From: a virus
Length of the DNA: 64,000 nucleotides
Virus record (IMG/VR): IMGVR_UViG_3300032323_001214
Span: 62,001 to 126,000 of that record
Direction: 5' to 3' (one strand)
Shown: positions 1 through 64,000 of the stretch, in pieces
Layout of the letters: each line of letters starts with the position of its first letter
How positions within the stretch are numbered: position 1 is the stretch's first letter
Position numbers and translations under genes: made by a program
Notes under the pieces: generated by a model
Database searches by the model: none
Told to the model about the DNA's origin: nothing
The model's input: the letters and a program-made list of their open reading frames with translations, nothing else

Positions 1-1659
1 TTCTGCAATTTCTTCAGGAGTTTCAAAAAGTTTAGCTAAATCAGTACCAAACAATTTATCAGAATAAATTGCCATACCTTTCATTACACCGCTCATTACT
101 TTCATTAATTTTTCAAATGCACCGGTAACTGGACCATTCAATAGTCCAACAATTGCATCTGCACCCAATCGTGCTCTACGTTCTGCTTGTTCTTGTGCGT
201 TACGTGCTGCCTTTGCTGGGTCGGTAGTACCTTCTTTGAGTGCTTTTGCTCTAACTGCACGTTCTTCTTCAATAATTTTTTTAATTTCTTCAGGATTTTT
301 GCCACGAAATTTAGCTTCGTTTTCTAATGCTCCTAAACTGTAGGCAAACGACTTACCAACTTCTTTGTTTTGTATAACAGCTTCGCCCAAATTCTCACGT
401 GTTCGTTTAGTTGCCTGTGCCATCATTAAACTTAATTCGTAAGGTTCTTTCTTACCTTTCTTAACTGCATCAATAAATTCTAATATCTCTGGTGCACCAC
501 TAGCAAAGCCAGCACTCAATTCATTAAAATTACCTGTAGCAACCATACTTTGGAACCCGGCTAGTTCCTCACCTTTTAACATGGTTCCAGCCATATCCAT
601 TAATGCAGCAGTACGTTCACGTTCAGCTTTAATATCATTAGCTTGGGCGTTAAGGCCTTGGCTGCGTAACTTTTCTTCTTTATCCTGTAATAATGCTAAT
701 CTAGTTTGTACAGCTAAATCAGCACGTGCAACTTCTTGTGCTTTCTTTGCTTCATCAACTGATAAGCCAGTGATAGCAGATAAATCCATCAAATAGTTGG
801 TATATTCAATTGTTGTTCGCTTTAATGTGCCGTCACGTTTATCTCTATCACTGATAGCAAGACCACTTTTAATTTGCAACTTAATGTAATCTGCTTGGTT
901 CTTGTTAAGTTGCTCTTGTGTAACACCCATTGCTCGATAGTTAGCTAGCAATGTTTCATCCATTGTTGCAAGTTCAGCAAATGCTTTGACACCACCTGTT
1001 ACCGATGCGCTTAGTCCTATAATATCTGTACCAAGACCTTTAGTAATACCTGCAAACTTTTCCATTTCGCCGCTAGAATATCCAGCGGCATTTGCCATGT
1101 TTAATAACTCTTTAGTTGTTAGTGCACCGGTAGCACCAAAATCTGCTAAAATATCCGCTGAATTTAGCATTGCGGCATTTTGCTTGAGTACCATTTCGGC
1201 ACCCACACTGAACAACTTAATTAATCCACCAATAGCAGTACCCAATATACCAAAGTTTTTACCAATACTCATTGCAGCATCACCGGCTGAACTGACTGCA
1301 CTACCATATTTGGTCATGTCACCGCCGGCAGTTAGTAGTGCATTACCAAACTTTTTAAGGCTATCAACTGCCTGCGCACCAGCCATTTTATAATTTGCTT
1401 GAACTTTAGCGTATTCTTCATCAGCTTTGGCTCTAGAGTGAGTTGCAGCGGTAGCCTCTTGTTGAGACTTTAGAAAATCATCTACTAACTTTTTGCCATT
1501 TTTCGTAGTATTTGCGTTACCTTTAGTAGCGTTCATGTTCTCATTCATGGCCGCAGTCATTAAGACCATAGCCGGAACCATACCCGCTACGGTTTCACGC
1601 ATATCACGCATTGATTCGTTTAATTGTCTTAATGTTTCGGGATCTAAATTATCTGCCAT
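1..1659 (-). CDS. Tape-measure-like tail protein (N-terminal 553 residues; C-terminus beyond window)
   Basis: The reverse strand is open from the ATG at 1659 to the window edge, giving 553 residues with no stop. The protein begins MADNLDPETLRQLNESMRD. It alternates charged, probably coiled-coil helices with Gly/Ala-rich hydrophobic helices (about residues 100-140 contain GKNFGILGTAIGGLIKLF), and continues with long charged helices rich in Lys/Glu/Ala. This is the usual look of phage tail tape-measure proteins, which set tail length and sit inside the tube. It is divergent from the gp26-like gene with its frameshift extension. Tail assembly chaperones are usually neighbours of the tape measure, which supports the call. 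No enzymatic motif is visible. The assignment rests on composition and context, not on a specific signature; another long tail or baseplate-hub protein is possible. Confidence 0.6.
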   Translation of the reverse strand, partial: MADNLDPETLRQLNESMRDMRETVAGMVPAMVLMTAAMNENMNATKGNANTTKNGKKLVDDFLKSQQEATAATHSRAKADEEYAKVQANYKMAGAQAVDSLKKFGNALLTAGGDMTKYGSAVSSAGDAAMSIGKNFGILGTAIGGLIKLFSVGAEMVLKQNAAMLNSADILADFGATGALTTKELLNMANAAGYSSGEMEKFAGITKGLGTDIIGLSASVTGGVKAFAELATMDETLLANYRAMGVTQEQLNKNQADYIKLQIKSGLAISDRDKRDGTLKRTTIEYTNYLMDLSAITGLSVDEAKKAQEVARADLAVQTRLALLQDKEEKLRSQGLNAQANDIKAERERTAALMDMAGTMLKGEELAGFQSMVATGNFNELSAGFASGAPEILEFIDAVKKGKKEPYELSLMMAQATKRTRENLGEAVIQNKEVGKSFAYSLGALENEAKFRGKNPEEIKKIIEEERAVRAKALKEGTTDPAKAARNAQEQAERRARLGADAIVGLLNGPVTGAFEKLMKVMSGVMKGMAIYSDKLFGTDLAKLFETPEEIAE

Positions 1660-1670
1660 GGTTTGTACTC

Positions 1671-1678
1671 ACTAAATA
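1671..1678 (+). promoter_or_regulatory. Probable late promoter variant ACTAAATA for the gp26-like gene
   Basis: ACTAAATA resembles the T4-type late octamer TATAAATA (six of eight match). It lies 57 bases before the gp26-like ATG, which has its own strong ribosome-binding site (AAGGA). It forms a perfect inverted repeat with 1688-1695, so one copy faces each of the two divergent genes. Confidence 0.45.
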
Positions 1679-1687
1679 ATACTCATG

Positions 1688-1695
1688 TATTTAGT
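1688..1695 (-). promoter_or_regulatory. Probable late promoter variant ACTAAATA for the tape-measure-like gene
   Basis: Plus strand TATTTAGT, i.e. ACTAAATA on the minus strand. With T4-type spacing, transcription would start near 1682 and give a leader of about 23 bases to the ATG at 1659. It is the mirror image of the octamer at 1671-1678. Confidence 0.45.
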
Positions 1696-1734
1696 ATCGG
1701 GTAAACACCCATTTCAAAGACATAAGGAAAAATC

Positions 1735-2565
1735 ATGGCAATTCAAAACAATCCGTTAAAGCAATATTTTCGCAGACCAGCAATATATCTGAAATTACCA
1801 AGTGGTGGTAAAAACTATCCTGAGGGAGTTATTGTTATGCCCGAAACCGGAGAACTCCCAGTTTATCCTATGACTGCTATCGATGAAATTACCTCAAAGA
1901 CACCGGACGGACTTTTTAATGGTTCAGCAGTAGCCGAAATTATTAGTAGCTGTATTCCTAATATTAAGGATCCTTGGCAACTAACCAGCGTGGATTTGGA
2001 TGCTGTACTAATAGCTATACGTTCAGCCGCAAATGGTAGTGAATTGGAAATAGAAACTGTATGTCCAGCTTGTACAGAAGATGCCAAGTATGGTTTAAAT
2101 TTAGTTGGTTTGTTAAGTACTATTAAATCTGGAGATTACGATACCGAATTAGCAGTTAACGATTTGTTAATTAAATTTAGACCACTGACCTTTAAAGAAA
2201 TGAATATTGTTAGTGTAAGTCAGTTTGAAATGCAAAGACAGTTTATTCAATTAAATGCATTGGAAGACAGTGACGAGAAGAACAAAAGAAGCAAAGAAGT
2301 ATTAAAAGCAATTACCGATACAACTATGCAAGCTCTTTCAAAATGCATAGTGTATATAAAGACTCCTACGGTCTTCGTTGATGAAAACGAATTTATACTT
2401 GATTTTATACAGAACTGTGATAAGACAATGTATGAACAAATCAGAGACCATAATGCATTATTAAAGCAACAATCCGAATCAAAACCCTTAAAAGTAAAGT
2501 GTATTCACTGCAACCATGAATACGAACAACCCTTTACTATGAACATATCTGATTTTTTCGTATAA
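1735..2565 (+). CDS. 26: gp26-like baseplate hub / tail assembly protein
   Basis: 276 aa. The N-terminal segment YLKLPSGGKNYPEG and the later TPDGLFNGSAVAEIISSC are typical of the T4 gp26 (T4_baseplate) family of hub-assembly proteins. Two CxxC pairs (C110/C113 in CPAC, C256/C259 in CIHC) suggest a zinc-ribbon-like fold; T4 gp26 is shorter, about 208 aa. The start is set by ATAAGGAAAAATC just before the ATG. The gene ends in GAT TTT TTC GTA TAA, where T TTT TTC is a canonical -1 slippery heptamer. The -1 frame is open for 76 more codons, so a minor 351-aa fusion is likely. That layout matches the G/GT-type tail assembly chaperones of other phages, and the divergent tape-measure-like neighbour fits. 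The family call is fairly sure; the chaperone role is inference. Confidence 0.75.
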   Translation: MAIQNNPLKQYFRRPAIYLKLPSGGKNYPEGVIVMPETGELPVYPMTAIDEITSKTPDGLFNGSAVAEIISSCIPNIKDPWQLTSVDLDAVLIAIRSAANGSELEIETVCPACTEDAKYGLNLVGLLSTIKSGDYDTELAVNDLLIKFRPLTFKEMNIVSVSQFEMQRQFIQLNALEDSDEKNKRSKEVLKAITDTTMQALSKCIVYIKTPTVFVDENEFILDFIQNCDKTMYEQIRDHNALLKQQSESKPLKVKCIHCNHEYEQPFTMNISDFFV

Positions 2566-2602
2566 GGCTTCTGCATTCTAGCCCTGAGGATGTACAGAAG
2601 CT
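2553..2602 (+). promoter_or_regulatory. Programmed -1 ribosomal frameshift signal
   Basis: The slippery heptamer T TTT TTC (2553-2559) is in the correct zero-frame phase (GAT TTT TTC). Six bases later (2560-2565, which include the gp26 stop) a stem begins: GCTTCTG 2567-2573 pairs perfectly with CAGAAGC 2595-2601, extended by a G-U pair (2566/2602). The loop can form a further short CAT/ATG helix. Heptamer, spacer and stem match the X XXY YYZ plus stimulatory-structure model. Confidence 0.75.
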
Positions 2603-2789
2603 GATAGAAGGTATGGAGAAGGAATGTGCCAGCATAAAGAAAAACGCAATAAGTTTAAGCTGGTACATGAGGGGTGGAATCTCATATGAAGATATACTAA
2701 ACATGTCCTCCGAGGAAAGAGCACAGGTAGTAGAATTGGTTAATAGTAACTTAGAAACTACTAAGAAGTCAGGACAGCCATTCTTCTAA
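2559..2789 (+). CDS. -1 frame extension of the gp26-like protein (tail chaperone 'T-like' domain)
   Basis: 76 codons in the -1 frame relative to the gp26-like gene, read after slippage at T TTT TTC to give a 351-aa fusion. The frame opens only at 2553, after a TGA at 2550-2552, and its first ATG is at 2613. That ATG would yield 58 aa and has only a poorly spaced AGAAGG before it, so frameshifting is the more economical explanation. The tail of the domain contains ISLSWYMRGGISYED and ends ETTKKSGQPFF. The length and Trp-containing motif recall C-terminal extensions of frameshifted tail chaperones. The extension and motif are visible; the function is inferred. Independent translation from 2613 or translational coupling is the alternative. 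Confidence 0.65.
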   Translation, partial: RIRLLHSSPEDVQKLIEGMEKECASIKKNAISLSWYMRGGISYEDILNMSSEERAQVVELVNSNLETTKKSGQPFF

Positions 2790-2834
2790 CTATATCCATA
2801 GCTGTTCATTTATCACATCGGGTGTCACTTGTAG

Positions 2835-2890
2835 AGATGGGCTTGACGCCCATCTAAGAACTCACTTCGTTCGTTCTTAAGTTTTATTCT
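2835..2890 (+). terminator. Transcription terminator of the gp26-like operon
   Basis: Two adjacent hairpins. AGATGGGC/GCCCATCT (2835-2842 with 2848-2855, loop TTGAC) is followed at once by TAAGAAC/GTTCTTA (2855-2861 with 2873-2879). A T-rich tract (AGTTTTATTCTTTT) follows. They share base 2855, so the two may compete. Confidence 0.55.
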
Positions 2891-2944
2891 TTTAAATTCT
2901 TTTTTATTCTAATCTAATAGGAGTATACTTGCCGATTTGAAGCC

Positions 2945-2971
2945 ATGGTAGTGCAAATTTTGCACTACCAT
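2945..2971. repeat. 27-base near-perfect palindrome
   Basis: ATGGTAGTGCAAA (2945-2957) is followed by one T and its exact reverse complement (2959-2971). It lies between two convergent transcription units (gp26 side plus, nuclease side minus). It could be a bidirectional terminator or a protein-binding site. Confidence 0.5.
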
Positions 2972-2979
2972 TGGTAAGG

Positions 2980-3299
2980 GTTGTTTTGCACGACCGTCAT
3001 CCATTAGTTGTCTATCCTCATACAATTAGCTATTTCTGCTATCACATGCTACCGGTTACCCTGTAAAGTTTATAGGCTGTAGTGAAGTCTGTCAATTATC
3101 TTTCAATTGACGCTTCGGTAACGCACATTCTGTATCATCAAGACAAAGTAGATACAGACTTGTTGAAGGTTCGCTTTTGTCGATTGCCTTCTCGGTATTC
3201 CATATACATAAATGTATACGTTTACTCCAGATCCATCAGCTATCTTTCAAGCATCTTCAAGGAGGTCCTGCAGCCAGGACGACAAATTTTTATTTTAAT
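2980..3299 (+). other. Gene-free, hairpin-rich stretch; possible structured RNA
   Basis: No convincing coding region. Perfect inverted repeats follow one another: GTCAATT/AATTGAC (3091-3111), TCTGTATC/GATACAGA (3129-3158), TATACAT/ATGTATA (3203-3218) and GTCCTG/CAGGAC (3265-3280). The last is followed by GACAAATTTTTATTTT, which looks like a rho-independent terminator on the plus strand. Since the gp26 operon already has a terminator upstream, this second one may end a separate small RNA. An 80-codon reading frame here (3082-3324) looks fortuitous. No tRNA cloverleaf could be assembled. Confidence 0.35.
3265..3296 (+). terminator. Rho-independent-like terminator
   Basis: Stem GTCCTG (3265-3270), loop CAGC, stem CAGGAC (3275-3280), then GACAAATTTTTATTTT. 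The orientation is plus strand; on the minus strand no T tract follows the stem. Confidence 0.4.
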
Positions 3300-3872
3300 T
3301 TATTGTAGTGGGGAACTATCGTAGATGCTAATATCTTGTATTGACTTGGTGTCAGGTGATTCAGTTGAGTATGTTTTTAATAGATTAACATTGTGTTTGA
3401 AGAAACTGTCAAATTCGAAAATCATCCAGTCTCCGTGTTTTTTGCTAGTGTAATATATAAAATTGTCAGAAATCCATGTAAGCTTGCTTTGAACACAAAC
3501 ATACTTCCCCTTACGATTGAACTTCATAAAAAGAAGATTTACATCATTGGTATCTGCTACATCCATAAGTTGATCTAGCCAAGCGTCTATTACTTTACAA
3601 TCCCCTGTAAGTAATAGATGAAACGGGAAGTCAGCATAAAATTTGCATTCCACGTTCATTTTACTGAAACTTTGTCCTGGTACAATATCACCTTTGAATG
3701 AACGTACTTGTCCTTCATGTAATACTGTTGTTCTATGCTGATTTTTACCGCCCACATAAGCGCCAGACCCCGGAGCGCGGATGAATGATTCACCGTACTT
3801 CTCTGATAGATATTTAGCGACTTCTCGCTCAAAACCGGAGCCTTTAGCTTTTTGTGGACTTGTCATAGACAT
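3300..3872 (-). CDS. Holliday-junction-resolvase-like PD-(D/E)XK nuclease
   Basis: 190 aa. The N-terminal half carries the archaeal-type resolvase layout: KGSGFEREVAKYL (E15), RAPGSGAY (32-39), GDI (D62) and VECKF (E75, K77). E15, D62, E75 and K77 would form the metal-binding catalytic set that cuts branched DNA. The C-terminal half is unremarkable. It is the last gene of the gp55-gp47-gp46 operon, 31 bases after gp46. A resolvase beside the recombination nuclease makes sense, and it could stand in for T4 endonuclease VII. A second in-frame ATG two codons in (3866) is an alternative start. A general PD-(D/E)XK repair or packaging nuclease is the main alternative. Confidence 0.65.
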   Translation of the reverse strand: MSMTSPQKAKGSGFEREVAKYLSEKYGESFIRAPGSGAYVGGKNQHRTTVLHEGQVRSFKGDIVPGQSFSKMNVECKFYADFPFHLLLTGDCKVIDAWLDQLMDVADTNDVNLLFMKFNRKGKYVCVQSKLTWISDNFIYYTSKKHGDWMIFEFDSFFKHNVNLLKTYSTESPDTKSIQDISIYDSSPLQ

Positions 3873-3903
3873 ATACTTATCATGTATTATTACAACCTAT
3901 AAT

Positions 3904-5976
3904 TTATTCTACGTCCACCGCAGTATTATAGCTTGTAAAGCCGTTTTCTTTCACAACTTTTAGAACATTTGGTACACGACCTGCTAGTTCTTCACGGTGT
4001 GAAACAAGCCAAATAGATTTTTGTCGTCTACGTGACATGTCTTTGAGAATTGCTAGACTGTTCTCAACACCCATTGTGTCAAGACCACTGTCAATCAATT
4101 CGTCAATGAATAGTGTGTTGATCGGACTGTATAATGATTCCCAAACGTCACGGAATGCAAAACTCAAGCCAAGAATCAATCGATTGCGTTCACCACGGCT
4201 CAAGTTATCAAAGTCAAGTTCACGACCCAGTTCTGTAATTTCAACCTGCAAATCATTCTTAAAGATAACTTGATGTGGTAAACCAATTTTGTCTAGGTAA
4301 TGTGTCAATCTTGCGTTTAGATAACTCAAGTTTTGGTCAATAATCTTCTTACGAACAAAACTATCTTTGCTAGTTAACAAATCTAATAAGAACTTTTGAT
4401 GTTCCATTGTACGTGTTAATTTATTGATAGCTTCAAAGTCAATTGCTTGTAGTGCTTGTGTTTCCATTTCAGACACTTGTTCTGCATATGGATCAGTTTC
4501 TTGTGACTTGTTATCAATCTGATTAAGAATGTTAGCAACTTCACTTGAATGTTTGATTGCTTCTGCTTCTGTGTCATAATGGGTAACAGGTTGCGGACCT
4601 AAAACTATAGGAGTCAATTCATTTAGTTGTTCACTAAATGGATTAGTTTCTTGCTTTTTATCTTCCCAAACTTTCTTCAAGTTAGCTACGTCACCACTGT
4701 GACGTATCGCCTCTGCCTCAGTTTTATACGATGGTTTAGGTTTAGGACCCAATTCTTTAATTAGTGCTTGATTATTTGCTAGTTGTTCTTCTAAATCGGC
4801 TAAATCAGCCTTAGCATTTTCAAGCAGTGTGGTCTTTTGTAATGTAACTTCTAAATGCTTGTCATCATAGAAATCTTGTCCACAAGCATAACACTTATGA
4901 TCCTCAAGTTCTTTAACTTCCCGAACCAATTTATCAATTAATTTTTTTTCTTTTGTGATACTTTTGGTTAGGGTATCAATTATTGTTGCGATAGATTTTT
5001 GTTCGGCATCGTCATGCATCCACTCTTTTAAATCACTCCATGCTTTAAGTTCAGCATCAATATCATATTCATTCTTAAGCAGGTAAGCAGTATGTGCAAC
5101 AGAAACATCACTGTCGTGTTTCTGTTGCCAAGCAGTAGAACGTGCAACCAATGCATTGTATGCATCTTGTGCTTCTTTCTGTTTATTCCAGATGTTTAAA
5201 TCTTTGTGCGCTTGTAGTTCTATGGAAATATCAATCTTGCTCAACTCATCATATTGAAGTGCCAAACTGATTAAATCATCATCATGTTTCTTCAACCACA
5301 ATGTTTGTCTGCGTTTTAGTGCATCAATCTGTTCTTTAACTCGCTTGTTAGCTTCTTCAATGGCTTTAACTCTGAATTCTTCACTCTGAATATCATCTTT
5401 GCTACGGCGAATCATTTCTTTAATGATTTCAGCCTTTTCACTCAACAGTGTGATGCCCATTAGTTGTTCAATGATATCCTTTTGTTCGTTGTTCTTTAGT
5501 GCAAGAAACGGTTCGCTATATGTGTTCAATACAACGATATGACGGAACATGTCAGGAGACATGTTGATAACTTTTTCGATTGCCGCCTGTGTTTCTTTAT
5601 TTTCACCTTGCTGATCTTCAGTAGCCTTCTCCTGAACATTATTTACGTAGAACTTAAGAATGTTTGGCTTACGACCGCGCTCAATTTTATAGCTAATACC
5701 ATTGACGTTGAACGTCAATGTAACAAGCATAGCCTTCCCATTAGTACGATTAACTAAATTATCTTTACGAATGTTATTAATGGGTGTACCAAATAGTGCA
5801 TAGGATAGTCCTTGAATAAGTGTTGTCTTACCCGTACCGTTTCTAGCACCATCACCACCTAAGTCTAAGTTCTCACCTAGAATAAGTGTTAAGTCTTTCT
5901 TGTCAAAGTCAACTGCTTGTGTTACTGCGCCGATGCTTAAAAAATTTCGTAAAGTTATGTTTTGGAGTGTTATCAT
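3904..5976 (-). CDS. 46: gp46 recombination endonuclease subunit (Rad50/SbcC-like ATPase)
   Basis: 690 aa. It has an extended Walker A loop (G34 to T52, ending ARNGTGKTT), two long charged coiled-coil arms, a central zinc-hook CYACG (about residue 363), an ABC signature LSRGERNRL (about 590) and Walker B TLFIDELIDSGLD (about 620-632). This is the complete Rad50/SbcC architecture, and the GENLDLGGDGARNGTGK loop is characteristic of T4 gp46. With gp47 it resects DNA ends in recombination-dependent replication and host DNA breakdown. Its start overlaps the stop of the 68-aa gene by four bases (ATGA-type), indicating translational coupling. Confidence 0.95.
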   Translation of the reverse strand: MITLQNITLRNFLSIGAVTQAVDFDKKDLTLILGENLDLGGDGARNGTGKTTLIQGLSYALFGTPINNIRKDNLVNRTNGKAMLVTLTFNVNGISYKIERGRKPNILKFYVNNVQEKATEDQQGENKETQAAIEKVINMSPDMFRHIVVLNTYSEPFLALKNNEQKDIIEQLMGITLLSEKAEIIKEMIRRSKDDIQSEEFRVKAIEEANKRVKEQIDALKRRQTLWLKKHDDDLISLALQYDELSKIDISIELQAHKDLNIWNKQKEAQDAYNALVARSTAWQQKHDSDVSVAHTAYLLKNEYDIDAELKAWSDLKEWMHDDAEQKSIATIIDTLTKSITKEKKLIDKLVREVKELEDHKCYACGQDFYDDKHLEVTLQKTTLLENAKADLADLEEQLANNQALIKELGPKPKPSYKTEAEAIRHSGDVANLKKVWEDKKQETNPFSEQLNELTPIVLGPQPVTHYDTEAEAIKHSSEVANILNQIDNKSQETDPYAEQVSEMETQALQAIDFEAINKLTRTMEHQKFLLDLLTSKDSFVRKKIIDQNLSYLNARLTHYLDKIGLPHQVIFKNDLQVEITELGRELDFDNLSRGERNRLILGLSFAFRDVWESLYSPINTLFIDELIDSGLDTMGVENSLAILKDMSRRRQKSIWLVSHREELAGRVPNVLKVVKENGFTSYNTAVDVE

Positions 5977-6179
5977 TTTAATTTTCTAAAAAAACTATCT
6001 TTGGCTAATTTTTCTGCCTTCAATGTCTTTTCTATAATACTTTCTACTCTAAGTTTGACTCTAATCAATCTATGTGTTTCTCTTAAACTACCTATATATG
6101 GTTGTGTTTTTGATAGTTCAGATAACGCAATACCCAAGTGCTTGTTTATTTTTATAAGAGAATCTAATTCGTAGTTCAT
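5973..6179 (-). CDS. Small helical protein between gp47 and gp46
   Basis: 68 aa, very basic towards the C-terminus (ends KDSFFRKLK), predicted mostly alpha-helical with no recognised motif. It overlaps both gp47 (end 6176) and gp46 (start 5976) by four bases, so it is clearly part of the operon and translationally coupled. T4 also has small genes between 47 and 46, but no sequence link can be claimed. It may be an accessory subunit of the nuclease; that is a guess from position. Confidence 0.7.
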   Translation of the reverse strand: MNYELDSLIKINKHLGIALSELSKTQPYIGSLRETHRLIRVKLRVESIIEKTLKAEKLAKDSFFRKLK

Positions 6180-7189
6180 AGATTGTTGTAGATGTCCAAA
6201 AGAATCTTCTTATCAAAATTATTTGATTCAATTGCATTAATTTGGTCAATGATAATTTGATCTACACTTTCAAACTTTAGTCCGTCACTAGTTTGACCAT
6301 TTTCATTTGTTTCTACTTTCATAGGTATCAATGCCATTTCACGTAGTTTATGTTCTGGTATCCATGTCTCACGCAAGAAGTTTGCTTCTTCGTATGAGAT
6401 TTCAATGTCAAGATGTACTCTAACATGACTGTCAATCAATAGCAAGCCCTCAGGGTTTTCTAAAATGTCACTTAGTTTATGAACACGAAACACGGGTTGT
6501 CTAGGCCATGTATGAAAGACTGGTTCACTTCCCCATTCCAATATCATCATGCCACGTGCGTCATCACCCGCATCAGCATAGTTATGTGGGAATGCATTAC
6601 CGATATACCAAATGTTCTTACGTGCTTGACGTTTATGAAAATGACCACTGAATACTTTCTCAAACCCGGTCATATGGTCCTCGTTAATTTCACCGTGATC
6701 GGGCATCTCTACCATAGCATTCATATAAAAGCGTGGTAGTTCTAAATGACCAAATAAGTATTTGCCACCCATCTTCTGTAGTTTTTTGTAATCTTCTTGT
6801 ACAAGCCAGGGTGCAATAACCACATCTCCTTGACTGAAGAAGTCGTTGATGATTTTAACATTTGGTAAATGCTTACCCCACTCAACACTATGAACGTCCC
6901 GCTTATCACGATAATAAAGATCGTGATTGCCTGGTATAAAATACACAGTGTCAAAGTTAGCACTTAGTTTTTCTAATGCTTGTAAGCCAAACTGTAGTGT
7001 ATGAATGTTAATACTTGCACGATGGTGATTATAATCGCCCAAGAAGAAACATGTCTCACATCCCTCACTCTTTGCTTTTTTAATGAACCAATCTACGAAA
7101 TCAGCACAGTCTTGATTGTGTTGTAGGCTGTTAGACTTCAATCCAAAATGCACGTCGGTGAAAACCGCTGCCTTCTTAAATAAATTCAT
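6176..7189 (-). CDS. 47: gp47 recombination endonuclease subunit (Mre11/SbcD-like nuclease)
   Basis: 337 aa with the calcineurin-like phosphoesterase motifs in order: FTDVHFG (D12, H14), FFLGDYNHHR, IPGNHDLYY, APWLV, FGHLE and SGHFHKRQ, followed by YIGNAFPHNY. These bind the two catalytic metal ions of the Mre11 family. It pairs with gp46 for end resection. The ATG overlaps the endonuclease stop by four bases, and AAGGA lies 6 bases before it, so translation is both coupled and self-supported. Confidence 0.95.
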   Translation of the reverse strand: MNLFKKAAVFTDVHFGLKSNSLQHNQDCADFVDWFIKKAKSEGCETCFFLGDYNHHRASINIHTLQFGLQALEKLSANFDTVYFIPGNHDLYYRDKRDVHSVEWGKHLPNVKIINDFFSQGDVVIAPWLVQEDYKKLQKMGGKYLFGHLELPRFYMNAMVEMPDHGEINEDHMTGFEKVFSGHFHKRQARKNIWYIGNAFPHNYADAGDDARGMMILEWGSEPVFHTWPRQPVFRVHKLSDILENPEGLLLIDSHVRVHLDIEISYEEANFLRETWIPEHKLREMALIPMKVETNENGQTSDGLKFESVDQIIIDQINAIESNNFDKKILLDIYNNL

Positions 7190-7947
7190 TCATTGTCCTT
7201 AAGTTTGTATCCATTATAAAATTCCCCGTTTTTTGATTTTTCTCGAATAGTACTCATCCACTGACCTGTTTGTCTTTGGAACTCACTGATACTAGTATAC
7301 ACTTCTACTTCCCCGGAGTCACGCAATAAGGTAACCTTCTTAGATGTTTTTTCAGCACCTTTTAATCCGTTCTGTATTCTATATTTTTTTGCGAGTTCTG
7401 GATTTTCTTTTTGCCATTGTTTTATTCCAGCACTATGTTTTTCTTTTGCTCCGGCTACTGAATCATAATATCCTTTTAAGGTAGTTGATCTGTTTTTACA
7501 GGCATCATCTGTGTGGCAGTGCCTAATCATTTCTTGTCGTTCTTCAAGAGTAGTACCCTCCCATTTTTTCTTGTTGAACAACCTCCATTTTTCACCTAAT
7601 GCTTCTCTAATAATTACTACTTCTTCATCAGTGAACATAGTTAAATCATTGTTCAATCCATCACCACCGGGTGTGCTATTAAGACCATTCTTATAAGAAT
7701 CGTATTGACTAATATACTTTATTTCTGCTAATGCGAGTTGAGATATAGAATCAAATCCAGAGTCAATTACTTCATATACACAATTGCTGGGTCCATATTG
7801 GTTAATAGCGTTGTGTAATTTTCCTTTAGGATCAGTGATTGATTCCTTGCAGTGTGTTTTCCAACGAGATTTTTTATACTCAGGTTTTGTGTCTAACCCA
7901 ATGTATACTTTCCCTAAAGGAACAACGGTGATTTTGTAAATGAACAT
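7186..7947 (-). CDS. GIY-YIG homing endonuclease (Seg/I-TevI-like)
   Basis: 253 aa. The GIY-YIG catalytic module is at the N-terminus: IYKI (3-6), VYIG (14-17), R28, H32, E75 in LALAEIKYI, and GLN (88-90). A basic, Lys-rich linker and a C-terminal region (about 200-253, with ISEFQRQTGQWMSTIREK) resemble the helical DNA-binding repeats of phage GIY-YIG nucleases. It is free-standing, not in an intron, sitting between gp55 and gp47 and overlapping gp47 by four bases. Such enzymes spread by cutting genomes that lack them. Its start is preceded by a hairpin containing a late promoter (7953-7992), pointing to tight late-only expression. Confidence 0.85.
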   Translation of the reverse strand: MFIYKITVVPLGKVYIGLDTKPEYKKSRWKTHCKESITDPKGKLHNAINQYGPSNCVYEVIDSGFDSISQLALAEIKYISQYDSYKNGLNSTPGGDGLNNDLTMFTDEEVVIIREALGEKWRLFNKKKWEGTTLEERQEMIRHCHTDDACKNRSTTLKGYYDSVAGAKEKHSAGIKQWQKENPELAKKYRIQNGLKGAEKTSKKVTLLRDSGEVEVYTSISEFQRQTGQWMSTIREKSKNGEFYNGYKLKDNE

Positions 7948-7952
7948 TTTAT

Positions 7953-7992
7953 AGCCCTAAATGAATGATATACTTATTTATCATTTAGGGCT
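7953..7992 (-). promoter_or_regulatory. Late promoter inside a ribosome-binding-site-masking hairpin
   Basis: A perfect 12-base inverted repeat (AGCCCTAAATGA 7953-7964, TCATTTAGGGCT 7981-7992) with a 16-base loop lies just upstream of the endonuclease ATG (7947). On the minus strand GATAAATA occupies 7982-7975, spanning the left arm and loop. The ribosome-binding AGGG (7957-7954 region) lies in the right arm, 7 bases from the ATG. Read-through mRNA from gp55 would fold and hide AGGG. A late transcript starting near 7969 would lack the left arm and be translatable. This is the arrangement known for T4 intron-encoded I-TevI. Confidence 0.75.
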
Positions 7993-8002
7993 AAAATATT
8001 GA

Positions 8003-8911
8003 TTATTCTTCGTACACAGTGGATACTGATGCACCTGCCCCTTGACGTGACCAACTTGGATTTAGTCCATTCATTTCTAAAATGTCATCTCTGATATTTT
8101 GATTTCGTTTTTCTGAATTAAGTACACGACAGAAGCTATTGGTTATAGCGGCTGTGTAATATGCGAATGGGTTTGCTGACTTGGCTTCATTGAATCGTAA
8201 CCCAACATATGTTAATTGTAAAATAGCACTATTACGCATTTCGTCATTGTATGTGTACCCACGCCAATTATACTTCATTGCATATTTTTCACACATCATA
8301 ATATACATACGGGCTAGTTTATTAGTTACTTGACCGTGATCTTTGCTGAACTCACCACTTTCTAAATCACCTTTCCAATGACTTTTCCCCACACAATAGA
8401 ATGTATTGTTACTGTCAATTTTATAATGTTGGAATGGTGGGAAGTTTACTTTGACATGAACCATATCATCCACTTCAGCTTTGGTAGTGATATCTTCTAA
8501 ATCTGCAAAAATTGCGTCTGGATCTTCTTCTTCAAAATCAAAAATATCTTTTGCTGTTTTTTTCTTAACTGTTTTGCGGGGCTGTTTTGGTGCAACCGGT
8601 ACATGATCCCAAGTCATTACTCGAAACACTAAATCTTTAACATCTATCGATTCCGAGCTAACTGCGTCTTTACTACCCTGTTCAAGACTCAAACGTAAAG
8701 CACGTGTTTCTTTTGCTTGCTGAATAGTTTCAGGTTTGAATGCATACTCTAAACTTTTTTCTATAGCTTCTTGCGGCATGTCTACAATGAAATCATATCT
8801 ATGATAGTCAGGTTGTGCAAAATGACAATATGAATTTTTGCTTTCGTGTATTTCTTTTAAAATGTCTTTATTATTTAGGTAATTGACAGGTTTTCTTGAT
8901 GGTAGGGACAT
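8003..8911 (-). CDS. 55: gp55-like sigma factor for late transcription, with large insertion
   Basis: 302 aa against about 185 in T4. Residues 9-21 (NYLNNKDILKEI) match the start of T4 gp55 (VNNKELLQAI). The sigma core follows near residues 195-275: MYIMMCEKYAMKYNWRGYTY, then NEAKSANPFAYYTAAITNSF, comparable to T4 FSGYT and NPHAYITQACFNAF. Between them lies about 150 residues absent from T4 gp55, including a Lys-rich then acidic linker and a compact section (VNFPPFQHYKI, YCVGKSHWKG). gp55 directs RNA polymerase to TATAAATA-type promoters, several of which are present here. GGAG precedes the ATG, and a sigma70-like promoter lies upstream, so it is probably expressed before late genes. Confidence 0.85.
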   Translation of the reverse strand: MSLPSRKPVNYLNNKDILKEIHESKNSYCHFAQPDYHRYDFIVDMPQEAIEKSLEYAFKPETIQQAKETRALRLSLEQGSKDAVSSESIDVKDLVFRVMTWDHVPVAPKQPRKTVKKKTAKDIFDFEEEDPDAIFADLEDITTKAEVDDMVHVKVNFPPFQHYKIDSNNTFYCVGKSHWKGDLESGEFSKDHGQVTNKLARMYIMMCEKYAMKYNWRGYTYNDEMRNSAILQLTYVGLRFNEAKSANPFAYYTAAITNSFCRVLNSEKRNQNIRDDILEMNGLNPSWSRQGAGASVSTVYEE

Positions 8912-8936
8912 AGTTCTCCGTTATTATGTTGATGTA

Positions 8937-8965
8937 ATTATAGCAAGAGTGTTGCTGAAAAGCAA
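8937..8965 (-). promoter_or_regulatory. Sigma70-like (early/middle) promoter for the gp55-gp47-gp46 operon
   Basis: On the minus strand, -10 TATAAT (8942-8937) is preceded by TGC, making an extended -10. A -35 TTGCTT (8965-8960) lies exactly 17 bases upstream. A GAAA-tetraloop hairpin GTTGCT/AGCAAC (8951-8966) overlaps the -35 region. Confidence 0.6.
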
Positions 8966-8998
8966 CATAACTGGGTAAAATTTGGTGATTTTTATAGC

Positions 8999-9006
8999 GA
9001 TAAATA
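8999..9006 (+). promoter_or_regulatory. Late promoter GATAAATA
   Basis: Octamer one base from T4 TATAAATA. Expected transcription start about 9012, giving a 15-base leader containing AAAGG before the ATG at 9027. It faces away from the sigma70-like promoter of gp55. Confidence 0.7.
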
Positions 9007-9026
9007 TATTTAGTAAAGGTATAATC

Positions 9027-10328
9027 ATGTCAGAAGCCGAATTACAAGCACAAGCAGAATATTTGTCAGAACAGTTAGTCGAACTAAAGCGCCAGCTGGC
9101 TGAAGCAGAACTAATAGGAAATCCACAGGAAATTGCTACCTATGAATCTCAGATAGCGGCAGTAGAACTAGAATTACAACAAGTATTGCTAAAACTACGA
9201 AACATAACTACCACTGACACGATAAATACACCAGGTGTAGTGGTAACGCCTATTCCTGTCAACCAAGAAGATACTGTAAATTATAACAACTCTACTACGA
9301 GTACGGCATATGACGATGACGGTAATTTAAATCCTGGATGGGCAGTAGATGAACTTGGAACAGTTTATTTTGCTGGATTTGGACCACCATTAACAAAACC
9401 GGCTACTATTGAAGAAAGTGTTTTTAACCCTAGACAAGATGTTCAAGAAAGCGTATTTGATCCAACAACTGGCAGCGCTACGGGATCGTCACGTGGTTTA
9501 GGTGGTGAAACTAATCAAGCCAGATCAACTGCAACAGCACAGGACACCGCTAACTTTGAAACCAAACAAGATTGGAGAGTTAGATTAAGTCTAGCACCAA
9601 GCGCAACATACTTGTATAAAGCAGAAAATCCAGGAATTCTTAAGCCACTGAAAAACACTGATGGGGTAATTTTCCCGTACTTACCATCAGTCACTGTAAG
9701 TTATATGGCTAATTATGACCTGCAAGATTTAACACATAGTAACTATAAAGCATACCAATATAGAAATAGCAGTGTCGAACAAGTTCAAATAACAGGGGAT
9801 TTTACTGCACAAGACACAGCAGAAGCAAATTATATGCTCGCAGTAATTCATTTTTTCCGTAGTGTCACAAAAATGTTTTATGGGCAAGATCAAAATCCTA
9901 AGCCAGGAACACCCCCACCATTGGTATTCTTGTATGGTTTGGGTGACTTTCAATTTAACGCACATCCATTAGTAGTTACTACTTTTAATTATAGCCTACC
10001 TAATGATGTGGACTATATAAGAGCAAGTGCACCAACATTACCTGCTGGGATAAGTACTGCAGGATATACACCAGCATCAAACAGTACATCACCAACTAAT
10101 GTTAGATTGAATAATAGTGGATTGAATACTGGAGCAACAGCATCATCACCGCAATTTCAAACAAACAGTAATTCACAACCAACATATGTACCAACTAAAA
10201 TGCAGATTCAAATAACAGCGTTACCAATGGTAACTAGAAATGATATTAGTAATAATTTCAGTCTAAAACAATATGCTACTGGTGCATTATTACGTGGTAC
10301 ACAAAATAAACGAGCAGGAATTTGGTAA
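9027..10328 (+). CDS. Baseplate tail-tube cap/initiator-like protein (gp48/gp54 type)
   Basis: 433 aa from the ATG at 9027. An upstream ATG at 8982 in frame is rejected because it lies before the late promoter. Residues about 1-60 form a Glu/Gln-rich helix (coiled coil), 60-170 are low-complexity, and the C-terminal half is folded: DWRVRLSLAPSATYLY, FPYLPSVTVSYMANYD, LTHSNYKAYQYRNSS and VIHFFRSVTKMFYGQD. The pattern of a strand pair, 'THSNY', and then a helix with 'HFFR..TKMF' resembles tube-like proteins that cap the baseplate and start the tail tube. It stands first in the baseplate operon, with TAATG overlap to gp53. The exact T4 counterpart cannot be proved by eye. Confidence 0.5.
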   Translation: MSEAELQAQAEYLSEQLVELKRQLAEAELIGNPQEIATYESQIAAVELELQQVLLKLRNITTTDTINTPGVVVTPIPVNQEDTVNYNNSTTSTAYDDDGNLNPGWAVDELGTVYFAGFGPPLTKPATIEESVFNPRQDVQESVFDPTTGSATGSSRGLGGETNQARSTATAQDTANFETKQDWRVRLSLAPSATYLYKAENPGILKPLKNTDGVIFPYLPSVTVSYMANYDLQDLTHSNYKAYQYRNSSVEQVQITGDFTAQDTAEANYMLAVIHFFRSVTKMFYGQDQNPKPGTPPPLVFLYGLGDFQFNAHPLVVTTFNYSLPNDVDYIRASAPTLPAGISTAGYTPASNSTSPTNVRLNNSGLNTGATASSPQFQTNSNSQPTYVPTKMQIQITALPMVTRNDISNNFSLKQYATGALLRGTQNKRAGIW

Positions 10329-10639
10329 TGGCTAGCAATAATATATACCCGTCAACAAGTCCATATAATTCTACTAGTGTTTTCAATGGCAAATTTTTAG
10401 ATTTTATGATAGATAGACCTATCATAAAAGATCCTAGCGACATATATTGGCAGATAACAACTCAATATGAATATAGACCTGACTTACTAGCATACGATTT
10501 ATACACAGATAGTAGACTGTGGTGGGTATTTTCACAACGAAATCCAAACACACTAAAAGATCCGTTGTTTGATTTTAAAACAGGATTGGGAATTTATTTG
10601 CCTAAGGCTGATATGTTAAAACAATTGTTGGGAATTTAA
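10328..10639 (+). CDS. 53: gp53 baseplate wedge subunit
   Basis: 103 aa, starting at the ATG that overlaps the previous stop (TAATG). The segment YEYRPDLLAYDLYTDSRLWW followed by VFSQRNPNTLKDPLFDF is the conserved core of the gp53 family, which links wedges in the T4 baseplate. T4 gp53 is about 196 aa, so this is a short version ending after the GIYLPK strand. It is followed one base later by the hub-like gene. Confidence 0.8.
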   Translation: MASNNIYPSTSPYNSTSVFNGKFLDFMIDRPIIKDPSDIYWQITTQYEYRPDLLAYDLYTDSRLWWVFSQRNPNTLKDPLFDFKTGLGIYLPKADMLKQLLGI

Positions 10640-10640
10640 G

Positions 10641-13490
10641 ATGTCATCATACAGTCAAGGTGGTTATACGTACACTGCATCCAGTGGTGGTCTAGTAGTA
10701 GTTCGTGGGCCCGGCATGCCAAGTGTAGGTGGCGATTTAGGATTAGTTAATAACCTATCTCCACAAGCGTTTACAAGTTTAGCATCAAGTCCAAATTTAG
10801 ATGAAGTGGCGCAAGCTGCAATGATTGCTGTTGCACAATCAGGAGATTGGAGTCAGATTAAAGCGGAATTAACAGCTACACCAAAATCAGAACCTATACC
10901 ACCCGGTACAGAAAACAGTAGTAATTCAAATAATCTAGAGGGTACGCCAGCCGGCGGTGACAATGGATTTGAACAAAGTGAAGCTGCACGATTAAATGCT
11001 ATCAATAATGCAGAGAGTGAAGGAACCACTACATCAAACAATGAGATGGAAACTCTCAATGAGAGTTTTGCAGGCAAGACACCGGCCGGTGTTGCTAATG
11101 CTAATAATGCAAAAACTACGTCAGGTACTACTACTACAACTGGAGCCAAACCCGGTAAACGAGCACAAAATCCTTTATCTAATTTTTCTAGTTACACATA
11201 CCAGATAACATTATATATGATAACACCTGACGCATATGATGCATTTATTGAGACCGGTAGAAGAAAAATTGACGCATTAAGTAATGGAACTGAAGGTGCA
11301 TTTATTGTTGCACAAAGTGGTGGAATCAACAATGAAACGAGCAGAAGACCACCTGGTTTCAAGTACGACTATTTCATTGATGACTTAAAGATAAAATCTA
11401 GTCTCAATGGTAAAGAATCACTTACCGCAAGCAATATCACTAATCTAAGTTTTAATATATATGAACCATATGGTTTTAGTTTTATATCAAATCTTGCAAA
11501 CGCCGCACTTGCATTAAAAAGTAATAAGAAAAATTTTAGAGATTTATCAAATGCATCTAGACAGTTTTTTGTATTGGGCATACGTTTTCAAGGATATGAT
11601 AAAGACGGAAAGTTAATTTCTGGTTCTGTGGCAACTCAACAGAATACGGTATCAAATCCACAAGGAGAACCAGGTGGAATATTTGAAAGATTCTTTGACA
11701 TATATCTTACTAGTATGAAATTTAAAATAGATGGTAAAGTAACCGTCTATAATATAACTGCGGCAACAGTAGCTCCAAGAGCGGCATTTGGTGTCAAACG
11801 AGGTACTATTAAGACTGGTGCACAAGTAGTAGCAGGAACAGTGCAGCAAGCACTTGGTAATGAAGGTACTGATCCAATAGGTGTAAAAAGTTTACTAGGA
11901 ACACTAAACGAACAAGAACGATTATATGTTAAGAATGCCCCCGCTAATTCAGGAGCAATAGCAAACGTGTATAGGTTAGAGTTTCAGGGTCCAGCAGATG
12001 TTATTTCTAATTCTTCAATTGTGACAGAATCTGATAAACAGAATAAAGATTTGTGGCCTATGAGTAAGGCTGCAAGAACTATTCAAGTTAATGAAACTAT
12101 TTCAGTGTCCAGTACCCCGGATAATACCAAACGGTCTATTTCTTTTAGAAATGGTATGTCTATCATGCAAGCTATATCATCTATTATATCTCAGAGTACA
12201 TATATGGCTGACGCACTTAAAGTTATATACACAAGTGAAATTGAACCAGATCAAAATTCAAATGGTGAAGACGAGATTGTTAACAAAGAACCCAAAACTT
12301 TTAAATGGTATAATTTAGGTGCTAGAGTTAAACCCTTAGGATTTGACAAGAATGTAGGTGACTGGGCGTATGAAATAACATATGTAATACAACCTTACGA
12401 TTGCCCAGCAGTAATAAGCCCTTATGCAGGAAAGACTCCTAAATACTATGGACCTCACAAAAGATATGAATACTGGTACACTGGCAAGAACAGTGAAATA
12501 TTGAACTATGAACAACGATTAGACAATGCATATTTTAATACAGCAGTAATGCCCTCAGGTGATGATGCATCTCATGGTGGGGGACAAGATGTTCCTACTA
12601 TTGCAGGTATGCGCCAAAATGAAGATAGAACCGGACAGAAAGATATCGGTAAAGAAGCACAAAATAGTGTTCTTACTAGTTTATTCTCTCCAGGTGATTA
12701 CGCACAAGCAAAAATTACAATCATGGGTGATCCTGATTACTTGATACAAGATAGTCCTGCTACTACAAACGCAGTTTATAGTCAATATTATGGAACTGAT
12801 GGGTTTACTATTAATCCTAACGGTGGGCAAGTTTTTATTGAGATTGATTTTAAAGAAGCAGAAGATTATAAAGTCGATAGTGGATTGTTAACTATAAATC
12901 AATCAATATTATTTTGGAAATATCCAAGTAGCATCAATATCAAGGGTATAAGCTACATGGTAAATACAGTAACTAGTACGATGAGTAAAGGTAAATTTAC
13001 ACAAGATTTAGAATGTGTTATTAATACATTCCCTGGTGCAACAAATACAGCGGCCGCAGCTAATAGAGAAACTGTTGCAACTCCTAATTTGGGTGATGTA
13101 CGTACAGGAACTACAGAAGGTGGAACAACCGGAACACAAGGTTCATCTGGACAAAACACTACTAGTGGATCTGGATACGTAGGAGAAGATTTCACAGGTG
13201 TTGATGAAGCTATTGCAAGACAAGCTCAGATAAACAACTTGGGTGATTTTGCAGTAGTATCTGAAGCAATTGCTAGGAACCAACAATCAACTACGCCAAC
13301 TGGTAATGCTCTTAATCCAATTGTTAATAGTGACGAAAATGAATTTAGTGGTTCGACTACTGCAGGAAGTGTAAATTCCGGATCATCCTCAGTGATTGAG
13401 GGAGGTAGAGAATCAGAAGATGTTGCAACAGGTCGAACAGTATCTAGAGTAACTTTGGTAACAGGTATTGGCTCTAATCAAAACGTATAA
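10641..13490 (+). CDS. Large baseplate hub-like structural protein (possibly gp27-type)
   Basis: 949 aa. Residues 1-175 are Ser/Asn/Thr/Gly-rich and likely disordered. A folded region (about 180-800) follows, with NFSSYTYQITLYMITPDAYD, WYNLGARVKPLGFDKNVGDW, KYYGPHKRYEYWYTGKNSEI and near its end GKFTQDLECVINTF. The last is a motif often seen in hub proteins (ring that joins tube to spike). The final 150 residues are again low-complexity. It lies immediately before the gp5-like spike, where T4-like phages need their gp27 partner. Length is more than twice T4 gp27 (about 391 aa). The structural-protein call is firm; the gp27 equivalence is inference. Confidence 0.5.
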   Translation: MSSYSQGGYTYTASSGGLVVVRGPGMPSVGGDLGLVNNLSPQAFTSLASSPNLDEVAQAAMIAVAQSGDWSQIKAELTATPKSEPIPPGTENSSNSNNLEGTPAGGDNGFEQSEAARLNAINNAESEGTTTSNNEMETLNESFAGKTPAGVANANNAKTTSGTTTTTGAKPGKRAQNPLSNFSSYTYQITLYMITPDAYDAFIETGRRKIDALSNGTEGAFIVAQSGGINNETSRRPPGFKYDYFIDDLKIKSSLNGKESLTASNITNLSFNIYEPYGFSFISNLANAALALKSNKKNFRDLSNASRQFFVLGIRFQGYDKDGKLISGSVATQQNTVSNPQGEPGGIFERFFDIYLTSMKFKIDGKVTVYNITAATVAPRAAFGVKRGTIKTGAQVVAGTVQQALGNEGTDPIGVKSLLGTLNEQERLYVKNAPANSGAIANVYRLEFQGPADVISNSSIVTESDKQNKDLWPMSKAARTIQVNETISVSSTPDNTKRSISFRNGMSIMQAISSIISQSTYMADALKVIYTSEIEPDQNSNGEDEIVNKEPKTFKWYNLGARVKPLGFDKNVGDWAYEITYVIQPYDCPAVISPYAGKTPKYYGPHKRYEYWYTGKNSEILNYEQRLDNAYFNTAVMPSGDDASHGGGQDVPTIAGMRQNEDRTGQKDIGKEAQNSVLTSLFSPGDYAQAKITIMGDPDYLIQDSPATTNAVYSQYYGTDGFTINPNGGQVFIEIDFKEAEDYKVDSGLLTINQSILFWKYPSSINIKGISYMVNTVTSTMSKGKFTQDLECVINTFPGATNTAAAANRETVATPNLGDVRTGTTEGGTTGTQGSSGQNTTSGSGYVGEDFTGVDEAIARQAQINNLGDFAVVSEAIARNQQSTTPTGNALNPIVNSDENEFSGSTTAGSVNSGSSSVIEGGRESEDVATGRTVSRVTLVTGIGSNQNV

Positions 13491-13529
13491 TATGGTTGGT
13501 TAAATTTTTAATGAATAGAGATAAATGTC

Positions 13530-16500
13530 ATGTATGATGAAATAAAACCTAGAGGTGCTATTAAAGGTAGTAATCCCGATGCAGGTGGTGCTGTATTACG
13601 TGAAGTACCGGTATTCGCAGTTGTAAAGGATAATATAGATCCAACCCGTTCGGGCAGACTACAAGTATATGTGAGTGACATTGGTAGTCAAGACCCAGAT
13701 GATGCAAACGGATGGATAACAGTCAAATACATGAGTCCCTTCTATGGGATGACAGAAGGTTCCGGGGGTAAAGCGACATACGGTAACTACCTAGATAATC
13801 CACATAGCTACGGAGTTTGGAATAGCCCACCTGATATCGGAAGTACAGTTATATGTTTATTTGTTAACGGTGATCCCAATTTTGGTTACTACATCGGATG
13901 TGTTCCAAATGCAGAAGCACTACACATGGTACCTGCGATAGGCGGTGGAGAAAACATTGTAGCAAATGCAGGTGAAGCAGCCGCGTTTGGTGGCGCAACC
14001 AGATTACCTGTAGTAAATTTGAACAATAATAATTCAAGCGTATCAGACTCTACAAATTATCTGTTAGCACCAAAGCCTGTACACAGTTATCAAGCAAGTA
14101 TTTTAAGTCAACAAGGTCTAATAAGAGATCCTATTCGAGGAGTAATTAGTACTAGCGCACAGCGAGAAAGCCCGTCTAGAGTTGGATATGGTATTAGCAC
14201 ACCTGGTAGACCTGTATATGAAGGTGGATTCACAGATGAACAAATTGCAGATGCTGTAAAAGAGGGATCTCCTGCAAAACTAAAAGTTATAGGAAGACGC
14301 GGGGGTCACACGTTTGTTATGGATGATGGCGACTCATTGGGCCGTGACCAATTAGTCAGATTGCGTTCAGCAACCGGTCATCAAATATTAATGAGTGATG
14401 ATGGTCAATGTTTATTCATTGTTCATAGTAACGGACAGAGTTGGATTGAGTTAGGTAAAGAAGGTACTATTGATATGTACGCTACTAACTCAGTTAACAT
14501 TAGAACTCAGGGTGATTTGAATTTACATGCAGACAATAACATAAACATAAATGCAGCCAAAGCGTTGAATATAAGTGCCGAATCCATTGCAATGACTTCT
14601 GAAAAAGAAATGACAATGCGTGTCGGTACTGATTTTAGTCAATATACTATTGGCAAATACACAGTTAAAGTTAATGGCTCAATGTCACAATATTCGGCAA
14701 GTGAAGGGTCATATGCTTCTAAAAGCACTATGTATATCAACGGTGAGAAAATTAACTTGAATACCGGATCAGCTTCTACTGTACCACAAGAAGTAAAGCC
14801 GCTACCAGTAGTAGCACACACTGATACATTGTTTGATAGTGTTAAGGGTTGGGCAGCTGCTCCGGGCAAACTATTAAGCATTGTAAGTAGAGCTCCTGCA
14901 CATGCTCCATGGGCTATGTCTGGACAAGGTGTAGATGTAAAAGTAAACAATAATGCTAGTGCCGCACTACCATCAGCACCGGCGCCAGCAATAGTAGCAA
15001 CAAATAGTTCAGTGGCCACTACACAGACACCGGGGGTAACACCGGCAGTAGTATCTACGATTCCTAATACTGGACAAATTAGTGCGGCAGTGGATAAGAA
15101 CACAACAGCAGCCATCATTGGACAATCAGCAGTACTTGCACAAACAGGCATTGCAGCCGATGTTATTAAACAAACTGGTGCCGGTGTAGTGCAAACGGCA
15201 CAGGGCGCTGTAGCCGCAATTGGAAGAATGGCTCAATCTCCTGCCCAACTTGAAGCTGCCGGAGTATTGAAACCGGGTGCATCACAACTGGTAAATACTC
15301 TAGTTGCCGGGGGTAAAACAGTAGAACAAGCCATGACAAATAACTTGTTTACAGGTAAATCCGGAGCAGAAACATTAACCGCATACGTTACTAATCCAGT
15401 AGCACAAGTTCAAGCACAAGTAGCGACCCTTCAACAAGCCCAAGCTCAACTTACACAAGCGGGTATAATTACTGGAACTGAATCAGGAACACAGTTGGGT
15501 GGACTATTATTGGCAACAGCTACAGCTGGCATTTCTAATGTTACCAATTTTGTAAAAAATGCTGCCCAAGCAGCCGGACAAGCTGTTACCGGTATTGTAG
15601 GTGGAGTTGGAAAAGCAGTGAACGGTTTATTAGGCCCATTACAAAATACATTAAGTGCAGGTAATTTTGCTAGCAATTTAGCATCTACTGTAACCGGTGG
15701 ATTGAGTTCAATTGCAGGTGCACTTAGTGGTGCAACAGCAGGTGCAATACAAGGAATTGCAGGATTAGCTAATGCCGCAAAAGGTATTGCAGCCTCAGCA
15801 TTCTCCGCAGTAACTAAAGGATTTGCTACAATAAAATCAGGTATTCCTCAAAATTTAAGAGACATAACAGAAAAAGCTCAAGCAACAAACGCATTAAATT
15901 CTGACAGTCCACCTTCATTCACTACAGATCCAATTACAGGGGAACAAGTTAGAAACTTCACGGCTGAACAAGAAGCTGCAATGAGAGTAAGTAATGCATC
16001 ATTAAATGCAACTTTGACTAATGCAGTTAATAGCGGTATCGGAAACCCAATCATAAACACTGTAGCAAATGCAAGTGCTTCTAATGGTTCGTTAGTCAAT
16101 GTAGTTTCATCTGTAAATGGGTCTTCTGTCACTAACTTAGTTAGAACAACAACATCAGGACCTGTATCTACCGCATTGGCATCAGTGGGAGCAATTACAG
16201 GGGTAAGTACTGGACTCAATGCAATTGCCGGCGGAGAAAAAGCAGTAGCAACAGTGGTTGATAATGCAAAAAATGCAATTAATTTAATTCCAGGAGCTAA
16301 CACTATAACCGGATTGATAAACAGTACTGGGTCTGCTGCCGCTACAGGAATAGCTAAACTAAAAGATGGAACTGCTACATTACAATCACTTGCATCAGCA
16401 GGATTACCCGCCGGAGCAGCCGCACAATTGAATTCAGCAATAAGCTCCTTAAGTTCCGGCGGTTCAATTTCTATTCAATTACCCACTGTGGCATTCAATA

Positions 16501-16904
16501 CAGTTGACAGGGGCGAGTTAACCGCTCAGATTACTTCAACATTGGGTAGTGCAAAGATACCTTTACCCAACTTCTCAGGAAATCCGGCAACCTTAGGCAA
16601 ACCTTTGTCAGAAGAAGCATTAAACAAATACGCTGAAATTAATGACGAATTAAACACTTTGGTTGACCAAAGATTTGAATTGGACAAAGCGGTGCGTGAT
16701 GCAAGATATGCTCTAAACATTGCTAAAACAGACTTGCCCGCCGGAGATCCCGCAATTGCAATTGCGGAACAGACGTTAACACAAACTAAGCAACAGTTAA
16801 AAACCTTAGATGATCGTATTATTGAAATAAGAAATAGACAAGCTCAATTAGCCACAACCTCACCTGGCAACTCAGTAAACAGTAATACAACCGGCACTAG
16901 CTAA
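13530..16904 (+). CDS. 5: gp5-like baseplate central spike, no lysozyme domain, long helical C-terminus
   Basis: 1124 aa. Residues 20-130 form the gp5/VgrG OB-fold (REVPVFAVVKDNIDPTRSGR, VICLFVNGDPNFGYYIGCV). Residues about 240-370 form the spike: RRGGHTFVMDDGDS, SATGHQILMSDDG, then a beta-helix of short alternating repeats (NSVNIRTQGDLNLHADNN). T4 gp5 has a lysozyme domain between OB-fold and spike; none is visible here. From about 430 to 1050 the chain is Ala/Gly/Thr/Val-rich with hydrophobic stretches (GQAVTGIVGGVGKAVNGLL) and Gln/Ala helices, ending in a charged coiled coil (about 1040-1110). The tail is unusual and could be membrane-active or a packed internal domain. Weak GAG precedes the ATG. 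Confidence 0.75.
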   Translation: MYDEIKPRGAIKGSNPDAGGAVLREVPVFAVVKDNIDPTRSGRLQVYVSDIGSQDPDDANGWITVKYMSPFYGMTEGSGGKATYGNYLDNPHSYGVWNSPPDIGSTVICLFVNGDPNFGYYIGCVPNAEALHMVPAIGGGENIVANAGEAAAFGGATRLPVVNLNNNNSSVSDSTNYLLAPKPVHSYQASILSQQGLIRDPIRGVISTSAQRESPSRVGYGISTPGRPVYEGGFTDEQIADAVKEGSPAKLKVIGRRGGHTFVMDDGDSLGRDQLVRLRSATGHQILMSDDGQCLFIVHSNGQSWIELGKEGTIDMYATNSVNIRTQGDLNLHADNNININAAKALNISAESIAMTSEKEMTMRVGTDFSQYTIGKYTVKVNGSMSQYSASEGSYASKSTMYINGEKINLNTGSASTVPQEVKPLPVVAHTDTLFDSVKGWAAAPGKLLSIVSRAPAHAPWAMSGQGVDVKVNNNASAALPSAPAPAIVATNSSVATTQTPGVTPAVVSTIPNTGQISAAVDKNTTAAIIGQSAVLAQTGIAADVIKQTGAGVVQTAQGAVAAIGRMAQSPAQLEAAGVLKPGASQLVNTLVAGGKTVEQAMTNNLFTGKSGAETLTAYVTNPVAQVQAQVATLQQAQAQLTQAGIITGTESGTQLGGLLLATATAGISNVTNFVKNAAQAAGQAVTGIVGGVGKAVNGLLGPLQNTLSAGNFASNLASTVTGGLSSIAGALSGATAGAIQGIAGLANAAKGIAASAFSAVTKGFATIKSGIPQNLRDITEKAQATNALNSDSPPSFTTDPITGEQVRNFTAEQEAAMRVSNASLNATLTNAVNSGIGNPIINTVANASASNGSLVNVVSSVNGSSVTNLVRTTTSGPVSTALASVGAITGVSTGLNAIAGGEKAVATVVDNAKNAINLIPGANTITGLINSTGSAAATGIAKLKDGTATLQSLASAGLPAGAAAQLNSAISSLSSGGSISIQLPTVAFNTVDRGELTAQITSTLGSAKIPLPNFSGNPATLGKPLSEEALNKYAEINDELNTLVDQRFELDKAVRDARYALNIAKTDLPAGDPAIAIAEQTLTQTKQQLKTLDDRIIEIRNRQAQLATTSPGNSVNSNTTGTS

Positions 16905-16912
16905 TATAAATA
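16905..16912 (+). promoter_or_regulatory. Late promoter TATAAATA
   Basis: Exact match to the T4 late octamer, immediately after the spike stop codon. Expected start near 16918, leaving a 10-base leader with AGGA before gp25. Confidence 0.75.
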
Positions 16913-16927
16913 TAATAAGGAACAGTC

Positions 16928-17377
16928 ATGGCAACATATAATGGATTCAGTACAATAAACGCAAATAAACCTAGATCAACTAATCTGACTCCGGGTACTG
17001 GTGGCGGATACGGATCCACTACTCAACCTGTGATTCCGGGGAAAAAGTTTAAATTGATCAATGAACAACTGGTAATTCAAGACTTTTTGAATGCATTAAA
17101 CATTCAACAGGGACAAAAAGTAGGTCAACCGGGCTATGGAACAACACTCTGGTCTTTTATATTTGAACCTAATACGGCTGACACTCAATTTCAACTACAG
17201 GACGAAATACGCAGAGTAGCTAGTTCTGATCCTAGAATAATTCTTAACTCAGTTAAAGCTTTTCCCAAAGAAAATGGTATATTAATTGAAGTAGAATTAG
17301 CAATAGCACCATTCAATAACGCTCAACTGTTAAGCGTTTTCTTCAACAATTTAACTAACGTAGCAGCTATACAGTAA
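16928..17377 (+). CDS. 25: gp25 baseplate wedge subunit (lysozyme-like fold)
   Basis: 149 aa. A disordered N-terminus (about 1-40) precedes the gp25-like domain: LVIQDFLNALNIQQGQKVG, PGYGTTLWSFIFEPN (the conserved YGT-L-.-FEP motif) and LQDEIRRVASSDPRI. The gp25 family forms the clamp that contacts the sheath in contractile tails and is present in nearly all of them. An exact late promoter and an AAGGA ribosome-binding site precede it. Confidence 0.9.
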   Translation: MATYNGFSTINANKPRSTNLTPGTGGGYGSTTQPVIPGKKFKLINEQLVIQDFLNALNIQQGQKVGQPGYGTTLWSFIFEPNTADTQFQLQDEIRRVASSDPRIILNSVKAFPKENGILIEVELAIAPFNNAQLLSVFFNNLTNVAAIQ

Positions 17378-17400
17378 TCAATAATTGGTATTTTCATAAT

Positions 17401-17408
17401 GATAAATA
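17401..17408 (+). promoter_or_regulatory. Late promoter GATAAATA
   Basis: Between gp25 and gp6. Expected start about 17414, leader of about 12 bases to the ATG at 17426; GAGAGAT nearby supplies a weak ribosome-binding site. Confidence 0.7.
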
Positions 17409-17425
17409 CTTGAGAGAGATTACTT

Positions 17426-20400
17426 ATGGCTACAAGTTCACGACAATCAGCAATATTCGGCGTCAATGACTGGAAAGCAATTTACCAGACATTCCGTGAG
17501 GCCGACTTTAAAAGTTACGACTATGAAACTTTGCGTAAAAGCTTCATAGATTATCTACGAGTATACTATCCGGAGACGTTTAATGACTTCATCGAATCTA
17601 GTGAGTTCATCGCTCTATTAGACATTATTGCGTTTATGGGTCAGGGTCTTGCATTTCGCAATGACTTAAATGCACGTGAAAATTTTATTGATACCGCTGA
17701 ACGTAGAGATAGTGTTATTAAACTAGCCAACTTAGTGAGTTATAACGCTAAAAGAAACTTAGCAGCACAGGGTTACATTAAAGTAACTAGCATACAAACA
17801 ACAGAAGATATCACGGATATTAATGGATTTAACTTAAGCAACGTTCCGGTATTATGGAATGATCCGGCAAACTCTAACTGGCTAAATCAATACAATACTA
17901 TTGTAAACGCAACATTAATTAATAGCCAACGTGTAGGTCGTCCTGGTAATTCTGCACAATTATTGGGTATAAAAACAGACGAATACACTATTAACATTCC
18001 CGGTGGTAACTTACCGGTAGTACCATTCTCCTCTGTTGTCGATAATCAGACAATGAATTTTGAACTTGTCAGTGTTACAAGTTTGGATGAAGATTATGTG
18101 TACGAAATTCCACCTGCACCAACTGGCAAATTTAACATGCTATATCGTAACGATAAATTAGGTTACGGTAGTCCAAACACAGGGTTCTTCTTCTATTTTA
18201 AACAAGGGCGCTTACAAAGTTATGATTTTAATCTACAACAACAAATCAGCAATCAAGTTGTAGACATTAGTGATATTCAGGGTGTTAACAATACAGACAC
18301 ATGGCTATTTCAATTGAATACAGATAACACTAGCGTAGTAACAAGAACACTATGGAGAGAAGTAGAAAACGTATACGCTGATGCATATCTACAAACAGAA
18401 ACTAGTGGTAAGAAAATTTTCTCGGTCGTATCACGTTACAATGACCAAGTAAGTTACAGTTTTGGTGACGGAGTATTTTCTGAGATTCCAGTTGGTACAT
18501 TTAGATCATATGTCCGTGCAGGTAATGCATTGACATATACTATCGATCCAACAGAAATGCAAGGATTGAGCGTTACTATAAATTATATTAGTCGAGCAGG
18601 AAGAACAGAAGCACTAACATTAGGATTAGAATTACAATTACCAGTATCAAATGCACAAGCAAGAGAAACACTATCAAATATTAAACAACGTGCCCCTGCC
18701 CGCTACTACACACAAAATAGAATGGTCAATGGAGAAGATTATAACAATTTCCCATATACTTTGTATAATTCAATAATCAAGAGTAAAGCAATCAATCGTA
18801 GTTCTATTGGTGTGTCAAAGAATTTAGACTTATTAGATCCTACTGGAAAATACTCCAGCACTAATTCATTTGCTAATGATGGTGCTGTATATCAAAATAG
18901 TGATGATGGTAACTTAGGATTAACTATAACTAATACCGGTGATATTATTACATTTTTAACAACTACATTGGCTGCTGAACTAGCAGACAATAGGGCAAGA
19001 CAATATTACTTACAAAACTTTACACGATATGCTGTTAACAGCACAACAGGTGACGGAACTGTTTATTGGAAAGAATCTACTGTTGACGCAAATAGTGTTA
19101 CTGGATATTTTTATAATATAAGTGGCAGTAATGAAGTACCTATACCAATTGGTACATATTCAACATACAGTATGAAATATGCTACTAAAGGTGCTATGAT
19201 AAAACTTACTGCACCTGCAGGTTATTATTTTGATAGTAACAATCGTTTGGTTGCTGGCATTCCTGGATCTAGTAACTCTACTTATATTTGGACAACCGTG
19301 TTAAATGTAGTAGGTGATGGATATAATAACGGTGAAGGTCAATTTAGTAATGGCACCGGTCCAGTCACATTAAATGCGTATGTACCTGAAGGTGTTATAG
19401 TAACGCAAATTATACCTGCATTTGATAATTCATTGCCTGCTCTTGTTATACAAGAATGTATTACTAGAATGGAATTGAATCAAGATTTTTCACTAGTGTT
19501 CAACAATTCATTAGTAGTGTCTCAAGACAGATGGAGTGTGGAAGCATACAATGCTACAAACTGGTTTGTGAATTTTAATAGTTTGGGTAATAATGTTTAT
19601 CAAATTGCATATAGAAGCCTGCGATATTATTTTGGAAGTGTAGCAGATACTCGTTTTAATTTTGAGACAGGCAAATTAGTTTACGATCCTTTTACCGGTA
19701 AAGTATTACAAGATTATATAAAAGTGCTTGCTACAAACACACAGTATAATTCTAATTATCCATTAAGTAAACCAGTACAAATGAGTATTTTAGGACAGAC
19801 CGTTGAAAGTGATGGATACGTCAATGACTTTGAAGTGGAAGTAGCTAGTATTGATGAGAACGATAGAACAATCATAAGTGATCCTGATTTCTTTAGTTCA
19901 ATTACTGGATACACACCTAATAGTTCTAATATAGGAATATATGCATTTTTTGAATTAGTTGAAGATGCTATTAGTTTGTCTCGTTATCAAATCATACCTA
20001 GCACCAGTGTGAGTTATGCATATGCAACTAAGACACAAATTGAAGTTGTAAAGTATGAATACCCTGAAGGACAATTATTTTATGCATTTGTTGAAAATAA
20101 ATTTTACACATCTGTACAAGATGATACAGTAAACACTCCTTTCTATGTGTTGATTGAACAACCTCAGTATTCTATTCAATATGGTCGTCAAGGATTACAG
20201 TTTCAATATCGCCACAACAGTAACAACACGACACGTATCGATCCTGCAACAACAAACATTATTGATTTGTATCTAGTAACACAGTCTTATTATACACAAT
20301 ATCAAAATTGGATACAAGATACGACCGGTAGTATTCCAGAACCAAACAAACCCACTATTAATGAGTTAAATCAGTCATATGGTAGATTACAAGACTATAA

Positions 20401-20809
20401 GATGTTAAGCGATAGTTTAATACCTAACAGTGTTATATTCAAACCATTATTTGGTGCGAAAGCTGCACCGGCATTACGTGCTACTGTTAAAGTAGTTAAA
20501 GCCGCTAATACTAATGCAAGTAATAGTGAAATACGTAGCGCAGTATTATCTTCAATGAATAGTTATTTTAATATTAATAACTGGAACTTTGGAGACACGT
20601 TTTATTTTTCTGAATTAAGTGCATATCTGCACGATCAATTAGGAGAAATAATTAGTTCAGTGGTACTTGTACCAAACAACCCTACACAATCTTTTGGTGA
20701 CTTATATGAAATTAAATGTGCCCCTTACGAAATCTTTCAAAATGCAGCTACAGCATCTGATATACAGGTAATAGCCGCACTTACTCCCGCCGAATTGCAA
20801 ATAAGATAA
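17426..20809 (+). CDS. 6: gp6 baseplate wedge subunit (J-like), enlarged
   Basis: 1127 aa against about 660 in T4. The N-terminal segment is diagnostic: SFIDYLRVYYPETFNDFIES, FIALLDIIAFMGQGLAFRND, NARENFIDTAERRDSVIKLA and YNAKRNLAAQGYIKV. The core (about 300-450) contains the baseplate-J-like FSFGDGVFSEIPVGT-type strand region (YSFGDGVFSEIPVGTFRSYV) and ARYYTQNRMVNGEDYN. A long beta-rich C-terminal extension (about 470-1127) replaces the short T4 C-terminus. gp6 forms the ring of the wedge. Downstream the giant protein starts 26 bases later. Confidence 0.9.
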   Translation: MATSSRQSAIFGVNDWKAIYQTFREADFKSYDYETLRKSFIDYLRVYYPETFNDFIESSEFIALLDIIAFMGQGLAFRNDLNARENFIDTAERRDSVIKLANLVSYNAKRNLAAQGYIKVTSIQTTEDITDINGFNLSNVPVLWNDPANSNWLNQYNTIVNATLINSQRVGRPGNSAQLLGIKTDEYTINIPGGNLPVVPFSSVVDNQTMNFELVSVTSLDEDYVYEIPPAPTGKFNMLYRNDKLGYGSPNTGFFFYFKQGRLQSYDFNLQQQISNQVVDISDIQGVNNTDTWLFQLNTDNTSVVTRTLWREVENVYADAYLQTETSGKKIFSVVSRYNDQVSYSFGDGVFSEIPVGTFRSYVRAGNALTYTIDPTEMQGLSVTINYISRAGRTEALTLGLELQLPVSNAQARETLSNIKQRAPARYYTQNRMVNGEDYNNFPYTLYNSIIKSKAINRSSIGVSKNLDLLDPTGKYSSTNSFANDGAVYQNSDDGNLGLTITNTGDIITFLTTTLAAELADNRARQYYLQNFTRYAVNSTTGDGTVYWKESTVDANSVTGYFYNISGSNEVPIPIGTYSTYSMKYATKGAMIKLTAPAGYYFDSNNRLVAGIPGSSNSTYIWTTVLNVVGDGYNNGEGQFSNGTGPVTLNAYVPEGVIVTQIIPAFDNSLPALVIQECITRMELNQDFSLVFNNSLVVSQDRWSVEAYNATNWFVNFNSLGNNVYQIAYRSLRYYFGSVADTRFNFETGKLVYDPFTGKVLQDYIKVLATNTQYNSNYPLSKPVQMSILGQTVESDGYVNDFEVEVASIDENDRTIISDPDFFSSITGYTPNSSNIGIYAFFELVEDAISLSRYQIIPSTSVSYAYATKTQIEVVKYEYPEGQLFYAFVENKFYTSVQDDTVNTPFYVLIEQPQYSIQYGRQGLQFQYRHNSNNTTRIDPATTNIIDLYLVTQSYYTQYQNWIQDTTGSIPEPNKPTINELNQSYGRLQDYKMLSDSLIPNSVIFKPLFGAKAAPALRATVKVVKAANTNASNSEIRSAVLSSMNSYFNINNWNFGDTFYFSELSAYLHDQLGEIISSVVLVPNNPTQSFGDLYEIKCAPYEIFQNAATASDIQVIAALTPAELQIR

Positions 20810-20812
20810 GTA
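20805..20812 (+). promoter_or_regulatory. Possible late promoter variant GATAAGTA
   Basis: One base from GATAAATA, overlapping the gp6 stop codon. Expected start about 20818, giving a 17-base leader with AGAGAT before the giant gene at 20835. Confidence 0.3.
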
Positions 20813-20834
20813 ATATAATTGATAGAGATTTAAT

Positions 20835-23800
20835 ATGGCCACAAGTACAAGAATTAGAACACTAAACTTTTTACCAGACATTTTCAAAACAACAACCAAT
20901 GCTCAGTTTTTAGCGGCTACATTGGATCAAATTGTTGACCAACCAAATACGGAACGTATTGAAGGTTATATTGGTAGTAAGTTTGGCTACGGCATAAATG
21001 CGAAAAACAAATATGTAATTGAACCAACTAAAACACGAACAGATTATCAACTAGATCCAGGTGTAGCTTTCTTAAAGAAAGATACAGGTATTGCACAAGA
21101 TTTTATCAGTTATCCTGGCATAATTGATGCATTGAAGCTTGAAGGTGGTATCACAAACAATAATGATAGATTGTTTGAAAGCCAAATCTATTCATGGGAT
21201 AGCTTCACTGACTTAGATAAAATAATTAACTTCAATCAATATTATTGGTTACCAGAAGGTCCTGATCCAGTAACAATTTCTACCGACATTGTTTTCAATG
21301 CATCTGATTATATTATTACTGATGCCCCAAATGGTTACAACGTAACTGCTGATGGACAAGCACAGGGTTCTACAAATCCTACGCTAACGTTATTGCGTGG
21401 CGGAACATATAGATTTAGTGTCAACCAAGATAGTCAATTTTGGATTCAAGGCGCCCCGGGCGTTACTGGCTTAGACCCCACACAAACAAACGTTCAAACA
21501 CGTGATGTATTTGGTGTTTCTAATAACGGTGAGGAAGTAGGTATAGTGACATTTACTGTTCCAGCAAAAGATGCACTAGATGAATATAATTTTCCAGGAA
21601 ATAACATAGTTGATGTAGTATCCACTACTCCGTACGACCAAATTAACGGACAACTACTAAGTACTGTTGGAAATATTGATGGTATTAGTTCACTAAATGG
21701 CCTTACTGTAATGTTTTACAATACAGGTGTACCCAATGAACAAGGTTATATAAGTAATTTCTTTGATGAAACTAACTTTGACGTAAACAGTAATTTGGTA
21801 CCGGCACAAACAATTACTATTAGCTCCACTAATTCTACTGGAAATGTAATAACATGTTCTTCTACTGCTAACTTAGTAGTGGGACAAACTATAACATTTT
21901 CTGGATCTACTTTTGGTGGAATACTAGTATACGATGCCGTATTTCCAAATACAATATATTATGTAAATTCTATCATTAGCCCCACTGAATTTACTATTGC
22001 ACAACAATTATTTGATGTTGGTGTAACCCCTTTCAGTGTATCGACTGCTAGTGGTTCAGGTTTAATCGCTAACATTAATCAAGGCTTAAATGAAGAAGGT
22101 TATTACACTGATGTAACCGCAACATTTTACCGTATAACTTATGCGGGTAGCGTGAGTGATCCAGTATTAAGATTAGTAGAAGTTGGACCTATTCCTACTA
22201 ATCAAAAAATTACTGCACAATATGGTACTGCTTGGATCGCTAGAAATTTTTATAGAAACGTTGCGGGAACAATTAATTTAGTTCCATATAACAGTGCAAT
22301 ATTAGATGTGTTATATTATCAAGATGGTACTTCCGGTAATAAGGTTGGTCAATTACGTATAATTAATAGCAACACTACTAATCGTATTGATGTAGTAGAA
22401 GATATATTAGGTAAAAAACAATATACAGCACCAAACGGTGTACAATTTACCAATGGCTTAAAAGTGGTATTTCAAGGTGACATCTATCCTGTAAGCTACG
22501 AGAATGTTCAATATTATGTTGAAGGTGTAGGTACTGCCATTCAATTAATACCGGTATCAGATTTAATAGCACCTGAACCGTTTACCTCAAGCACATATAT
22601 ACCATATGATACTTTACCTTATGATATTGGTAACTATGACAGTAACTTATATATACCAGTAACTCCAGATTACATTACTATCGCTAGAAACAGTATTAAT
22701 AAAAATCCATGGTCACGTAGCAATCGTTGGTTCCATATTGATGTTATCACTGCTACTGCTACATACAATAATAACCCAAATTTTGTAACTATAGCAGCCA
22801 CACAAGAAAATAAAGCAAAACGACCAATCATTGAATTCTATCCTAACTTAAGATTATTCAACTCAGGATATTTAGGTAAAGCTCCAATTGACTTTATTGA
22901 TTTTAGAACAACTGATGCGTTTGAATACGTTGCGGGTCAAGAAAATTATTACCCGGACGTTGAAGTATATACTGCATACACAGCTACAATTAATAGCGCA
23001 GTTTCAAGCACGACTACTACAATCTCATTATCTACGTCAGATATTGTTGGTACATTTCAAGTTGGTCAATATATAAATGACACAACTAATTTGTTGCCAA
23101 CTAATGCACAAATTAGTAATATCAGTGTTGCATCTGGCATCACTACACTGACAGTCACTTGGTTAGGCAATTACACATTTGGTAGCACTACTGTAGCTTC
23201 ATTGATTGCTAACGATGGTCAGAATGATAACTATGCATTATTTGATGGTGCCAGAATTGTTTTTGCCGCAGACACAAATGAAAATGTAAAAGACAAAATA
23301 TATGTGGTAAGATTTTCTTCAATCACACCACTATCAACTCCTGTGATTACTCTTACCCCAGCAGATGACGGTGAAGTTCTTCCATTAGAACAAACTGTTG
23401 CATTTAGAGGATTTAATTATAAGGGTAAAGATTTCTACTTTGATAGTATTGATTGGTTAGAATCACAACAAAAAACAACAGTTAATCAACCTCCGTTGTT
23501 TGATATCTTCGATGAAAATGGTATAAGCTTATCAAATAGTGAGTACTATGTTGGTACATCTTTTAAGGGTAATAAATTATTTTCATATGGATTGGGATCA
23601 GGATTAGATGATTCCATCTTAGGCTTCCCAATACGATATAGTTCAATAGACAACGTAGGTGATATTAGTTTTGATGTATCACTTAACGCAGACACATTCA
23701 ATTATGTTAGAGGGACTACGCCCATAACTCAAAGAGTTAACACAGGATATGTTTATAACTACACCGTTTTAGGTGAACAGTATAGACAAATTGGTTGGGA

Positions 23801-26800
23801 AACTGCAGTGGGCAGTAGTGTTCAGTATCAACTATTTGAATTTAATTACTTTGCAAGTTCACCTACAACCACATACACATGTGACGTATCAATGCTTAGT
23901 CCCGATGCATCAGCATGGCCTACCTTGCAAGTATATGTGAATAACGTACTACAAACAGGAACATACACAGTAACTGTTGGACCAAATAGTACCGTTATTA
24001 ATCTTGAAGTACCTGATCCATTAGTAGATACAGTAGTGCAAGTATCAATTTTGAGTAATCAAGTAAGTAAAATTGGATATTATTCTGTACCTATTAACTT
24101 GAATAATAACCCATTGAACCAAGATATAGTTGTAGCAAACGTAGGTGATATTCGTGGTCAATATCAAAGTATCTTCTACAATAACCCTGACATTACCGGT
24201 GTTGTATTTGGTGCTAACAATTATCGTGACTTGGGCAATCTTGTTCCATGGGGCAATCGAATTATACAGAACAGCGCAAGCTTAGTATTGCCTGGCACGT
24301 TCCTTCGCAAACAAAATCACAATCTATTCAATGCGTTAATGTTTAACAGCAAAGAATATATTAATTTCAAAACATTGTTAGTTGGCACAGTTAACAACAC
24401 TGACTATAGCCGACACTATCCTCCTGCATATATGCTAGACGATGCACTGGATCAAATAACAGCTAGTAAAACAGAAGATGAATCATTCTTCTGGAGCGAT
24501 ATGTTACCGAATAAAGCAGCCTATATTACTAACACATATAGTTTTGCAAATAGTTTGGACGTATCGATATATCCATTGAGTAAGGTTTATAACTATGATA
24601 CCGCAAATTACAATGGTATTTTAGTATACTTAACAAGAACAACCAGTGGCGTAACAACGACCACTCAATTGATAAAAGGAATCGACTACACCGTAAGTTC
24701 AACTAGTCCTGCATTAACAGTTGAAACTGACTTGTTGCCCGGTGATCAGATTACTATCAATGAGTATAATCAAACATATGGTAGTTACTGCCCCAATACA
24801 CCCACTAAGTTAGGTCTATATCCAAGCACAATTCCTCAAGTTATACTAGATAGTAACTATGTAACACCTACCTATTTTATAGTAGGACATGATGGATCAT
24901 ACAACAAATTGTATGGTGATTATATCGATGGACAATTGATTGATTTTAGAGATCAAGTATTGTTAGAATTTGAAAAACGTGTCTACAATAACTTAAAATT
25001 AAGTAATGTTATTCCTATTAATGAATCGGATGTTATACCTGGGTTTTGGAGAACAACTGACTACAGTTTAGATGAAATAAAACAGATATATTCTATAAAC
25101 TTTTTAAACTGGGTAGGACAGAATCGTGTTAATTACAAAAAACAAGTTTACAATGCAAATAATCAATACACTTACAACTACAATCGTAGCGGTAACAAAA
25201 TAAACAGAGATCCAATTCCACAAGGTTATTGGAGAGGTATATATGAATACTTCTATGACACAAGTAATCCTGATACTAAACCATGGGAAATGTTAGGTTT
25301 TGCAAATCAACCAACATGGTGGGCATCGAGATACGGATCAGCACCCTATACAAGTGATAACTTAGTATTGTGGGGGGATTTAGCTGCCGGTTATATTTGG
25401 AATGACGGCGTGCCATACGTCAATGAAGCATATGTAAGACCTGAATTGTTACAAGTGTTGCCGGTCGATACTGCAGGTAATTTGGTATCACCGTTTATAG
25501 CAATCGTAGGTAATTACTATAACCAATCATTTGTGAGAGATTGGGCTGTAGGAGATGTTGGTCCAACAGAATTTAGCTATCGTAGAAGTAGCACATGGCC
25601 ATTTGATCTAATGAAGATGTATGCGTTAACTAAACCTGCAGAGTTTTTTAACTTAGGGGTTGACATTGACAACTACAAATACAATGCAGAATTTAATCAA
25701 TATCTGGTTAACGACAGAAGCCACTTAGTAATTAGTGATGTAGAAATATATGGTAATGGTACTCCTAAAACAAGTTACATAAATTGGATTGTTGACTACG
25801 AGAAACAATTAGGGGTTGACGCAACAAAGAATATTACTGAACTACTAGATAACTTGGATGTAAGGTTAGTGTATCGTTTGGCTGGATTCTCTGACAAGAG
25901 TTTATTAAAGTTCTACGTTGAAAAGGGAACACCTAATAGCAATAACGCATCATTATTGATTCCTGATGAAAGCTTTGGTGTATTATTATATGACAATCAA
26001 CCATTCGAACGTATCGTTTACAGTGGGGTGATAGTTCAAAGCACGCCTGAGGGTTATTTCAAAGTATATGGTAACTCACAAACTAATGCATATTTTACTA
26101 TATCGAATCCTAAAATAAATGGTAACTATGACAGAATTACTTTGCAGAATTTGTCTGTACAAGTACCTAAAGATTATTATGATACTACCACTATAGTATC
26201 ATATGGAACCGAATTTTACTCATTACAAGAAGTTGCAGTATTTTTAAGTTCATATGGTAGATACTTGTCTACTCAGGGCGTATTGTTTGATCAAATCGAA
26301 ACTGGTCTAGAAGTTTCATGGAATCAAATGGTTGCTGAATTCTTATATTGGGCACAGAGTGGATGGGAACCGGGAAGTCTTATCAATTTAAATCCGGCAG
26401 CTAGTTTGATTTCTATAAACAAAGACAGCTATATTGTTCAACCATTAACACTACAACAACAAAACTTTATTCTAAATCAAAACTTATATCCAATACAATC
26501 CGTTGATATGTCAATTGTGCGTGATGGTACGTTGTTTACAGCACAACCTTTAAATCAAGGTGACACTGTTGCGTATGGACAATTTAACATCAGTAATTTT
26601 GAACATGGTATTGTATTTGATAATGTAACATTATTTGATGATATCATTTATAATTTGATAACAGGTTTGCGCCAACAACGAATTATTGTTCGTGGTACTA
26701 AAACTGCTGAGTGGAACGGTACTATTGATGCTCAAGGTTTTATTCTTAACCAAGACAATATTATTGAGTGGAATAATGAGACAAAGTATACCACTGGTTC

Positions 26801-29800
26801 TATTGTCAAATACAAAAATAAGTATTGGATAGCAGTAAAGATAATACAAGCTAGTGAAGTATTCGATGAACGTGATTGGAAAGAAACAGATTATAATGAA
26901 ATACAAAAAGGTCTATTACCAAACTCAAGTACACGTAGCTATGAGAGCACATTGTATTATGATGTAAACAAGGCCAACCTAGAAAATGATGCTGACTTGT
27001 TAAGCTTCAGTTTAATTGGATATCGCCCACGTGATTATTTGGCTCTTGTTGACCTAACTGACATTACACAGATTAATGTATATAAAAACTTTATTAAGAA
27101 TAAAGGTACATTGAATGCAGTATCTGCATTTAAAGGCGCAAACTTACCACAGGGTGGTATTGATTATGAAGTATACGAGAACTGGGCAATTAAAGCAGGT
27201 GAATTTGGAGGTGTATTAAACAGTAACTTTGTAGAGTTTAAGTTAAACCAATCTGAATTAACTGGTAACCCATCTACTGTAGAATTAACTAACGGGGCGT
27301 ACACTCAAGGAATACAACAACAAGTTCCGTTGTATAACATTTTCAATTACGGTAGACCAATAAATTCTCCTAATGTATTACCCACACTACCAATAGATAC
27401 TCCTAATGTATTGTTTCCAGACGCAGGCTACGTAAGTTTTGAAGATGTCAAAACGTATGCATACTATTACTTTGGATTGACTGGTGCTGAAACACCTATA
27501 ACAAGACTATATCAAGGTGATTATGTTTGGATCGCTAACTTACAAGGTACATGGCAGATCATGTCACCATTATCTTTGGGTACCGTAATAGAAGCAAGAA
27601 ATCTAGCAAATGGTACTATTACTCTACGATTTGCAACAGCACACGCATTAACAAAGTATTCAGCATTTGCAGTAACTAACTTTGATAATAGAGTCAATGG
27701 ATACTATACTGTTCAAAATGTCATTGATCCGTTTACTGTATTAGTTTCTGCTAATTTGAATCCATCAGTGCAAACCATTACAGGTCAAGGTATTGGCTTT
27801 AAGTTCCAATCACATCGTGCTCAAGAACCTAGCGACATTATCAATTTACCATTGCTTAACAACGAATTTGTAAAAAACAAAGTATGGGTCGATCTTGGCA
27901 ACGAAGGTAGCTGGCAAGTTTATCGTAAGAGTTTGAACTACACATATAGTAATGAAATTGTAAAAGCTAATTCACAATCATTTGGTAGTGCAGTAGCATA
28001 TACTGACAATATTGGTTATTTAATTGCTGATGCAGATGCCGGCGTAATGTACCGATATATCTATAATGCATTGACCGAACAGTATGAGCTATTCCAAACA
28101 TATACCGGATCTGCGTCTTTTGGTACAACTATAAGTTATGCAGGTGATACGTTTGTCGTATCACAACCTACAGGATCAACCGCAAGTGATAGAACTATCA
28201 ATATCTATCAACTGGTATCTACTACGTTGACTGATAGGCTTGAATTAATTCAAGAACCAATTCAAGCACCATCAAGTTCTATAACAAATTGGGGAAGTGC
28301 AACTGCAATTTCCGGAGATCAAAATTGGTTATATGTTTCTGACACTGTGAATAACAGAGTATATGTATATCGTAAATCACAAGTAACTGGAAAATATGAA
28401 TATGTAAACATTATATCAATCACAGGAGTTGGCGGTCTAGATCAATTTGGATATTCATTATCCACAGATTACTATGGATATACTTTAGTAATCGGCACAC
28501 CAGATCAAAACTATAGTTCAACGATTGACAATTCTGGCTACAGCTACATCTTTGATAGACTATATCAGAACTTTGAAGCACAATCTTCAAGTCAACCGTT
28601 CATCCCGTTGTTGTTTAATTTAGCAGTTAATACCAATACTACTACATATAATGCCAGTGCAACTACAGCAGGATCTAACAAAATAAATGTAGATACACTA
28701 CAAGGGTTGACTGTGGGTACTCCATCAGTATTCACTGGTCCTGTGTTTGGTGATATTTCATTGAACACTGTGTATTATATACGTGATACCTTTTCTCCTG
28801 CTAATCAAGTAACACTATCAACTAACAAGTATACAGAAACAGTTGATAATACATATGCAACAGGCAATAAAATTCGTGTAAGTAGTAATTCAGACTTTGT
28901 AGTAAACGCACCAATTGTGTTTTACGGTGAGACAGGTACTTCCAACATTGTATCTGGTACAAAATACTATATAAAATCAATTACAACAGTAACGATTGAC
29001 ACTATTAACTATGATGCTATCACAATATCTACAACGATAGGTGGCTCTACATTTACTGTTTCAAATAGTGACTTGAATGTAACAGCAGTAACATTTGGCA
29101 ATGAAGTAACATTGTCTTCTGATACAGGTACAATGACACTAAATGCACAAACACAACCTGTGTCAGTGTCTGTAAATGGTACAACTATTTCTGAAGATCA
29201 GTATGCAGTAATAGGCAATGTATTAAACATGTACGGTAATATAACAGCCGGTGACATTATTACATTAGATAGTTCAACATTTGTACTGATGCAAACATTA
29301 TCTACGGGAACTACCCCTAGAGTAGGTACACAATTTGGTCAAAGCGTTGCTGTTAATAAATATGCATCAGAAGTTTTAGTTGGTGCACCCTTCCAAATAA
29401 GTGAGACTGCAGGTGAAGGTGCAGTCTATCGATTTACTAACGGTGGCGGCAAATATGGTATGATTACCGGTACCGTCGATTGTAATTTAACATCAAGTGA
29501 AACAATTTTAATTAATGGTTTTGTAGTAACATTGCCTATAGGTGGTGCAACAGGCGCAGCTAATGCTATTAATAAAGCAAACATTACAAACGTTCAGGCC
29601 GCAAATGTTGATGACAAATTAGTAATCAGTCTAGTCAACACATCACTTGCGACCATCAATGACAAGTTAAACATAGCCGCACTAAGTCCCACAGCATATA
29701 CTGGCATGGGTATTGCTCCATATACATTGACACAAACAATTACATGTCCTCATGTTGGTGGTGCTACACAATTTGGTGAAAAAATAAAATTTAATGAGTT

Positions 29801-32800
29801 TGGATCATTCATTGTAAGTGCGCCAGCTGGCACAAGATTTGCAGGCACAACATTTGATTCAACTGATGATGAAAACTTTGATAATGATACAATATTCGAC
29901 AACAACACAACACAATGGGTAGACCCGTTTGCTAATGCTGGCGCAGTATACATGTTTGATTATCTATCAAATTATAATGAAAATTTATTAAACGTTGGTA
30001 ATTTTGTATATGCACAAAGTGTAAATGATATTAATCAAGAATATGGTGATCAACCATATTATGGTCAAGCAATAGATTATAATAACTATACAGTAATAGT
30101 TGGCTCACCACAGTTCAAACCTGCTTTCGTTAATGGGCAAGTAGTTGTTTATACAAATACTGCAGGCGAACAAGACTGGGTTGTGTTCAAAGAATCTAAC
30201 CCAATTGTTGACACATCACGTATTCAAAATGGTTTATTGTATAGTGCAAGCACTAACAATACACTTGAGAATTTAGATTATATCGATCCGTTACAAGGTA
30301 AATTATTGGGCGTTGTGCGTGAGAATATTGACTATGTATCAAACACAGATCCAGCATCATACAACTCACCGAATGCTACAAACAGAGGATCAAGTGTTTG
30401 GGGTTCTCCTCAAATAGGTGAACTATGGTTCGACACAAGCAATACCAGATTTGTGAACTATCATCAACCAGATGTTACCTATAATAGTAAATGGTGGGGT
30501 CGTGTGTTCCCAGGTAGTAACGTGTCAGTTTACTCATGGATTAGCAGTAATGTAGAGCCATCTCAGTATCAAGGACCGGGCGTACCGTACGACACAGATA
30601 ATTATGCTATTGAATTAGTACAAGATGCACGTGGAAGTTTAGTACCACAGTATTTTTATTGGGTACGAAATACAAATATAGTGTTTTCTAAATTAGGAAA
30701 GACTTTATCTGATACTATACTTGAATATTATATTATAAATCCTATAAATTCAGGCATTAGCTACTTTGCACCATTACTACCCAATGCATTTGCACTATAC
30801 AATTCAGATCCATACATCAATAATATTGATACTATATTCCATGTAGGATTTAGCACAGGTACAAACGATGATGTATCACACAGTGTGTATAACTTAATTC
30901 GTGCAAATTATGCAGACGATTTCTTACCTGGTTTACCTGCAACAAATTCATTAGACATACCCGAATCGTTATACGATAGGATGCTTGATAGTTTAGCAGG
31001 CTTGGACGAGACTGGTGCTGTGGTTCCAGACCCATTCTTACCAAAACCAGTACAGTATGGTATCTATGCAAGACCTAGACAAAGTTTCTTTGTTAATAGA
31101 TTTGGCGCGTTACAAAATTACCTACAATATGCTAACGAAGTATTGGCTCAATTCCCGATCACTGAAACTAGAAGTGCTAACTTCTTGTTCCAAGATGGAT
31201 CAGTTAATCCAAGTACAGTGAATAATCCTAATTGGACTGGTGGTACTGAACTATTCTACGATACACAACAATATTGGAATTATATTGATTGGTGGGCTGC
31301 TGGATATAATAACAACACAAAATCAGCATTCCGTGTACCTTTGTACGCAGACCTATCGACATTATCAGTACCATCAGGTACTATAGTTACTGTAGCACAA
31401 AATGGTAATGGTAAGTTTGAAGTATACAGAAGCAATGATGATAATACATGGACCCGTATTGGTCTAGAAGACGGTACAATCGAATTCACTAACACACTTT
31501 GGGACTATGAAGAAGCTCGCTTAGGTTTTGGTGACAACTTCTTTGACACCACACCATATGATTCTTTCCCTAGCCAAGAAACTCGATACATATTACGAGC
31601 ATTGAATGAGCAAATCTATACACAAGAGTTGCAAATTTACAGAAATAAGAGTTTAATTCTGTTATTTGAATATATTCAGTCAGAAACTATTGAAGGTCAA
31701 AATTATTTGCCATGGTTAAACAAAACCTCATTTATCGATGTTGGTCATACTATTCGTGAATTGTTACCTATCGAAGTATTCCAAACTGACAATCAAGATT
31801 TCTTGCAAGGTTATTTAAACGAAGTTAAGCCATATCACGTAGTGATCAAAGAATTCTTGTTTAAGTATACAGGTCAAGATGTGTATGACGGGGATATAAC
31901 TGACTTTGATCTACCGGCACAATATAATTCAACCATACAAAAATTTGTGTCACCTGAACTAGTGTATGCAAACCCAAGTTCTGCATATGAATTCTTGCCA
32001 ACAGATCCTATATGGGAAACACAGGCATACAATCAATGGTTTGACAATTTTGGATTAAGCATCACTGGTGTTAATGGTTATCCTATAACTACCTTGTCAT
32101 CATATATTTCCTTGAACAGTAGTTCATTTACAGTTGACAACAGTTTTGGTTTCCCGATCAACGGCGTAGTTTTAATTGACGCAGAGTTGATTGCGTATTC
32201 TAACGTAGACCGTAGTACTAACACATTGAGTGGATTGACACGTGGTGTAGACGGTACAGCTATTACACAACACATACCCGGGGCACAATTAACTATTGAT
32301 CTTCCTGCTGTATTGTTATTAGATGGCGGCCGCGGTTATACTGAACCACCTAGAGTTACTGCATATTATGATGAGACATTATATGGACCACCAAAACGAC
32401 CAGCGCAACTTGAGGCAGTCATGTTTTTGGATTCAGTATTATCAGTAAATGTAATAGATCCAGGAGCTGGATACCCGGTGTTGCCTGAAATTAGAATCGA
32501 TCCATCTATCTCAATATTGTTCAATTCTACACAAGTAAGCACATTAACAAATACTATCGTGTTGGATACACCTTTGTTACAAACAGGTGATTTGGTTAAG
32601 TATATTGTGGGTGAGAACACCACTGCAGTGGGTGGATTAGATGACGGTCAATATTACTATATAAACGTATTAGAAACTGCTCCGGCATTTACGATTGCGC
32701 TATACACTAACTACGGCGATGCAGTAAATGACCAGCGCAGAGTTGTGTTGTTCGATCAAGGTATTGGTTCTGATAATAAATTAAATTTAAGTGCTAGAGC

Positions 32801-35800
32801 AAGTTGTGTATCGTCTAGTGCACCTATAAGACAAAATCAAATTACGCTACGTTTTGACAGAACATCATACACATCACGTGTGACAGATTGGGAATCAGGA
32901 GCTTTCTATGGAAGTTTCTATGCAGGATTATATACCAATAGCGAAAGTATTTCAAGTTCTTCTATAAGTCTACAATCTACACAGCCACCAATAAGTAACA
33001 TACTAGCTAGTGCAGCCGGAGCCGCATTTGAAATTAATAGCGTAACGAATGATGAATCATCGACTTGGTCGTCACGTACTAGAGATGTTGTTGCTACTGT
33101 TGCAGATAATAAGATCACAATTGTAGAATCTGCAGGTGGTACTACACAAGGTTTATCAGGTGTTGGTCCAACAATAGGTTTCTATGTAGGTATGCCTGTT
33201 AAGTTTGAAGGCGCCGTTGGCACAACTGGTTTAGTAAATAGTACAACATACTATGTCGCAGAAGTTACAAATGACAGTCAAATTAAAATTTCAGCGACTG
33301 ACGGCGGACCCGTATTCTCTTTAAATGCAGAGGTAATTTCTGTTGCGGGTCTAACATTATATGTTGGTCAAGTACTTGACTCGACTATTATAAATATTAC
33401 CTATCCTGGCATACGACAAGTAACTGCAACTACCGCAATTACTAACAAATTAACAGTTCCGTTAACATTAAGCGGTCAAGGTGGAACATCAGAGTTCTAT
33501 ACTAACTTGCCTGTATTCTTTACAGGAAATGTGTTTGGTGGAATCATTGAAAATGAAACATACTATGTAACTACCGTAGCAGATAACCAAACGTTCACTC
33601 TTTCAACTAAACAAGATCCAGTAATGCTTAACATAACTGGCACATCTAGTACTGGTAATTTGGTCACATGTAATAGTACTTTGGGCTTGGCAGTAAACGA
33701 TCCTATCATCTTTACTGACTTGACAGTTTCAAGCGGAACGACTAATTTAGTTGAAGGTACTACATATTATGTACAATCAATATTCAGCGGAACTCAGTTC
33801 AAAGTTGCTACAAACGTTAATAGCGGAGAGATTAATCCCGGCACTGCTACATTGACGGGTGTTGTTACGGATCAAAAAGACACAGTAACACTAACGACCG
33901 CTACTGGAAATATGACAATTAATGTAGGCTTACCAATAAGCCCAGGACAAATTAATGGTCAGCAATTCACATTCTACCCAACATCAGCTCAAATTAATGA
34001 TCCTGCGTATACAAATGGTAACTTAATAGAAAGAGTTATACCTGCGACAGTTACAGAAACTACAACAGGCACCGGCGGTTGGGTATTCTTAACAGATACT
34101 AGCGGTGGGTTAACTAACATATATGTTAATATGCCAATAGAAGTAGATACTACTTACGGCGGGCTAACTGCCGGTACAGTATATTATGTTACCGAAGCAG
34201 ATTCTATCGAAACTACAGTTACAACTACTACTGCAGGTAATGCATTAATATGTACTAGCACTGCTGGATTCTACGTAGGCATGCCTATAGTATTCGATGG
34301 TATATCATTAGGAGGAACACAACTAGACTTCCAATACTATGTACAATCTATTGCTAGTAGTACCTCATTTAAAATTGCAGAAACACCAACCGGCCCAGAA
34401 GTAGATTTAACTTCAGACAGTGGTTCAATGAATGCGTTAGGTGAAAGCTATATTAAAGTTTCAACAACATTGTCTGGAACACCAATTGCACTAACTACTG
34501 TAACCGCAGGTGAAACAAACTTGACACAAGTTATTGATCCAACAGGACTTGATGCTGCTACATTTGACGTAAGTTCTATACTAGGTGGATATCGTGTAAT
34601 TGTTACAAATGATAGTTCAGGATACGCAATAGATAATACCATAGTTATAAATGGTAGTGAATTGGGTGGAACTGACGGTGTTAATGATTTAACAATGACT
34701 GTTAACACTATTGGTACAAATGGTGAATTATTATCACTAATATGTTCAGGTACTCCGGCTGGAACAAATACTGAATATTACTTGAAGGTTATTTCAGCAA
34801 ATGAATGCGAAGTATATAGTGATCCACTATTACAAATACCAGTAGCATATGACGATTTTTCATTTAATGGAATTCGTTCCACAACAGCTACAAGTGTTAC
34901 AGCATCAAATGATAGAATCACTGTAAACAGTAACTCATTGTTTAATGTAAATGACCCGGTTGTGTTTACTGGTTCAGTGTTTGGAGGATTAGTAGTAGGA
35001 CAAACTTACTATATACTAGCCAAACCAACATCTACTACAGTAACTGTATCAGCAACTGTAGGTGGATCGGTCGTAAATATTGCTGCTGACGCATCCGGTA
35101 CAATGTATATGGCTAAGTCAGGTGATTATGCATTATTACCAGAACCATTCTTCTTCAATCAAAGCTTGGTTAAGTACAACAATAGAGTGTATCAGTGCGT
35201 TGTTTCTAATAATGATACTGATTTTATATTTGGTAAGTGGGAAGTATTAGACAGCGGGTCACGTGAATTGAATGCACTTGATAGAATTGTCGGCTATTAT
35301 CAACCCACTGTAAACATGCCGGGTCTAGACTTAACTCAGCTAGTAAATGGTATAACATATCCTAATTCTACATACTATGGTAATGCATTTGCACCAGATG
35401 ATGAGTACGAATTAGACACGATATTACAAGACCAACCATTCTATCCAACTGAGATTGATACAGCATCTATCATATGGAATGGCTCTGGATATATTGGCGT
35501 TGCAAACAGCCCTGAGTATTCAGCAATAATTGCAAGCCCAGATAATACTGACTGGGTGATTGATAATATTTCTAATCAACCAGTTGGAGTGACAGACATT
35601 GCATATGCAAATGGAAAATATGTAATAACAACCACTAACGCTGCTACTCCTATATATACTAGCCCTAACGGAACAATATGGAGCACTAATGGTAGCTATA
35701 CACCTTACGGTTCGACACCATATGATGAAATACCATATGATGTAACAGCTTTAGTAGTAGAATCAAACTTATTAAATAGCGTTAGTTATTTAAATAACAA

Positions 35801-38800
35801 GTGGGTGGCAGTAGGAAACAACATAGTAACATCTGAGGATGGAACAGTATGGAGAGAAACTGACGCATTCACAAATGGATTAACAAATGTATTGAATGGT
35901 ATTATAGGTGCAAATACTACTAACTTCACTGGTTTTGTTGCAGTAGGTAAAGGACAAGAAGTTGTTTCTGGTATTACTACTAATGTTAACTTATTAAAAA
36001 CTAGTACAAATGGAACAATCTGGTCTACATTGAACACTTTATCTACTAAAGGATTTAATGCTGTAGCTGCTAGCCCAACACAACTAGTAACTGTTGGTGA
36101 AGATGGTGTGATATATGCATCACAAAACGGTGTTAATTGGTTAGGTGTAAACGAAGCAGTTATAATAAGTGTTAATGGTTCTTCTAATGAAATCATTGTT
36201 CCAAGTACTGCTGGATTCCAAGTGGGTGATACTGTACGATTTACTAATAGTTTTGGTGTGATTAATTCATCTACTAGCTACACAATTAGTGCGATACCTT
36301 CAACGACTCAAGTTCAATTAACGAGCGTCATATTATCTGGTACAGTTCCTACATCAACTACGTACATGTACAAATACCCTAGAACAGAAACATTGAATGA
36401 TGTTCACTATGCTAATGGTATATATGTTGCGGTTGGTGATGTAGGTGCTGGTAACGCAGTTATCAAAACATCAAGTGACGGTTATACCTGGACAAGTCGC
36501 AACAGTACAGTTGCACAGAAATTAAATGGAGTAAATTACAATTCTGATGATGGTGTATGGATTGTTGTAGGTGACAATAATGTAATTCTACAAAGTACTG
36601 ATAACGGTGTAACATGGGAAAGTTCAAGTGTATTCTTAACTGATCCAACTGTATATAATGTTCAAGGTGATCCTTTCTTATCAGGATATGGTCCAGAAGA
36701 AATGGTACCGGGTGTTGTATCTGACAATTTAACAATGATTGTTACTACACGCCCGGGTACAAACTGGGATGCAACTGAATATCAACATGTAGGCTACAAT
36801 GTTGTGTCTACTGAGATTGTACCTGATTCAGGAACACAGACAACATTTAGCTTTGACAATCTTGTACAGATACCTGCACAAATTGCAGTATGGCAGATTG
36901 ACGGTATAACCGAGTTAGGAACAAGACTATACGATGGTTATGATTATGTAACAAACAATAGTTCAAACTGGATTAACAAAATAGTAGAATTAAACAGTCC
37001 TCTGCCATTAGGAGATTCTTTACGCATCGATGTATATGAAGTAGGTAACGGAGACCAATTAGTAAAATCTAATTCACAGACTGATCCAATTCGTATAAAT
37101 GATGTTACTGGATTCAATGAAATTTATCTAAGTTGTAACTACTCAGGTACACGAACTAGTGGTTCTGGTGTAATTCGTCAGGGTACCGAACCAATACAAA
37201 CTACAGTGATTGCAACCGAGAGTACCGGTGACAGTATGGTATGTATTGATGCAAGTAAATTGACTATTAACCAACAAATCACATTCCAAGGTGATGTATT
37301 TGGTGGTGTAGCAATTGATACTCCTTATTATGTAAAAACTATAAGTAACATAACAAATAGAATTACAATCAGTGATTCAATTGTATCAGGAGTTGCCGGC
37401 CCAACGTTACAACTAACATCTGATACCGGATCAATGGACTTGATTATCCAAGTTGGATCTGGTGCAGTATGGAGTGATCCAATTACATATCACAATGGTA
37501 ATAAATTAATATTTGGTACAGTTACACAAATATCACAAACTAAGAGTTCTACAAACACCATAGTTTGTAACAGTACTGGTGGTATAGCAATCAATGATCG
37601 TATTACATTCAGTGATACAATGATAGGTGGATTAACTCCGCAGACAACATACTATGTTCGTTCAGTAGTAGATGGTAATGAATTTACCGTTTCGTTAACA
37701 CAAGGCGGTCCAGTAGTAGCATTGACTGACAACAATGGCGGTGCATTAGCAATCACAAATGATTATGCGTTTGGCCAAGTAATTAATTCAACTGCTGCTA
37801 AAATAATATTCTCGGCACAATACAATGATACAGTTGACTATTTGGTTTATACTGTATTTGGAGAAACACAACCGCAACAGTATGGTTACACTATACCAGA
37901 AACTGAAGTATTTTTGGTACCATCTACACCAGTAACAACGTTTACTCTAACTAATTACTATAGCGGGGACAATCCAGAAAATGCTGTGGTTGAGCACAAT
38001 GGGTTACGATTGGTTAATTTATCAGATTACACAATTGATACTATGACTGGTGTGTTGACATTGACTTTTTCTCCTAGTGCAGGTGATACAATTGCTGTTA
38101 CAACATATAATTTAACAGAAAGACAGTACCTACATACTAATTATGGTGGAAGCTTCTCCGGATCAATAACTACCAGTCTGACAGTTAGCAATTCTACACA
38201 TCAACCGGGTTATGACGAAACAAATTATGACATAGGAGACTATTCACCTGGACCAGATTATTTGACATTAGGTTCAGGTTCGACAGCATCACTAATAGTT
38301 AATGATGCTATTATATTCAATGCTCCTACTATTGGTGGTATTGTTGCTAATCAAACGTATTATGTTGTAAATATTTTAAGTTCAACTCAGTTTGCTGTAT
38401 CTAATACTTTGGGGGGCGCACCTTTAACATTGACAACAGCTTCTGGGTCAATGATAGGTATTATTAATCCACCAACTGTTTCTAATATCGTTGCAATTAA
38501 TAACGCAATAGCACCTCCTATTGCATCAACATTAGTAACTACAGCAACAGGTACAGTAATTACAGGAACAACGACTGCGGGATTTGTAGTAGGTCAAACT
38601 ATAATTTTTAAATCAGCCGGTAGCACTATTGGTAATATTGTAAATGGTGAATACTATTATGTTGAAAGTATTATTGACGGAACTGATTTTACAATTAGTG
38701 AAACGCCAGGTGGTAGTGCATTTGTAGTAGATGCCGGCACCGTAACAGGAACACTAGTTGTATATGTTGGTGGTTTAGAAGCAGTACGAGTCACTACAGG

Positions 38801-40097
38801 TGTACCTCATAACTTGGCAACCAATAATGTCGTAAGAATTGATGGAACTTCTGGCTCTACACAACTAAACAACAACATATATTATGTTAAAGTTGTAAGT
38901 GATACACAAGTAGACTTATATGAGTATGGTATCCCGGGCAATGCAGGTTATGATCCTGCATATGCGGCTATAAACTATCCAGTAGTTTCGGTGTCTACAT
39001 ATACAGGTGGAGGTTATATTTGGTTAGATCAAACATTTACACTGACAACTACTGTTGCTAGACAAACATATGTAACTACTAATCGAATTCGTGTAGACAG
39101 CACAAGTGAATTAGTTGAAGGAACACCAATTATATTTGCAGGTACTAATATTGGTAATTTGATTGCCAATACAACATACTATGTAAAAACTATTGTATCT
39201 AGTACTTTATTTACTATATCCGCTACACGAGGAGGAAGTGAATTTGTACAGATAAATGCTACTGGTACTATGGGGGCAACTCAATGGGAGCAAGTTAATG
39301 TAGATAGACTTTGGGTAACCGTTAATGGATATAGAGTACCTTCTAGTTCATTGGTAATAAACCCGGATAACAATTTGAGTATTCTTACTACCATTGTTCC
39401 CGGAGACATTATTGTGATTACAAGTATGATGCCAACAGCGACTCCAAACGAAAAAGTTTATATCAACAATGTAACCAAAAGTGGTATTTCGTCCGTGTAT
39501 AGAGCAAATACAGAAACACGTACATGGTTAACTAGTGATTTGTTTAATACTGATCAAACTATCTACGTAAATGATGTTACACGTTTAACTAATCAAATAG
39601 TCCAAAACGTTGCTAGCCCAGCTGCAATTGACGGGGTGACAAATATTGGATTAACTGCTGATAAACGTATTATTTGTCAGGTGATTATTTATAACAATAC
39701 AACAAGTACAACGTTGAGTTCTTCTGCTTATAGGGTAGTTGTAGATAATATTGCACCTGTATTGAAGATTACTTCCGGTGTGTCTACCGGAGATTCATTG
39801 ACTATAACAACAATTGAAGGCAATATTATATATGTTAACGGGGAACAGATTAGATTCAGTACTGTTGATTTTACACTAAATTCTTTATCTAATCTACAGC
39901 GTGGAGCTAATGGTACAGGTGAACAGACGTTTATTCCTGAATATTCAGAAGTATATGGTATATTATCAGAAAATAGACTAGTTCAAGCTGACTATTTTGA
40001 GACTTGGAATAGCTATATTTACAATACTACTGAGGGAGATCCGTTGCAGATAAGTCTTACTGCCGGAGCAGATTTCTTGCGAGCGGATGTTTCCTAA
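20835..40097 (+). CDS. Giant 6,420-aa baseplate/tail structural protein
   Basis: A single uninterrupted reading frame of 19.3 kb. The N-terminus (LNFLPDIFKTTTNAQFLAAT, then IEGYIGSKFGYGI) and following region to about residue 1750 look like the large protein that follows gp6 in environmental T4-like phages, in the position of T4 gp7. Further modules: a carbohydrate-binding-like segment (about 1976-2015, YTTGSIVKYKNKYWIA ending RDWKET); FG-GAP-like propeller repeats (about 2380-3090); FLQGYLNEVKPYHVVIKEFL (about 3655); a GGRGYTEPPRV motif (about 3831); many repeats containing TYYV (about 4085-4760 and 5450-6150); Asp-box repeats (about 4880-5260). No transmembrane or catalytic motif was recognised. 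The modules suggest a baseplate protein fused to host-binding domains. Gene identity with gp7 is inference. Confidence 0.75.
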   Translation: MATSTRIRTLNFLPDIFKTTTNAQFLAATLDQIVDQPNTERIEGYIGSKFGYGINAKNKYVIEPTKTRTDYQLDPGVAFLKKDTGIAQDFISYPGIIDALKLEGGITNNNDRLFESQIYSWDSFTDLDKIINFNQYYWLPEGPDPVTISTDIVFNASDYIITDAPNGYNVTADGQAQGSTNPTLTLLRGGTYRFSVNQDSQFWIQGAPGVTGLDPTQTNVQTRDVFGVSNNGEEVGIVTFTVPAKDALDEYNFPGNNIVDVVSTTPYDQINGQLLSTVGNIDGISSLNGLTVMFYNTGVPNEQGYISNFFDETNFDVNSNLVPAQTITISSTNSTGNVITCSSTANLVVGQTITFSGSTFGGILVYDAVFPNTIYYVNSIISPTEFTIAQQLFDVGVTPFSVSTASGSGLIANINQGLNEEGYYTDVTATFYRITYAGSVSDPVLRLVEVGPIPTNQKITAQYGTAWIARNFYRNVAGTINLVPYNSAILDVLYYQDGTSGNKVGQLRIINSNTTNRIDVVEDILGKKQYTAPNGVQFTNGLKVVFQGDIYPVSYENVQYYVEGVGTAIQLIPVSDLIAPEPFTSSTYIPYDTLPYDIGNYDSNLYIPVTPDYITIARNSINKNPWSRSNRWFHIDVITATATYNNNPNFVTIAATQENKAKRPIIEFYPNLRLFNSGYLGKAPIDFIDFRTTDAFEYVAGQENYYPDVEVYTAYTATINSAVSSTTTTISLSTSDIVGTFQVGQYINDTTNLLPTNAQISNISVASGITTLTVTWLGNYTFGSTTVASLIANDGQNDNYALFDGARIVFAADTNENVKDKIYVVRFSSITPLSTPVITLTPADDGEVLPLEQTVAFRGFNYKGKDFYFDSIDWLESQQKTTVNQPPLFDIFDENGISLSNSEYYVGTSFKGNKLFSYGLGSGLDDSILGFPIRYSSIDNVGDISFDVSLNADTFNYVRGTTPITQRVNTGYVYNYTVLGEQYRQIGWETAVGSSVQYQLFEFNYFASSPTTTYTCDVSMLSPDASAWPTLQVYVNNVLQTGTYTVTVGPNSTVINLEVPDPLVDTVVQVSILSNQVSKIGYYSVPINLNNNPLNQDIVVANVGDIRGQYQSIFYNNPDITGVVFGANNYRDLGNLVPWGNRIIQNSASLVLPGTFLRKQNHNLFNALMFNSKEYINFKTLLVGTVNNTDYSRHYPPAYMLDDALDQITASKTEDESFFWSDMLPNKAAYITNTYSFANSLDVSIYPLSKVYNYDTANYNGILVYLTRTTSGVTTTTQLIKGIDYTVSSTSPALTVETDLLPGDQITINEYNQTYGSYCPNTPTKLGLYPSTIPQVILDSNYVTPTYFIVGHDGSYNKLYGDYIDGQLIDFRDQVLLEFEKRVYNNLKLSNVIPINESDVIPGFWRTTDYSLDEIKQIYSINFLNWVGQNRVNYKKQVYNANNQYTYNYNRSGNKINRDPIPQGYWRGIYEYFYDTSNPDTKPWEMLGFANQPTWWASRYGSAPYTSDNLVLWGDLAAGYIWNDGVPYVNEAYVRPELLQVLPVDTAGNLVSPFIAIVGNYYNQSFVRDWAVGDVGPTEFSYRRSSTWPFDLMKMYALTKPAEFFNLGVDIDNYKYNAEFNQYLVNDRSHLVISDVEIYGNGTPKTSYINWIVDYEKQLGVDATKNITELLDNLDVRLVYRLAGFSDKSLLKFYVEKGTPNSNNASLLIPDESFGVLLYDNQPFERIVYSGVIVQSTPEGYFKVYGNSQTNAYFTISNPKINGNYDRITLQNLSVQVPKDYYDTTTIVSYGTEFYSLQEVAVFLSSYGRYLSTQGVLFDQIETGLEVSWNQMVAEFLYWAQSGWEPGSLINLNPAASLISINKDSYIVQPLTLQQQNFILNQNLYPIQSVDMSIVRDGTLFTAQPLNQGDTVAYGQFNISNFEHGIVFDNVTLFDDIIYNLITGLRQQRIIVRGTKTAEWNGTIDAQGFILNQDNIIEWNNETKYTTGSIVKYKNKYWIAVKIIQASEVFDERDWKETDYNEIQKGLLPNSSTRSYESTLYYDVNKANLENDADLLSFSLIGYRPRDYLALVDLTDITQINVYKNFIKNKGTLNAVSAFKGANLPQGGIDYEVYENWAIKAGEFGGVLNSNFVEFKLNQSELTGNPSTVELTNGAYTQGIQQQVPLYNIFNYGRPINSPNVLPTLPIDTPNVLFPDAGYVSFEDVKTYAYYYFGLTGAETPITRLYQGDYVWIANLQGTWQIMSPLSLGTVIEARNLANGTITLRFATAHALTKYSAFAVTNFDNRVNGYYTVQNVIDPFTVLVSANLNPSVQTITGQGIGFKFQSHRAQEPSDIINLPLLNNEFVKNKVWVDLGNEGSWQVYRKSLNYTYSNEIVKANSQSFGSAVAYTDNIGYLIADADAGVMYRYIYNALTEQYELFQTYTGSASFGTTISYAGDTFVVSQPTGSTASDRTINIYQLVSTTLTDRLELIQEPIQAPSSSITNWGSATAISGDQNWLYVSDTVNNRVYVYRKSQVTGKYEYVNIISITGVGGLDQFGYSLSTDYYGYTLVIGTPDQNYSSTIDNSGYSYIFDRLYQNFEAQSSSQPFIPLLFNLAVNTNTTTYNASATTAGSNKINVDTLQGLTVGTPSVFTGPVFGDISLNTVYYIRDTFSPANQVTLSTNKYTETVDNTYATGNKIRVSSNSDFVVNAPIVFYGETGTSNIVSGTKYYIKSITTVTIDTINYDAITISTTIGGSTFTVSNSDLNVTAVTFGNEVTLSSDTGTMTLNAQTQPVSVSVNGTTISEDQYAVIGNVLNMYGNITAGDIITLDSSTFVLMQTLSTGTTPRVGTQFGQSVAVNKYASEVLVGAPFQISETAGEGAVYRFTNGGGKYGMITGTVDCNLTSSETILINGFVVTLPIGGATGAANAINKANITNVQAANVDDKLVISLVNTSLATINDKLNIAALSPTAYTGMGIAPYTLTQTITCPHVGGATQFGEKIKFNEFGSFIVSAPAGTRFAGTTFDSTDDENFDNDTIFDNNTTQWVDPFANAGAVYMFDYLSNYNENLLNVGNFVYAQSVNDINQEYGDQPYYGQAIDYNNYTVIVGSPQFKPAFVNGQVVVYTNTAGEQDWVVFKESNPIVDTSRIQNGLLYSASTNNTLENLDYIDPLQGKLLGVVRENIDYVSNTDPASYNSPNATNRGSSVWGSPQIGELWFDTSNTRFVNYHQPDVTYNSKWWGRVFPGSNVSVYSWISSNVEPSQYQGPGVPYDTDNYAIELVQDARGSLVPQYFYWVRNTNIVFSKLGKTLSDTILEYYIINPINSGISYFAPLLPNAFALYNSDPYINNIDTIFHVGFSTGTNDDVSHSVYNLIRANYADDFLPGLPATNSLDIPESLYDRMLDSLAGLDETGAVVPDPFLPKPVQYGIYARPRQSFFVNRFGALQNYLQYANEVLAQFPITETRSANFLFQDGSVNPSTVNNPNWTGGTELFYDTQQYWNYIDWWAAGYNNNTKSAFRVPLYADLSTLSVPSGTIVTVAQNGNGKFEVYRSNDDNTWTRIGLEDGTIEFTNTLWDYEEARLGFGDNFFDTTPYDSFPSQETRYILRALNEQIYTQELQIYRNKSLILLFEYIQSETIEGQNYLPWLNKTSFIDVGHTIRELLPIEVFQTDNQDFLQGYLNEVKPYHVVIKEFLFKYTGQDVYDGDITDFDLPAQYNSTIQKFVSPELVYANPSSAYEFLPTDPIWETQAYNQWFDNFGLSITGVNGYPITTLSSYISLNSSSFTVDNSFGFPINGVVLIDAELIAYSNVDRSTNTLSGLTRGVDGTAITQHIPGAQLTIDLPAVLLLDGGRGYTEPPRVTAYYDETLYGPPKRPAQLEAVMFLDSVLSVNVIDPGAGYPVLPEIRIDPSISILFNSTQVSTLTNTIVLDTPLLQTGDLVKYIVGENTTAVGGLDDGQYYYINVLETAPAFTIALYTNYGDAVNDQRRVVLFDQGIGSDNKLNLSARASCVSSSAPIRQNQITLRFDRTSYTSRVTDWESGAFYGSFYAGLYTNSESISSSSISLQSTQPPISNILASAAGAAFEINSVTNDESSTWSSRTRDVVATVADNKITIVESAGGTTQGLSGVGPTIGFYVGMPVKFEGAVGTTGLVNSTTYYVAEVTNDSQIKISATDGGPVFSLNAEVISVAGLTLYVGQVLDSTIINITYPGIRQVTATTAITNKLTVPLTLSGQGGTSEFYTNLPVFFTGNVFGGIIENETYYVTTVADNQTFTLSTKQDPVMLNITGTSSTGNLVTCNSTLGLAVNDPIIFTDLTVSSGTTNLVEGTTYYVQSIFSGTQFKVATNVNSGEINPGTATLTGVVTDQKDTVTLTTATGNMTINVGLPISPGQINGQQFTFYPTSAQINDPAYTNGNLIERVIPATVTETTTGTGGWVFLTDTSGGLTNIYVNMPIEVDTTYGGLTAGTVYYVTEADSIETTVTTTTAGNALICTSTAGFYVGMPIVFDGISLGGTQLDFQYYVQSIASSTSFKIAETPTGPEVDLTSDSGSMNALGESYIKVSTTLSGTPIALTTVTAGETNLTQVIDPTGLDAATFDVSSILGGYRVIVTNDSSGYAIDNTIVINGSELGGTDGVNDLTMTVNTIGTNGELLSLICSGTPAGTNTEYYLKVISANECEVYSDPLLQIPVAYDDFSFNGIRSTTATSVTASNDRITVNSNSLFNVNDPVVFTGSVFGGLVVGQTYYILAKPTSTTVTVSATVGGSVVNIAADASGTMYMAKSGDYALLPEPFFFNQSLVKYNNRVYQCVVSNNDTDFIFGKWEVLDSGSRELNALDRIVGYYQPTVNMPGLDLTQLVNGITYPNSTYYGNAFAPDDEYELDTILQDQPFYPTEIDTASIIWNGSGYIGVANSPEYSAIIASPDNTDWVIDNISNQPVGVTDIAYANGKYVITTTNAATPIYTSPNGTIWSTNGSYTPYGSTPYDEIPYDVTALVVESNLLNSVSYLNNKWVAVGNNIVTSEDGTVWRETDAFTNGLTNVLNGIIGANTTNFTGFVAVGKGQEVVSGITTNVNLLKTSTNGTIWSTLNTLSTKGFNAVAASPTQLVTVGEDGVIYASQNGVNWLGVNEAVIISVNGSSNEIIVPSTAGFQVGDTVRFTNSFGVINSSTSYTISAIPSTTQVQLTSVILSGTVPTSTTYMYKYPRTETLNDVHYANGIYVAVGDVGAGNAVIKTSSDGYTWTSRNSTVAQKLNGVNYNSDDGVWIVVGDNNVILQSTDNGVTWESSSVFLTDPTVYNVQGDPFLSGYGPEEMVPGVVSDNLTMIVTTRPGTNWDATEYQHVGYNVVSTEIVPDSGTQTTFSFDNLVQIPAQIAVWQIDGITELGTRLYDGYDYVTNNSSNWINKIVELNSPLPLGDSLRIDVYEVGNGDQLVKSNSQTDPIRINDVTGFNEIYLSCNYSGTRTSGSGVIRQGTEPIQTTVIATESTGDSMVCIDASKLTINQQITFQGDVFGGVAIDTPYYVKTISNITNRITISDSIVSGVAGPTLQLTSDTGSMDLIIQVGSGAVWSDPITYHNGNKLIFGTVTQISQTKSSTNTIVCNSTGGIAINDRITFSDTMIGGLTPQTTYYVRSVVDGNEFTVSLTQGGPVVALTDNNGGALAITNDYAFGQVINSTAAKIIFSAQYNDTVDYLVYTVFGETQPQQYGYTIPETEVFLVPSTPVTTFTLTNYYSGDNPENAVVEHNGLRLVNLSDYTIDTMTGVLTLTFSPSAGDTIAVTTYNLTERQYLHTNYGGSFSGSITTSLTVSNSTHQPGYDETNYDIGDYSPGPDYLTLGSGSTASLIVNDAIIFNAPTIGGIVANQTYYVVNILSSTQFAVSNTLGGAPLTLTTASGSMIGIINPPTVSNIVAINNAIAPPIASTLVTTATGTVITGTTTAGFVVGQTIIFKSAGSTIGNIVNGEYYYVESIIDGTDFTISETPGGSAFVVDAGTVTGTLVVYVGGLEAVRVTTGVPHNLATNNVVRIDGTSGSTQLNNNIYYVKVVSDTQVDLYEYGIPGNAGYDPAYAAINYPVVSVSTYTGGGYIWLDQTFTLTTTVARQTYVTTNRIRVDSTSELVEGTPIIFAGTNIGNLIANTTYYVKTIVSSTLFTISATRGGSEFVQINATGTMGATQWEQVNVDRLWVTVNGYRVPSSSLVINPDNNLSILTTIVPGDIIVITSMMPTATPNEKVYINNVTKSGISSVYRANTETRTWLTSDLFNTDQTIYVNDVTRLTNQIVQNVASPAAIDGVTNIGLTADKRIICQVIIYNNTTSTTLSSSAYRVVVDNIAPVLKITSGVSTGDSLTITTIEGNIIYVNGEQIRFSTVDFTLNSLSNLQRGANGTGEQTFIPEYSEVYGILSENRLVQADYFETWNSYIYNTTEGDPLQISLTAGADFLRADVS
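27970..30110 (+). repeat. FG-GAP-like beta-propeller repeats within the giant protein
   Basis: About residues 2380-3090 carry repeated units of the integrin-alpha type: SFGSAVAYTDNIGYLIADAD, QFGYSLSTDYYGYTLVIGTP, QFGQSVAVNKYASEVLVGAP followed by GAVYRF, and QFGEKIKFNEFGSFIVSAP followed by GAVYMF. Pattern: FG.S(V/I)A, then a strand, then (V/I)G(T/A)P, then GA.Y.F. Such propellers commonly mediate binding. Confidence 0.6.
33090..39290 (+). repeat. Tandem TYYV-type beta-rich repeats within the giant protein
   Basis: At least ten divergent copies of a 70-90-residue unit: (N/T)-x-(I/V)-x-C-x-S-T, then (V/I)GxP(I/V)xFxG, FGG(L/I)V, TYYV, S(I/V)xSxTxFx(I/V), ending in a GG..V.L/SGTM-like segment. 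Examples: FYVGMPIVFDGISLGG, FNVNDPVVFTGSVFGG, LIVNDAIIFNAPTIGG, LVEGTPIIFAGTNIGN. Earlier copies occur near 21830-22080 and 28640-29140. Confidence 0.65.
35480..36620 (+). repeat. Asp-box (BNR-like) repeats within the giant protein
   Basis: Motif S-x-(D/N)-(G)-x-x-W recurs: SPDNTDW, SPNGTIW, SEDGTVW, STNGTIW, SQNGVNW, SSDGYTW and STDNGVTW, separated by WVAVG/YVAVG/WIVVG strands. This is the periodicity of Asp-box propellers as in sialidase-like and Ycf48-like folds, often carbohydrate- or protein-binding. No sialidase catalytic residues were sought successfully. Confidence 0.6.
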
Positions 40098-40099
40098 AA

Positions 40100-40107
40100 G
40101 ATAAATA
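40100..40107 (+). promoter_or_regulatory. Late promoter GATAAATA
   Basis: Directly after the giant gene's stop. With T4-type spacing, transcription would start at about 40113, which is the ATG of the 49-aa gene, so that message would be nearly leaderless. Confidence 0.65.
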
Positions 40108-40112
40108 AATAT

Positions 40113-40262
40113 ATGAACACGACTACGGACCAACATAAAAAAGAGCCTTTAGAGGCTCCTATAAAACCCAATGAAACCGGAGGGTTTTATTTTAGTTCCC
40201 ACGTAAGAATAACAGACCCAAATACAAAAGAAGTATTAGTCCAAACTAGAGGCGACAACTAA
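40113..40262 (+). CDS. Small virion-associated(?) protein, 49 aa
   Basis: 49 aa with a polar N-terminus (MNTTTDQHKKEP) and a compact C-terminal segment GGFYFSSHVRITDPNTKEV. No stop-free upstream extension exists (in-frame TAA at 40095). It overlaps the next gene by TAATG, so translation is coupled. The 'ITDP..KEVLVQTRGDN' ending resembles the start of the next protein's motif (KIYDPNNGEVFVDKHN), hinting at a short, related strand pair. Function unknown; position suggests a tail or baseplate role. No ribosome-binding site is seen. Confidence 0.6.
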   Translation: MNTTTDQHKKEPLEAPIKPNETGGFYFSSHVRITDPNTKEVLVQTRGDN

Positions 40263-40882
40263 TGTCAGTAATTACATTATCATATAAAGTAGAGGGTTTT
40301 CTAAAAATCTATGACCCAAACAATGGGGAAGTTTTTGTAGACAAACACAATGCTATTAACTACGAAAATATGTCAGAAGCTATTGCTGACACATTAAGTA
40401 GTCGAGGTTACGGTGAAATTTATCAAATGGCGTTCGGTAACGGAGGCGCAAGTGTAGATGAGACCGGAATTATCACATATTTACCACCCAATACAACTGG
40501 TCAAAATGCGGCTCTGTATAACCAAACTTACGCTAAAATCGTTGATGATACTAGCGTTTTCAACTTAGATCCTACACGCAATAAAATGACTGTTTCACAC
40601 ACTACTGGTCGTGTATATACGGACATTTTAGTACAGTGTTTGCTAGATTATGGTGAACCTGCAGGACAAAATGCATTTGATAATAGCACCCAAACAGACT
40701 CAAACTATATTTTTGATGAATTGGGGCTATTGGCAAACTATGGAACAGACAGTGACGGAAACGTGATTACTAGGTTACTTACCCATGTAATTTTCCACCC
40801 TGTCCAAAAGAGTTTAAACAGACAAATACAAATAGATTACACAGTTAGAATTCAAAGCCTGACTAACTTAGTAACTATTTAA
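40262..40882 (+). CDS. Tail/baseplate structural protein of unknown role
   Basis: 206 aa, no signal peptide or membrane segment. It contains GFLKIYDPNNGEVFVDKHN near the start, GEIYQMAFGNGGASVDETG in the middle and FIFHPV-like THVIFHPVQKSLNRQIQI near the end. I recognise the pattern from environmental T4-like phages, where it follows the giant baseplate gene, but not a function. Its context, between the giant protein and the fibre-like proteins under a late promoter, points to a virion component. Confidence 0.6.
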   Translation: MSVITLSYKVEGFLKIYDPNNGEVFVDKHNAINYENMSEAIADTLSSRGYGEIYQMAFGNGGASVDETGIITYLPPNTTGQNAALYNQTYAKIVDDTSVFNLDPTRNKMTVSHTTGRVYTDILVQCLLDYGEPAGQNAFDNSTQTDSNYIFDELGLLANYGTDSDGNVITRLLTHVIFHPVQKSLNRQIQIDYTVRIQSLTNLVTI

Positions 40883-40890
40883 GATAAATA
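40883..40890 (+). promoter_or_regulatory. Late promoter GATAAATA
   Basis: Just after the 206-aa protein's stop. Expected start about 40896; the 17-base leader contains CGGAG before the ATG at 40913. Confidence 0.75.
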
Positions 40891-40912
40891 ATGAATATCG
40901 GAGTGATTTAAA

Positions 40913-42109
40913 ATGGCATATACAATTGTTAAAAGTGATGGTACAGTACTAACGACCATTGCCGACGGTACTATTAATACTACAAGTACCTCATTAGGTT
41001 TACCGGGTAGAAATTATGCAGGTTATGGTCAAACACTAGACACTAACTTTGTACATATGACGGAAAATTTTGCGGACACTACCCCTCCGTCAAACCCTTT
41101 ACGAGGTCAATTATGGTTTAATACAAATGCTAATACGTTGTATGTTTGCCCAGCAGATGGAACTAGTAACGCTAACGCCTGGCTAGCGTTGACTTCTACT
41201 GCATCAGGTGGAACAACAACGTTCGGTGCAGTTACAGTAACTGGTAACCTACAAGCTAATAATATTACTGCACTAAACAATATTACTGGTGCAAATGGAG
41301 TATTCACAAATATATCTGTTAGTGCAAATGCCAATATTGCTACAGGTAACATCACTACTGGTAATATTTCAACTCTTAATACTACAGTAATTTCTGCTGG
41401 TGCTAACACAACAGCCGGAACTTTAACTGGTACTTGGACAGCAAACGGTGGGGGTTCAGGAAACTCACTTATTGTAACAAATGGTAATATTGTTGCTTCA
41501 ACCGGTATTAAAACAGATAATTACTACTATGCAAATGGATCTCCAATCTCATTTGCAGGTACATATAATAACAGTAACGTAGCTGCATACTTACCAACGT
41601 ACGGTGGTAATATATTGACAGTACAAACACAAGCAACTATAATAACTACAGGTGCTAATACAACAGCAGGAACAATAACTGGTAACTGGTCACTATCATC
41701 TGGTTCTAGATTGATGGCAACATACGCTGACTTGGCAGAACGTTTCGAAGCAGACAGTTACTATGACGCCGGCACAGTTGTTGAATTGGGCGGAGACAAA
41801 GAAATTACTGCTGTTCAGTATGAATTAAGTGATGACGTATTTGGTGTTGTATCGGATACAGCGGCTTATTTGATGAATGCAGGCGCAGGCTCAGACAAAA
41901 CTCACCCTCCAGTAGCGGTTGGCGGTCGTGTGCTAGTAAAAGTAACAGGTAAAGTTCGCAAAGGTCAACGTCTAGTTTCTGCAGGTAACGGTATAGCCCG
42001 CGCGGCAAAAGCTGGTGAAGCAACATCATTCAACACAATTGGTAGAGCATTAGCTCACAAAACTGACGAAGCTGTTGGAACGGTCGAAGCATTCGTTTCA
42101 ATTAAATAA
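40913..42109 (+). CDS. Tail fibre-like protein with Peptidase_G2-type C-terminal domain
   Basis: 398 aa. The N-terminal 90 residues (GQLWFNTNANTLYVC) look like a virion attachment domain. Residues 100-265 are Asn/Thr/Gly/Ala-rich with short repeats (TGNITTGNIST) typical of trimeric fibre shafts. From about residue 275, SRLMATYADLAERFEAD opens a domain of the intramolecular-chaperone / Peptidase_G2 kind (VVELGGDKEITAV, VFGVVSDTAAYLMN, VGGRVLVKVTGKVRKGQ), which in other phages helps fibres trimerise and may self-cleave. Cleavage here is not shown. It is probably a host-recognition fibre, with the next gene as a partner. Confidence 0.7.
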   Translation: MAYTIVKSDGTVLTTIADGTINTTSTSLGLPGRNYAGYGQTLDTNFVHMTENFADTTPPSNPLRGQLWFNTNANTLYVCPADGTSNANAWLALTSTASGGTTTFGAVTVTGNLQANNITALNNITGANGVFTNISVSANANIATGNITTGNISTLNTTVISAGANTTAGTLTGTWTANGGGSGNSLIVTNGNIVASTGIKTDNYYYANGSPISFAGTYNNSNVAAYLPTYGGNILTVQTQATIITTGANTTAGTITGNWSLSSGSRLMATYADLAERFEADSYYDAGTVVELGGDKEITAVQYELSDDVFGVVSDTAAYLMNAGAGSDKTHPPVAVGGRVLVKVTGKVRKGQRLVSAGNGIARAAKAGEATSFNTIGRALAHKTDEAVGTVEAFVSIK

Positions 42110-42118
42110 GGATAAAAG

Positions 42119-43072
42119 ATGAGCTATGCACAATTTGGATTAATCGATGCATCAGACTTTAACACGTTAGTAGGTGGAAATCCCACTGCAACTGCTAATA
42201 CACTGAACGCAACATGGGCTACTGGGTCAGGCGCAGCAGGATATGGCCAAACTGCCCAAGCGAACGTTGCTGTATCTGATACTGTTCTTGCTTCTTCATG
42301 GGCTAACTTAGTCAACAGAACAGCTAACGCCGCAACACACCAAGGATCAAGTATTAGTAATGTGGCCGCGCCTGTTGTAGGTGGCATCATCACATTTTCG
42401 TCTGCTATTCCTACAAACTTACAAACAATTTACACAAACAGACGTAATGCCGCAACACAAAGTTCCACTACATCCAACACAGTAGCATCTGGTTCTACCT
42501 GGTCCGATAGAGCAACATTTACGCATACTGCAACATTTGCAAATGGTGACGCAGCCCGTTATTTCTTTAATTCAGGTGGTCAGCTGGCAATCACAGTGTC
42601 ACATGCTAACACAACATCCGGTATTAACTTGTTGTTGAATCAGTTATGCACGAACGTAGGTACCGTAGTGTTGAGTTCTGTTACCAGCGGCACAGCAACG
42701 ATTACAGGAACAAACTATAATGGTATTACTAAAATCGGCGGTGGCGGCAACGCTCCTACTATAAGCACCAACAGCGGATACTATGCTTTGTCTACCAGTA
42801 ACGCAAATGTATTCTATCAAACAGCATCTACTGGTCCATCAGGATATCTATCAACTAATATTAACATATTGATTAGAACAAATGGTACAGTTGGTAGCAA
42901 CGGTGATGTGGGTAACGTTATTACAATCACTACAGTTTGGGATGAAATTCCAAACGGATTGACAGTTGGTACAGGAGCGACAACTACATTGACTGTGCGC
43001 CCACCAGAAGTTACTAACTTAGCTAACAGTTGGGGTACTATTAATCTTACTGGTTCTGTAACACAAGTTTAA
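42119..43072 (+). CDS. Fibre-like virion protein
   Basis: 317 aa, rich in Thr/Ser/Asn/Gly and short beta strands. The N-terminus (AQFGLIDASDFNTLVGGNPT, then AGYGQ) and a middle segment (ARYFFNSGGQLAITVSHANT) resemble structural proteins of environmental phages, and no enzymatic motif is visible. AAGGATAAAAG lies before the ATG, and the gene follows the fibre-like gene by nine bases. It is likely a tail fibre, collar or head-decoration protein expressed late. Confidence 0.6.
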   Translation: MSYAQFGLIDASDFNTLVGGNPTATANTLNATWATGSGAAGYGQTAQANVAVSDTVLASSWANLVNRTANAATHQGSSISNVAAPVVGGIITFSSAIPTNLQTIYTNRRNAATQSSTTSNTVASGSTWSDRATFTHTATFANGDAARYFFNSGGQLAITVSHANTTSGINLLLNQLCTNVGTVVLSSVTSGTATITGTNYNGITKIGGGGNAPTISTNSGYYALSTSNANVFYQTASTGPSGYLSTNINILIRTNGTVGSNGDVGNVITITTVWDEIPNGLTVGTGATTTLTVRPPEVTNLANSWGTINLTGSVTQV

Positions 43073-43084
43073 TTTTTTAGCTAC

Positions 43085-43130
43085 TTGGTATCCATCTAAA
43101 TACTCTCAGGAGAGTTTAAATGGATACCAA
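43085..43130 (+). promoter_or_regulatory. Late-promoter-containing hairpin over the start of the 101-aa gene
   Basis: TTGGTATCCAT (43085-43095) is the exact reverse complement of ATGGATACCAA (43120-43130), which begins with the start codon. Inside, ACTCTC/GAGAGT (43102-43107 with 43110-43115) encloses the ribosome-binding AGGAG. TCTAAATA (43095-43102) resembles the late octamer. Transcripts from upstream would hide both AGGAG and ATG. A transcript initiating near 43108 would lack the left arm and be translatable. Confidence 0.6.
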
Positions 43131-43425
43131 AACCTTAATTGCAGAGGCTAAAGCTAGATTCAATCATAATGCAGCCAAAGCCCAATTAAAAGACAAATAT
43201 GATGGCAAATTTATTGTTGCCGATCAAGGAGGGCTTTGGACAGCCACCCCTGAACTTATTGCATTCTTAAATGCAGTGGATGACAATTTTGTTATAATTA
43301 TTGATAACTTTAATAACCCCGTAGAAGTTAAACGTGAAGATTTGTTGCGAATACTACAAGACACTTATCAAAAAGTTATGCTTGAATGGTATAAAGAATG
43401 GAAAGAGTTAGAGTCTAAACGATGA
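43120..43425 (+). CDS. Conserved-looking small protein heading the modification array
   Basis: 101 aa, soluble, Lys/Asp/Glu-rich with KARFNHNAAKAQLKDKYDGK near the start and ending LEWYKEWKELESKR. Not matched to a named family; the pattern is familiar from environmental T4-like phages next to fibre genes. It overlaps the first glycosyltransferase-like gene by four bases (ATGA). Its start lies in the hairpin described above, so it and the genes behind it are probably made late. Confidence 0.65.
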   Translation: MDTKTLIAEAKARFNHNAAKAQLKDKYDGKFIVADQGGLWTATPELIAFLNAVDDNFVIIIDNFNNPVEVKREDLLRILQDTYQKVMLEWYKEWKELESKR

Positions 43426-44222
43426 GTAGAGGTGTAATATTATTTGCATTCAACTCGCCAAAGTTTGATTACTACAAAATGGCGGTTGCAACAGCAAAGA
43501 GAATCAATCATTTTCTAAACATGCCCGTCACAGTTGTGACAGATGAAAAATCCATATCTAATTCAAATTATAAATTTGACAAAACAATATTAGTAGAACC
43601 TGATAGAAGTAATAGTAGAGATTGGGGAGTATGGATTAACAAAGGTAGATACCAAGCATACGAATTAAGCCCATATGATGAAACCATATTGCTTGATACT
43701 GATTACATGGTAAATTCAACTAAGATTCTTGATATCTTTAACTACTATGATGATTTTTGTTGTCATGATACTACTAGCTTTTTAATGCAGCCTAATGTTG
43801 CCCAAGAAGTGTTAAGTGTATATAGCTATAAAACATTATGGGCTACTGTTGTTGCATTTAAAAAATCAAATAGGGCTAAACAAATATTTGAGTGCTTAGA
43901 AATGGTTCAAAAGAATTTTGAGCATTATGGTAATCTACATGGATTCGTTGCTGGCACCTATAGAAATGACTATGCATTGACGTTAGCATTGAATATTGTC
44001 AATGGCCATAGTAGAAATAAACGTGATATTATACCGTGGAATTTAGTTCATGTAGGAAAAAACACGCAACTATACAAAAATAACACTGATGAATTTGACA
44101 CTGAATTTACCATAATGTATGATAATTGGCAGCGCGGAAAAATACGTAAAGAATATATTACATTAAAAGATTTTGATTTTCATGTAATGAATAAAGAAAA
44201 TTTCTTGGAGATCATAGAATGA
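43422..44222 (+). CDS. GT-A-like glycosyltransferase 1
   Basis: 266 aa. Begins with a strand-helix unit (GVILFAFNSPKFDYYKMAVA) and the D-x-D motif DTD at 92-94 inside SPYDETILLDTDYMV. The DxD coordinates a metal-bound nucleotide-sugar in GT-A enzymes. A mid segment (VVAFKKSNRAKQIFE) and acceptor-side HVGKN follow. The next gene is a paralogue, with the same 'Y..YE.SPY.ETI.L..D' signature. It probably adds sugar to a virion protein or a surface glycan. The fold is inferred from these landmarks only. Confidence 0.6.
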   Translation: MSRGVILFAFNSPKFDYYKMAVATAKRINHFLNMPVTVVTDEKSISNSNYKFDKTILVEPDRSNSRDWGVWINKGRYQAYELSPYDETILLDTDYMVNSTKILDIFNYYDDFCCHDTTSFLMQPNVAQEVLSVYSYKTLWATVVAFKKSNRAKQIFECLEMVQKNFEHYGNLHGFVAGTYRNDYALTLALNIVNGHSRNKRDIIPWNLVHVGKNTQLYKNNTDEFDTEFTIMYDNWQRGKIRKEYITLKDFDFHVMNKENFLEIIE

Positions 44223-44995
44223 CTCGCGGTTTTGTAATTATGGCTCAAGATACTGAAAAGGTACGCTACACTAAATGTGCTAGCGCATTGGAAGCAAGTA
44301 TTAAACGTGTGATGCCAAAAGCTAATGTGACTATCATTGCAACTGACATGTTGCCACATGGAGATTTGGCACCAAATAGTGATTGGAAATTAATCAATGA
44401 CTGGCAAGTATATGAAGCAAGTCCGTATAATGAAACAATAAAGCTAGAAGCAGACCTTTTTATACCAAGAGATATATCTCATTGGTTTGATGTGTTATCA
44501 ATACAAGATGTTGCAGTATGTACTAAAATTCGTAATTTTAAAGGTGATATATCAGATATAAGAACCTACCGTAGATTCATTGATGATAATAACTTACCTG
44601 ATACTTATAACGCAATTACTTATTTTAAAAAGTCAGATACGGCTGAACGATTTTATAAAATAGTTAGAAATATTTTTGAGAATTGGGACGAATACAAGGC
44701 TTTATTAAAATGCAATCCTGATGAAAAGGCAACTACTGATTGGGTGTATGCAATTGCATGTCATATTGTAGGAGTAGAAAAAACCACAATACCTGACTTC
44801 AGTGAGTTTAGTATGACACATATGAAACAGTGGGTAAACGGTGTGACCACTGAAGACTGGACCGACACATTGGTGTATGAGATTCAACCTGAATCATTAA
44901 GAGTACATACCTATCCCCAATATTATCCTTTTCATTATCATATAAAGTCTTTTGGTGATAAAATAATAGAAAGTTATAAAAAATGGAACACGTGA
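44219..44995 (+). CDS. GT-A-like glycosyltransferase 2 (paralogue of the preceding protein)
   Basis: 258 aa. Shares WQVYEASPYNETIKLEADLF with the previous protein's WINKGRYQAYELSPYDETIL region, so the two are related by duplication. The DxD motif is degenerate here (EAD at 77-79), so it may use another metal ligand or have lost activity. FYKIVRNIFENWDEY and CNPDEKATTDWVYAIACHIV follow. ATGA overlap upstream, 13-base overlap downstream. Confidence 0.5.
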   Translation: MTRGFVIMAQDTEKVRYTKCASALEASIKRVMPKANVTIIATDMLPHGDLAPNSDWKLINDWQVYEASPYNETIKLEADLFIPRDISHWFDVLSIQDVAVCTKIRNFKGDISDIRTYRRFIDDNNLPDTYNAITYFKKSDTAERFYKIVRNIFENWDEYKALLKCNPDEKATTDWVYAIACHIVGVEKTTIPDFSEFSMTHMKQWVNGVTTEDWTDTLVYEIQPESLRVHTYPQYYPFHYHIKSFGDKIIESYKKWNT

Positions 44996-45312
44996 TAATT
45001 TGGGAAGCTCCTCCTATTGTCAAGCCTGAATTCAGGTTATACTATGACGATAAAGGTAATGTTTTATTTTATACCTGTGATAAACCCGAAGGTAATTATT
45101 TAGTCATTGACGCCCCTACATTTGCTGCCGGAAGACCTGATATTAGAGTAATTGATGGTAGGATATCCACTGTCGTTGTTAGTGCAGTTGTTAGTAAAAT
45201 TATGCCAAACACCGACGGTGTAAGTTGCGCAGAAGAAGATGTTAGTATCGTGGTTGACGCAACCTATGTAGGTAATACTATTAAATGGAAAACAGTAACA
45301 TATGAACTCTGA
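44983..45312 (+). CDS. Small beta-rich protein of unknown function
   Basis: 109 aa, mostly beta strands by composition, with IIWEAPPIVKPEFRLYYDD and VVVSAVVSKIMPNTDG. It overlaps the genes on both sides (13 and 11 bases), so it belongs to the array. No family recognised. Such proteins also occur next to fibre genes and could be a chaperone or structural piece. Confidence 0.6.
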   Translation: MEHVIIWEAPPIVKPEFRLYYDDKGNVLFYTCDKPEGNYLVIDAPTFAAGRPDIRVIDGRISTVVVSAVVSKIMPNTDGVSCAEEDVSIVVDATYVGNTIKWKTVTYEL

Positions 45313-46255
45313 AGATATTATTGATGTTGCAGATTTAGACTGCATCTATCTAAGTTATGATGAACCACAGAAAGAAGAATTCTGGCTCAAGATTAAAAAC
45401 ATGGTGCCTTGGGCAAAACGTGTTGATGGGGTAAAAGGAAGTGATGCGGCACACAAAGCCGCCGGCGCCGCAAGCGATACTGAACGTTTTATTCTAATCG
45501 ACGGCGACAACATGCCAGAAGAAAGTTTCTTTAATATTCAATTAGATTTTACGGGTAAAGACGAGTCATTTAAACGAGCGCAATTTCGTTGGAAAGCCAT
45601 CAATAATATTAACGGGCTGAGATATGGTAATGGCGGAATGAGTTCTTGGACTAAAGAATATGTCGCCAACATGAAAACACATGAACATCAAAAAGACGGC
45701 GATGTGTCACGTATTGCTGATTTTTGTATGGGCGGAGATGATAATTTATATTGGGCCATGTGGGACTGTTATTCAACTACATATCCAAACATGACACCAT
45801 TTCAAGCATGGCGTGCAGGATTCCGTGAGGGTGTCAAAATGAGTTTAGATAGAGGAGCTCGCCCCACAGTAGATCAATTCAAAGAAACAGTAGCAAGTCG
45901 TAACTTAGATAACTTAACAATATGGCATAATGTTGGTGCAGATGTTGAAAACGGAGAGTGGGCTATATATGGCGCACGACTTGGCACGTACATGACCATG
46001 CTCACAGAATGGGATCATTCAAACGTTCAATGGTTTGATAATTATATTATATTGTGGGAAGAACATGTGAACAGAAATCCTGTGCGTGAGTCAGTATTAT
46101 TGGGTGACGCATTACAGGACAAACTAGGACTACCAATGTGTACATTAGACAGTGTACAAAGTAAATTCTTTAAACGCCATTATGGTGCAGACAAATATAA
46201 CCGAGGACCTCTTGTAACCGAGATGGAAGTTGTTCGACAGATTCAGGGTTGGTAA
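45302..46255 (+). CDS. Glycosyltransferase-like protein (third, unrelated to the previous two)
   Basis: 317 aa. AKRVDGVKGSDAAHKAAGAA precedes TERFILIDGDNMPEE, with DGD at 67-69 as the probable DxD metal/sugar-nucleotide site. YGNGGMSSWTK near residue 105 resembles the glycine-rich acceptor loop of galactosyltransferase-like GT-A proteins. The C-terminal part (FMGGDDNLYWAMWDCY and later) is not recognised. It ends with TAATG overlap onto the first radical SAM gene, suggesting the two act in one pathway. Confidence 0.55.
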   Translation: MNSEDIIDVADLDCIYLSYDEPQKEEFWLKIKNMVPWAKRVDGVKGSDAAHKAAGAASDTERFILIDGDNMPEESFFNIQLDFTGKDESFKRAQFRWKAINNINGLRYGNGGMSSWTKEYVANMKTHEHQKDGDVSRIADFCMGGDDNLYWAMWDCYSTTYPNMTPFQAWRAGFREGVKMSLDRGARPTVDQFKETVASRNLDNLTIWHNVGADVENGEWAIYGARLGTYMTMLTEWDHSNVQWFDNYIILWEEHVNRNPVRESVLLGDALQDKLGLPMCTLDSVQSKFFKRHYGADKYNRGPLVTEMEVVRQIQGW

Positions 46256-47820
46256 TGAGCGGAGAATACGACCAATTTGCTAGGGATATGCGTGACCGCT
46301 TGAATGCGGTCAGTCCATCTCTGTGTCTTGCTAAGTGGCAACAAGTTTCTATTCACTTACCTAGTGGATTGACACAAAGTTGCTACCATCCACCTACACA
46401 TAAAATACCCTTAGATTTATTAAAAGATAATCCTAGCGTACTACACAACACTCCTATTAAGATACATGAGCGCAAACAAATGCTTGAAGGTGTAAGACCT
46501 GAGGGCTGTAGCTATTGTTGGAAAGTAGAAGATGCCAAAAGTGATGATCCTAAAGGTCACATGAGTGACAGACATTATCGTAGTAGTGAATGGTGGAATG
46601 CACCCACGTTTGACGAAGTTACTACAAACAGTTTTGATTATGATGTTATACCGCGGTATGTAGAAGTCAACTTCAATCAAGCATGTAACTTCAAATGTAT
46701 GTACTGTAGCCCTCACCTATCCACTAGTTGGGAAGAAGAAGTTAAAAAGCACGGTGGCTATAAATTAGCACACATGACACATAACAATTTGCAGTCACTT
46801 GAAGAAAAAGGATTAATGCCACTTAAAGTAGCAAATAGAGACAATCCTTATGTTGAAGCATTTTGGCAATGGTTCCCTGAAATCTACCGTAAACTACGTG
46901 TGTTCAGAATGACCGGCGGCGAACCGCTTATGGACAAGAACACATTCAAAGTGTTAGACTATGTGAATGAAAATCCTCATGGTCAGCTTGAGTTATCTAT
47001 AACAAGCAACATGTGTCCTCCGGATCAGAAGTTGTTTGATACTTTCTTAACTAAAGTAAAAGCAATTGAAGAATTACGTACCTACGAAGATAAAGAAAAT
47101 TTCAACGAACACTCAGGCAACCATTGGTATGTAGATAAAGGATTCAAACATTTTTGGTTATTCGTATCATTAGATGGTTTTGGTAAACAAGCGGAATATA
47201 TGCGTACTGGATTAGAGTTTGAACGTATGCTCAACAACGTTCGCACATTCTTGCGTGAAACAAAGTACTCTACTGTGAGTTTCATTAATACGTTCAACAT
47301 TCTGAGTATTCCAAGTCTACATAATTTCCTAGCTATGATCTTAGAATTACGTGCTGAGTTTGGTGGAAGAAGTCAAGTTGAATTTGAGATTGCACCAGAA
47401 CAAACTGAAACAGAAAAAGAACAAAATATTGTCCATAAAGTTTACACACAAAAGAAGTTTCAGCGTGTATTCTTTGACATTCCTATTCTACGTTATCCAC
47501 CGTGGTTCAGTATTCAAAATGCAGGAGAATATGGGATTACCGAAGTAGAACGTTGTCTGAAATATATGGAAGATAATGTACAAGATGGTGATTATTTAGA
47601 GACATTTGAAGGTTTTAAACCATATGAGATATTGAAAATAAAAAGAGATTTGGCTATTATGAAAGAATCTCTACCAGTAGAACAGTTGCAACTAAATAAA
47701 AAGAACTTCTACATGTTCATCACAGAATATGATAGACGCAGACAAACTAATTTTATAGAAACTTTCCCAGAACTAAAAATGTACTGGAGAGAGTGTATCA
47801 AAGCACATACCAAACATTAA
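46255..47820 (+). CDS. Radical SAM protein 1, with N-terminal Cys-rich (twitch-like) domain; type A
   Basis: 521 aa. Start set at the ATG overlapping the previous stop (TAATG). The N-terminal domain has four cysteines (C24, C43, C85, C88 in GCSYCWK) that probably bind an auxiliary iron-sulfur cluster. The radical SAM site CNFKCMYC is at 144-151, followed by the GGEP motif in MTGGEPLMDK. The C-terminus ends with YDRRRQTNFIETFPEL, shared with its relatives. The order N-terminal cluster domain then radical SAM core matches the 'twitch domain-containing radical SAM' proteins of environmental phages. Reaction and substrate are unknown. Confidence 0.8.
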   Translation: MSGEYDQFARDMRDRLNAVSPSLCLAKWQQVSIHLPSGLTQSCYHPPTHKIPLDLLKDNPSVLHNTPIKIHERKQMLEGVRPEGCSYCWKVEDAKSDDPKGHMSDRHYRSSEWWNAPTFDEVTTNSFDYDVIPRYVEVNFNQACNFKCMYCSPHLSTSWEEEVKKHGGYKLAHMTHNNLQSLEEKGLMPLKVANRDNPYVEAFWQWFPEIYRKLRVFRMTGGEPLMDKNTFKVLDYVNENPHGQLELSITSNMCPPDQKLFDTFLTKVKAIEELRTYEDKENFNEHSGNHWYVDKGFKHFWLFVSLDGFGKQAEYMRTGLEFERMLNNVRTFLRETKYSTVSFINTFNILSIPSLHNFLAMILELRAEFGGRSQVEFEIAPEQTETEKEQNIVHKVYTQKKFQRVFFDIPILRYPPWFSIQNAGEYGITEVERCLKYMEDNVQDGDYLETFEGFKPYEILKIKRDLAIMKESLPVEQLQLNKKNFYMFITEYDRRRQTNFIETFPELKMYWRECIKAHTKH

Positions 47821-47829
47821 GGAAAATAA

Positions 47830-49362
47830 ATGGCAGGAAAAAAACACGAAGAATCGTTTGCACAATATAAAGCAAGATTGATTGACCCAATTAGCGATAG
47901 CTATTGCGCGGCTAAATGGCTTAATGCAACAATCTGGCTGGGTAACGGACAAACAACTAGTTGTCACCATCCACTGGGTCATCAAATCGATGCAGGAGAA
48001 TTGCAAACTAATCCATCAGCTATTCATAACACACCACATAAGAAATATATGCGTAAGTTGATGCAAGAGGGTAAACGACCACAAGAGTGTGAATACTGTT
48101 GGAAGATTGAAGATATAGGTCGTGATAACATGAGTGACCGTGTTTACAAAACTGCCGTATTTGAAGAATCAGATATTCTACACACTGCTAAAGCAGATTG
48201 GCAAGAGAATACAATGTTAAAAACATTGGAAATCAGTTTTGACCGAACATGTAACTTTGCTTGTAGTTATTGCAATCCAAGTTTCAGTACAACATGGGTC
48301 AAAGATATTCATAAATTTGGACCTTATCGCAATATTGACGGTGATGCACGTAGTCACTTTATCAACGAAGCCGACCATGCAAAACCATTACCCGATGATG
48401 TTAACCCATATAGTCAAGCGTTTTGGCGCTGGTGGGAACAAGAAAACGGTCTGGCAGACAACCTAGAAGAAATCAGAATCACAGGTGGAGAACCACTTAT
48501 GGCACCTGGTGTTTGGAAGTTGTTTGAGTGGTTCAAAGATAACCAGGAACGGGTGAAGAATCGCAAAGATGGTAAGGTTATGCGTTATGCAATTAACAGC
48601 AATCTGGTTCCCAAAGATGATATTATGGACAGACTAATTGAATTGAGTCACTATGTTCCTCATTTAGAAGTTTATACTAGTTGCGAAGCATTTGGTTCTC
48701 ATGCAGAATATATTCGTGATGGATTCGTTTGGAGCAAATGGAAAGCTAACTTAACACGATTGCACACTGAAGGTAATATTAAAAAGACTCATATGATGAT
48801 GACCATCAATAGTTTATGTCTAGCTAGCATTACTGAGTTCATGGATGAAATGATGGCTTTCAAGAAAACTCATGACACTGTTTACCCCACTATGAGTTTG
48901 AATATTTTACGTTTCCCTAGTTTCCAAAGTTGTGCTATGTTACCAACAGAGATTCGTCAAAAGTATAAAGACAAATTACAAGTTTGGTTAGATCAACAAA
49001 TTGCTATGGATTTGCAAACATCTGATGGTAAACAAATGCTAATGAGTATTGAACGTGAGCAAACACAACGGTTAATTGATTACCTTGACGTTGTTAAAAC
49101 ACCACACAAGAATGTCAAAGACATTGAACAAAACCGTCGTGACTTCAAACAGTTCTATGCTCAGTATGATGTCCGTCGTGGTAAGAGTTTCCGTGATACG
49201 TTTCCTTCAGAGTTTGTCGCTTTCTATGATAGTATTCAAACTGATTTACCAACAGCAGAGGAAATTATTACACAAAATTATCGTGCAGGAGTTGATTTGA
49301 TCCCAGATCATCCACCGGAAGATCCAAGCAAAGATGTGTTTGTCAACCCTGATTTACAATGA
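47830..49362 (+). CDS. Radical SAM protein 2, N-terminal Cys-rich domain; type A
   Basis: 510 aa. Auxiliary cysteines C26, C45, C87 and C90 (ECEYCWK), CNFACSYC at 141-148, ITGGEPLMAPG, and a C-terminal YDVRRGKSFRDTFP segment. It is a close paralogue of protein 1, showing the same WLNATIWL / SCHHPLGHQ / IHNTPHKK layout. AAGGAAAATAA precedes the ATG, one of three non-overlapping junctions. Its last 40 residues extend past the shared motif. Confidence 0.8.
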   Translation: MAGKKHEESFAQYKARLIDPISDSYCAAKWLNATIWLGNGQTTSCHHPLGHQIDAGELQTNPSAIHNTPHKKYMRKLMQEGKRPQECEYCWKIEDIGRDNMSDRVYKTAVFEESDILHTAKADWQENTMLKTLEISFDRTCNFACSYCNPSFSTTWVKDIHKFGPYRNIDGDARSHFINEADHAKPLPDDVNPYSQAFWRWWEQENGLADNLEEIRITGGEPLMAPGVWKLFEWFKDNQERVKNRKDGKVMRYAINSNLVPKDDIMDRLIELSHYVPHLEVYTSCEAFGSHAEYIRDGFVWSKWKANLTRLHTEGNIKKTHMMMTINSLCLASITEFMDEMMAFKKTHDTVYPTMSLNILRFPSFQSCAMLPTEIRQKYKDKLQVWLDQQIAMDLQTSDGKQMLMSIEREQTQRLIDYLDVVKTPHKNVKDIEQNRRDFKQFYAQYDVRRGKSFRDTFPSEFVAFYDSIQTDLPTAEEIITQNYRAGVDLIPDHPPEDPSKDVFVNPDLQ

Positions 49363-50750
49363 CAAACAAAATAATTCCTATATGGGAACATGCAAAGCCC
49401 CATAAAGATAGTAAGAACAAGGTGTTTTGCATGGCACCTTGGACTCACACTTACATAAGTCCTCAAAGCGAACGCAGATTATGCTGTGCTAGTAGAGAGG
49501 AACATTCGTTCCAGAAACAATATATTGACAGTAGCAACGATAGTAAGTATGGAGAAGTCAAAGAATCAAAAACTGCATTAGATGACTATAAACCGGTTAG
49601 TTTAAAAGAACACTGGAATAGTGAATACATGAAAGATATTCGTGTAAAACTAATGCGCGGCGAAGAGATTCCGCAGTGTGATGTATGTAACAAAAATCTA
49701 TTGATGGAAGGACACAGCTATCGCGGCTGGTTTACTGGTTCTTTGTTTCATGACAAGATACAAGAAGCATTTGACAAGACAGACGACACTGGTTACACTA
49801 CAATGGAACCGATCTCGTTTGATTATAGATTCAGTAACCTATGTAATTTTAAATGTCGCATGTGCGGAGAACAACTAAGTTCAACATGGGAGACTGAAAA
49901 GAAAATTCACAATATGTGGGACGAGAAAAATCAACCTTTCATGGTTCCTGAAATTAAATCTGCTATGCAAAACTTTCAGCAGACAGTAGTTGAACCAGAA
50001 TTCCGTGATGCAGTAAGTCGTGGTATTGTAGAAGAAATGTATTGGGTTGGTGGTGAACCATTAATGTATGATGTACATTGGTGGACATTAGAAGAAATGT
50101 TGCGCAACGGTAGTAATAAAAAATGCTATATGCGTTACAATAGTAATTTAAGCCGTGTTCAATTTGGTGACAAAAATTTATATGATTATCTTCCATTGTA
50201 CAAAGACTGGATGATGTGTGCTAGTATTGATGGTACAGGTGAAATTGTCGAATACATTCGCACGGGTATCAAGTGGGACAAGTGGTTAGAGAATTTTAAG
50301 AAAGGTCTTGAGTTACCAAATGGTAAAGATAAGATGGTTCTTGATTTGACATTGACTGCACCCGGTATGTTCAGTTTAAAAGAACTATTTGATTTAAGCA
50401 TTGAGTTGGATGTTAAAATTGAGACTAAAACCACATTCGGTTTTCATCCTGATATAATGTGGACACCTCTTAGCTGGCCCCGTGAAATATTAGATGAAGT
50501 TGTTGACGATATACTTGAATATATTCGACCTCGTGTTACATGGAAACAACATACTTTAGTTGGTAATTTAGAAGCATTAAAGAATACTCGCAAGACTCAT
50601 GCAGAGGAATGGCCTGATACTTATAAGCAAGCTGCAAAAAACGGTAAGGGCTGGGTCGAGAGACTTGAACAAATACGAGGTGGTCCTACTACACTGCGTG
50701 GCATTTATAGTCGTAATTCAAAATTATTAGAATGGTGGGACAACATATGA
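49359..50750 (+). CDS. Radical SAM protein 3, N-terminal Cys-rich domain; type B
   Basis: 463 aa. The N-terminal domain uses C24 (FCMAPW), the paired C42-C43 (LCC) and C107/C110 (CDVC), with an insertion (about 46-100) before the last pair. The radical SAM motif CNFKCRMC is at 162-169; WVGGEPLMYD follows. Lacks the YDxRR tail of type A. Starts at ATGA overlap with protein 2. Confidence 0.8.
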   Translation: MTNKIIPIWEHAKPHKDSKNKVFCMAPWTHTYISPQSERRLCCASREEHSFQKQYIDSSNDSKYGEVKESKTALDDYKPVSLKEHWNSEYMKDIRVKLMRGEEIPQCDVCNKNLLMEGHSYRGWFTGSLFHDKIQEAFDKTDDTGYTTMEPISFDYRFSNLCNFKCRMCGEQLSSTWETEKKIHNMWDEKNQPFMVPEIKSAMQNFQQTVVEPEFRDAVSRGIVEEMYWVGGEPLMYDVHWWTLEEMLRNGSNKKCYMRYNSNLSRVQFGDKNLYDYLPLYKDWMMCASIDGTGEIVEYIRTGIKWDKWLENFKKGLELPNGKDKMVLDLTLTAPGMFSLKELFDLSIELDVKIETKTTFGFHPDIMWTPLSWPREILDEVVDDILEYIRPRVTWKQHTLVGNLEALKNTRKTHAEEWPDTYKQAAKNGKGWVERLEQIRGGPTTLRGIYSRNSKLLEWWDNI

Positions 50751-51925
50751 GTAAAACAATGTGTGTGCTACCTTGGATGCATTTAGCTACGCACCCTAAT
50801 GGTGGTGCAAGTCTCTGTTGCCGCAGTAATCATACAAATGCTATAAGCTGGGCAAAGAAAGCGGAAACTAATAGTATAGTCACATTAGATAATGACAACA
50901 TTATTGACATTATGAACAGTAATACCTTCGTCAAAGTCAGACAAGATATGATAGATGGTAGACGTCCTATCGAATGTGAAGGTTGCTGGAAAGATGAAGA
51001 TAGTGGTCTAAAAAGTAAACGTCAATATGAGAATGAGCGTTGGGCACACATTATCCCCAAACTTGAACAAACGGCAAAGCTTAATGATATCAACTTAATA
51101 TATGTAGAACTACGTTTGGGTAATGTGTGTAACAATGCTTGCTTAACTTGCAACAGTTATAGCAGTACTAAATGGTATCCTGATGAGAAGAAAATTGCCA
51201 ATGACTTACCTTGGTTTCAATTAAGACCAATGGAAAATTTCAAATGGTTTGAGAATGATGAGTTCTATTTAGAATTAGCAAACAAAAGTCGAGAAGTAGA
51301 AGAAATCTATATCAATGGAGGCGAACCTACGTTGATTAAGGCTCACTTTGAATACTTGAAGCACTTGATTACATTAGGTACAGCACAAAACGTACACTTG
51401 GTTTACAGTTTGAACATGTTGGATATACCTGACAATCTAATTGAATTATGGAAAAGTTTCAAACAAGTCACGGTAAATGCAAGTATTGATGATTTAGGTG
51501 AGCGTAACTATTATATTCGTTATCCTACTAAGTGGGAAGAGACAATTGCAAGTATTGAAAAATTAACTAAGTTACCAAACTTAAATTGGCATGTAACACA
51601 AACTGTTAGTATACTCAACATTTACCATTTAGCAGAGTTTGGTAATTGGTTAGAAACTAATTACAACAAAACACCTCACCATAATTATGTAATCTACCCA
51701 GACTATTTAAGTTTAGCAACATTGCCCGATTTTTATAAAGAAGAATTGCGTAGTCATTATGCAAGTAGACTACCTGAATGGCAACGCAAAGATTTATTTA
51801 ATAAACTACATGAGCCCTATCAACCAGACTTGCTAAAAAAAGCAAAAGAGTTTATAATAGCAGTTGATAAAGCACGTGGACTAGATTATAAAAACTACAT
51901 TCCAGAATTAAAAGATATACTATGA
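50747..51925 (+). CDS. Radical SAM protein 4, N-terminal Cys-rich domain; type B
   Basis: 392 aa from the ATG at 50747, which overlaps the previous stop (ATGA); an in-frame ATG 15 bases upstream is less likely. Cysteines C6, C24-C25 and C77/C80 (CEGCWK), then CNNACLTC at 128-135 and INGGEPTLIK. The C-terminus ends YIPELKDIL. This is the shortest N-terminal lead of the family. Confidence 0.8.
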   Translation: MSKTMCVLPWMHLATHPNGGASLCCRSNHTNAISWAKKAETNSIVTLDNDNIIDIMNSNTFVKVRQDMIDGRRPIECEGCWKDEDSGLKSKRQYENERWAHIIPKLEQTAKLNDINLIYVELRLGNVCNNACLTCNSYSSTKWYPDEKKIANDLPWFQLRPMENFKWFENDEFYLELANKSREVEEIYINGGEPTLIKAHFEYLKHLITLGTAQNVHLVYSLNMLDIPDNLIELWKSFKQVTVNASIDDLGERNYYIRYPTKWEETIASIEKLTKLPNLNWHVTQTVSILNIYHLAEFGNWLETNYNKTPHHNYVIYPDYLSLATLPDFYKEELRSHYASRLPEWQRKDLFNKLHEPYQPDLLKKAKEFIIAVDKARGLDYKNYIPELKDIL

Positions 51926-53208
51926 TACCAATTATACCAGACAAAATTAAAGACTCATTCTGTTCAGCTAAGTGGCTGATGGCTACTATGCACTTTGGTA
52001 TGGGGGAAAACCACAGTTGTTATCATCCACCTATTCATCGTTGGAACTTAGAAGATGTTAAGCGTGATCCTAGTATGCTTCATAACACACAGCACAAGAT
52101 TGAACAGCGTAGACAGATGATGAATGGCGAGAAGCCAAAAGAATGTTACTATTGCTTTGACATGGAGGCAATCAATCCTAATGTTATTAGTGATAGAAAA
52201 CGTTTCACAAACGAATCATACGCTATTGAACGCAGACAAGAATTGATTGATGCACCATATGATAAACATGTGAATCCAAGTTATTTGGAGTTAAGCTTCA
52301 GTAATGTATGTAACTTTGGTTGCAGTTATTGTAGTCCTGGTCAATCTAGTAAATGGGAGAATGAAGTTAGAAAGTATGGTAGCTACCCAGTAGTCGATCC
52401 TACAGTACATGCAGACAAACTGCATGACATGATTCCGGAAGATGATAACCCATACATTGATGCATTTTGGAAGTGGTTACCTGACGCCTATAAAGATTTG
52501 AAGTATCTACGTATTACAGGTGGTGAACCATTGGCTACTCGCAACTTCATGAAACTATTAGACTTTGTAGCACAAAATCATAACCCTAATTTAACACTAG
52601 TTGTCAATACTAACCTATGTGTACCTGACAAAAACTTGAATATGTTCTTTGAGAAAGCAACAACACTACTAAACGCCAAGACTATTAAAGGTCTAGAAGT
52701 GTACACTAGCATGGATACATGGGGCCCTCAAGCAGAATACATACGTGATGGTTTAGATACCGCACGGTGGGAACAAACTGTACGTAAAATAAGTACAACT
52801 TTTAATGTGCCAATTCGTGTTATGGTCACGTTTGGTTTAATGAGCATTTTTAACTTTCAAACATTTGTTGAGAAGATTATACAAATGCGTAATGAGGGCA
52901 TCGATATTATGTTTAATTGTGCCAGACTAGTAGATCCAAAACAATTTGATTTGCGCATTCTTCCGGATAGCGTAGACCAGTATTTTACAAAGACAAACAC
53001 GTTTATTGTTGACAACGGGCAAGTTGTTAATGTCGAACGTGAAACTTGGGCTATGGTCTATGACTTTTGGAAAGCACGTAAAAGTACAATGACTGAGGAA
53101 GATAGAGACTGGCGCAGAGATCAGTTTGCTAAATTTACAGATGAGTATGATAAGCGTAGGGGTAAAAATTTTAAATCTAATTTCCCGGAGTTGTCAACAT
53201 GGATTTAA
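51922..53208 (+). CDS. Radical SAM protein 5, N-terminal Cys-rich domain; type A
   Basis: 428 aa. C14, C33, C75 and C78 (CYYCFD) in the N-terminal domain; CNFGCSYC at 130-137; ITGGEPLATR; and a C-terminal YDKRRGKNFKSNFPEL tail like proteins 1 and 2. The segment YIDAFWKWLPDAYKDLKYLR matches the YVEAFWQWFPEIYRKLRVFR of protein 1, so these derive from recent duplication. ATGA overlap with protein 4. Confidence 0.8.
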   Translation: MIPIIPDKIKDSFCSAKWLMATMHFGMGENHSCYHPPIHRWNLEDVKRDPSMLHNTQHKIEQRRQMMNGEKPKECYYCFDMEAINPNVISDRKRFTNESYAIERRQELIDAPYDKHVNPSYLELSFSNVCNFGCSYCSPGQSSKWENEVRKYGSYPVVDPTVHADKLHDMIPEDDNPYIDAFWKWLPDAYKDLKYLRITGGEPLATRNFMKLLDFVAQNHNPNLTLVVNTNLCVPDKNLNMFFEKATTLLNAKTIKGLEVYTSMDTWGPQAEYIRDGLDTARWEQTVRKISTTFNVPIRVMVTFGLMSIFNFQTFVEKIIQMRNEGIDIMFNCARLVDPKQFDLRILPDSVDQYFTKTNTFIVDNGQVVNVERETWAMVYDFWKARKSTMTEEDRDWRRDQFAKFTDEYDKRRGKNFKSNFPELSTWI

Positions 53209-54362
53209 CACCATATAAAAACTGTTTGGCATTAACAAACAGTATTTTTATTGCCAACGAAGAAAAACCATATCGACCATGTTGTTGGTTTAAAACCTAT
53301 ATTGATGCTACTGATATCACTGATTATAATAATCAACTAGCAGAAATGGATTTGGAATATAATTGTGATTATTGTATTCAACAAGATAAGGGAGGGGGAT
53401 ACAGTTATAGACAAAAATTTATACATGCGGATGAGTTGACAATCACAGCATCGTTTGACAATTTATGTAATTTAAAATGTGTTACCTGTACACCTCACAA
53501 TAGCACACAAATTCTTGCAGAAAAAATAAAGCACGAAACTACATATACTAGTAAATATTTTGCCGAAATTGTCACTAAGCAAGCACCAAAAAAGATAGAT
53601 TTTATTAAAACAATGCTGAATAGTTCGTCATTCAATGACTTACGATTTGATATATTAGGTGGTGAACCATTAATCAATCCTGCTATCTTTGAATTTATTG
53701 ATTGGCTAGCAGAACAACCATATGCTAAAAAAACATCTCTTACTATCACTACAAACGGTACAACATATACAGATAAGATAGTAAAATATATTGACAGTTT
53801 TAAAACTGTTGGAGTGCAATTAAGTATTGATGGTATCGGAGATGAATTTGAATATCTTAGATTTGGTTCTTCTTTTGAAAAACTAGAAAATGTATGCGAT
53901 TCGTTCCATGCACTAACAGATAAGTACACCAACTTTCGTATGGGATGCCATTATACATTGTCCTGGATGAATTGCTTACAATTTGATGAATTTTTTAATT
54001 GGATGCAAACCAGATATCCCAATGTAACAGATATGTATATCAGTAAATTACAGTCACCTAATCAATATTCTATTGAATTACTATCCTTAGCAATGCGGAC
54101 TAAAGTTTATAACGAAGTTATAACTCACTTAAAAAATCCAATGAATGAGGTATATGAAAAGGCCTTGTTCCTGTACAAAGAACACATGTTAACTACTGCG
54201 TATGATAAATTTGATTTAGAACTGTTTAAGCATGGTATTAATACATTATGTGTATCGGATGGTATACGAGGAAATGACCATAGAAAAATTATAAAAAAGT
54301 TTGTTAAGTTCTTGTCATTATACATGCTTCATCCTCATTTGAAGTATATCAATAAAATATAA
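53199..54362 (+). CDS. Radical SAM protein 6, short N-terminal Cys-rich domain; divergent type B
   Basis: 387 aa. Cysteines C9, C28-C29 and C56/C59 (CDYCIQ) lie closer together than in the other members; CNLKCVTC at 90-97; ILGGEPLINP; then ITTNGTTYTDK and LSIDGIGDEFEYLRFG, which fit the later strands of a radical SAM barrel. Overlaps protein 5 by ten bases. It lacks the FPEL-type C-terminal motif. Confidence 0.8.
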   Translation: MDLTPYKNCLALTNSIFIANEEKPYRPCCWFKTYIDATDITDYNNQLAEMDLEYNCDYCIQQDKGGGYSYRQKFIHADELTITASFDNLCNLKCVTCTPHNSTQILAEKIKHETTYTSKYFAEIVTKQAPKKIDFIKTMLNSSSFNDLRFDILGGEPLINPAIFEFIDWLAEQPYAKKTSLTITTNGTTYTDKIVKYIDSFKTVGVQLSIDGIGDEFEYLRFGSSFEKLENVCDSFHALTDKYTNFRMGCHYTLSWMNCLQFDEFFNWMQTRYPNVTDMYISKLQSPNQYSIELLSLAMRTKVYNEVITHLKNPMNEVYEKALFLYKEHMLTTAYDKFDLELFKHGINTLCVSDGIRGNDHRKIIKKFVKFLSLYMLHPHLKYINKI

Positions 54363-54370
54363 AGGTTGTT

Positions 54371-55687
54371 ATGTTGGATAGAAAAATAGAAGATTTACCA
54401 AAAAATTTTTGTAGTGTTGCTTGGTTGCAAATACATACTGAACCTGATGGCAAAGTATTCCCCTGTTGTTATTACAGTCATAAACGTGAACATGATTTAG
54501 GTAATTGGAATCAAGAAAAGATTGGTGATATCTTTCATAATGACAAGTGGAATAATCTTAGAAAAGAGTTTCTAGATGGTAAACGTCCAGATGCATGTGC
54601 TAGATGCTGGAAAGAAGAAGATGCTGGTATTGTTAGTATGCGTAATCGTTTTAATGAACGATATGCCAATTTTCCCGACTACACAAATCAAAATAGCTAT
54701 AATAAATTCAAAGACATTATTAGTTTAAGCAATGAAGATGGCTCAGTTGATGAGGATATAAAATTAGCCACAGTTGATTTGATATTCAACAACTTATGCA
54801 ATATGAAATGTAGGACATGCGGATCAGGACTAAGTACAGCATGGATACCGGATCAAATCAAATTAGGTAGATCAAACAAACCAATATCATTATTGACTAA
54901 TGAAACTATTACTCACATGAAAGATGATTTGGTTGCACTTGTAAACATGGTAGATCCATACACCGAGATACACTTTAGTGGTGGTGAACCCATGATGCAA
55001 GAAGATCATTATTTGTTCCTGCAATTATTATTAGATATGGGTAAGACTAAAGTTAAAATTCGGTACAATACAAATCTAACAACGTACACATTGAAAGATT
55101 ACCATGCATTTGAAATGTTAAGGCATTTTGATTGTGTGTTTATTGTAGGAAGTATTGATGCAATGGGTGCGCAAGGTGAATATATCCGTAAAGGTTTTAA
55201 CTGGGAACATGCGCTTGAGTGGATAAAAACTTGTAAAGAATACTTACCCAATGCTGATTACGGAATCAGTGCTGTATTTGAATTACTGAATGCTTCCGCT
55301 TCAGTTGACTTACATCGTTACATGTGCGAAAATGATTTATTCAAACGTAGTAATGGTTCAAACTTTGGGTTTTATTTAAACACATTGCATGAGCCCGGTT
55401 GGTTAAAAACGACATTGTTGCCACCTGAGGTTAAATTAGAAGTTACTGAAAAAATTAATAAACATATAGCCTGGTTATCAGAAACACAAGAGCATGATAT
55501 GCACTATGATGTATATGTGGATCACTGGAAAAATGCAATCACACTAATGAACGGTGCAGACCATTCTAATTTCATACCTAATTTTTATTATGAAACTAGA
55601 CTATTAGATAAGATTCGTGATGAAAAGTTTGAAGAAGTGTTCCCTGAACTACATGAAAAGATGAAGAAATATGACAAACAAATTTAA
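54371..55687 (+). CDS. Radical SAM protein 7, N-terminal Cys-rich domain; type B
   Basis: 438 aa. C14, C32-C33 and C76/C79 (CARCWK), CNMKCRTC at 143-150, FSGGEPMMQE, and a C-terminal LDKIRDEKFEEVFPEL segment. Preceded by AAAGG and an eight-base gap. The 'EPDGKVFPCC' stretch is like SPASM-type ends, but at the N-terminus. Overlaps the next gene by 17 bases. Confidence 0.8.
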   Translation: MLDRKIEDLPKNFCSVAWLQIHTEPDGKVFPCCYYSHKREHDLGNWNQEKIGDIFHNDKWNNLRKEFLDGKRPDACARCWKEEDAGIVSMRNRFNERYANFPDYTNQNSYNKFKDIISLSNEDGSVDEDIKLATVDLIFNNLCNMKCRTCGSGLSTAWIPDQIKLGRSNKPISLLTNETITHMKDDLVALVNMVDPYTEIHFSGGEPMMQEDHYLFLQLLLDMGKTKVKIRYNTNLTTYTLKDYHAFEMLRHFDCVFIVGSIDAMGAQGEYIRKGFNWEHALEWIKTCKEYLPNADYGISAVFELLNASASVDLHRYMCENDLFKRSNGSNFGFYLNTLHEPGWLKTTLLPPEVKLEVTEKINKHIAWLSETQEHDMHYDVYVDHWKNAITLMNGADHSNFIPNFYYETRLLDKIRDEKFEEVFPELHEKMKKYDKQI

Positions 55688-56984
55688 TCCAGTCGAAATG
55701 GCTAAAAATAGTAAAACATTTTGCATCTTCCCATGGATACAACAATATGTAGGTCCGCCCGGTGACGTGAAACCGTGCTGTGTTTACGACAATCAAGCTG
55801 AGATTGGTAATTTAAAAGAAAATACGTTATCTGAAATTTGGAATAACGATAAGACTAAGCAAATGCGTTTGAATTTTCTTAACGGGGTTGAAGAACCCAG
55901 TTGTAGTATATGCAATCGCCGTGCAGCATTGGGTCATGCCCACAAGAATCAATATAATAAAATGTTCTTTGATCAGGATGAAGAAATTCAGAATATTGTC
56001 GCAAACACAAATCCAGACGGATCATTAGATGACCATAAGTTATATTACATTGACGTTAGGTTTAACAATCTATGTAATCTAAGTTGTCGTAGTTGTGCCC
56101 CTCACTTTAGTACTGGTTGGGTATTGGATCATAGAAAGCTGTATAACACAAAGCGTAAAAGAGATAAAGATGATGGATTTCAGTTTCCAGGTAAAACTGA
56201 AGGTCAAGCATTAGAAGAAATAATCCCACATCTAGCAACAGCAAAAATGATTTACTTTGCAGGTGGAGAACCATTAATTCAAAAAGAACATTACGAGGTT
56301 CTCGAAAAACTTATTGAATTTGGAAATACTGATTTAGAAATTCGCTATAACACAAACTTCAGCAATTTTAAACTGAAGAAATATGACAATATATTAGAGT
56401 ACTGGAAGAAGTTTAGCAACGTTCACGTATATGCTAGCTTGGATGGTAGTCATGAAAAGGGTGAATACTGGCGCAACGGTCTAGATTGGAAACAAGTCAT
56501 AGAGAATCGTAAACAAATGATGGAAGAATGTCCCCATGTTCATTTTATGATATCATATACACTAAGTTGGCCTAATGCACTAAACCTTGTAGAGTTTCAT
56601 AAAGAATGGGCAGAACTAGGATATTTAAAGCCAGAGAATATGTTAGTTAACCCATTAGATACACCACCTTACTATTGTTTAAAAAATATTCCAGATTGGA
56701 AGAAGCGTGAAATTGAAGAAGCGTTGCAAAAGAACATAAACTGGTTAAGATCAATTAACCCTGAATTTGCCATCATAACTCAGTACGAAACTGTAATTAA
56801 ATTTATGTGGGACAAAACTGGACAATACCATTCAGGTATAGATGAAAGCTTGAAAGAATTTAATAAGATTACTACTAAACTAGATGACATTCGTGATCAA
56901 AGTTTCTTTGATGTTTATCCCGAACACATGAATATCAAAAATTATTTAATTCATAACAATTTAAATATGGAGTTTAAGTACTGA
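55671..56984 (+). CDS. Radical SAM protein 8, N-terminal Cys-rich domain; type B
   Basis: 437 aa. C18, C36-C37 (KPCC) and C78/C81 (CSIC), CNLSCRSC at 135-142, FAGGEPLIQK. The C-terminal LDDIRDQSFFDVYPE parallels protein 7, so the pair looks like a tandem duplication. Its stop and the next start overlap by one base. Confidence 0.8.
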   Translation: MTNKFNPVEMAKNSKTFCIFPWIQQYVGPPGDVKPCCVYDNQAEIGNLKENTLSEIWNNDKTKQMRLNFLNGVEEPSCSICNRRAALGHAHKNQYNKMFFDQDEEIQNIVANTNPDGSLDDHKLYYIDVRFNNLCNLSCRSCAPHFSTGWVLDHRKLYNTKRKRDKDDGFQFPGKTEGQALEEIIPHLATAKMIYFAGGEPLIQKEHYEVLEKLIEFGNTDLEIRYNTNFSNFKLKKYDNILEYWKKFSNVHVYASLDGSHEKGEYWRNGLDWKQVIENRKQMMEECPHVHFMISYTLSWPNALNLVEFHKEWAELGYLKPENMLVNPLDTPPYYCLKNIPDWKKREIEEALQKNINWLRSINPEFAIITQYETVIKFMWDKTGQYHSGIDESLKEFNKITTKLDDIRDQSFFDVYPEHMNIKNYLIHNNLNMEFKY

Positions 56985-58237
56985 TGGACGAAAAGAAATT
57001 ATTTAAGATACGAGATGAAACAAGCAAAACTTTTTGTCTAGCAAAATTTCACGAAGCAAGTATCTGGGTGTACTCGGGTAAGATTGCTAGTTGCCACTAT
57101 ACCCCTTTCATTCAAGTAGGTAACACAGTAGATACATTTTATAACCCTGCAGAGAAGCGTGAACAACAAAAGCGTATGCTTGCAGGAGAACAACCGCCTG
57201 CATGTGATAGTTGCTGGCGCTATGAAAATCTAGGATTGCAAAGTGATAGGACACGTAAGAGTTTAAGTTTCACTGACCATTTAAACAAAGAAGATTATAA
57301 GAATCCTAACTATGTATTCAAGCCCAAAGCATTAGAACTAGCATTCCAGAATACATGTAACTTAGCTTGTAGCTATTGTAGCCCTCAATTTAGTACAAGC
57401 TGGATGAACGATATCAGAGTGAATGGTGTTTATCAAAGTATCATCACTGATGACCGCAGACACTATCAAAAAGATATCAACGAAATTAATGAGATGATTG
57501 ACCCTCCTGACATGACATTGTTCTGGGAGTGGTTCGAAAGTGTTGCTACTAGTTTAGAATCTATCCGGGTTTCAGGCGGAGAGCCATTAATGCATGAGGA
57601 AGTTTTTCGTGTGTTTGAAATGATGACAGAGATAAACCCAAACATTGAATGCGTTATACACAGCAACCTCTGTCAGAAGCCGGTAATCATGGATAGATTC
57701 TTTGATAAGATTAGTGGATTGTCTAATCTACGTATGAATATTAGTAATGAATCTGCAGGTGAGACTGCTGAATTTGTGCGTGAGGGTATGATATATTCTG
57801 AATGGTTAGAGAATATTGAACGATTAGCAAACAGTACAGTCAAAGAGTTTAGCATAAGCACAACTGTGAGTGCAATTGCACTGCAATCACTTGACCAAAT
57901 GTATTTGGACATTATTGATATACGCAATCGTTCTAAAGTAAAACCTTATATCTCTATCAATATGGTAGATAAACCAGATTTTCAAGGCTTTGCTTGCTTA
58001 ACACGTGCAGAGCGTGACTTCTATATCAATAAATATACTAAGTTTTACGATTCAATTAAAGATGAATTGTTATCGGTAGAGCATGAGCATTGCAATAGAT
58101 TATTAAAATTTTTAGATGAAGGTTTTATAAAAGAAACACAACCTGCCCTTCGTAAAGATAGTGACATGTTCTTTGAACAATACACTAAGCGTAGAAATAA
58201 ACCAGACAATTTAGCAAAATATATAGGATTAAAATAA
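56984..58237 (+). CDS. Radical SAM protein 9, N-terminal Cys-rich domain; type A
   Basis: 417 aa. C18 (FCLAKF), C37 (SCHY), C74/C77 (CDSCWR), CNLACSYC at 125-132, VSGGEPLMHE, and a degenerate C-terminal FEQYTKRRNKPDN tail. The 'AKF/ASIWVYSG' start and FWEWFESVATSLESIRVSGG segment relate it to proteins 1, 2 and 5. The start overlaps the previous stop by one base. Confidence 0.8.
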   Translation: MDEKKLFKIRDETSKTFCLAKFHEASIWVYSGKIASCHYTPFIQVGNTVDTFYNPAEKREQQKRMLAGEQPPACDSCWRYENLGLQSDRTRKSLSFTDHLNKEDYKNPNYVFKPKALELAFQNTCNLACSYCSPQFSTSWMNDIRVNGVYQSIITDDRRHYQKDINEINEMIDPPDMTLFWEWFESVATSLESIRVSGGEPLMHEEVFRVFEMMTEINPNIECVIHSNLCQKPVIMDRFFDKISGLSNLRMNISNESAGETAEFVREGMIYSEWLENIERLANSTVKEFSISTTVSAIALQSLDQMYLDIIDIRNRSKVKPYISINMVDKPDFQGFACLTRAERDFYINKYTKFYDSIKDELLSVEHEHCNRLLKFLDEGFIKETQPALRKDSDMFFEQYTKRRNKPDNLAKYIGLK

Positions 58238-59412
58238 TGGAAGAACAAATGTATGATATAGATTGTGTAAAAAGATTACACATTGAGTTATCAAGTAGAT
58301 GCAATGCTAGCTGTCCTGCATGTAGTAGAAACCACAGTGGCGGTCCAGTAGCAGAAGATTTGGAATTAACTGAATTATCAATTGGTGATATCAAACGTAT
58401 GGTTCCTGTAGAGATTGCAAGAAATATAAAAAGTATAAATTTTTGTGGTAATGTAGGCGATCCGGGTATGGCACCTGATCTACTAGAAATTATACAATAT
58501 TTCAGAGAACATTCACCTAAGGTTGTACAACAAATAAGAACAAACGGCGGGATGCGTAATCCAGAGTTCTGGACTAAATTAGGTAATTTCTTTGCAAGTC
58601 AAGCAGATCCTAAAAATAAGTTTTTGTTTAATCTAGCAGGAGTGGTATTCAGTGTCGACGGGTTAGAAGATACTAATCACATTTATCGTAGGGGCGTCAA
58701 GTGGGATAAACTGATAGCTAACATGAGAGCATACAGTGCCACAGGTGCATACGCTATATGGGAATGGTTAGTGTTTGAACATAACCAACATCAAATTGAA
58801 GAAGCTAAAGCACTTGCAAAAGAATTAAATTTTCAATTTGTTGTAAAAAATCCATTAGGTTTTGGTGAATATGATGGTAAAGCTAAAGGTTTATCAGTAT
58901 ATAACAAAGAGGGCGAATATGAATATTCTATTTGGCCTGCTAACCACACGGGCCCTAAATTAGGACCTAATTTTGGTCAGAAAGTAGATTTTACTAAGAT
59001 GGTTAAAACTATACCTATCATAAATGAGTTTAGTAAAGAATTAGAAAAAACATCTACAATAAAGTGTAAATCTATTGAGCGCCAAGAGTCACAAGAAGTG
59101 TACATTTCTGCTACAGGATATATGTTACCTTGTTGTTTTTTAGGAGGCGTGTTCGGTCAATTTAATTCTTCATACTCTAGATATCAATTTAACACAATGA
59201 TTAACGATTATGGATTGGATGTATTTAATTTAAATAAACGTTCGATGCTAGAGATAATTAAGGGTCCTGAATTTTCAAAATTCTTTTTAAATGGATGGAA
59301 AGCAGATACTATTGAAAATGGTAAATTATTATTTTGTTTGGAAACATGCGGGAATAAATCTGCTATGGATAATTTATATACTACTAAAACAATTACAAAG
59401 GAAGCACAATAA
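58237..59412 (+). CDS. Radical SAM protein 10 with C-terminal SPASM-like domain (no N-terminal domain)
   Basis: 391 aa and built differently from its neighbours. The radical SAM motif CNASCPAC is at residues 22-29, right at the N-terminus. The GGEP position is replaced by FCGNVGDPG. The C-terminal part has C277, the pair C299-C300 (MLPCC) and C367/C371 (CLETCG), the arrangement of a SPASM/twitch auxiliary-cluster domain. SPASM proteins include peptide-modifying enzymes, so this member could act on a protein or peptide. One-base overlaps on both sides place it within the same polycistron. Confidence 0.8.
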   Translation: MEEQMYDIDCVKRLHIELSSRCNASCPACSRNHSGGPVAEDLELTELSIGDIKRMVPVEIARNIKSINFCGNVGDPGMAPDLLEIIQYFREHSPKVVQQIRTNGGMRNPEFWTKLGNFFASQADPKNKFLFNLAGVVFSVDGLEDTNHIYRRGVKWDKLIANMRAYSATGAYAIWEWLVFEHNQHQIEEAKALAKELNFQFVVKNPLGFGEYDGKAKGLSVYNKEGEYEYSIWPANHTGPKLGPNFGQKVDFTKMVKTIPIINEFSKELEKTSTIKCKSIERQESQEVYISATGYMLPCCFLGGVFGQFNSSYSRYQFNTMINDYGLDVFNLNKRSMLEIIKGPEFSKFFLNGWKADTIENGKLLFCLETCGNKSAMDNLYTTKTITKEAQ

Positions 59413-60143
59413 TGAGAATAGGTGTATTTGGTGATAGTTTTGCGGATAGAACCGCCTACAATCCAGAGAGTAATATCACAGAAGATGAATCTTGGATTGC
59501 TGACATGGAGAATGCCGGTCATAAAATAACTACATATGGTAAAACTGGATCTTCTACTTGGTATTCCTTTCAACAATTTTTAGCTCACCATGAACAGTTT
59601 GACCATATTGTATTTTGCTACTCATCGTTGCATAGAATACATCACTTGCCAGAAGGTCTTGAAGATTTGAGTTTCTTAACAACACCGGATGAGTTGTATG
59701 CATTAAGAAGAAATAAAAATTTATCTAAACAACAAGAATTAGAAATGGTTAGAATATTAACTGGACATATCCCCAATATATCATCGCCGTTCGATGTTTG
59801 GGTAAAACAAAAAATATTTGATGATGTAAACTTATTGTGTTATAGTAATAATATCAAACTTGTAAATCTACTTACGTTCGATGATAGAAAAGATAAAAAT
59901 CTCAACATGTCCTTAGAATCAAGACACGGGGACTGTTTGTATAATTTGTTCAATGTAAGTAAGAAGGAATTACCATCGATGGGTGAAGTAGATAACAGAT
60001 GGTGTCATTTATCTAAAGAAAACAACACGATACTGTCCGGTATTATATTTGATTCACTAGTTAGTAACGATAAAAATATTATTGATTTGTATAAACACAA
60101 TGGATTTATATATAGTAAAGAAATTACTGCGAGATATGAATGA
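59412..60143 (+). CDS. SGNH/GDSL hydrolase-like protein 1
   Basis: 243 aa. Block I is IGVFGDSFAD (S9 as nucleophile), GKTGSSTWYS around residue 40 resembles the block II Gly region, and DNRWCHLSKENN near residue 200 could supply the Asp-His pair. The block III Asn is unclear (HIVFCYSS). SGNH proteins add or remove O-acyl groups on sugars. Cytoplasmic: no signal peptide. One-base overlap upstream, ATGA overlap downstream. Confidence 0.6.
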   Translation: MRIGVFGDSFADRTAYNPESNITEDESWIADMENAGHKITTYGKTGSSTWYSFQQFLAHHEQFDHIVFCYSSLHRIHHLPEGLEDLSFLTTPDELYALRRNKNLSKQQELEMVRILTGHIPNISSPFDVWVKQKIFDDVNLLCYSNNIKLVNLLTFDDRKDKNLNMSLESRHGDCLYNLFNVSKKELPSMGEVDNRWCHLSKENNTILSGIIFDSLVSNDKNIIDLYKHNGFIYSKEITARYE

Positions 60144-60889
60144 GCACAATTGGTAGAATAGTAATATTGGGAGATAGTTACACATTTGGTCATGGATGTT
60201 CAGATAGAGAATATTACTATGATCAAAAATTGCAAAGCTTTGTAGGTGATTATAAACCATTTGAAAACAGAATTCCTAGTAAGTTTTGCTGGGCAACATT
60301 ATTACAACAACAATATCCAAACATTGAAGTAGTTAATCTATCGGTACCCGGACATACTAGTCAGGGTATGTTTAGAGACTTGACAAACTATTACTATGAC
60401 AATGAATATTCACCTAATGATATGATAATGTTTAATGGAACATTCTCTAACAGAATCGAAATAGCATTGGGAGATAGTCCAGAAGTTACTGTCCCGTGGG
60501 TTATGGGATGGGATAAGCAATCATATGATGAAGGTAAAATGCAATATAATATTGCTAAAAAAATGTATATAACACATTTGTTCAATGATGATATAGGTTA
60601 TAATCTCTCAATTACCGGACTAATGGCAGCGTATGCATTTGCTCATTCACGCAACTTAAAATTCTTATGGAGTTTACCTACATATGACTATTCAGCTAAA
60701 GTATTACACAATATATTACCGTCGATGAAAAGCACTAATATTTCTGAGATAGTTAATTATGATTATTCAGGGAAACTGGATTTAAAATTTAATGAAACGT
60801 GTGTTGCATCTGATTTTCATATTAATGACAAGGGTCATGCTATATATTTTGAAAGAGAAATATTACCTGCGATACAACGCCTTCTATAA
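60140..60889 (+). CDS. SGNH/GDSL hydrolase-like protein 2
   Basis: 249 aa with clearer blocks: VILGDSYTFGHG (S13), VVNLSVPGHTSQGMFRD (Gly block), MIMFNGTFSNR (Asn block) and SDFHINDKGH (D225, H227 and H233 region). The middle is hydrophobic-poor and soluble. It is a relative of the proteins before it and after the peptide gene. Its stop codon lies inside an exact TATAAATA (60885-60892). Confidence 0.7.
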   Translation: MSTIGRIVILGDSYTFGHGCSDREYYYDQKLQSFVGDYKPFENRIPSKFCWATLLQQQYPNIEVVNLSVPGHTSQGMFRDLTNYYYDNEYSPNDMIMFNGTFSNRIEIALGDSPEVTVPWVMGWDKQSYDEGKMQYNIAKKMYITHLFNDDIGYNLSITGLMAAYAFAHSRNLKFLWSLPTYDYSAKVLHNILPSMKSTNISEIVNYDYSGKLDLKFNETCVASDFHINDKGHAIYFEREILPAIQRLL

Positions 60890-60892
60890 ATA
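60885..60892 (+). promoter_or_regulatory. TATAAATA octamer before radical SAM protein 11 (possible late promoter)
   Basis: Exact late octamer overlapping the stop codon of the SGNH gene. At T4 spacing, transcription would begin at about 60898, the next ATG itself, giving a leaderless message; no Shine-Dalgarno is visible. In AT-rich coding DNA a chance match is possible. Confidence 0.35.
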
Positions 60893-60897
60893 GCTTA

Positions 60898-62184
60898 ATG
60901 CAAAAAACTTTCCCTATACAAAATGACGCCGCCTGTTTATATAAATGGGCATGGAGCACAGTCTTCTTAAGCAGAGGAACTACTGCAAGTTGTCATCGTG
61001 GTTATCATTGGCGATTAAATGAAGATAACTTCATGGATTTTCACAATCATCCAGGTAAATTAAGTGACCGAGAGAAAATGGCTAACGGTGACTGGCCTAG
61101 TAATGGATGTGAGTACTGCCGCGATGTAGAAAAAGCCGGCGGGGTAAGTGATAGGGTAGGATTTGTCAATAATTCAATTGAATTACTTCCTCCTGAGATG
61201 AAAGATTTACAAGTTCGTGCATATGAGTATGACAACATTCCATTGAGTGTGAGTCCTACACTACTTGAAGTTTACTTCAATAACGTATGCAACCAATCAT
61301 GTGTTTATTGTACTCCGGGTTTTAGTAGTCAAATTGAACAAGAAGTTCGTAAGTATGGACCAATAGATTTTAACAAAGATTACAGTAACTGGCGCCCTGA
61401 TACAAAATATGAATTATATAAAGAGAAGTTTTGGGAGTGGATGGAAAAGCATTCTCATTCATTACAGATTCTTCAAGTATTAGGAGGTGAACCACTATAT
61501 CAAAAAGAGTTTGAACAATGTTTAGACTTCTTTGATAAAAATCCTAGACCTAATCTAATATATAGAACGTTTAGTAACTTAAAGCATGACCCTGCAAAGT
61601 TCAAGGAAAAGATACAACGTGTGCAAAATTTGATTGACCAGGGAAAATTAAAACAAATGGAATTTGTTTGTAGTATCGATTGCTGGGGACCTGAGATTGA
61701 ATATGTGCGTGATGGTTTGATATTAGAAGATTGGGAAAACAATATTGATACGTTAGTAGATACCCCCGGAGTGTCTATTAATATTCATGCTACTCTCACT
61801 GCATTGACACTACCTACTTTGTATCAATTGATTGAGAAAACTGTATCATGGCAACGTCCTGATAAGTATGTGGGTATAAATTGGAATACAGTAGTAAGTC
61901 CTACTCCGTTTAATCCATACCATTTTGGTGAGCATTTGTCCCCTTTTATTGATACAGCCATAGAAACATTACAAAAGTTTCCTGACTTTACGGAATCTAG
62001 TAATTTACAAAAACATCTGCACGGTATTAAACAGCAGTTGATAAGTACTCCTGTTAATAAAGCAGAAGTTGCTAATTTAGTAGGTTTTTTAGATGAAATA
62101 GATAGACGTAGAAATCGAAATTGGAGGAAGGTATTTCCACAAATCGAACAAATAGTAAATACTATTAACACAGGAGAATTATAA
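60898..62184 (+). CDS. Radical SAM protein 11, N-terminal Cys-rich domain; type A
   Basis: 428 aa. C13, C32 (SCHRGYHW), C71/C74 (GCEYCRD), CNQSCVYC at 131-138, VLGGEPLYQK and a C-terminal LDEIDRRRNRNWRKVFPQI tail. It is separated from the other ten by two SGNH genes, so the type A enzyme and SGNH steps are interleaved. No ribosome-binding site precedes its ATG. It ends in TAATG overlap with the small peptide gene. Confidence 0.8.
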   Translation: MQKTFPIQNDAACLYKWAWSTVFLSRGTTASCHRGYHWRLNEDNFMDFHNHPGKLSDREKMANGDWPSNGCEYCRDVEKAGGVSDRVGFVNNSIELLPPEMKDLQVRAYEYDNIPLSVSPTLLEVYFNNVCNQSCVYCTPGFSSQIEQEVRKYGPIDFNKDYSNWRPDTKYELYKEKFWEWMEKHSHSLQILQVLGGEPLYQKEFEQCLDFFDKNPRPNLIYRTFSNLKHDPAKFKEKIQRVQNLIDQGKLKQMEFVCSIDCWGPEIEYVRDGLILEDWENNIDTLVDTPGVSINIHATLTALTLPTLYQLIEKTVSWQRPDKYVGINWNTVVSPTPFNPYHFGEHLSPFIDTAIETLQKFPDFTESSNLQKHLHGIKQQLISTPVNKAEVANLVGFLDEIDRRRNRNWRKVFPQIEQIVNTINTGEL

Positions 62185-62288
62185 TGTTTAAATGGATTAA
62201 AAATTTATACCACACTATTAAAGCAGAGATACGTTATAGAAAACGTATCAAAGAACTACGTAAACGTGACCCCTTCATTTATAAATGA
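62184..62288 (+). CDS. 34-aa basic peptide gene
   Basis: 34 residues, MFKWIKNLYHTIKAEIRYR then KRIKELRKRDPFIYK: highly basic, amphipathic helix with an aromatic C-terminal end. Both neighbours overlap it (TAATG upstream, ATGA downstream), and GGAGAATTATA precedes the ATG, so it is almost certainly translated. Its position between a radical SAM and an SGNH gene makes it a possible substrate or docking peptide, but it lacks a Gly-Gly leader or core-type repeats. No function can be assigned. Confidence 0.6.
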   Translation: MFKWIKNLYHTIKAEIRYRKRIKELRKRDPFIYK

Positions 62289-63133
62289 GTACCGACATTG
62301 CTAATCAAAAATCCAATCGCTATGCTACATTGAATTTAGTAAATTCGCAAGATATCACTGATCTTTTGCATTATGTACATAATGAAACACAATCTATAAA
62401 ACCTGAAGGTGTAACAGTATTTGACTTTTATAGTATGGATGATTTGAACCATGCTGATAAATGGGACTATGAACACTTTGATTATAGAGTAAATCAATAT
62501 GGCTTTAGGATGGAAGAGTTACCGAAAGAAGTAGATATTGCTGTATTCGGCTGTAGTTTTACCTTTGGTGTAGGTCTCCCCCCTCAATTTTTGTGGCATA
62601 ACTTATTAGCAAAAGATTTAAATGTATCTTGCGCTAATTTTGGTATTGCAGGTGCCTCTGTCAAAACTATTATAGATGTATTTCTTATAGTATCTAAACA
62701 TGTAAAGATTAAAAAAGCAATATTTTTATTTCCACCTTTTATGCGTTTTCAAGTGGCAAAGACAAACCTTCAAAATATTGTTAGTCATTTTGATGTTATA
62801 CCGGGTCACAAATCACAGCTTTGTAAACGATATGGTATAGAAGGGGATATGGTTTACAAAACACTACCAAACGAAGAACTATTTAAGGTGGCAAAAGATT
62901 CATTATATCTTGCAGAATATATTGCAAAAGATAGGAATATCGAAATTTTCTATAGTTGCTGGGAAGATGAATCTTGGTATTTTATCGAAAACATGAAATT
63001 TGAATATGCAAAATTGTTACCTAGATGGATGACGCCGGATGATTGTCAAGATGACTTAGCCAGAGATAAAATGCATCCAGGACCAAAGCATCATAATTAT
63101 TGGTTTTTATCAATTAACAGATTTTTAAAATGA
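62285..63133 (+). CDS. SGNH/GDSL hydrolase-like protein 3
   Basis: 282 aa. An N-terminal 80-residue segment (DYEHFDYRVNQYGFRMEEL) precedes block I VFGCSFTFGVG (S91). NFGIAGASVKT is the Gly block, FLFPPFMRFQ the Asn-like region, and DKMHPGPKHH (D261, H264) completes the catalytic set. The 'R.N.YGFR' lead-in is often seen in SGNH proteins tied to surface-polysaccharide clusters. ATGA overlap on both sides. Confidence 0.65.
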   Translation: MSTDIANQKSNRYATLNLVNSQDITDLLHYVHNETQSIKPEGVTVFDFYSMDDLNHADKWDYEHFDYRVNQYGFRMEELPKEVDIAVFGCSFTFGVGLPPQFLWHNLLAKDLNVSCANFGIAGASVKTIIDVFLIVSKHVKIKKAIFLFPPFMRFQVAKTNLQNIVSHFDVIPGHKSQLCKRYGIEGDMVYKTLPNEELFKVAKDSLYLAEYIAKDRNIEIFYSCWEDESWYFIENMKFEYAKLLPRWMTPDDCQDDLARDKMHPGPKHHNYWFLSINRFLK

Positions 63134-64000
63134 ATTATTTAGGAATATCGTCGGGCTTCCATGATGCTGCCATTAGTGTAATAGATGACAACGGTAACAT
63201 TTTGTTTGCGGGTCATGGCGAACGTTATAGTAAACATAAACATGATAAACATTTGTCAATTGGTATAATTGAAGATGCATTGTCATACTGTACTAGCAAA
63301 GATATAGAAATTCATTACTACGAACGACCATGGATGAAATTTTTACGACAAGTTAGATCAGGTGAAAAGCCTAAATTATCTAATCTGTCTGTTAAAGAGA
63401 TAATTGGTACTGGATTGTTACACAAATTACAAGACGGCCGCAAGGGCAAAATTCACACGCATAATCATCATTTAAGTCATGCAGCCGCGGGTTTCCAAAC
63501 AAGTAGCTATGATGATGCTACTATAGTTATAATCGATGCTATCGGTGAGTTTGATACTATTAGTATTTGGAACGCTTGGTATGATAAGAACGGCAAGACA
63601 CAGTATAAGAAGTTATGGGGACAACGCTATCCAGATAGTATTGGATTGTTTTACTCGGCAATGACTGAACGTGTAGGTCTACGCCCATTAGATGAAGAAT
63701 ACATATTGATGGGTATGGCTGCATATGGTAATGACCGTCCGGTGAAAGATATGTCTAATGAGTTAATATCATCATTCAGCGACATTACTTTTAAAGATAA
63801 TTTACATACAGGCGTATCAAAATCTTTTCTTGAAGGGGAAGATGAAATGAACATAGCATGTAGCGCACAATTGATTGTTGAACAATTGATAATGAATGTT
63901 ATCAGTAAAGCAAAGATGTTAGGTGGTAGTAAGAACTTAGTGTATGGTGGTGGTGTCGCATTAAATTGTTTAGCAAATAGATTATTAGGAAACTTTTATG
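63130..64000 (+). CDS. Carbamoyltransferase (NodU/CmcH family), N-terminal 290 residues
   Basis: Open from the ATG at 63130 (overlapping the previous stop) to the window edge. The protein starts YLGISSGFHDAAISVID, which matches the first ATPase-like motif of the family. HNHHLSHAAAGF (111-122) supplies the metal-binding His residues, DAIGEFDTISIW the next motif and VYGGGVALNCLANRLL the last seen. These enzymes carbamoylate hydroxyls of sugars or antibiotics using carbamoyl phosphate and ATP. With the neighbouring sugar and acyl enzymes it suggests modification of a glycan. Confidence 0.85.
   Translation, partial: MNYLGISSGFHDAAISVIDDNGNILFAGHGERYSKHKHDKHLSIGIIEDALSYCTSKDIEIHYYERPWMKFLRQVRSGEKPKLSNLSVKEIIGTGLLHKLQDGRKGKIHTHNHHLSHAAAGFQTSSYDDATIVIIDAIGEFDTISIWNAWYDKNGKTQYKKLWGQRYPDSIGLFYSAMTERVGLRPLDEEYILMGMAAYGNDRPVKDMSNELISSFSDITFKDNLHTGVSKSFLEGEDEMNIACSAQLIVEQLIMNVISKAKMLGGSKNLVYGGGVALNCLANRLLGNFY

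Follow-up and report, generated by a model that had tools for sequence, protein, structure and literature searches.

An enlarged, module-bearing member of a jumbo-myovirus protein family encoded directly after gp6

A reading frame of 19.26 kb lying directly behind the baseplate wedge genes of a virus raises the question of what its product is, how it became so long and whether it works in the place of T4 gp7 and P2 gpI. We analyzed this frame in a window of 64,000 nucleotides, positions 62001–126000 within a 249,606-bp IMG/VR virus record. The frame begins with an ATG at 20835, its stop ends at 40097 on the plus strand, and its 6,420 codons are open throughout; an earlier note had claimed a single uninterrupted ORF of this size, and its coordinates, strand and length proved correct. 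At ~36% G+C, chance is far too small to explain such a frame, and the rival ORFs inside it are each at most 136 aa long. The predicted protein (~701 kDa, pI 4.3) is rich in T, V, N, S and G, while Lys and Arg together make up just 4.7% of the residues. The gene and its neighbors are as follows:

16928..17377, plus strand: gp25-like baseplate wedge gene (phrog_261, phrog_43)
17426..20809, plus strand: gp6-like baseplate wedge gene, directly upstream of the giant gene (phrog_10646, E=2.4e-257)
20835..40097, plus strand: giant structural-protein ORF, 6,420 aa (phrog_10938, E=3.7e-266)
40262..40882, plus strand: conserved 206-aa gene, downstream of the giant gene (phrog_11259, E=1.1e-68)

By PHROG match, the upstream genes are a gp53-like wedge gene (phrog_7145), a gp5-type hub/lysozyme gene, gp25 and gp6; further upstream, on the other strand, lie putative gp46- and gp47-like genes, named from the matching gene order in PA5oct and RaK2. 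The giant gene is followed by the 206-aa gene, whose place in PA5oct is taken by a gene of similar size with a resembling N-terminus, and by fibre-like genes. The order gp25-gp6-giant is common to PA5oct, Phosso, Atu_ph07, RaK2 and phAPEC6. Between the giant and the 206-aa gene, a 49-aa ORF (40113–40262) resembles, by eye only, 41- to 42-aa ORFs found there in PA5oct and Atu_ph07; BLASTP gave no support for it being a paralogue of the next gene's N-terminus. At window positions 46249–62184, downstream of the baseplate region, eleven radical SAM proteins follow one another almost without a break. They are assigned by PF04055, some of them with scores short of the Pfam cutoff, and several also carry SPASM. 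A carbamoyltransferase (63130) and GDSL-hydrolase-like genes (60140, 62285) adjoin them. So large a group of enzymes is unusual in a phage; at the corresponding place, Phosso and Atu_ph07 are each annotated with a single radical SAM gene. Elsewhere in the full virus record, repetitive proteins at 34838–38935 and 38003–40030 strongly match large "baseplate wedge"/virion PHROGs, including phrog_701, and are likely further appendage proteins.

Profile comparison matched the giant to phrog_10938 in five stretches, and by sequence it is an enlarged member of this known jumbo-myovirus family. A tblastn search with a 900-aa core region matched 85 phage records, and a scan of IMG/VR with the conserved core gave at least 596 confirmed relatives, indicating that the gene is common there; a RaK2-based scan of the same database returned two records only. 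PHROGs places the family in the category "head and packaging," which is at odds with the synteny. Mass spectrometry detected phAPEC6 gp245, adjoining wedge gp244, in virions (17 unique peptides; PMC7247149), the record of PA5oct gp355 is annotated "ESI-MS/MS," and in phage CBB the "structural protein" CBB_236, beside wedge CBB_237 and probably the same gene, was found with 21 peptides (PMC5259590). These data concern shorter homologues that lack the long extension described below, and the coverage is low (7.6% for gp245). The moraphage paper (PMC12619734), in the part of it consulted, was not found to concern the giant-protein lineage.

With the N-terminal 200 residues, we found 25 other records, 24 of them with a complete frame and the 25th running off its contig end. 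The complete relatives are 52–98% identical to the giant across this segment; the closest, from a different sample, is 98% identical and 6,512 aa long. Full-length alignment divided the protein into two parts:

20835..31994, plus strand: ancestral core, residues 1–~3720, shared with PA5oct, RaK2, Atu_ph07, Phosso and SCTP-2 at 20–40% identity
31995..40094, plus strand: C-terminal extension of the lineage, residues ~3721–6420

All members of the lineage conserve the extension, which is poorly represented elsewhere. Within the two parts, we recognized beta-structured or propeller-like regions:

27981..30164, plus strand: FG-GAP-like propeller region, residues 2383–3110, with ~7 FG-x-x blades counted by inspection
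32094..32300, plus strand: GFP..RG beta domain, residues 3754–3822, which P-SSM2-type gp7 likewise carries toward its N-terminus (i-E 0.0011)
35412..36659, plus strand: Asp-box propeller-like region with seven regular Asp-boxes found by regular expression (4901, 4942, 4999, 5056, 5096, 5212, 5254; PSII_BNR sub-threshold)

Every match of the giant in the Pfam/NCBIfam search was below the curated cutoffs, including those of the FG-GAP-like region (PF10282, PF14312). For the Asp-boxes, the regular expression gave eight matches in one 420-aa cluster, seven of them evenly spaced, compared with at most two in 1,000 shuffles. Residues 4901–5261 hold seven evenly spaced S-x-D-x-G-x-x-W motifs, the pattern of a seven-bladed Asp-box (BNR) propeller, and the region appears propeller-like on these grounds. 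The Asp-box cluster of one relative (L186) sits at residues 642–887, outside the C-terminal extension, suggesting that the propeller-like module differs in position, too.

The remaining repeated element is a unit of 72 residues, as modeled by an HMM, centered on T-x-YYV. The giant contains 18 of these TYYV units by the HMM, among them the following:

21828..22058, plus strand: TYYV module, residues 332–408, in a slot filled in 8 of 25 lineage members
28659..29069, plus strand: two adjacent TYYV modules (2609–2745), separating blades 4 and 5 of the FG-GAP-like region
32541..34433, plus strand: TYYV cluster, units 3903, 4091, 4198, 4270, 4410 and 4464 (HMM and slot classes)
34899..35111, plus strand: TYYV unit 4689–4759
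36174..36359, plus strand: TYYV unit 5114–5175, between Asp-boxes 5 and 6
37212..37745, plus strand: TYYV units 5460 and 5568
38253..39272, plus strand: TYYV units 5807, 5902, 5989 (partial) and 6077

An E1_FCCH-like segment (residues 5984–6059) lies amid the last of these. The HMM found no units in reversed or shuffled controls, 9–19 units in 23 of 24 relatives and none in the most divergent relative (L188) or in five isolates. Considering units of at least 55 aa, we defined 30 positional slots, of which ~9 are near-universal and the rest patchy. The best match of a unit was in the same slot in 270 of 290 cases and in another slot in 20, which suggests that most of the insertions are old and orthologous and that some units have moved recently. 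The isolate proteins, with no units, have 3.3–4.6 thousand residues; those of a sister clade (43–48% core identity) mostly have 4.0–5.0 thousand with mostly 0–2 units; and those of the window lineage mostly have 5.8–6.6 thousand with 9–19 units. The number of units correlates with protein length (Spearman 0.53, Pearson 0.69) and explains only part of its variation, so the units are one cause of growth among others. Three more proteins of the full virus record (183944–185323, 209164–211653 and 211686–214136) carry the module, which is thus common to several probably structural proteins of the genome. We found no significant match for TYYV in the PDB or in public phage records; the consensus had a weak match in PHROGs (phrog_5838, E=1e-4).

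The earlier note proposed structure prediction in overlapping pieces, and AlphaFold2 (AF2) models of residues 1–1130 (mean pLDDT 81.6) and 1150–2230 (mean 79.4) were mostly confident and mostly beta-rich. For residues 1–1130, we found no credible Foldseek match; the matches with the best E-values, to multicopper oxidases, had a TM score of ~0.1 and rmsd above 24 Å and were rejected as generic beta likeness. The second piece gave matches of small extent to baseplate chains of phages and contractile injection systems, and contained one recognizable small domain:

26760..26897, plus strand: CBM5/12-like (chitin-binding type) small domain, residues ~1976–2021 (PF02839 sub-threshold; Foldseek), its range set from the Pfam match and the AF2 strands, as the Foldseek query range was not printed

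The matches to carbohydrate-binding modules of chitinases and chitin deacetylases had a probability of ~1.0 and 1.7–2.3 Å over 44–50 columns, with E of 0.1–0.6. The predicted model thereby supports a CBM5/12-like chitin-binding fold, and with its Pfam match below the cutoff, the domain is a candidate glycan binder. In both pieces, no gp7 was among the matches listed. The earlier picture, in which one intact ORF encodes a structural protein of the tail that combines TYYV and Asp-box units with propeller-like and carbohydrate-binding-like modules, is supported.

We then considered the wedge question. The giant occupies the slot directly after gp6/J, and the order gp25-gp6-giant equals W-J-I of P2 and gp25-gp6-gp7 of P-SSM2. 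Searches of the contig, which may be incomplete, with HMMs and phrog_964 brought up no further candidate for gp7 or gpI. HHalign comparisons of seven core pieces against T4 gp7, P2 gpI and P-SSM2 gp7 gave nothing significant (best P ~0.07–0.3), the HMMs and phrog_964 yielded no wedge match to the giant either, and on this account we do not class the giant as a gp7. The negative result is weak evidence, however, because the control comparison of P2 gpI with T4 gp7 failed as well. An HMM match of P-SSM2 gp7 to the giant (E=5e-4), tried as a sign of the wedge, was traced instead to residues 3754–3811, the GFP..RG accessory domain that both proteins have. Two segments could still be wedge-related:

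20835..21254, plus strand: conserved N-terminal segment, residues 1–140, with an LP-x2-F motif and a helix at 20–33 (isolate alignment; low AF2 confidence to ~120)
26952..27224, plus strand: conserved KGT segment (KGT...ENWA), residues 2040–2130, with low AF2 confidence in isolation, proposed to form the latter half of a wedge domain

The two stretches of low AF2 confidence, ~1–120 and 2022–2131, are both strongly conserved, and by eye, the LP and KGT motifs of the giant resemble LP and KG of gp7/gpI. Together with the low confidence of both segments in isolation, this resemblance would fit a wedge domain interrupted by ~1,900 additional residues. HHalign with a spliced N-terminal and KGT profile against gp7/gpI was negative, the register of KGT with SKGI of P-SSM2 (P ~0.07–0.09) is suggestive only, and covariation between the two segments (95 sequences, Neff 88) was no higher than between control segments. 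We regard as doubtful the full proposal that residues 1–140 and 2040–2130 are halves of one gp7/gpI wedge domain, that the single polypeptide unites the wedge with a module-shuffled host-contact apparatus and that TYYV is a mobile plug-in spreading among slots and virion proteins.

The likeliest reading, held with somewhat better than even confidence, is that the giant works in gp7's place. The gp7-like wedge role suggested earlier has positional support only; HHalign gave no significant match to gp7 or gpI, and gp7 was not among the Foldseek matches listed for the two predicted pieces. A serious competitor, to which we give appreciable though lesser credence, holds that the giant either replaces gp7 without being homologous to it or is an addition at the periphery of the baseplate: the wedge would be built from gp6, gp25, gp53 and others, and the giant would be purely a receptor-binding or scaffold appendage on gp6. 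The undetectable homology and the beta-rich models agree with this, as does the statement in PMC7029224 that in cyano- and pelagimyophages another protein, VrlC, seems to take the place of T4 gp7. It accords less well with the strict gene order and the lack of another gp7 candidate, or with two strongly conserved segments that are predicted with low confidence when alone, as expected of an assembly interface, and the failed HHalign control makes the missing homology weak evidence.

Taken together, we consider it likely that the giant is a single virion protein of the baseplate region, sitting in the gp7/gpI slot, grown by extension and TYYV insertion and probably bearing host-contact surfaces. 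In the mechanism that we propose, the contractile-tail baseplate region would include one giant virion protein, encoded directly after gp6 as in other jumbo myoviruses, whose ~3,700-residue core in the wedge slot most likely binds the gp6-gp25-gp53 wedge. The protein grew in this lineage through a C-terminal extension of ~2,700 residues and through TYYV beta modules of ~72 residues, inserted where domains meet and between the blades of propellers. Propellers, CBM5/12-like domain and extension, the last of these rich in modules, would all project outward, most likely as a peripheral scaffold in contact with the host surface; host binding by the extension is probable from its domain types.

A single virion protein is not the only way to use such a frame. 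The giant could be translated whole and then cleaved, the core entering the virion and the extension being removed or forming separate subunits, and we judge this unlikely. The low virion coverage of the phAPEC6 homologue would agree with cleavage, but low tryptic coverage is expected anyway from a protein so poor in Lys and Arg. The fibre-like protein just downstream (40913–42109) has a C-terminal match to Peptidase_G2, the IMC autoproteolytic chaperone domain, so processing probably exists among the tail proteins of this phage; the Pfam search found no protease or Peptidase_G2 domain in the giant itself, and the extension is retained across the lineage. That separate genes were fused, or joined by an assembly error, as might be feared of a very long, repeat-containing ORF on a metagenomic contig, has a negligible probability and was rejected, since the same frame is single and uninterrupted, with no internal stop, in the 24 relatives on other contigs (5,360–6,631 aa from the first ATG), and five isolate phages carry the homologue as a single ORF.

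Among cultured phages, homologues with the shared core are found at the same locus after gp6 in PA5oct (gp355, Pseudomonas, 3,857 aa), RaK2 (ORF070, Klebsiella, 3,326 aa), Atu_ph07 (gp180, Agrobacterium, 4,449 aa) and Phosso (Sinorhizobium, 4,555 aa), as well as in phAPEC6, whose virion protein gp245 (E. coli, 381.9 kDa) was mentioned above. SCTP-2 gp140 (Salicola, 3,807 aa) has the core but is preceded by another long ORF, and AP-J-162 gp58 (4,455 aa; PMC11242549) is a further family member. Compared with these isolates, the window lineage has ~2,700 additional residues, TYYV modules and the Asp-box propeller region. Such isolate homologues, the 5,195-aa gp7 of P-SSM2 and a PHROG of 6,136 positions were already known, and the giant is no size record; the description of it as one of the larger phage proteins imaginable was overstated, given also the relative of 6,631 aa. 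The long PHROG, phrog_701, is a virion structural family of comparable length that is not among the giant's PHROG matches, and phage structural proteins above 6,000 aa are therefore already catalogued. What is new is the lineage-wide form of 5.4–6.6 thousand residues, the TYYV plug-in module, the map of its slots and the stepwise series of sizes. The growth of one jumbo-phage virion gene becomes visible across relatives, from ~3.3 to 6.6 thousand residues, along with a countable module gained and lost at ~30 slots, including the junctions of propeller blades. If the wedge role is true, a single covalent chain in these phages would make up the core of the baseplate as well as much of the surface that contacts the host.

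T4 gp7 (1,032 aa) and P2 gpI (176 aa) resemble the giant in position after gp6/J and, by eye, in the LP/KG motifs, while size and beta-module content differ, there is no significant match in sequence, and gp7 is not among the fold matches listed. A parallel is the giant cyanomyophage gp7 of P-SSM2, a Prochlorococcus phage, with the same slot (gp25-gp6-X), similar gigantism and the shared GFP..RG domain. That protein (L199:15006–30593; NC_006883 75005–90592) is by profile a homologue of T4 gp7 (HHalign probability 95.9, E=6e-9), whereas the window protein matches neither; the match also bears on the statement that cyanomyophages lack T4 gp7 (PMC7029224). Giant proteins thus occupy the gp7 slot both in cyanophages and in this jumbo clade, and no overall sequence homology is detectable between the two.

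Follow-up and report, generated by a model that had tools for sequence, protein, structure and literature searches.

A large, uncultured, T4-like phage (IMG/VR record IMGVR_UViG_3300032323_001214, 249.6 kb) encodes 11 intact radical SAM (rSAM) genes on one strand, downstream of putative fibre and glycosyltransferase (GT) genes, and this fibre-GT-GTx-rSAM linkage holds over many phage lineages. From sequence comparisons and predicted structures, we tentatively read the locus as a phage island for glycan assembly and tailoring, with the upstream fibre as the likeliest acceptor. The window analyzed is the 64,000-nucleotide stretch at positions 62,001 to 126,000 of the record. Its relevant features are listed below in window coordinates; bit scores for rSAM proteins refer to the NCBIfam model N_Twi_rSAM (NF033640) unless another model is named.

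40262-40882, +, fib206, conserved gene before the fibre genes; phrog_11259 (unknown function), E 1.1e-68; recurs upstream of FIB398
40913-42109, +, FIB398, putative fibre/virion structural protein; phrog_14394 virion structural protein, E 2.7e-10; in 18 of 55 dereplicated locus groups
42119-43072, +, FIB, putative fibre protein, 317 aa; in 29 of 55 locus groups, mostly adjoining P101 or GT-like genes
43120-43425, +, P101, small protein typically adjoining FIB; in 27 of 55 locus groups
43422-44222, +, GTa-1, putative glycosyltransferase; same family as GTa-2 (HMM, 340 bits), weakly GT8-like
44219-44995, +, GTa-2, putative glycosyltransferase; weak glycogenin-2 profile match (E 0.38), ranked under an unrelated chain
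44983-45312, +, p109, small protein of variable family in a fixed position; p109, c327 or another small ORF lies between GTa and GTx
45302-46255, +, GTx, putative glycosyltransferase of GT-A-like fold, rSAM partner; AF2 model (pLDDT 85) and Foldseek
46249-47820 (ATG at 46255), +, r01, rSAM; 284 bits, tree
47830-49362, +, r02, rSAM; 298 bits, tree
49359-50750, +, r03, rSAM, five-Cys type; 305 bits, N-terminal Pfam SPASM 26.6
50732-51925, +, r04, rSAM, five-Cys type; 342 bits
51922-53208, +, r05, rSAM, four-Cys type; 291 bits, AF2 model
53199-54362, +, r06, rSAM, five-Cys type; 179 bits, barely above the cut-off
54371-55687, +, r07, rSAM, five-Cys type; 330 bits, SPASM 45.8
55671-56984, +, r08, rSAM, five-Cys type; 363 bits
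56984-58237, +, r09, rSAM, four-Cys type; 240 bits
58237-59412, +, r10, rSAM of another type with C-terminal SPASM; 47 bits, phrog_21308 E 2.5e-18, SPASM 27.4
59412-60143, +, SGNH-like protein 1; no Pfam match, named from its N-terminal GDSF motif, kept in the array clade
60140-60889, +, SGNH/GDSL hydrolase 2; Pfam Lipase_GDSL 25.7 (cut-off 23.6)
60898-62184, +, r11, rSAM, four-Cys type; 235 bits
62285-63133, +, SGNH/GDSL-like protein 3; conserved, Pfam Lipase_GDSL 20.0, below the cut-off of 23.6
63130-64000, continuing beyond the window (record 125130-126626), +, carbamoyltransferase; Pfam Carbam_trans_C 164.5, Carbam_trans_N 112.3

The rSAM array spans positions 46,255 to 62,184. ORF calls confirmed the earlier observation of eleven CxxxCxxC frames on the same strand, mostly overlapping, with overlaps at seven of the nine junctions from r01 to r10; two SGNH genes part r10 from r11. 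In scans of the record from base 2001 onward, the CX3CX2C motif was counted 11 times among the predicted ORFs and was confined to the array genes, and a Pfam Radical_SAM search returned the same 11 places and no further rSAM genes. An assembly artefact was rejected because the array is also present, with its gene order almost unchanged, on seven other contigs. One record showed a 1035-aa frame that would fuse r01 and r02; this fusion was rejected, as a stop divides the two into distinct ORFs. The operon had been described as late-type; its location agrees with this, but no convincing late promoter was found. The late-promoter motif TATAAATA was rarer than chance (4 versus 10.6), its copy near r11 was rejected as lying too close to the r11 start, and scans for sigma-70 promoters and terminators gave matches at chance level.

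The NF033640 model has a curated cut-off of 170 bits for the whole-protein score, and ten of the eleven proteins (r01 to r09 and r11) pass it with 179 to 363 bits over almost the whole model. The exception, r10, misses the cut-off and carries a C-terminal Pfam SPASM domain (residues 283-350, cut-off 21.5) together with a sub-threshold Radical_SAM score of 22.6. Four N-terminal cysteines are present in r01, r02, r05, r09, and r11, and five, including a CC pair, in r03, r04, r06, r07, and r08. The earlier note had distinguished ten proteins with such N-terminal domains from one with a C-terminal SPASM-like domain and had proposed family models and structure prediction as checks; the models and cysteine counts bear out this division. 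The cluster ligands (the N-terminal cysteine set and CX3CX2C) were invariant in all compared orthologues of the ten N-twitch proteins, and dN/dS values of about 0.03 to 0.16 for the array genes indicate purifying selection. Structure prediction of one protein, r05, gave an AF2 model (pLDDT 94, pTM 0.91) with six barrel strands, for which the best Foldseek match was SkfB (E 2.4e-6), with SuiB also among the PDB rSAM matches. Viperin and QueE were among its structural neighbours. Judged by sequence, with the barrel seen in the r05 model, the array proteins are rSAM enzymes. Since NF033640 is defined by sequence and no characterised member was found, membership assigns no reaction.

Within the upstream cassette, FIB has no match in Pfam or PHROG, and its label as a fibre protein is therefore taken from its position. 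P101 may be an assembly factor or chaperone. The GTx sequence matched nothing significantly in PDB or Pfam, so its fold was predicted instead. The model is GT-A-like at low TM-scores (0.2 to 0.34), with D67 and D69 conserved, and its best Foldseek matches were the S-glycosyltransferase SunS (E 1.5e-4) and the PBCV-1 capsid glycosyltransferase (E 1.2e-3).

Many environmental phages share a fixed gene order, composed of fibre, small protein, two GT-like genes, small gene, and GTx, followed by 1 to 13 rSAM genes. Linkage was counted from GTx as the seed, independently of rSAM, at 153 loci. GTa was upstream at all 153 and FIB or P101 at 150, while an rSAM gene was downstream at each of the 135 loci having at least 3 kb of downstream sequence, directly following GTx in 86, no more than four genes away in 45, and slightly beyond in 4. 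The context is fibre-less in a minority of phages. The recurrence of this linkage supports a tie between the array and the fibre genes just upstream, to which the earlier note had pointed. The same note had weighed the chance that related phages carry the genes singly and in unrelated contexts. Distant relatives do carry them singly, but mostly in the same fibre-GT-GTx cassette. Its view that clusters this large are unusual in a phage is weakened, given up to 17 rSAM genes per whole viral record and the 12 reported in 2017 for an ocean T4-like genome (PMC5332604). Searches of cultured phages by tblastn turned up no close relatives for r05, GTx, GTa-2, or FIB; with r08 the only matches were distant genes from Vibrio phages and from one marine single-cell viral contig. 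Vibrio phage K566 (OZ196521), which is named and sequenced, carries four related rSAM genes, and the one of them that was scored passes NF033640. A plasmid search gave three weak matches only.

Position within the array predicts the rSAM subfamily, with 15 label changes compared with 35 to 50 in 500 within-locus shuffles. In the tree, r01 is the orthologue of the rSAM gene that adjoins GTx in several further phage groups, and r02 orthologues elsewhere are mostly in second position. The earlier note had conjectured that the paralogues could act in series on one repeated substrate; the subfamilies are old and position-specific, which suits enzymes with separate steps better than copies gained recently for dosage.

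No close bacterial relatives of r08 were found, and an alignment query led to Bdellovibrio-like MAGs. Their chromosomes contain GTx-rSAM pairs and rSAM arrays, several of them adjoining polysaccharide genes. Some rSAM genes lie near a Wzm-type ABC exporter, a carbamoyltransferase, and a GT, and others near GT2, sugar-nucleotide dehydrogenase, NTP transferase, and GDSL proteins. One homologue is flanked by two flagellins, and PqqD-domain proteins are present in related loci. The bacterial GTx-rSAM pairs occur without fibre genes, so the fibre may be merely where phages accumulate such genes. These bacterial contexts suggest a glycan no less than they do the fibre polypeptide.

If the phage locus is a glycan island, GTa-1, GTa-2, and GTx would transfer sugars, and the N-twitch enzymes would perform radical chemistry on them (oxidation, epimerisation, deoxygenation, or C-C/C-S linkage), perhaps with different rSAM genes serving different steps. 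The SGNH proteins and carbamoyltransferase would attach acyl and carbamoyl groups or strip them off. With the fibre encoded just upstream as the likeliest acceptor, the phage would display a decorated adhesin. In keeping with this reading are the linkage counted from GTx, the fold matches of GTx to SunS, which glycosylates a peptide, and to the PBCV-1 capsid glycosyltransferase, the position-specific subfamilies, the invariant ligands and purifying selection, an A-type Fe-S carrier encoded by the phage (record 179813-180133), and, in the Bdellovibrio-like MAGs, the GTx-rSAM pairs, the rSAM genes near polysaccharide genes, and the homologue between two flagellins. Against it, neither GTx nor GTa matches a known glycosyltransferase significantly in sequence, the match in fold is weak (TM at most 0.34), the cassette has no dedicated sugar-nucleotide pathway inside it (an epimerase/DegT-like pair and a GT2 are encoded some 10 to 20 kb further downstream in the record), the bacterial pairs lack fibre genes, and r05 finds its best structural match in SkfB, a peptide maturase.

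That last match also favors a less likely alternative, in which the rSAM enzymes modify the fibre, P101, or p109 directly in the style of RiPP maturases, introducing cross-links, epimerisation, or side-chain methylation that stiffens or protects the adhesin. The fixed adjacency to FIB and P101, the SuiB match, the bacterial PqqD-domain proteins, and the homologue between flagellin genes are consistent with this; flagellin is known to be modified by the [4Fe-4S] methylase FliB (PMC8598068). However, Pfam detected no PqqD or RRE domain in the phage rSAM, P101, or p109 proteins, no precursor-like short peptide was noticed among ORFs of at least 60 aa, GT-like genes are present at every locus, and bacterial GTx-rSAM loci do without a fibre. 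Somewhat less probable still is that the island alters the envelope glycan of the infected host (O-antigen or capsule), perhaps as a block to superinfection, and is merely located in the host-recognition region. The authors describing pelagimyophage host-recognition clusters with fibres, GT8, and rSAM cassettes favor host O-chain modification (PMC7029224); bacterial homologues near surface-polysaccharide genes and a PagP lipid A gene near the rSAM genes of Vibrio phage K566 would also fit this alternative. Yet lineages keep to one order, fibre-P101-GTa-GTa-small gene-GTx-rSAM, more strictly than a loose moron would lead one to expect, and exporter or ligase genes were not noticed at the phage locus. 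It is improbable that the product is a modified nucleotide or DNA base, a lipid, or a small metabolite: a fatty-acid desaturase and Rieske, ATP-grasp, and PP-loop proteins at the left end of the record and the viperin and QueE similarity would suit it, but the neighbours to which the array is linked are fibre and GT-like genes rather than replication genes, and generic-barrel neighbours assign no substrate.

A broader proposal, doubtful as a whole, is a widespread phage system in which GTx would work with a lengthening set of position-specific rSAM enzymes to give the tail fibre a radical-tailored glycan or cross-linked polypeptide. The complexity of this decoration would depend on how many enzymes are present (1 to 13 or more), and predatory bacteria would have a cellular version of the system. 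If true, phage adhesins would be built by oxygen-sensitive radical chemistry, and the enzyme series would be a natural one for studying the evolution of complex modifications. It would also give N-twitch rSAM enzymes their first testable role and tie the poorly annotated GTx family to them in phages and predatory bacteria.

Large rSAM sets in T4-like phages have already been reported, and we did not find the fixed fibre-GT-GTx-rSAM locus described in the literature. The ocean genome TARA_ERS488813_N000010, for which a 2017 paper reports an A-type carrier besides its 12 rSAM genes (PMC5332604), resembles our phage in being T4-like, in rSAM number, and in the Fe-S carrier; it was compared by description only, and gene order, a fibre/GT cassette, and function are absent from the consulted part of that description. 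The pelagimyophage host recognition cluster, defined by its flanks VrlC and neck gp14 (PMC7029224), likewise gathers fibres, glycosyltransferases, and rSAM genes in one variable island, but the portion consulted describes cassettes without a conserved GTx-rSAM order. The RiPP rSAM/SPASM maturases SkfB and SuiB resemble r05 in having a barrel together with an additional Fe-S domain, whereas the phage auxiliary domain is N-terminal, the TM-scores are 0.37 to 0.41, and no RRE, nor a precursor peptide among ORFs of at least 60 aa, was identified. All array proteins but r10 fit N_Twi_rSAM. The 36-kb plasmid of Brachyspira hyodysenteriae, a bacterial element also compared by description only, has a predicted glycosylation region in which several rSAM genes accompany GT and rfb (rhamnose) genes (PMC4267127), and it offers a precedent for reading the phage locus as a glycan island.

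The eleven radical SAM (rSAM) genes, r01 to r11, belong to a locus whose order is fixed across phage lineages: FIB398-FIB-P101-GTa-GTa-small gene-GTx-rSAM (1 to 13 genes), with SGNH and carbamoyltransferase genes often next. In the window, its members are as follows.

40913..42109, FIB398, putative fibre protein
42119..43072, FIB, putative fibre protein
43120..43425, P101, small protein beside FIB
43422..44995, GTa-1 and GTa-2, putative glycosyltransferases
45302..46255, GTx, putative glycosyltransferase just before r01
46255..62184, + strand, r01 to r11

Linkage was measured with seeds independent of rSAM: one scan started from GTx by itself and another from an alignment of GTx sequences, and the best-scoring 80 loci of each were kept. 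Because of this selection, the counts describe relatives of the window's GTx rather than phages at large: GTa lay upstream in 153 of 153 loci and FIB or P101 in 150, and, where at least 3 kb followed GTx (135 loci), the following gene was rSAM in 86; in another 45 an rSAM gene came within four genes, and in 4 slightly further on. A second phage context has no fibre genes and reads MT205-rSAM-SGNH-carbamoyltransferase. It was seen at L075, L077, L079, L085, L090, L092, and L100, and a nearby gene was labelled CHASE-like by eye. Between the baseplate and fibre genes of the window lies a 6420-aa ORF (20835-40097) with no Pfam match in its first 1000 aa.

Sequence searches with GTx returned no significant match. 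Its structural model (pLDDT 85) resembles GT-A enzymes, with the S-glycosyltransferase SunS best (E 1.5e-4) and the PBCV-1 capsid glycosyltransferase also among the matches. Since these TM-scores are low (0.2 to 0.34) and GTa matches glycogenin weakly (E 0.38), both are regarded as putative glycosyltransferases. A GTx-like domain (134 bits) also forms the C terminus of a 1310-aa protein encoded just beyond the window's end (126637-130569 of the whole phage record, G000), which has many FDFSWHPDPTDPPYIYVFGNQW-type repeats and no PHROG match. At 144379-146389 of G000, an NAD-epimerase gene precedes one that is aminotransferase-like by eye; the pair is a possible sugar-nucleotide pathway serving the glycosyltransferases.

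ORF calling in the window gave eleven rSAM genes, and a search of the whole record (249,606 bases) found no others. Ten of the proteins passed the curated cut-off (170 bits) of NF033640, "twitch domain-containing radical SAM protein"; r10, at 47 bits, carries a SPASM domain at its C terminus instead. This bears out the earlier note's division into ten enzymes with N-terminal cysteines and one with SPASM. The N-twitch domain is of the four-Cys type in r01, r02, r05, r09, and r11 and of the five-Cys type in r03, r04, r06, r07, and r08. The cluster ligands, both CX3CX2C and N-terminal cysteines, are all invariant across alignments of 8 to 17 sequences for each gene. Selection is evident in pairwise dN/dS against orthologues of about 0.03-0.16 wherever dS was estimable, rough values because many dS are near saturation. 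The barrel that the earlier note expected after CxxxCxxC is predicted for r05, the one protein of the eleven that this check covers: its AlphaFold2 model (pLDDT 94) has six barrel strands, and its best PDB matches are the rSAM enzymes SkfB, BlsE, viperin, and MoaA. A profile made from neighbours in related loci located an A-type Fe-S carrier gene at 179813-180133 of the record. The SGNH-like genes (window 59412-60889 and 62285-63133; 35-86% identity) diverge faster than most surrounding rSAM genes.

Baseplate wedge, sheath, tube, and DNA polymerase families mark the phage as T4-like. Against an expectation of 10.6, the whole window has 4 occurrences of the T4 late-promoter word TATAAATA. At the record's left end (3383-9934), fatty-acid desaturase, Rieske, ATP-grasp, and PP-loop proteins form an unusual accessory set.

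The whole array does co-occur elsewhere, having the same order in seven other IMG/VR contigs as far as each stretch covers it; r10 and SGNH1 are swapped locally in L016, SGNH1 is absent from L011, and some contigs have additional rSAM genes. The 79 loci of a scan with r05 include a clade whose full-length stretches have 9-13 rSAM genes and a remainder with 1 to 10. As many as 17 NF033640 matches occur in a whole viral record, so eleven is not exceptional, which weakens the view that such a cluster is unusual in a phage. The sequenced Vibrio phage K566 (146584-177585) has four related rSAM genes, one scored at 202 bits against NF033640, with PagP and nicotinamide genes near. A tree of 233 rSAM proteins places the GTx-adjacent gene of several other phage groups in the r01 clade, while the r02 clade consists mostly of second-position genes. 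Position labels changed 15 times versus 35 to 50 in 500 within-locus shuffles, a comparison that yields no probability because the shuffles ignore kinship among loci. The array is built of old, position-specific subfamilies, not recent copies.

Bdellovibrio-like metagenome-assembled genomes (MAGs) also encode NF033640 homologues, with 1 to 20 matches per genome in eight genomes; within one family, 14 of 61 genomes had matches. Contigs carrying some of the arrays reach 2.66 Mb, and seven rSAM genes in a row adjoin genes resembling ATP synthase subunits by eye, which argues against phage contamination at those loci. About 14 N-twitch rSAM genes were seen on one 56-kb contig of a Bdellovibrionia MAG (L108 and L141-L143; G025 contig 192). 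GTx pairs adjoin rSAM genes in several genomes. One set of neighbours includes a Wzm-type ABC exporter permease, carbamoyltransferase, glycosyltransferase, and PqqD; another includes GT2, sugar-nucleotide dehydrogenase, NTP transferase, and weak GDSL proteins. In a Bdellovibrio MAG, two flagellin genes flank the gene for an 834-aa double rSAM protein (L107:8701-13520). Other bacterial loci had no telling neighbours. These contexts lean towards surface glycans and are still compatible with protein modification.

We tentatively favor the reading that the phage locus is an island which assembles and tailors a glycan, the fibre being the likeliest acceptor. That the enzymes modify the fibre polypeptide itself is a less likely alternative. 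Remodelling of the host envelope is unlikely; other products are improbable. The earlier note imagined the paralogues working in series on one repeated substrate, such as a polymer or the fibre proteins. The analysis shows the enzyme families, the cluster ligands, the fold of one protein, selection, gene order, and linkage, whereas substrate, reactions, and any such serial action are inferred.

Searching open-access full texts, which leave out most subscription papers, turned up no account of the fibre-GT-GTx-rSAM locus with its fixed order, of the partnership with GTx, or of the Bdellovibrio counterpart. Already known are the N-twitch enzyme family, T4-like phages with large sets of rSAM genes, an example being an ocean genome described in 2017 that has an A-type carrier besides its 12 rSAM genes (PMC5332604), and rSAM cassettes in host-recognition islands, as described for pelagimyophage host-recognition clusters (PMC7029224).
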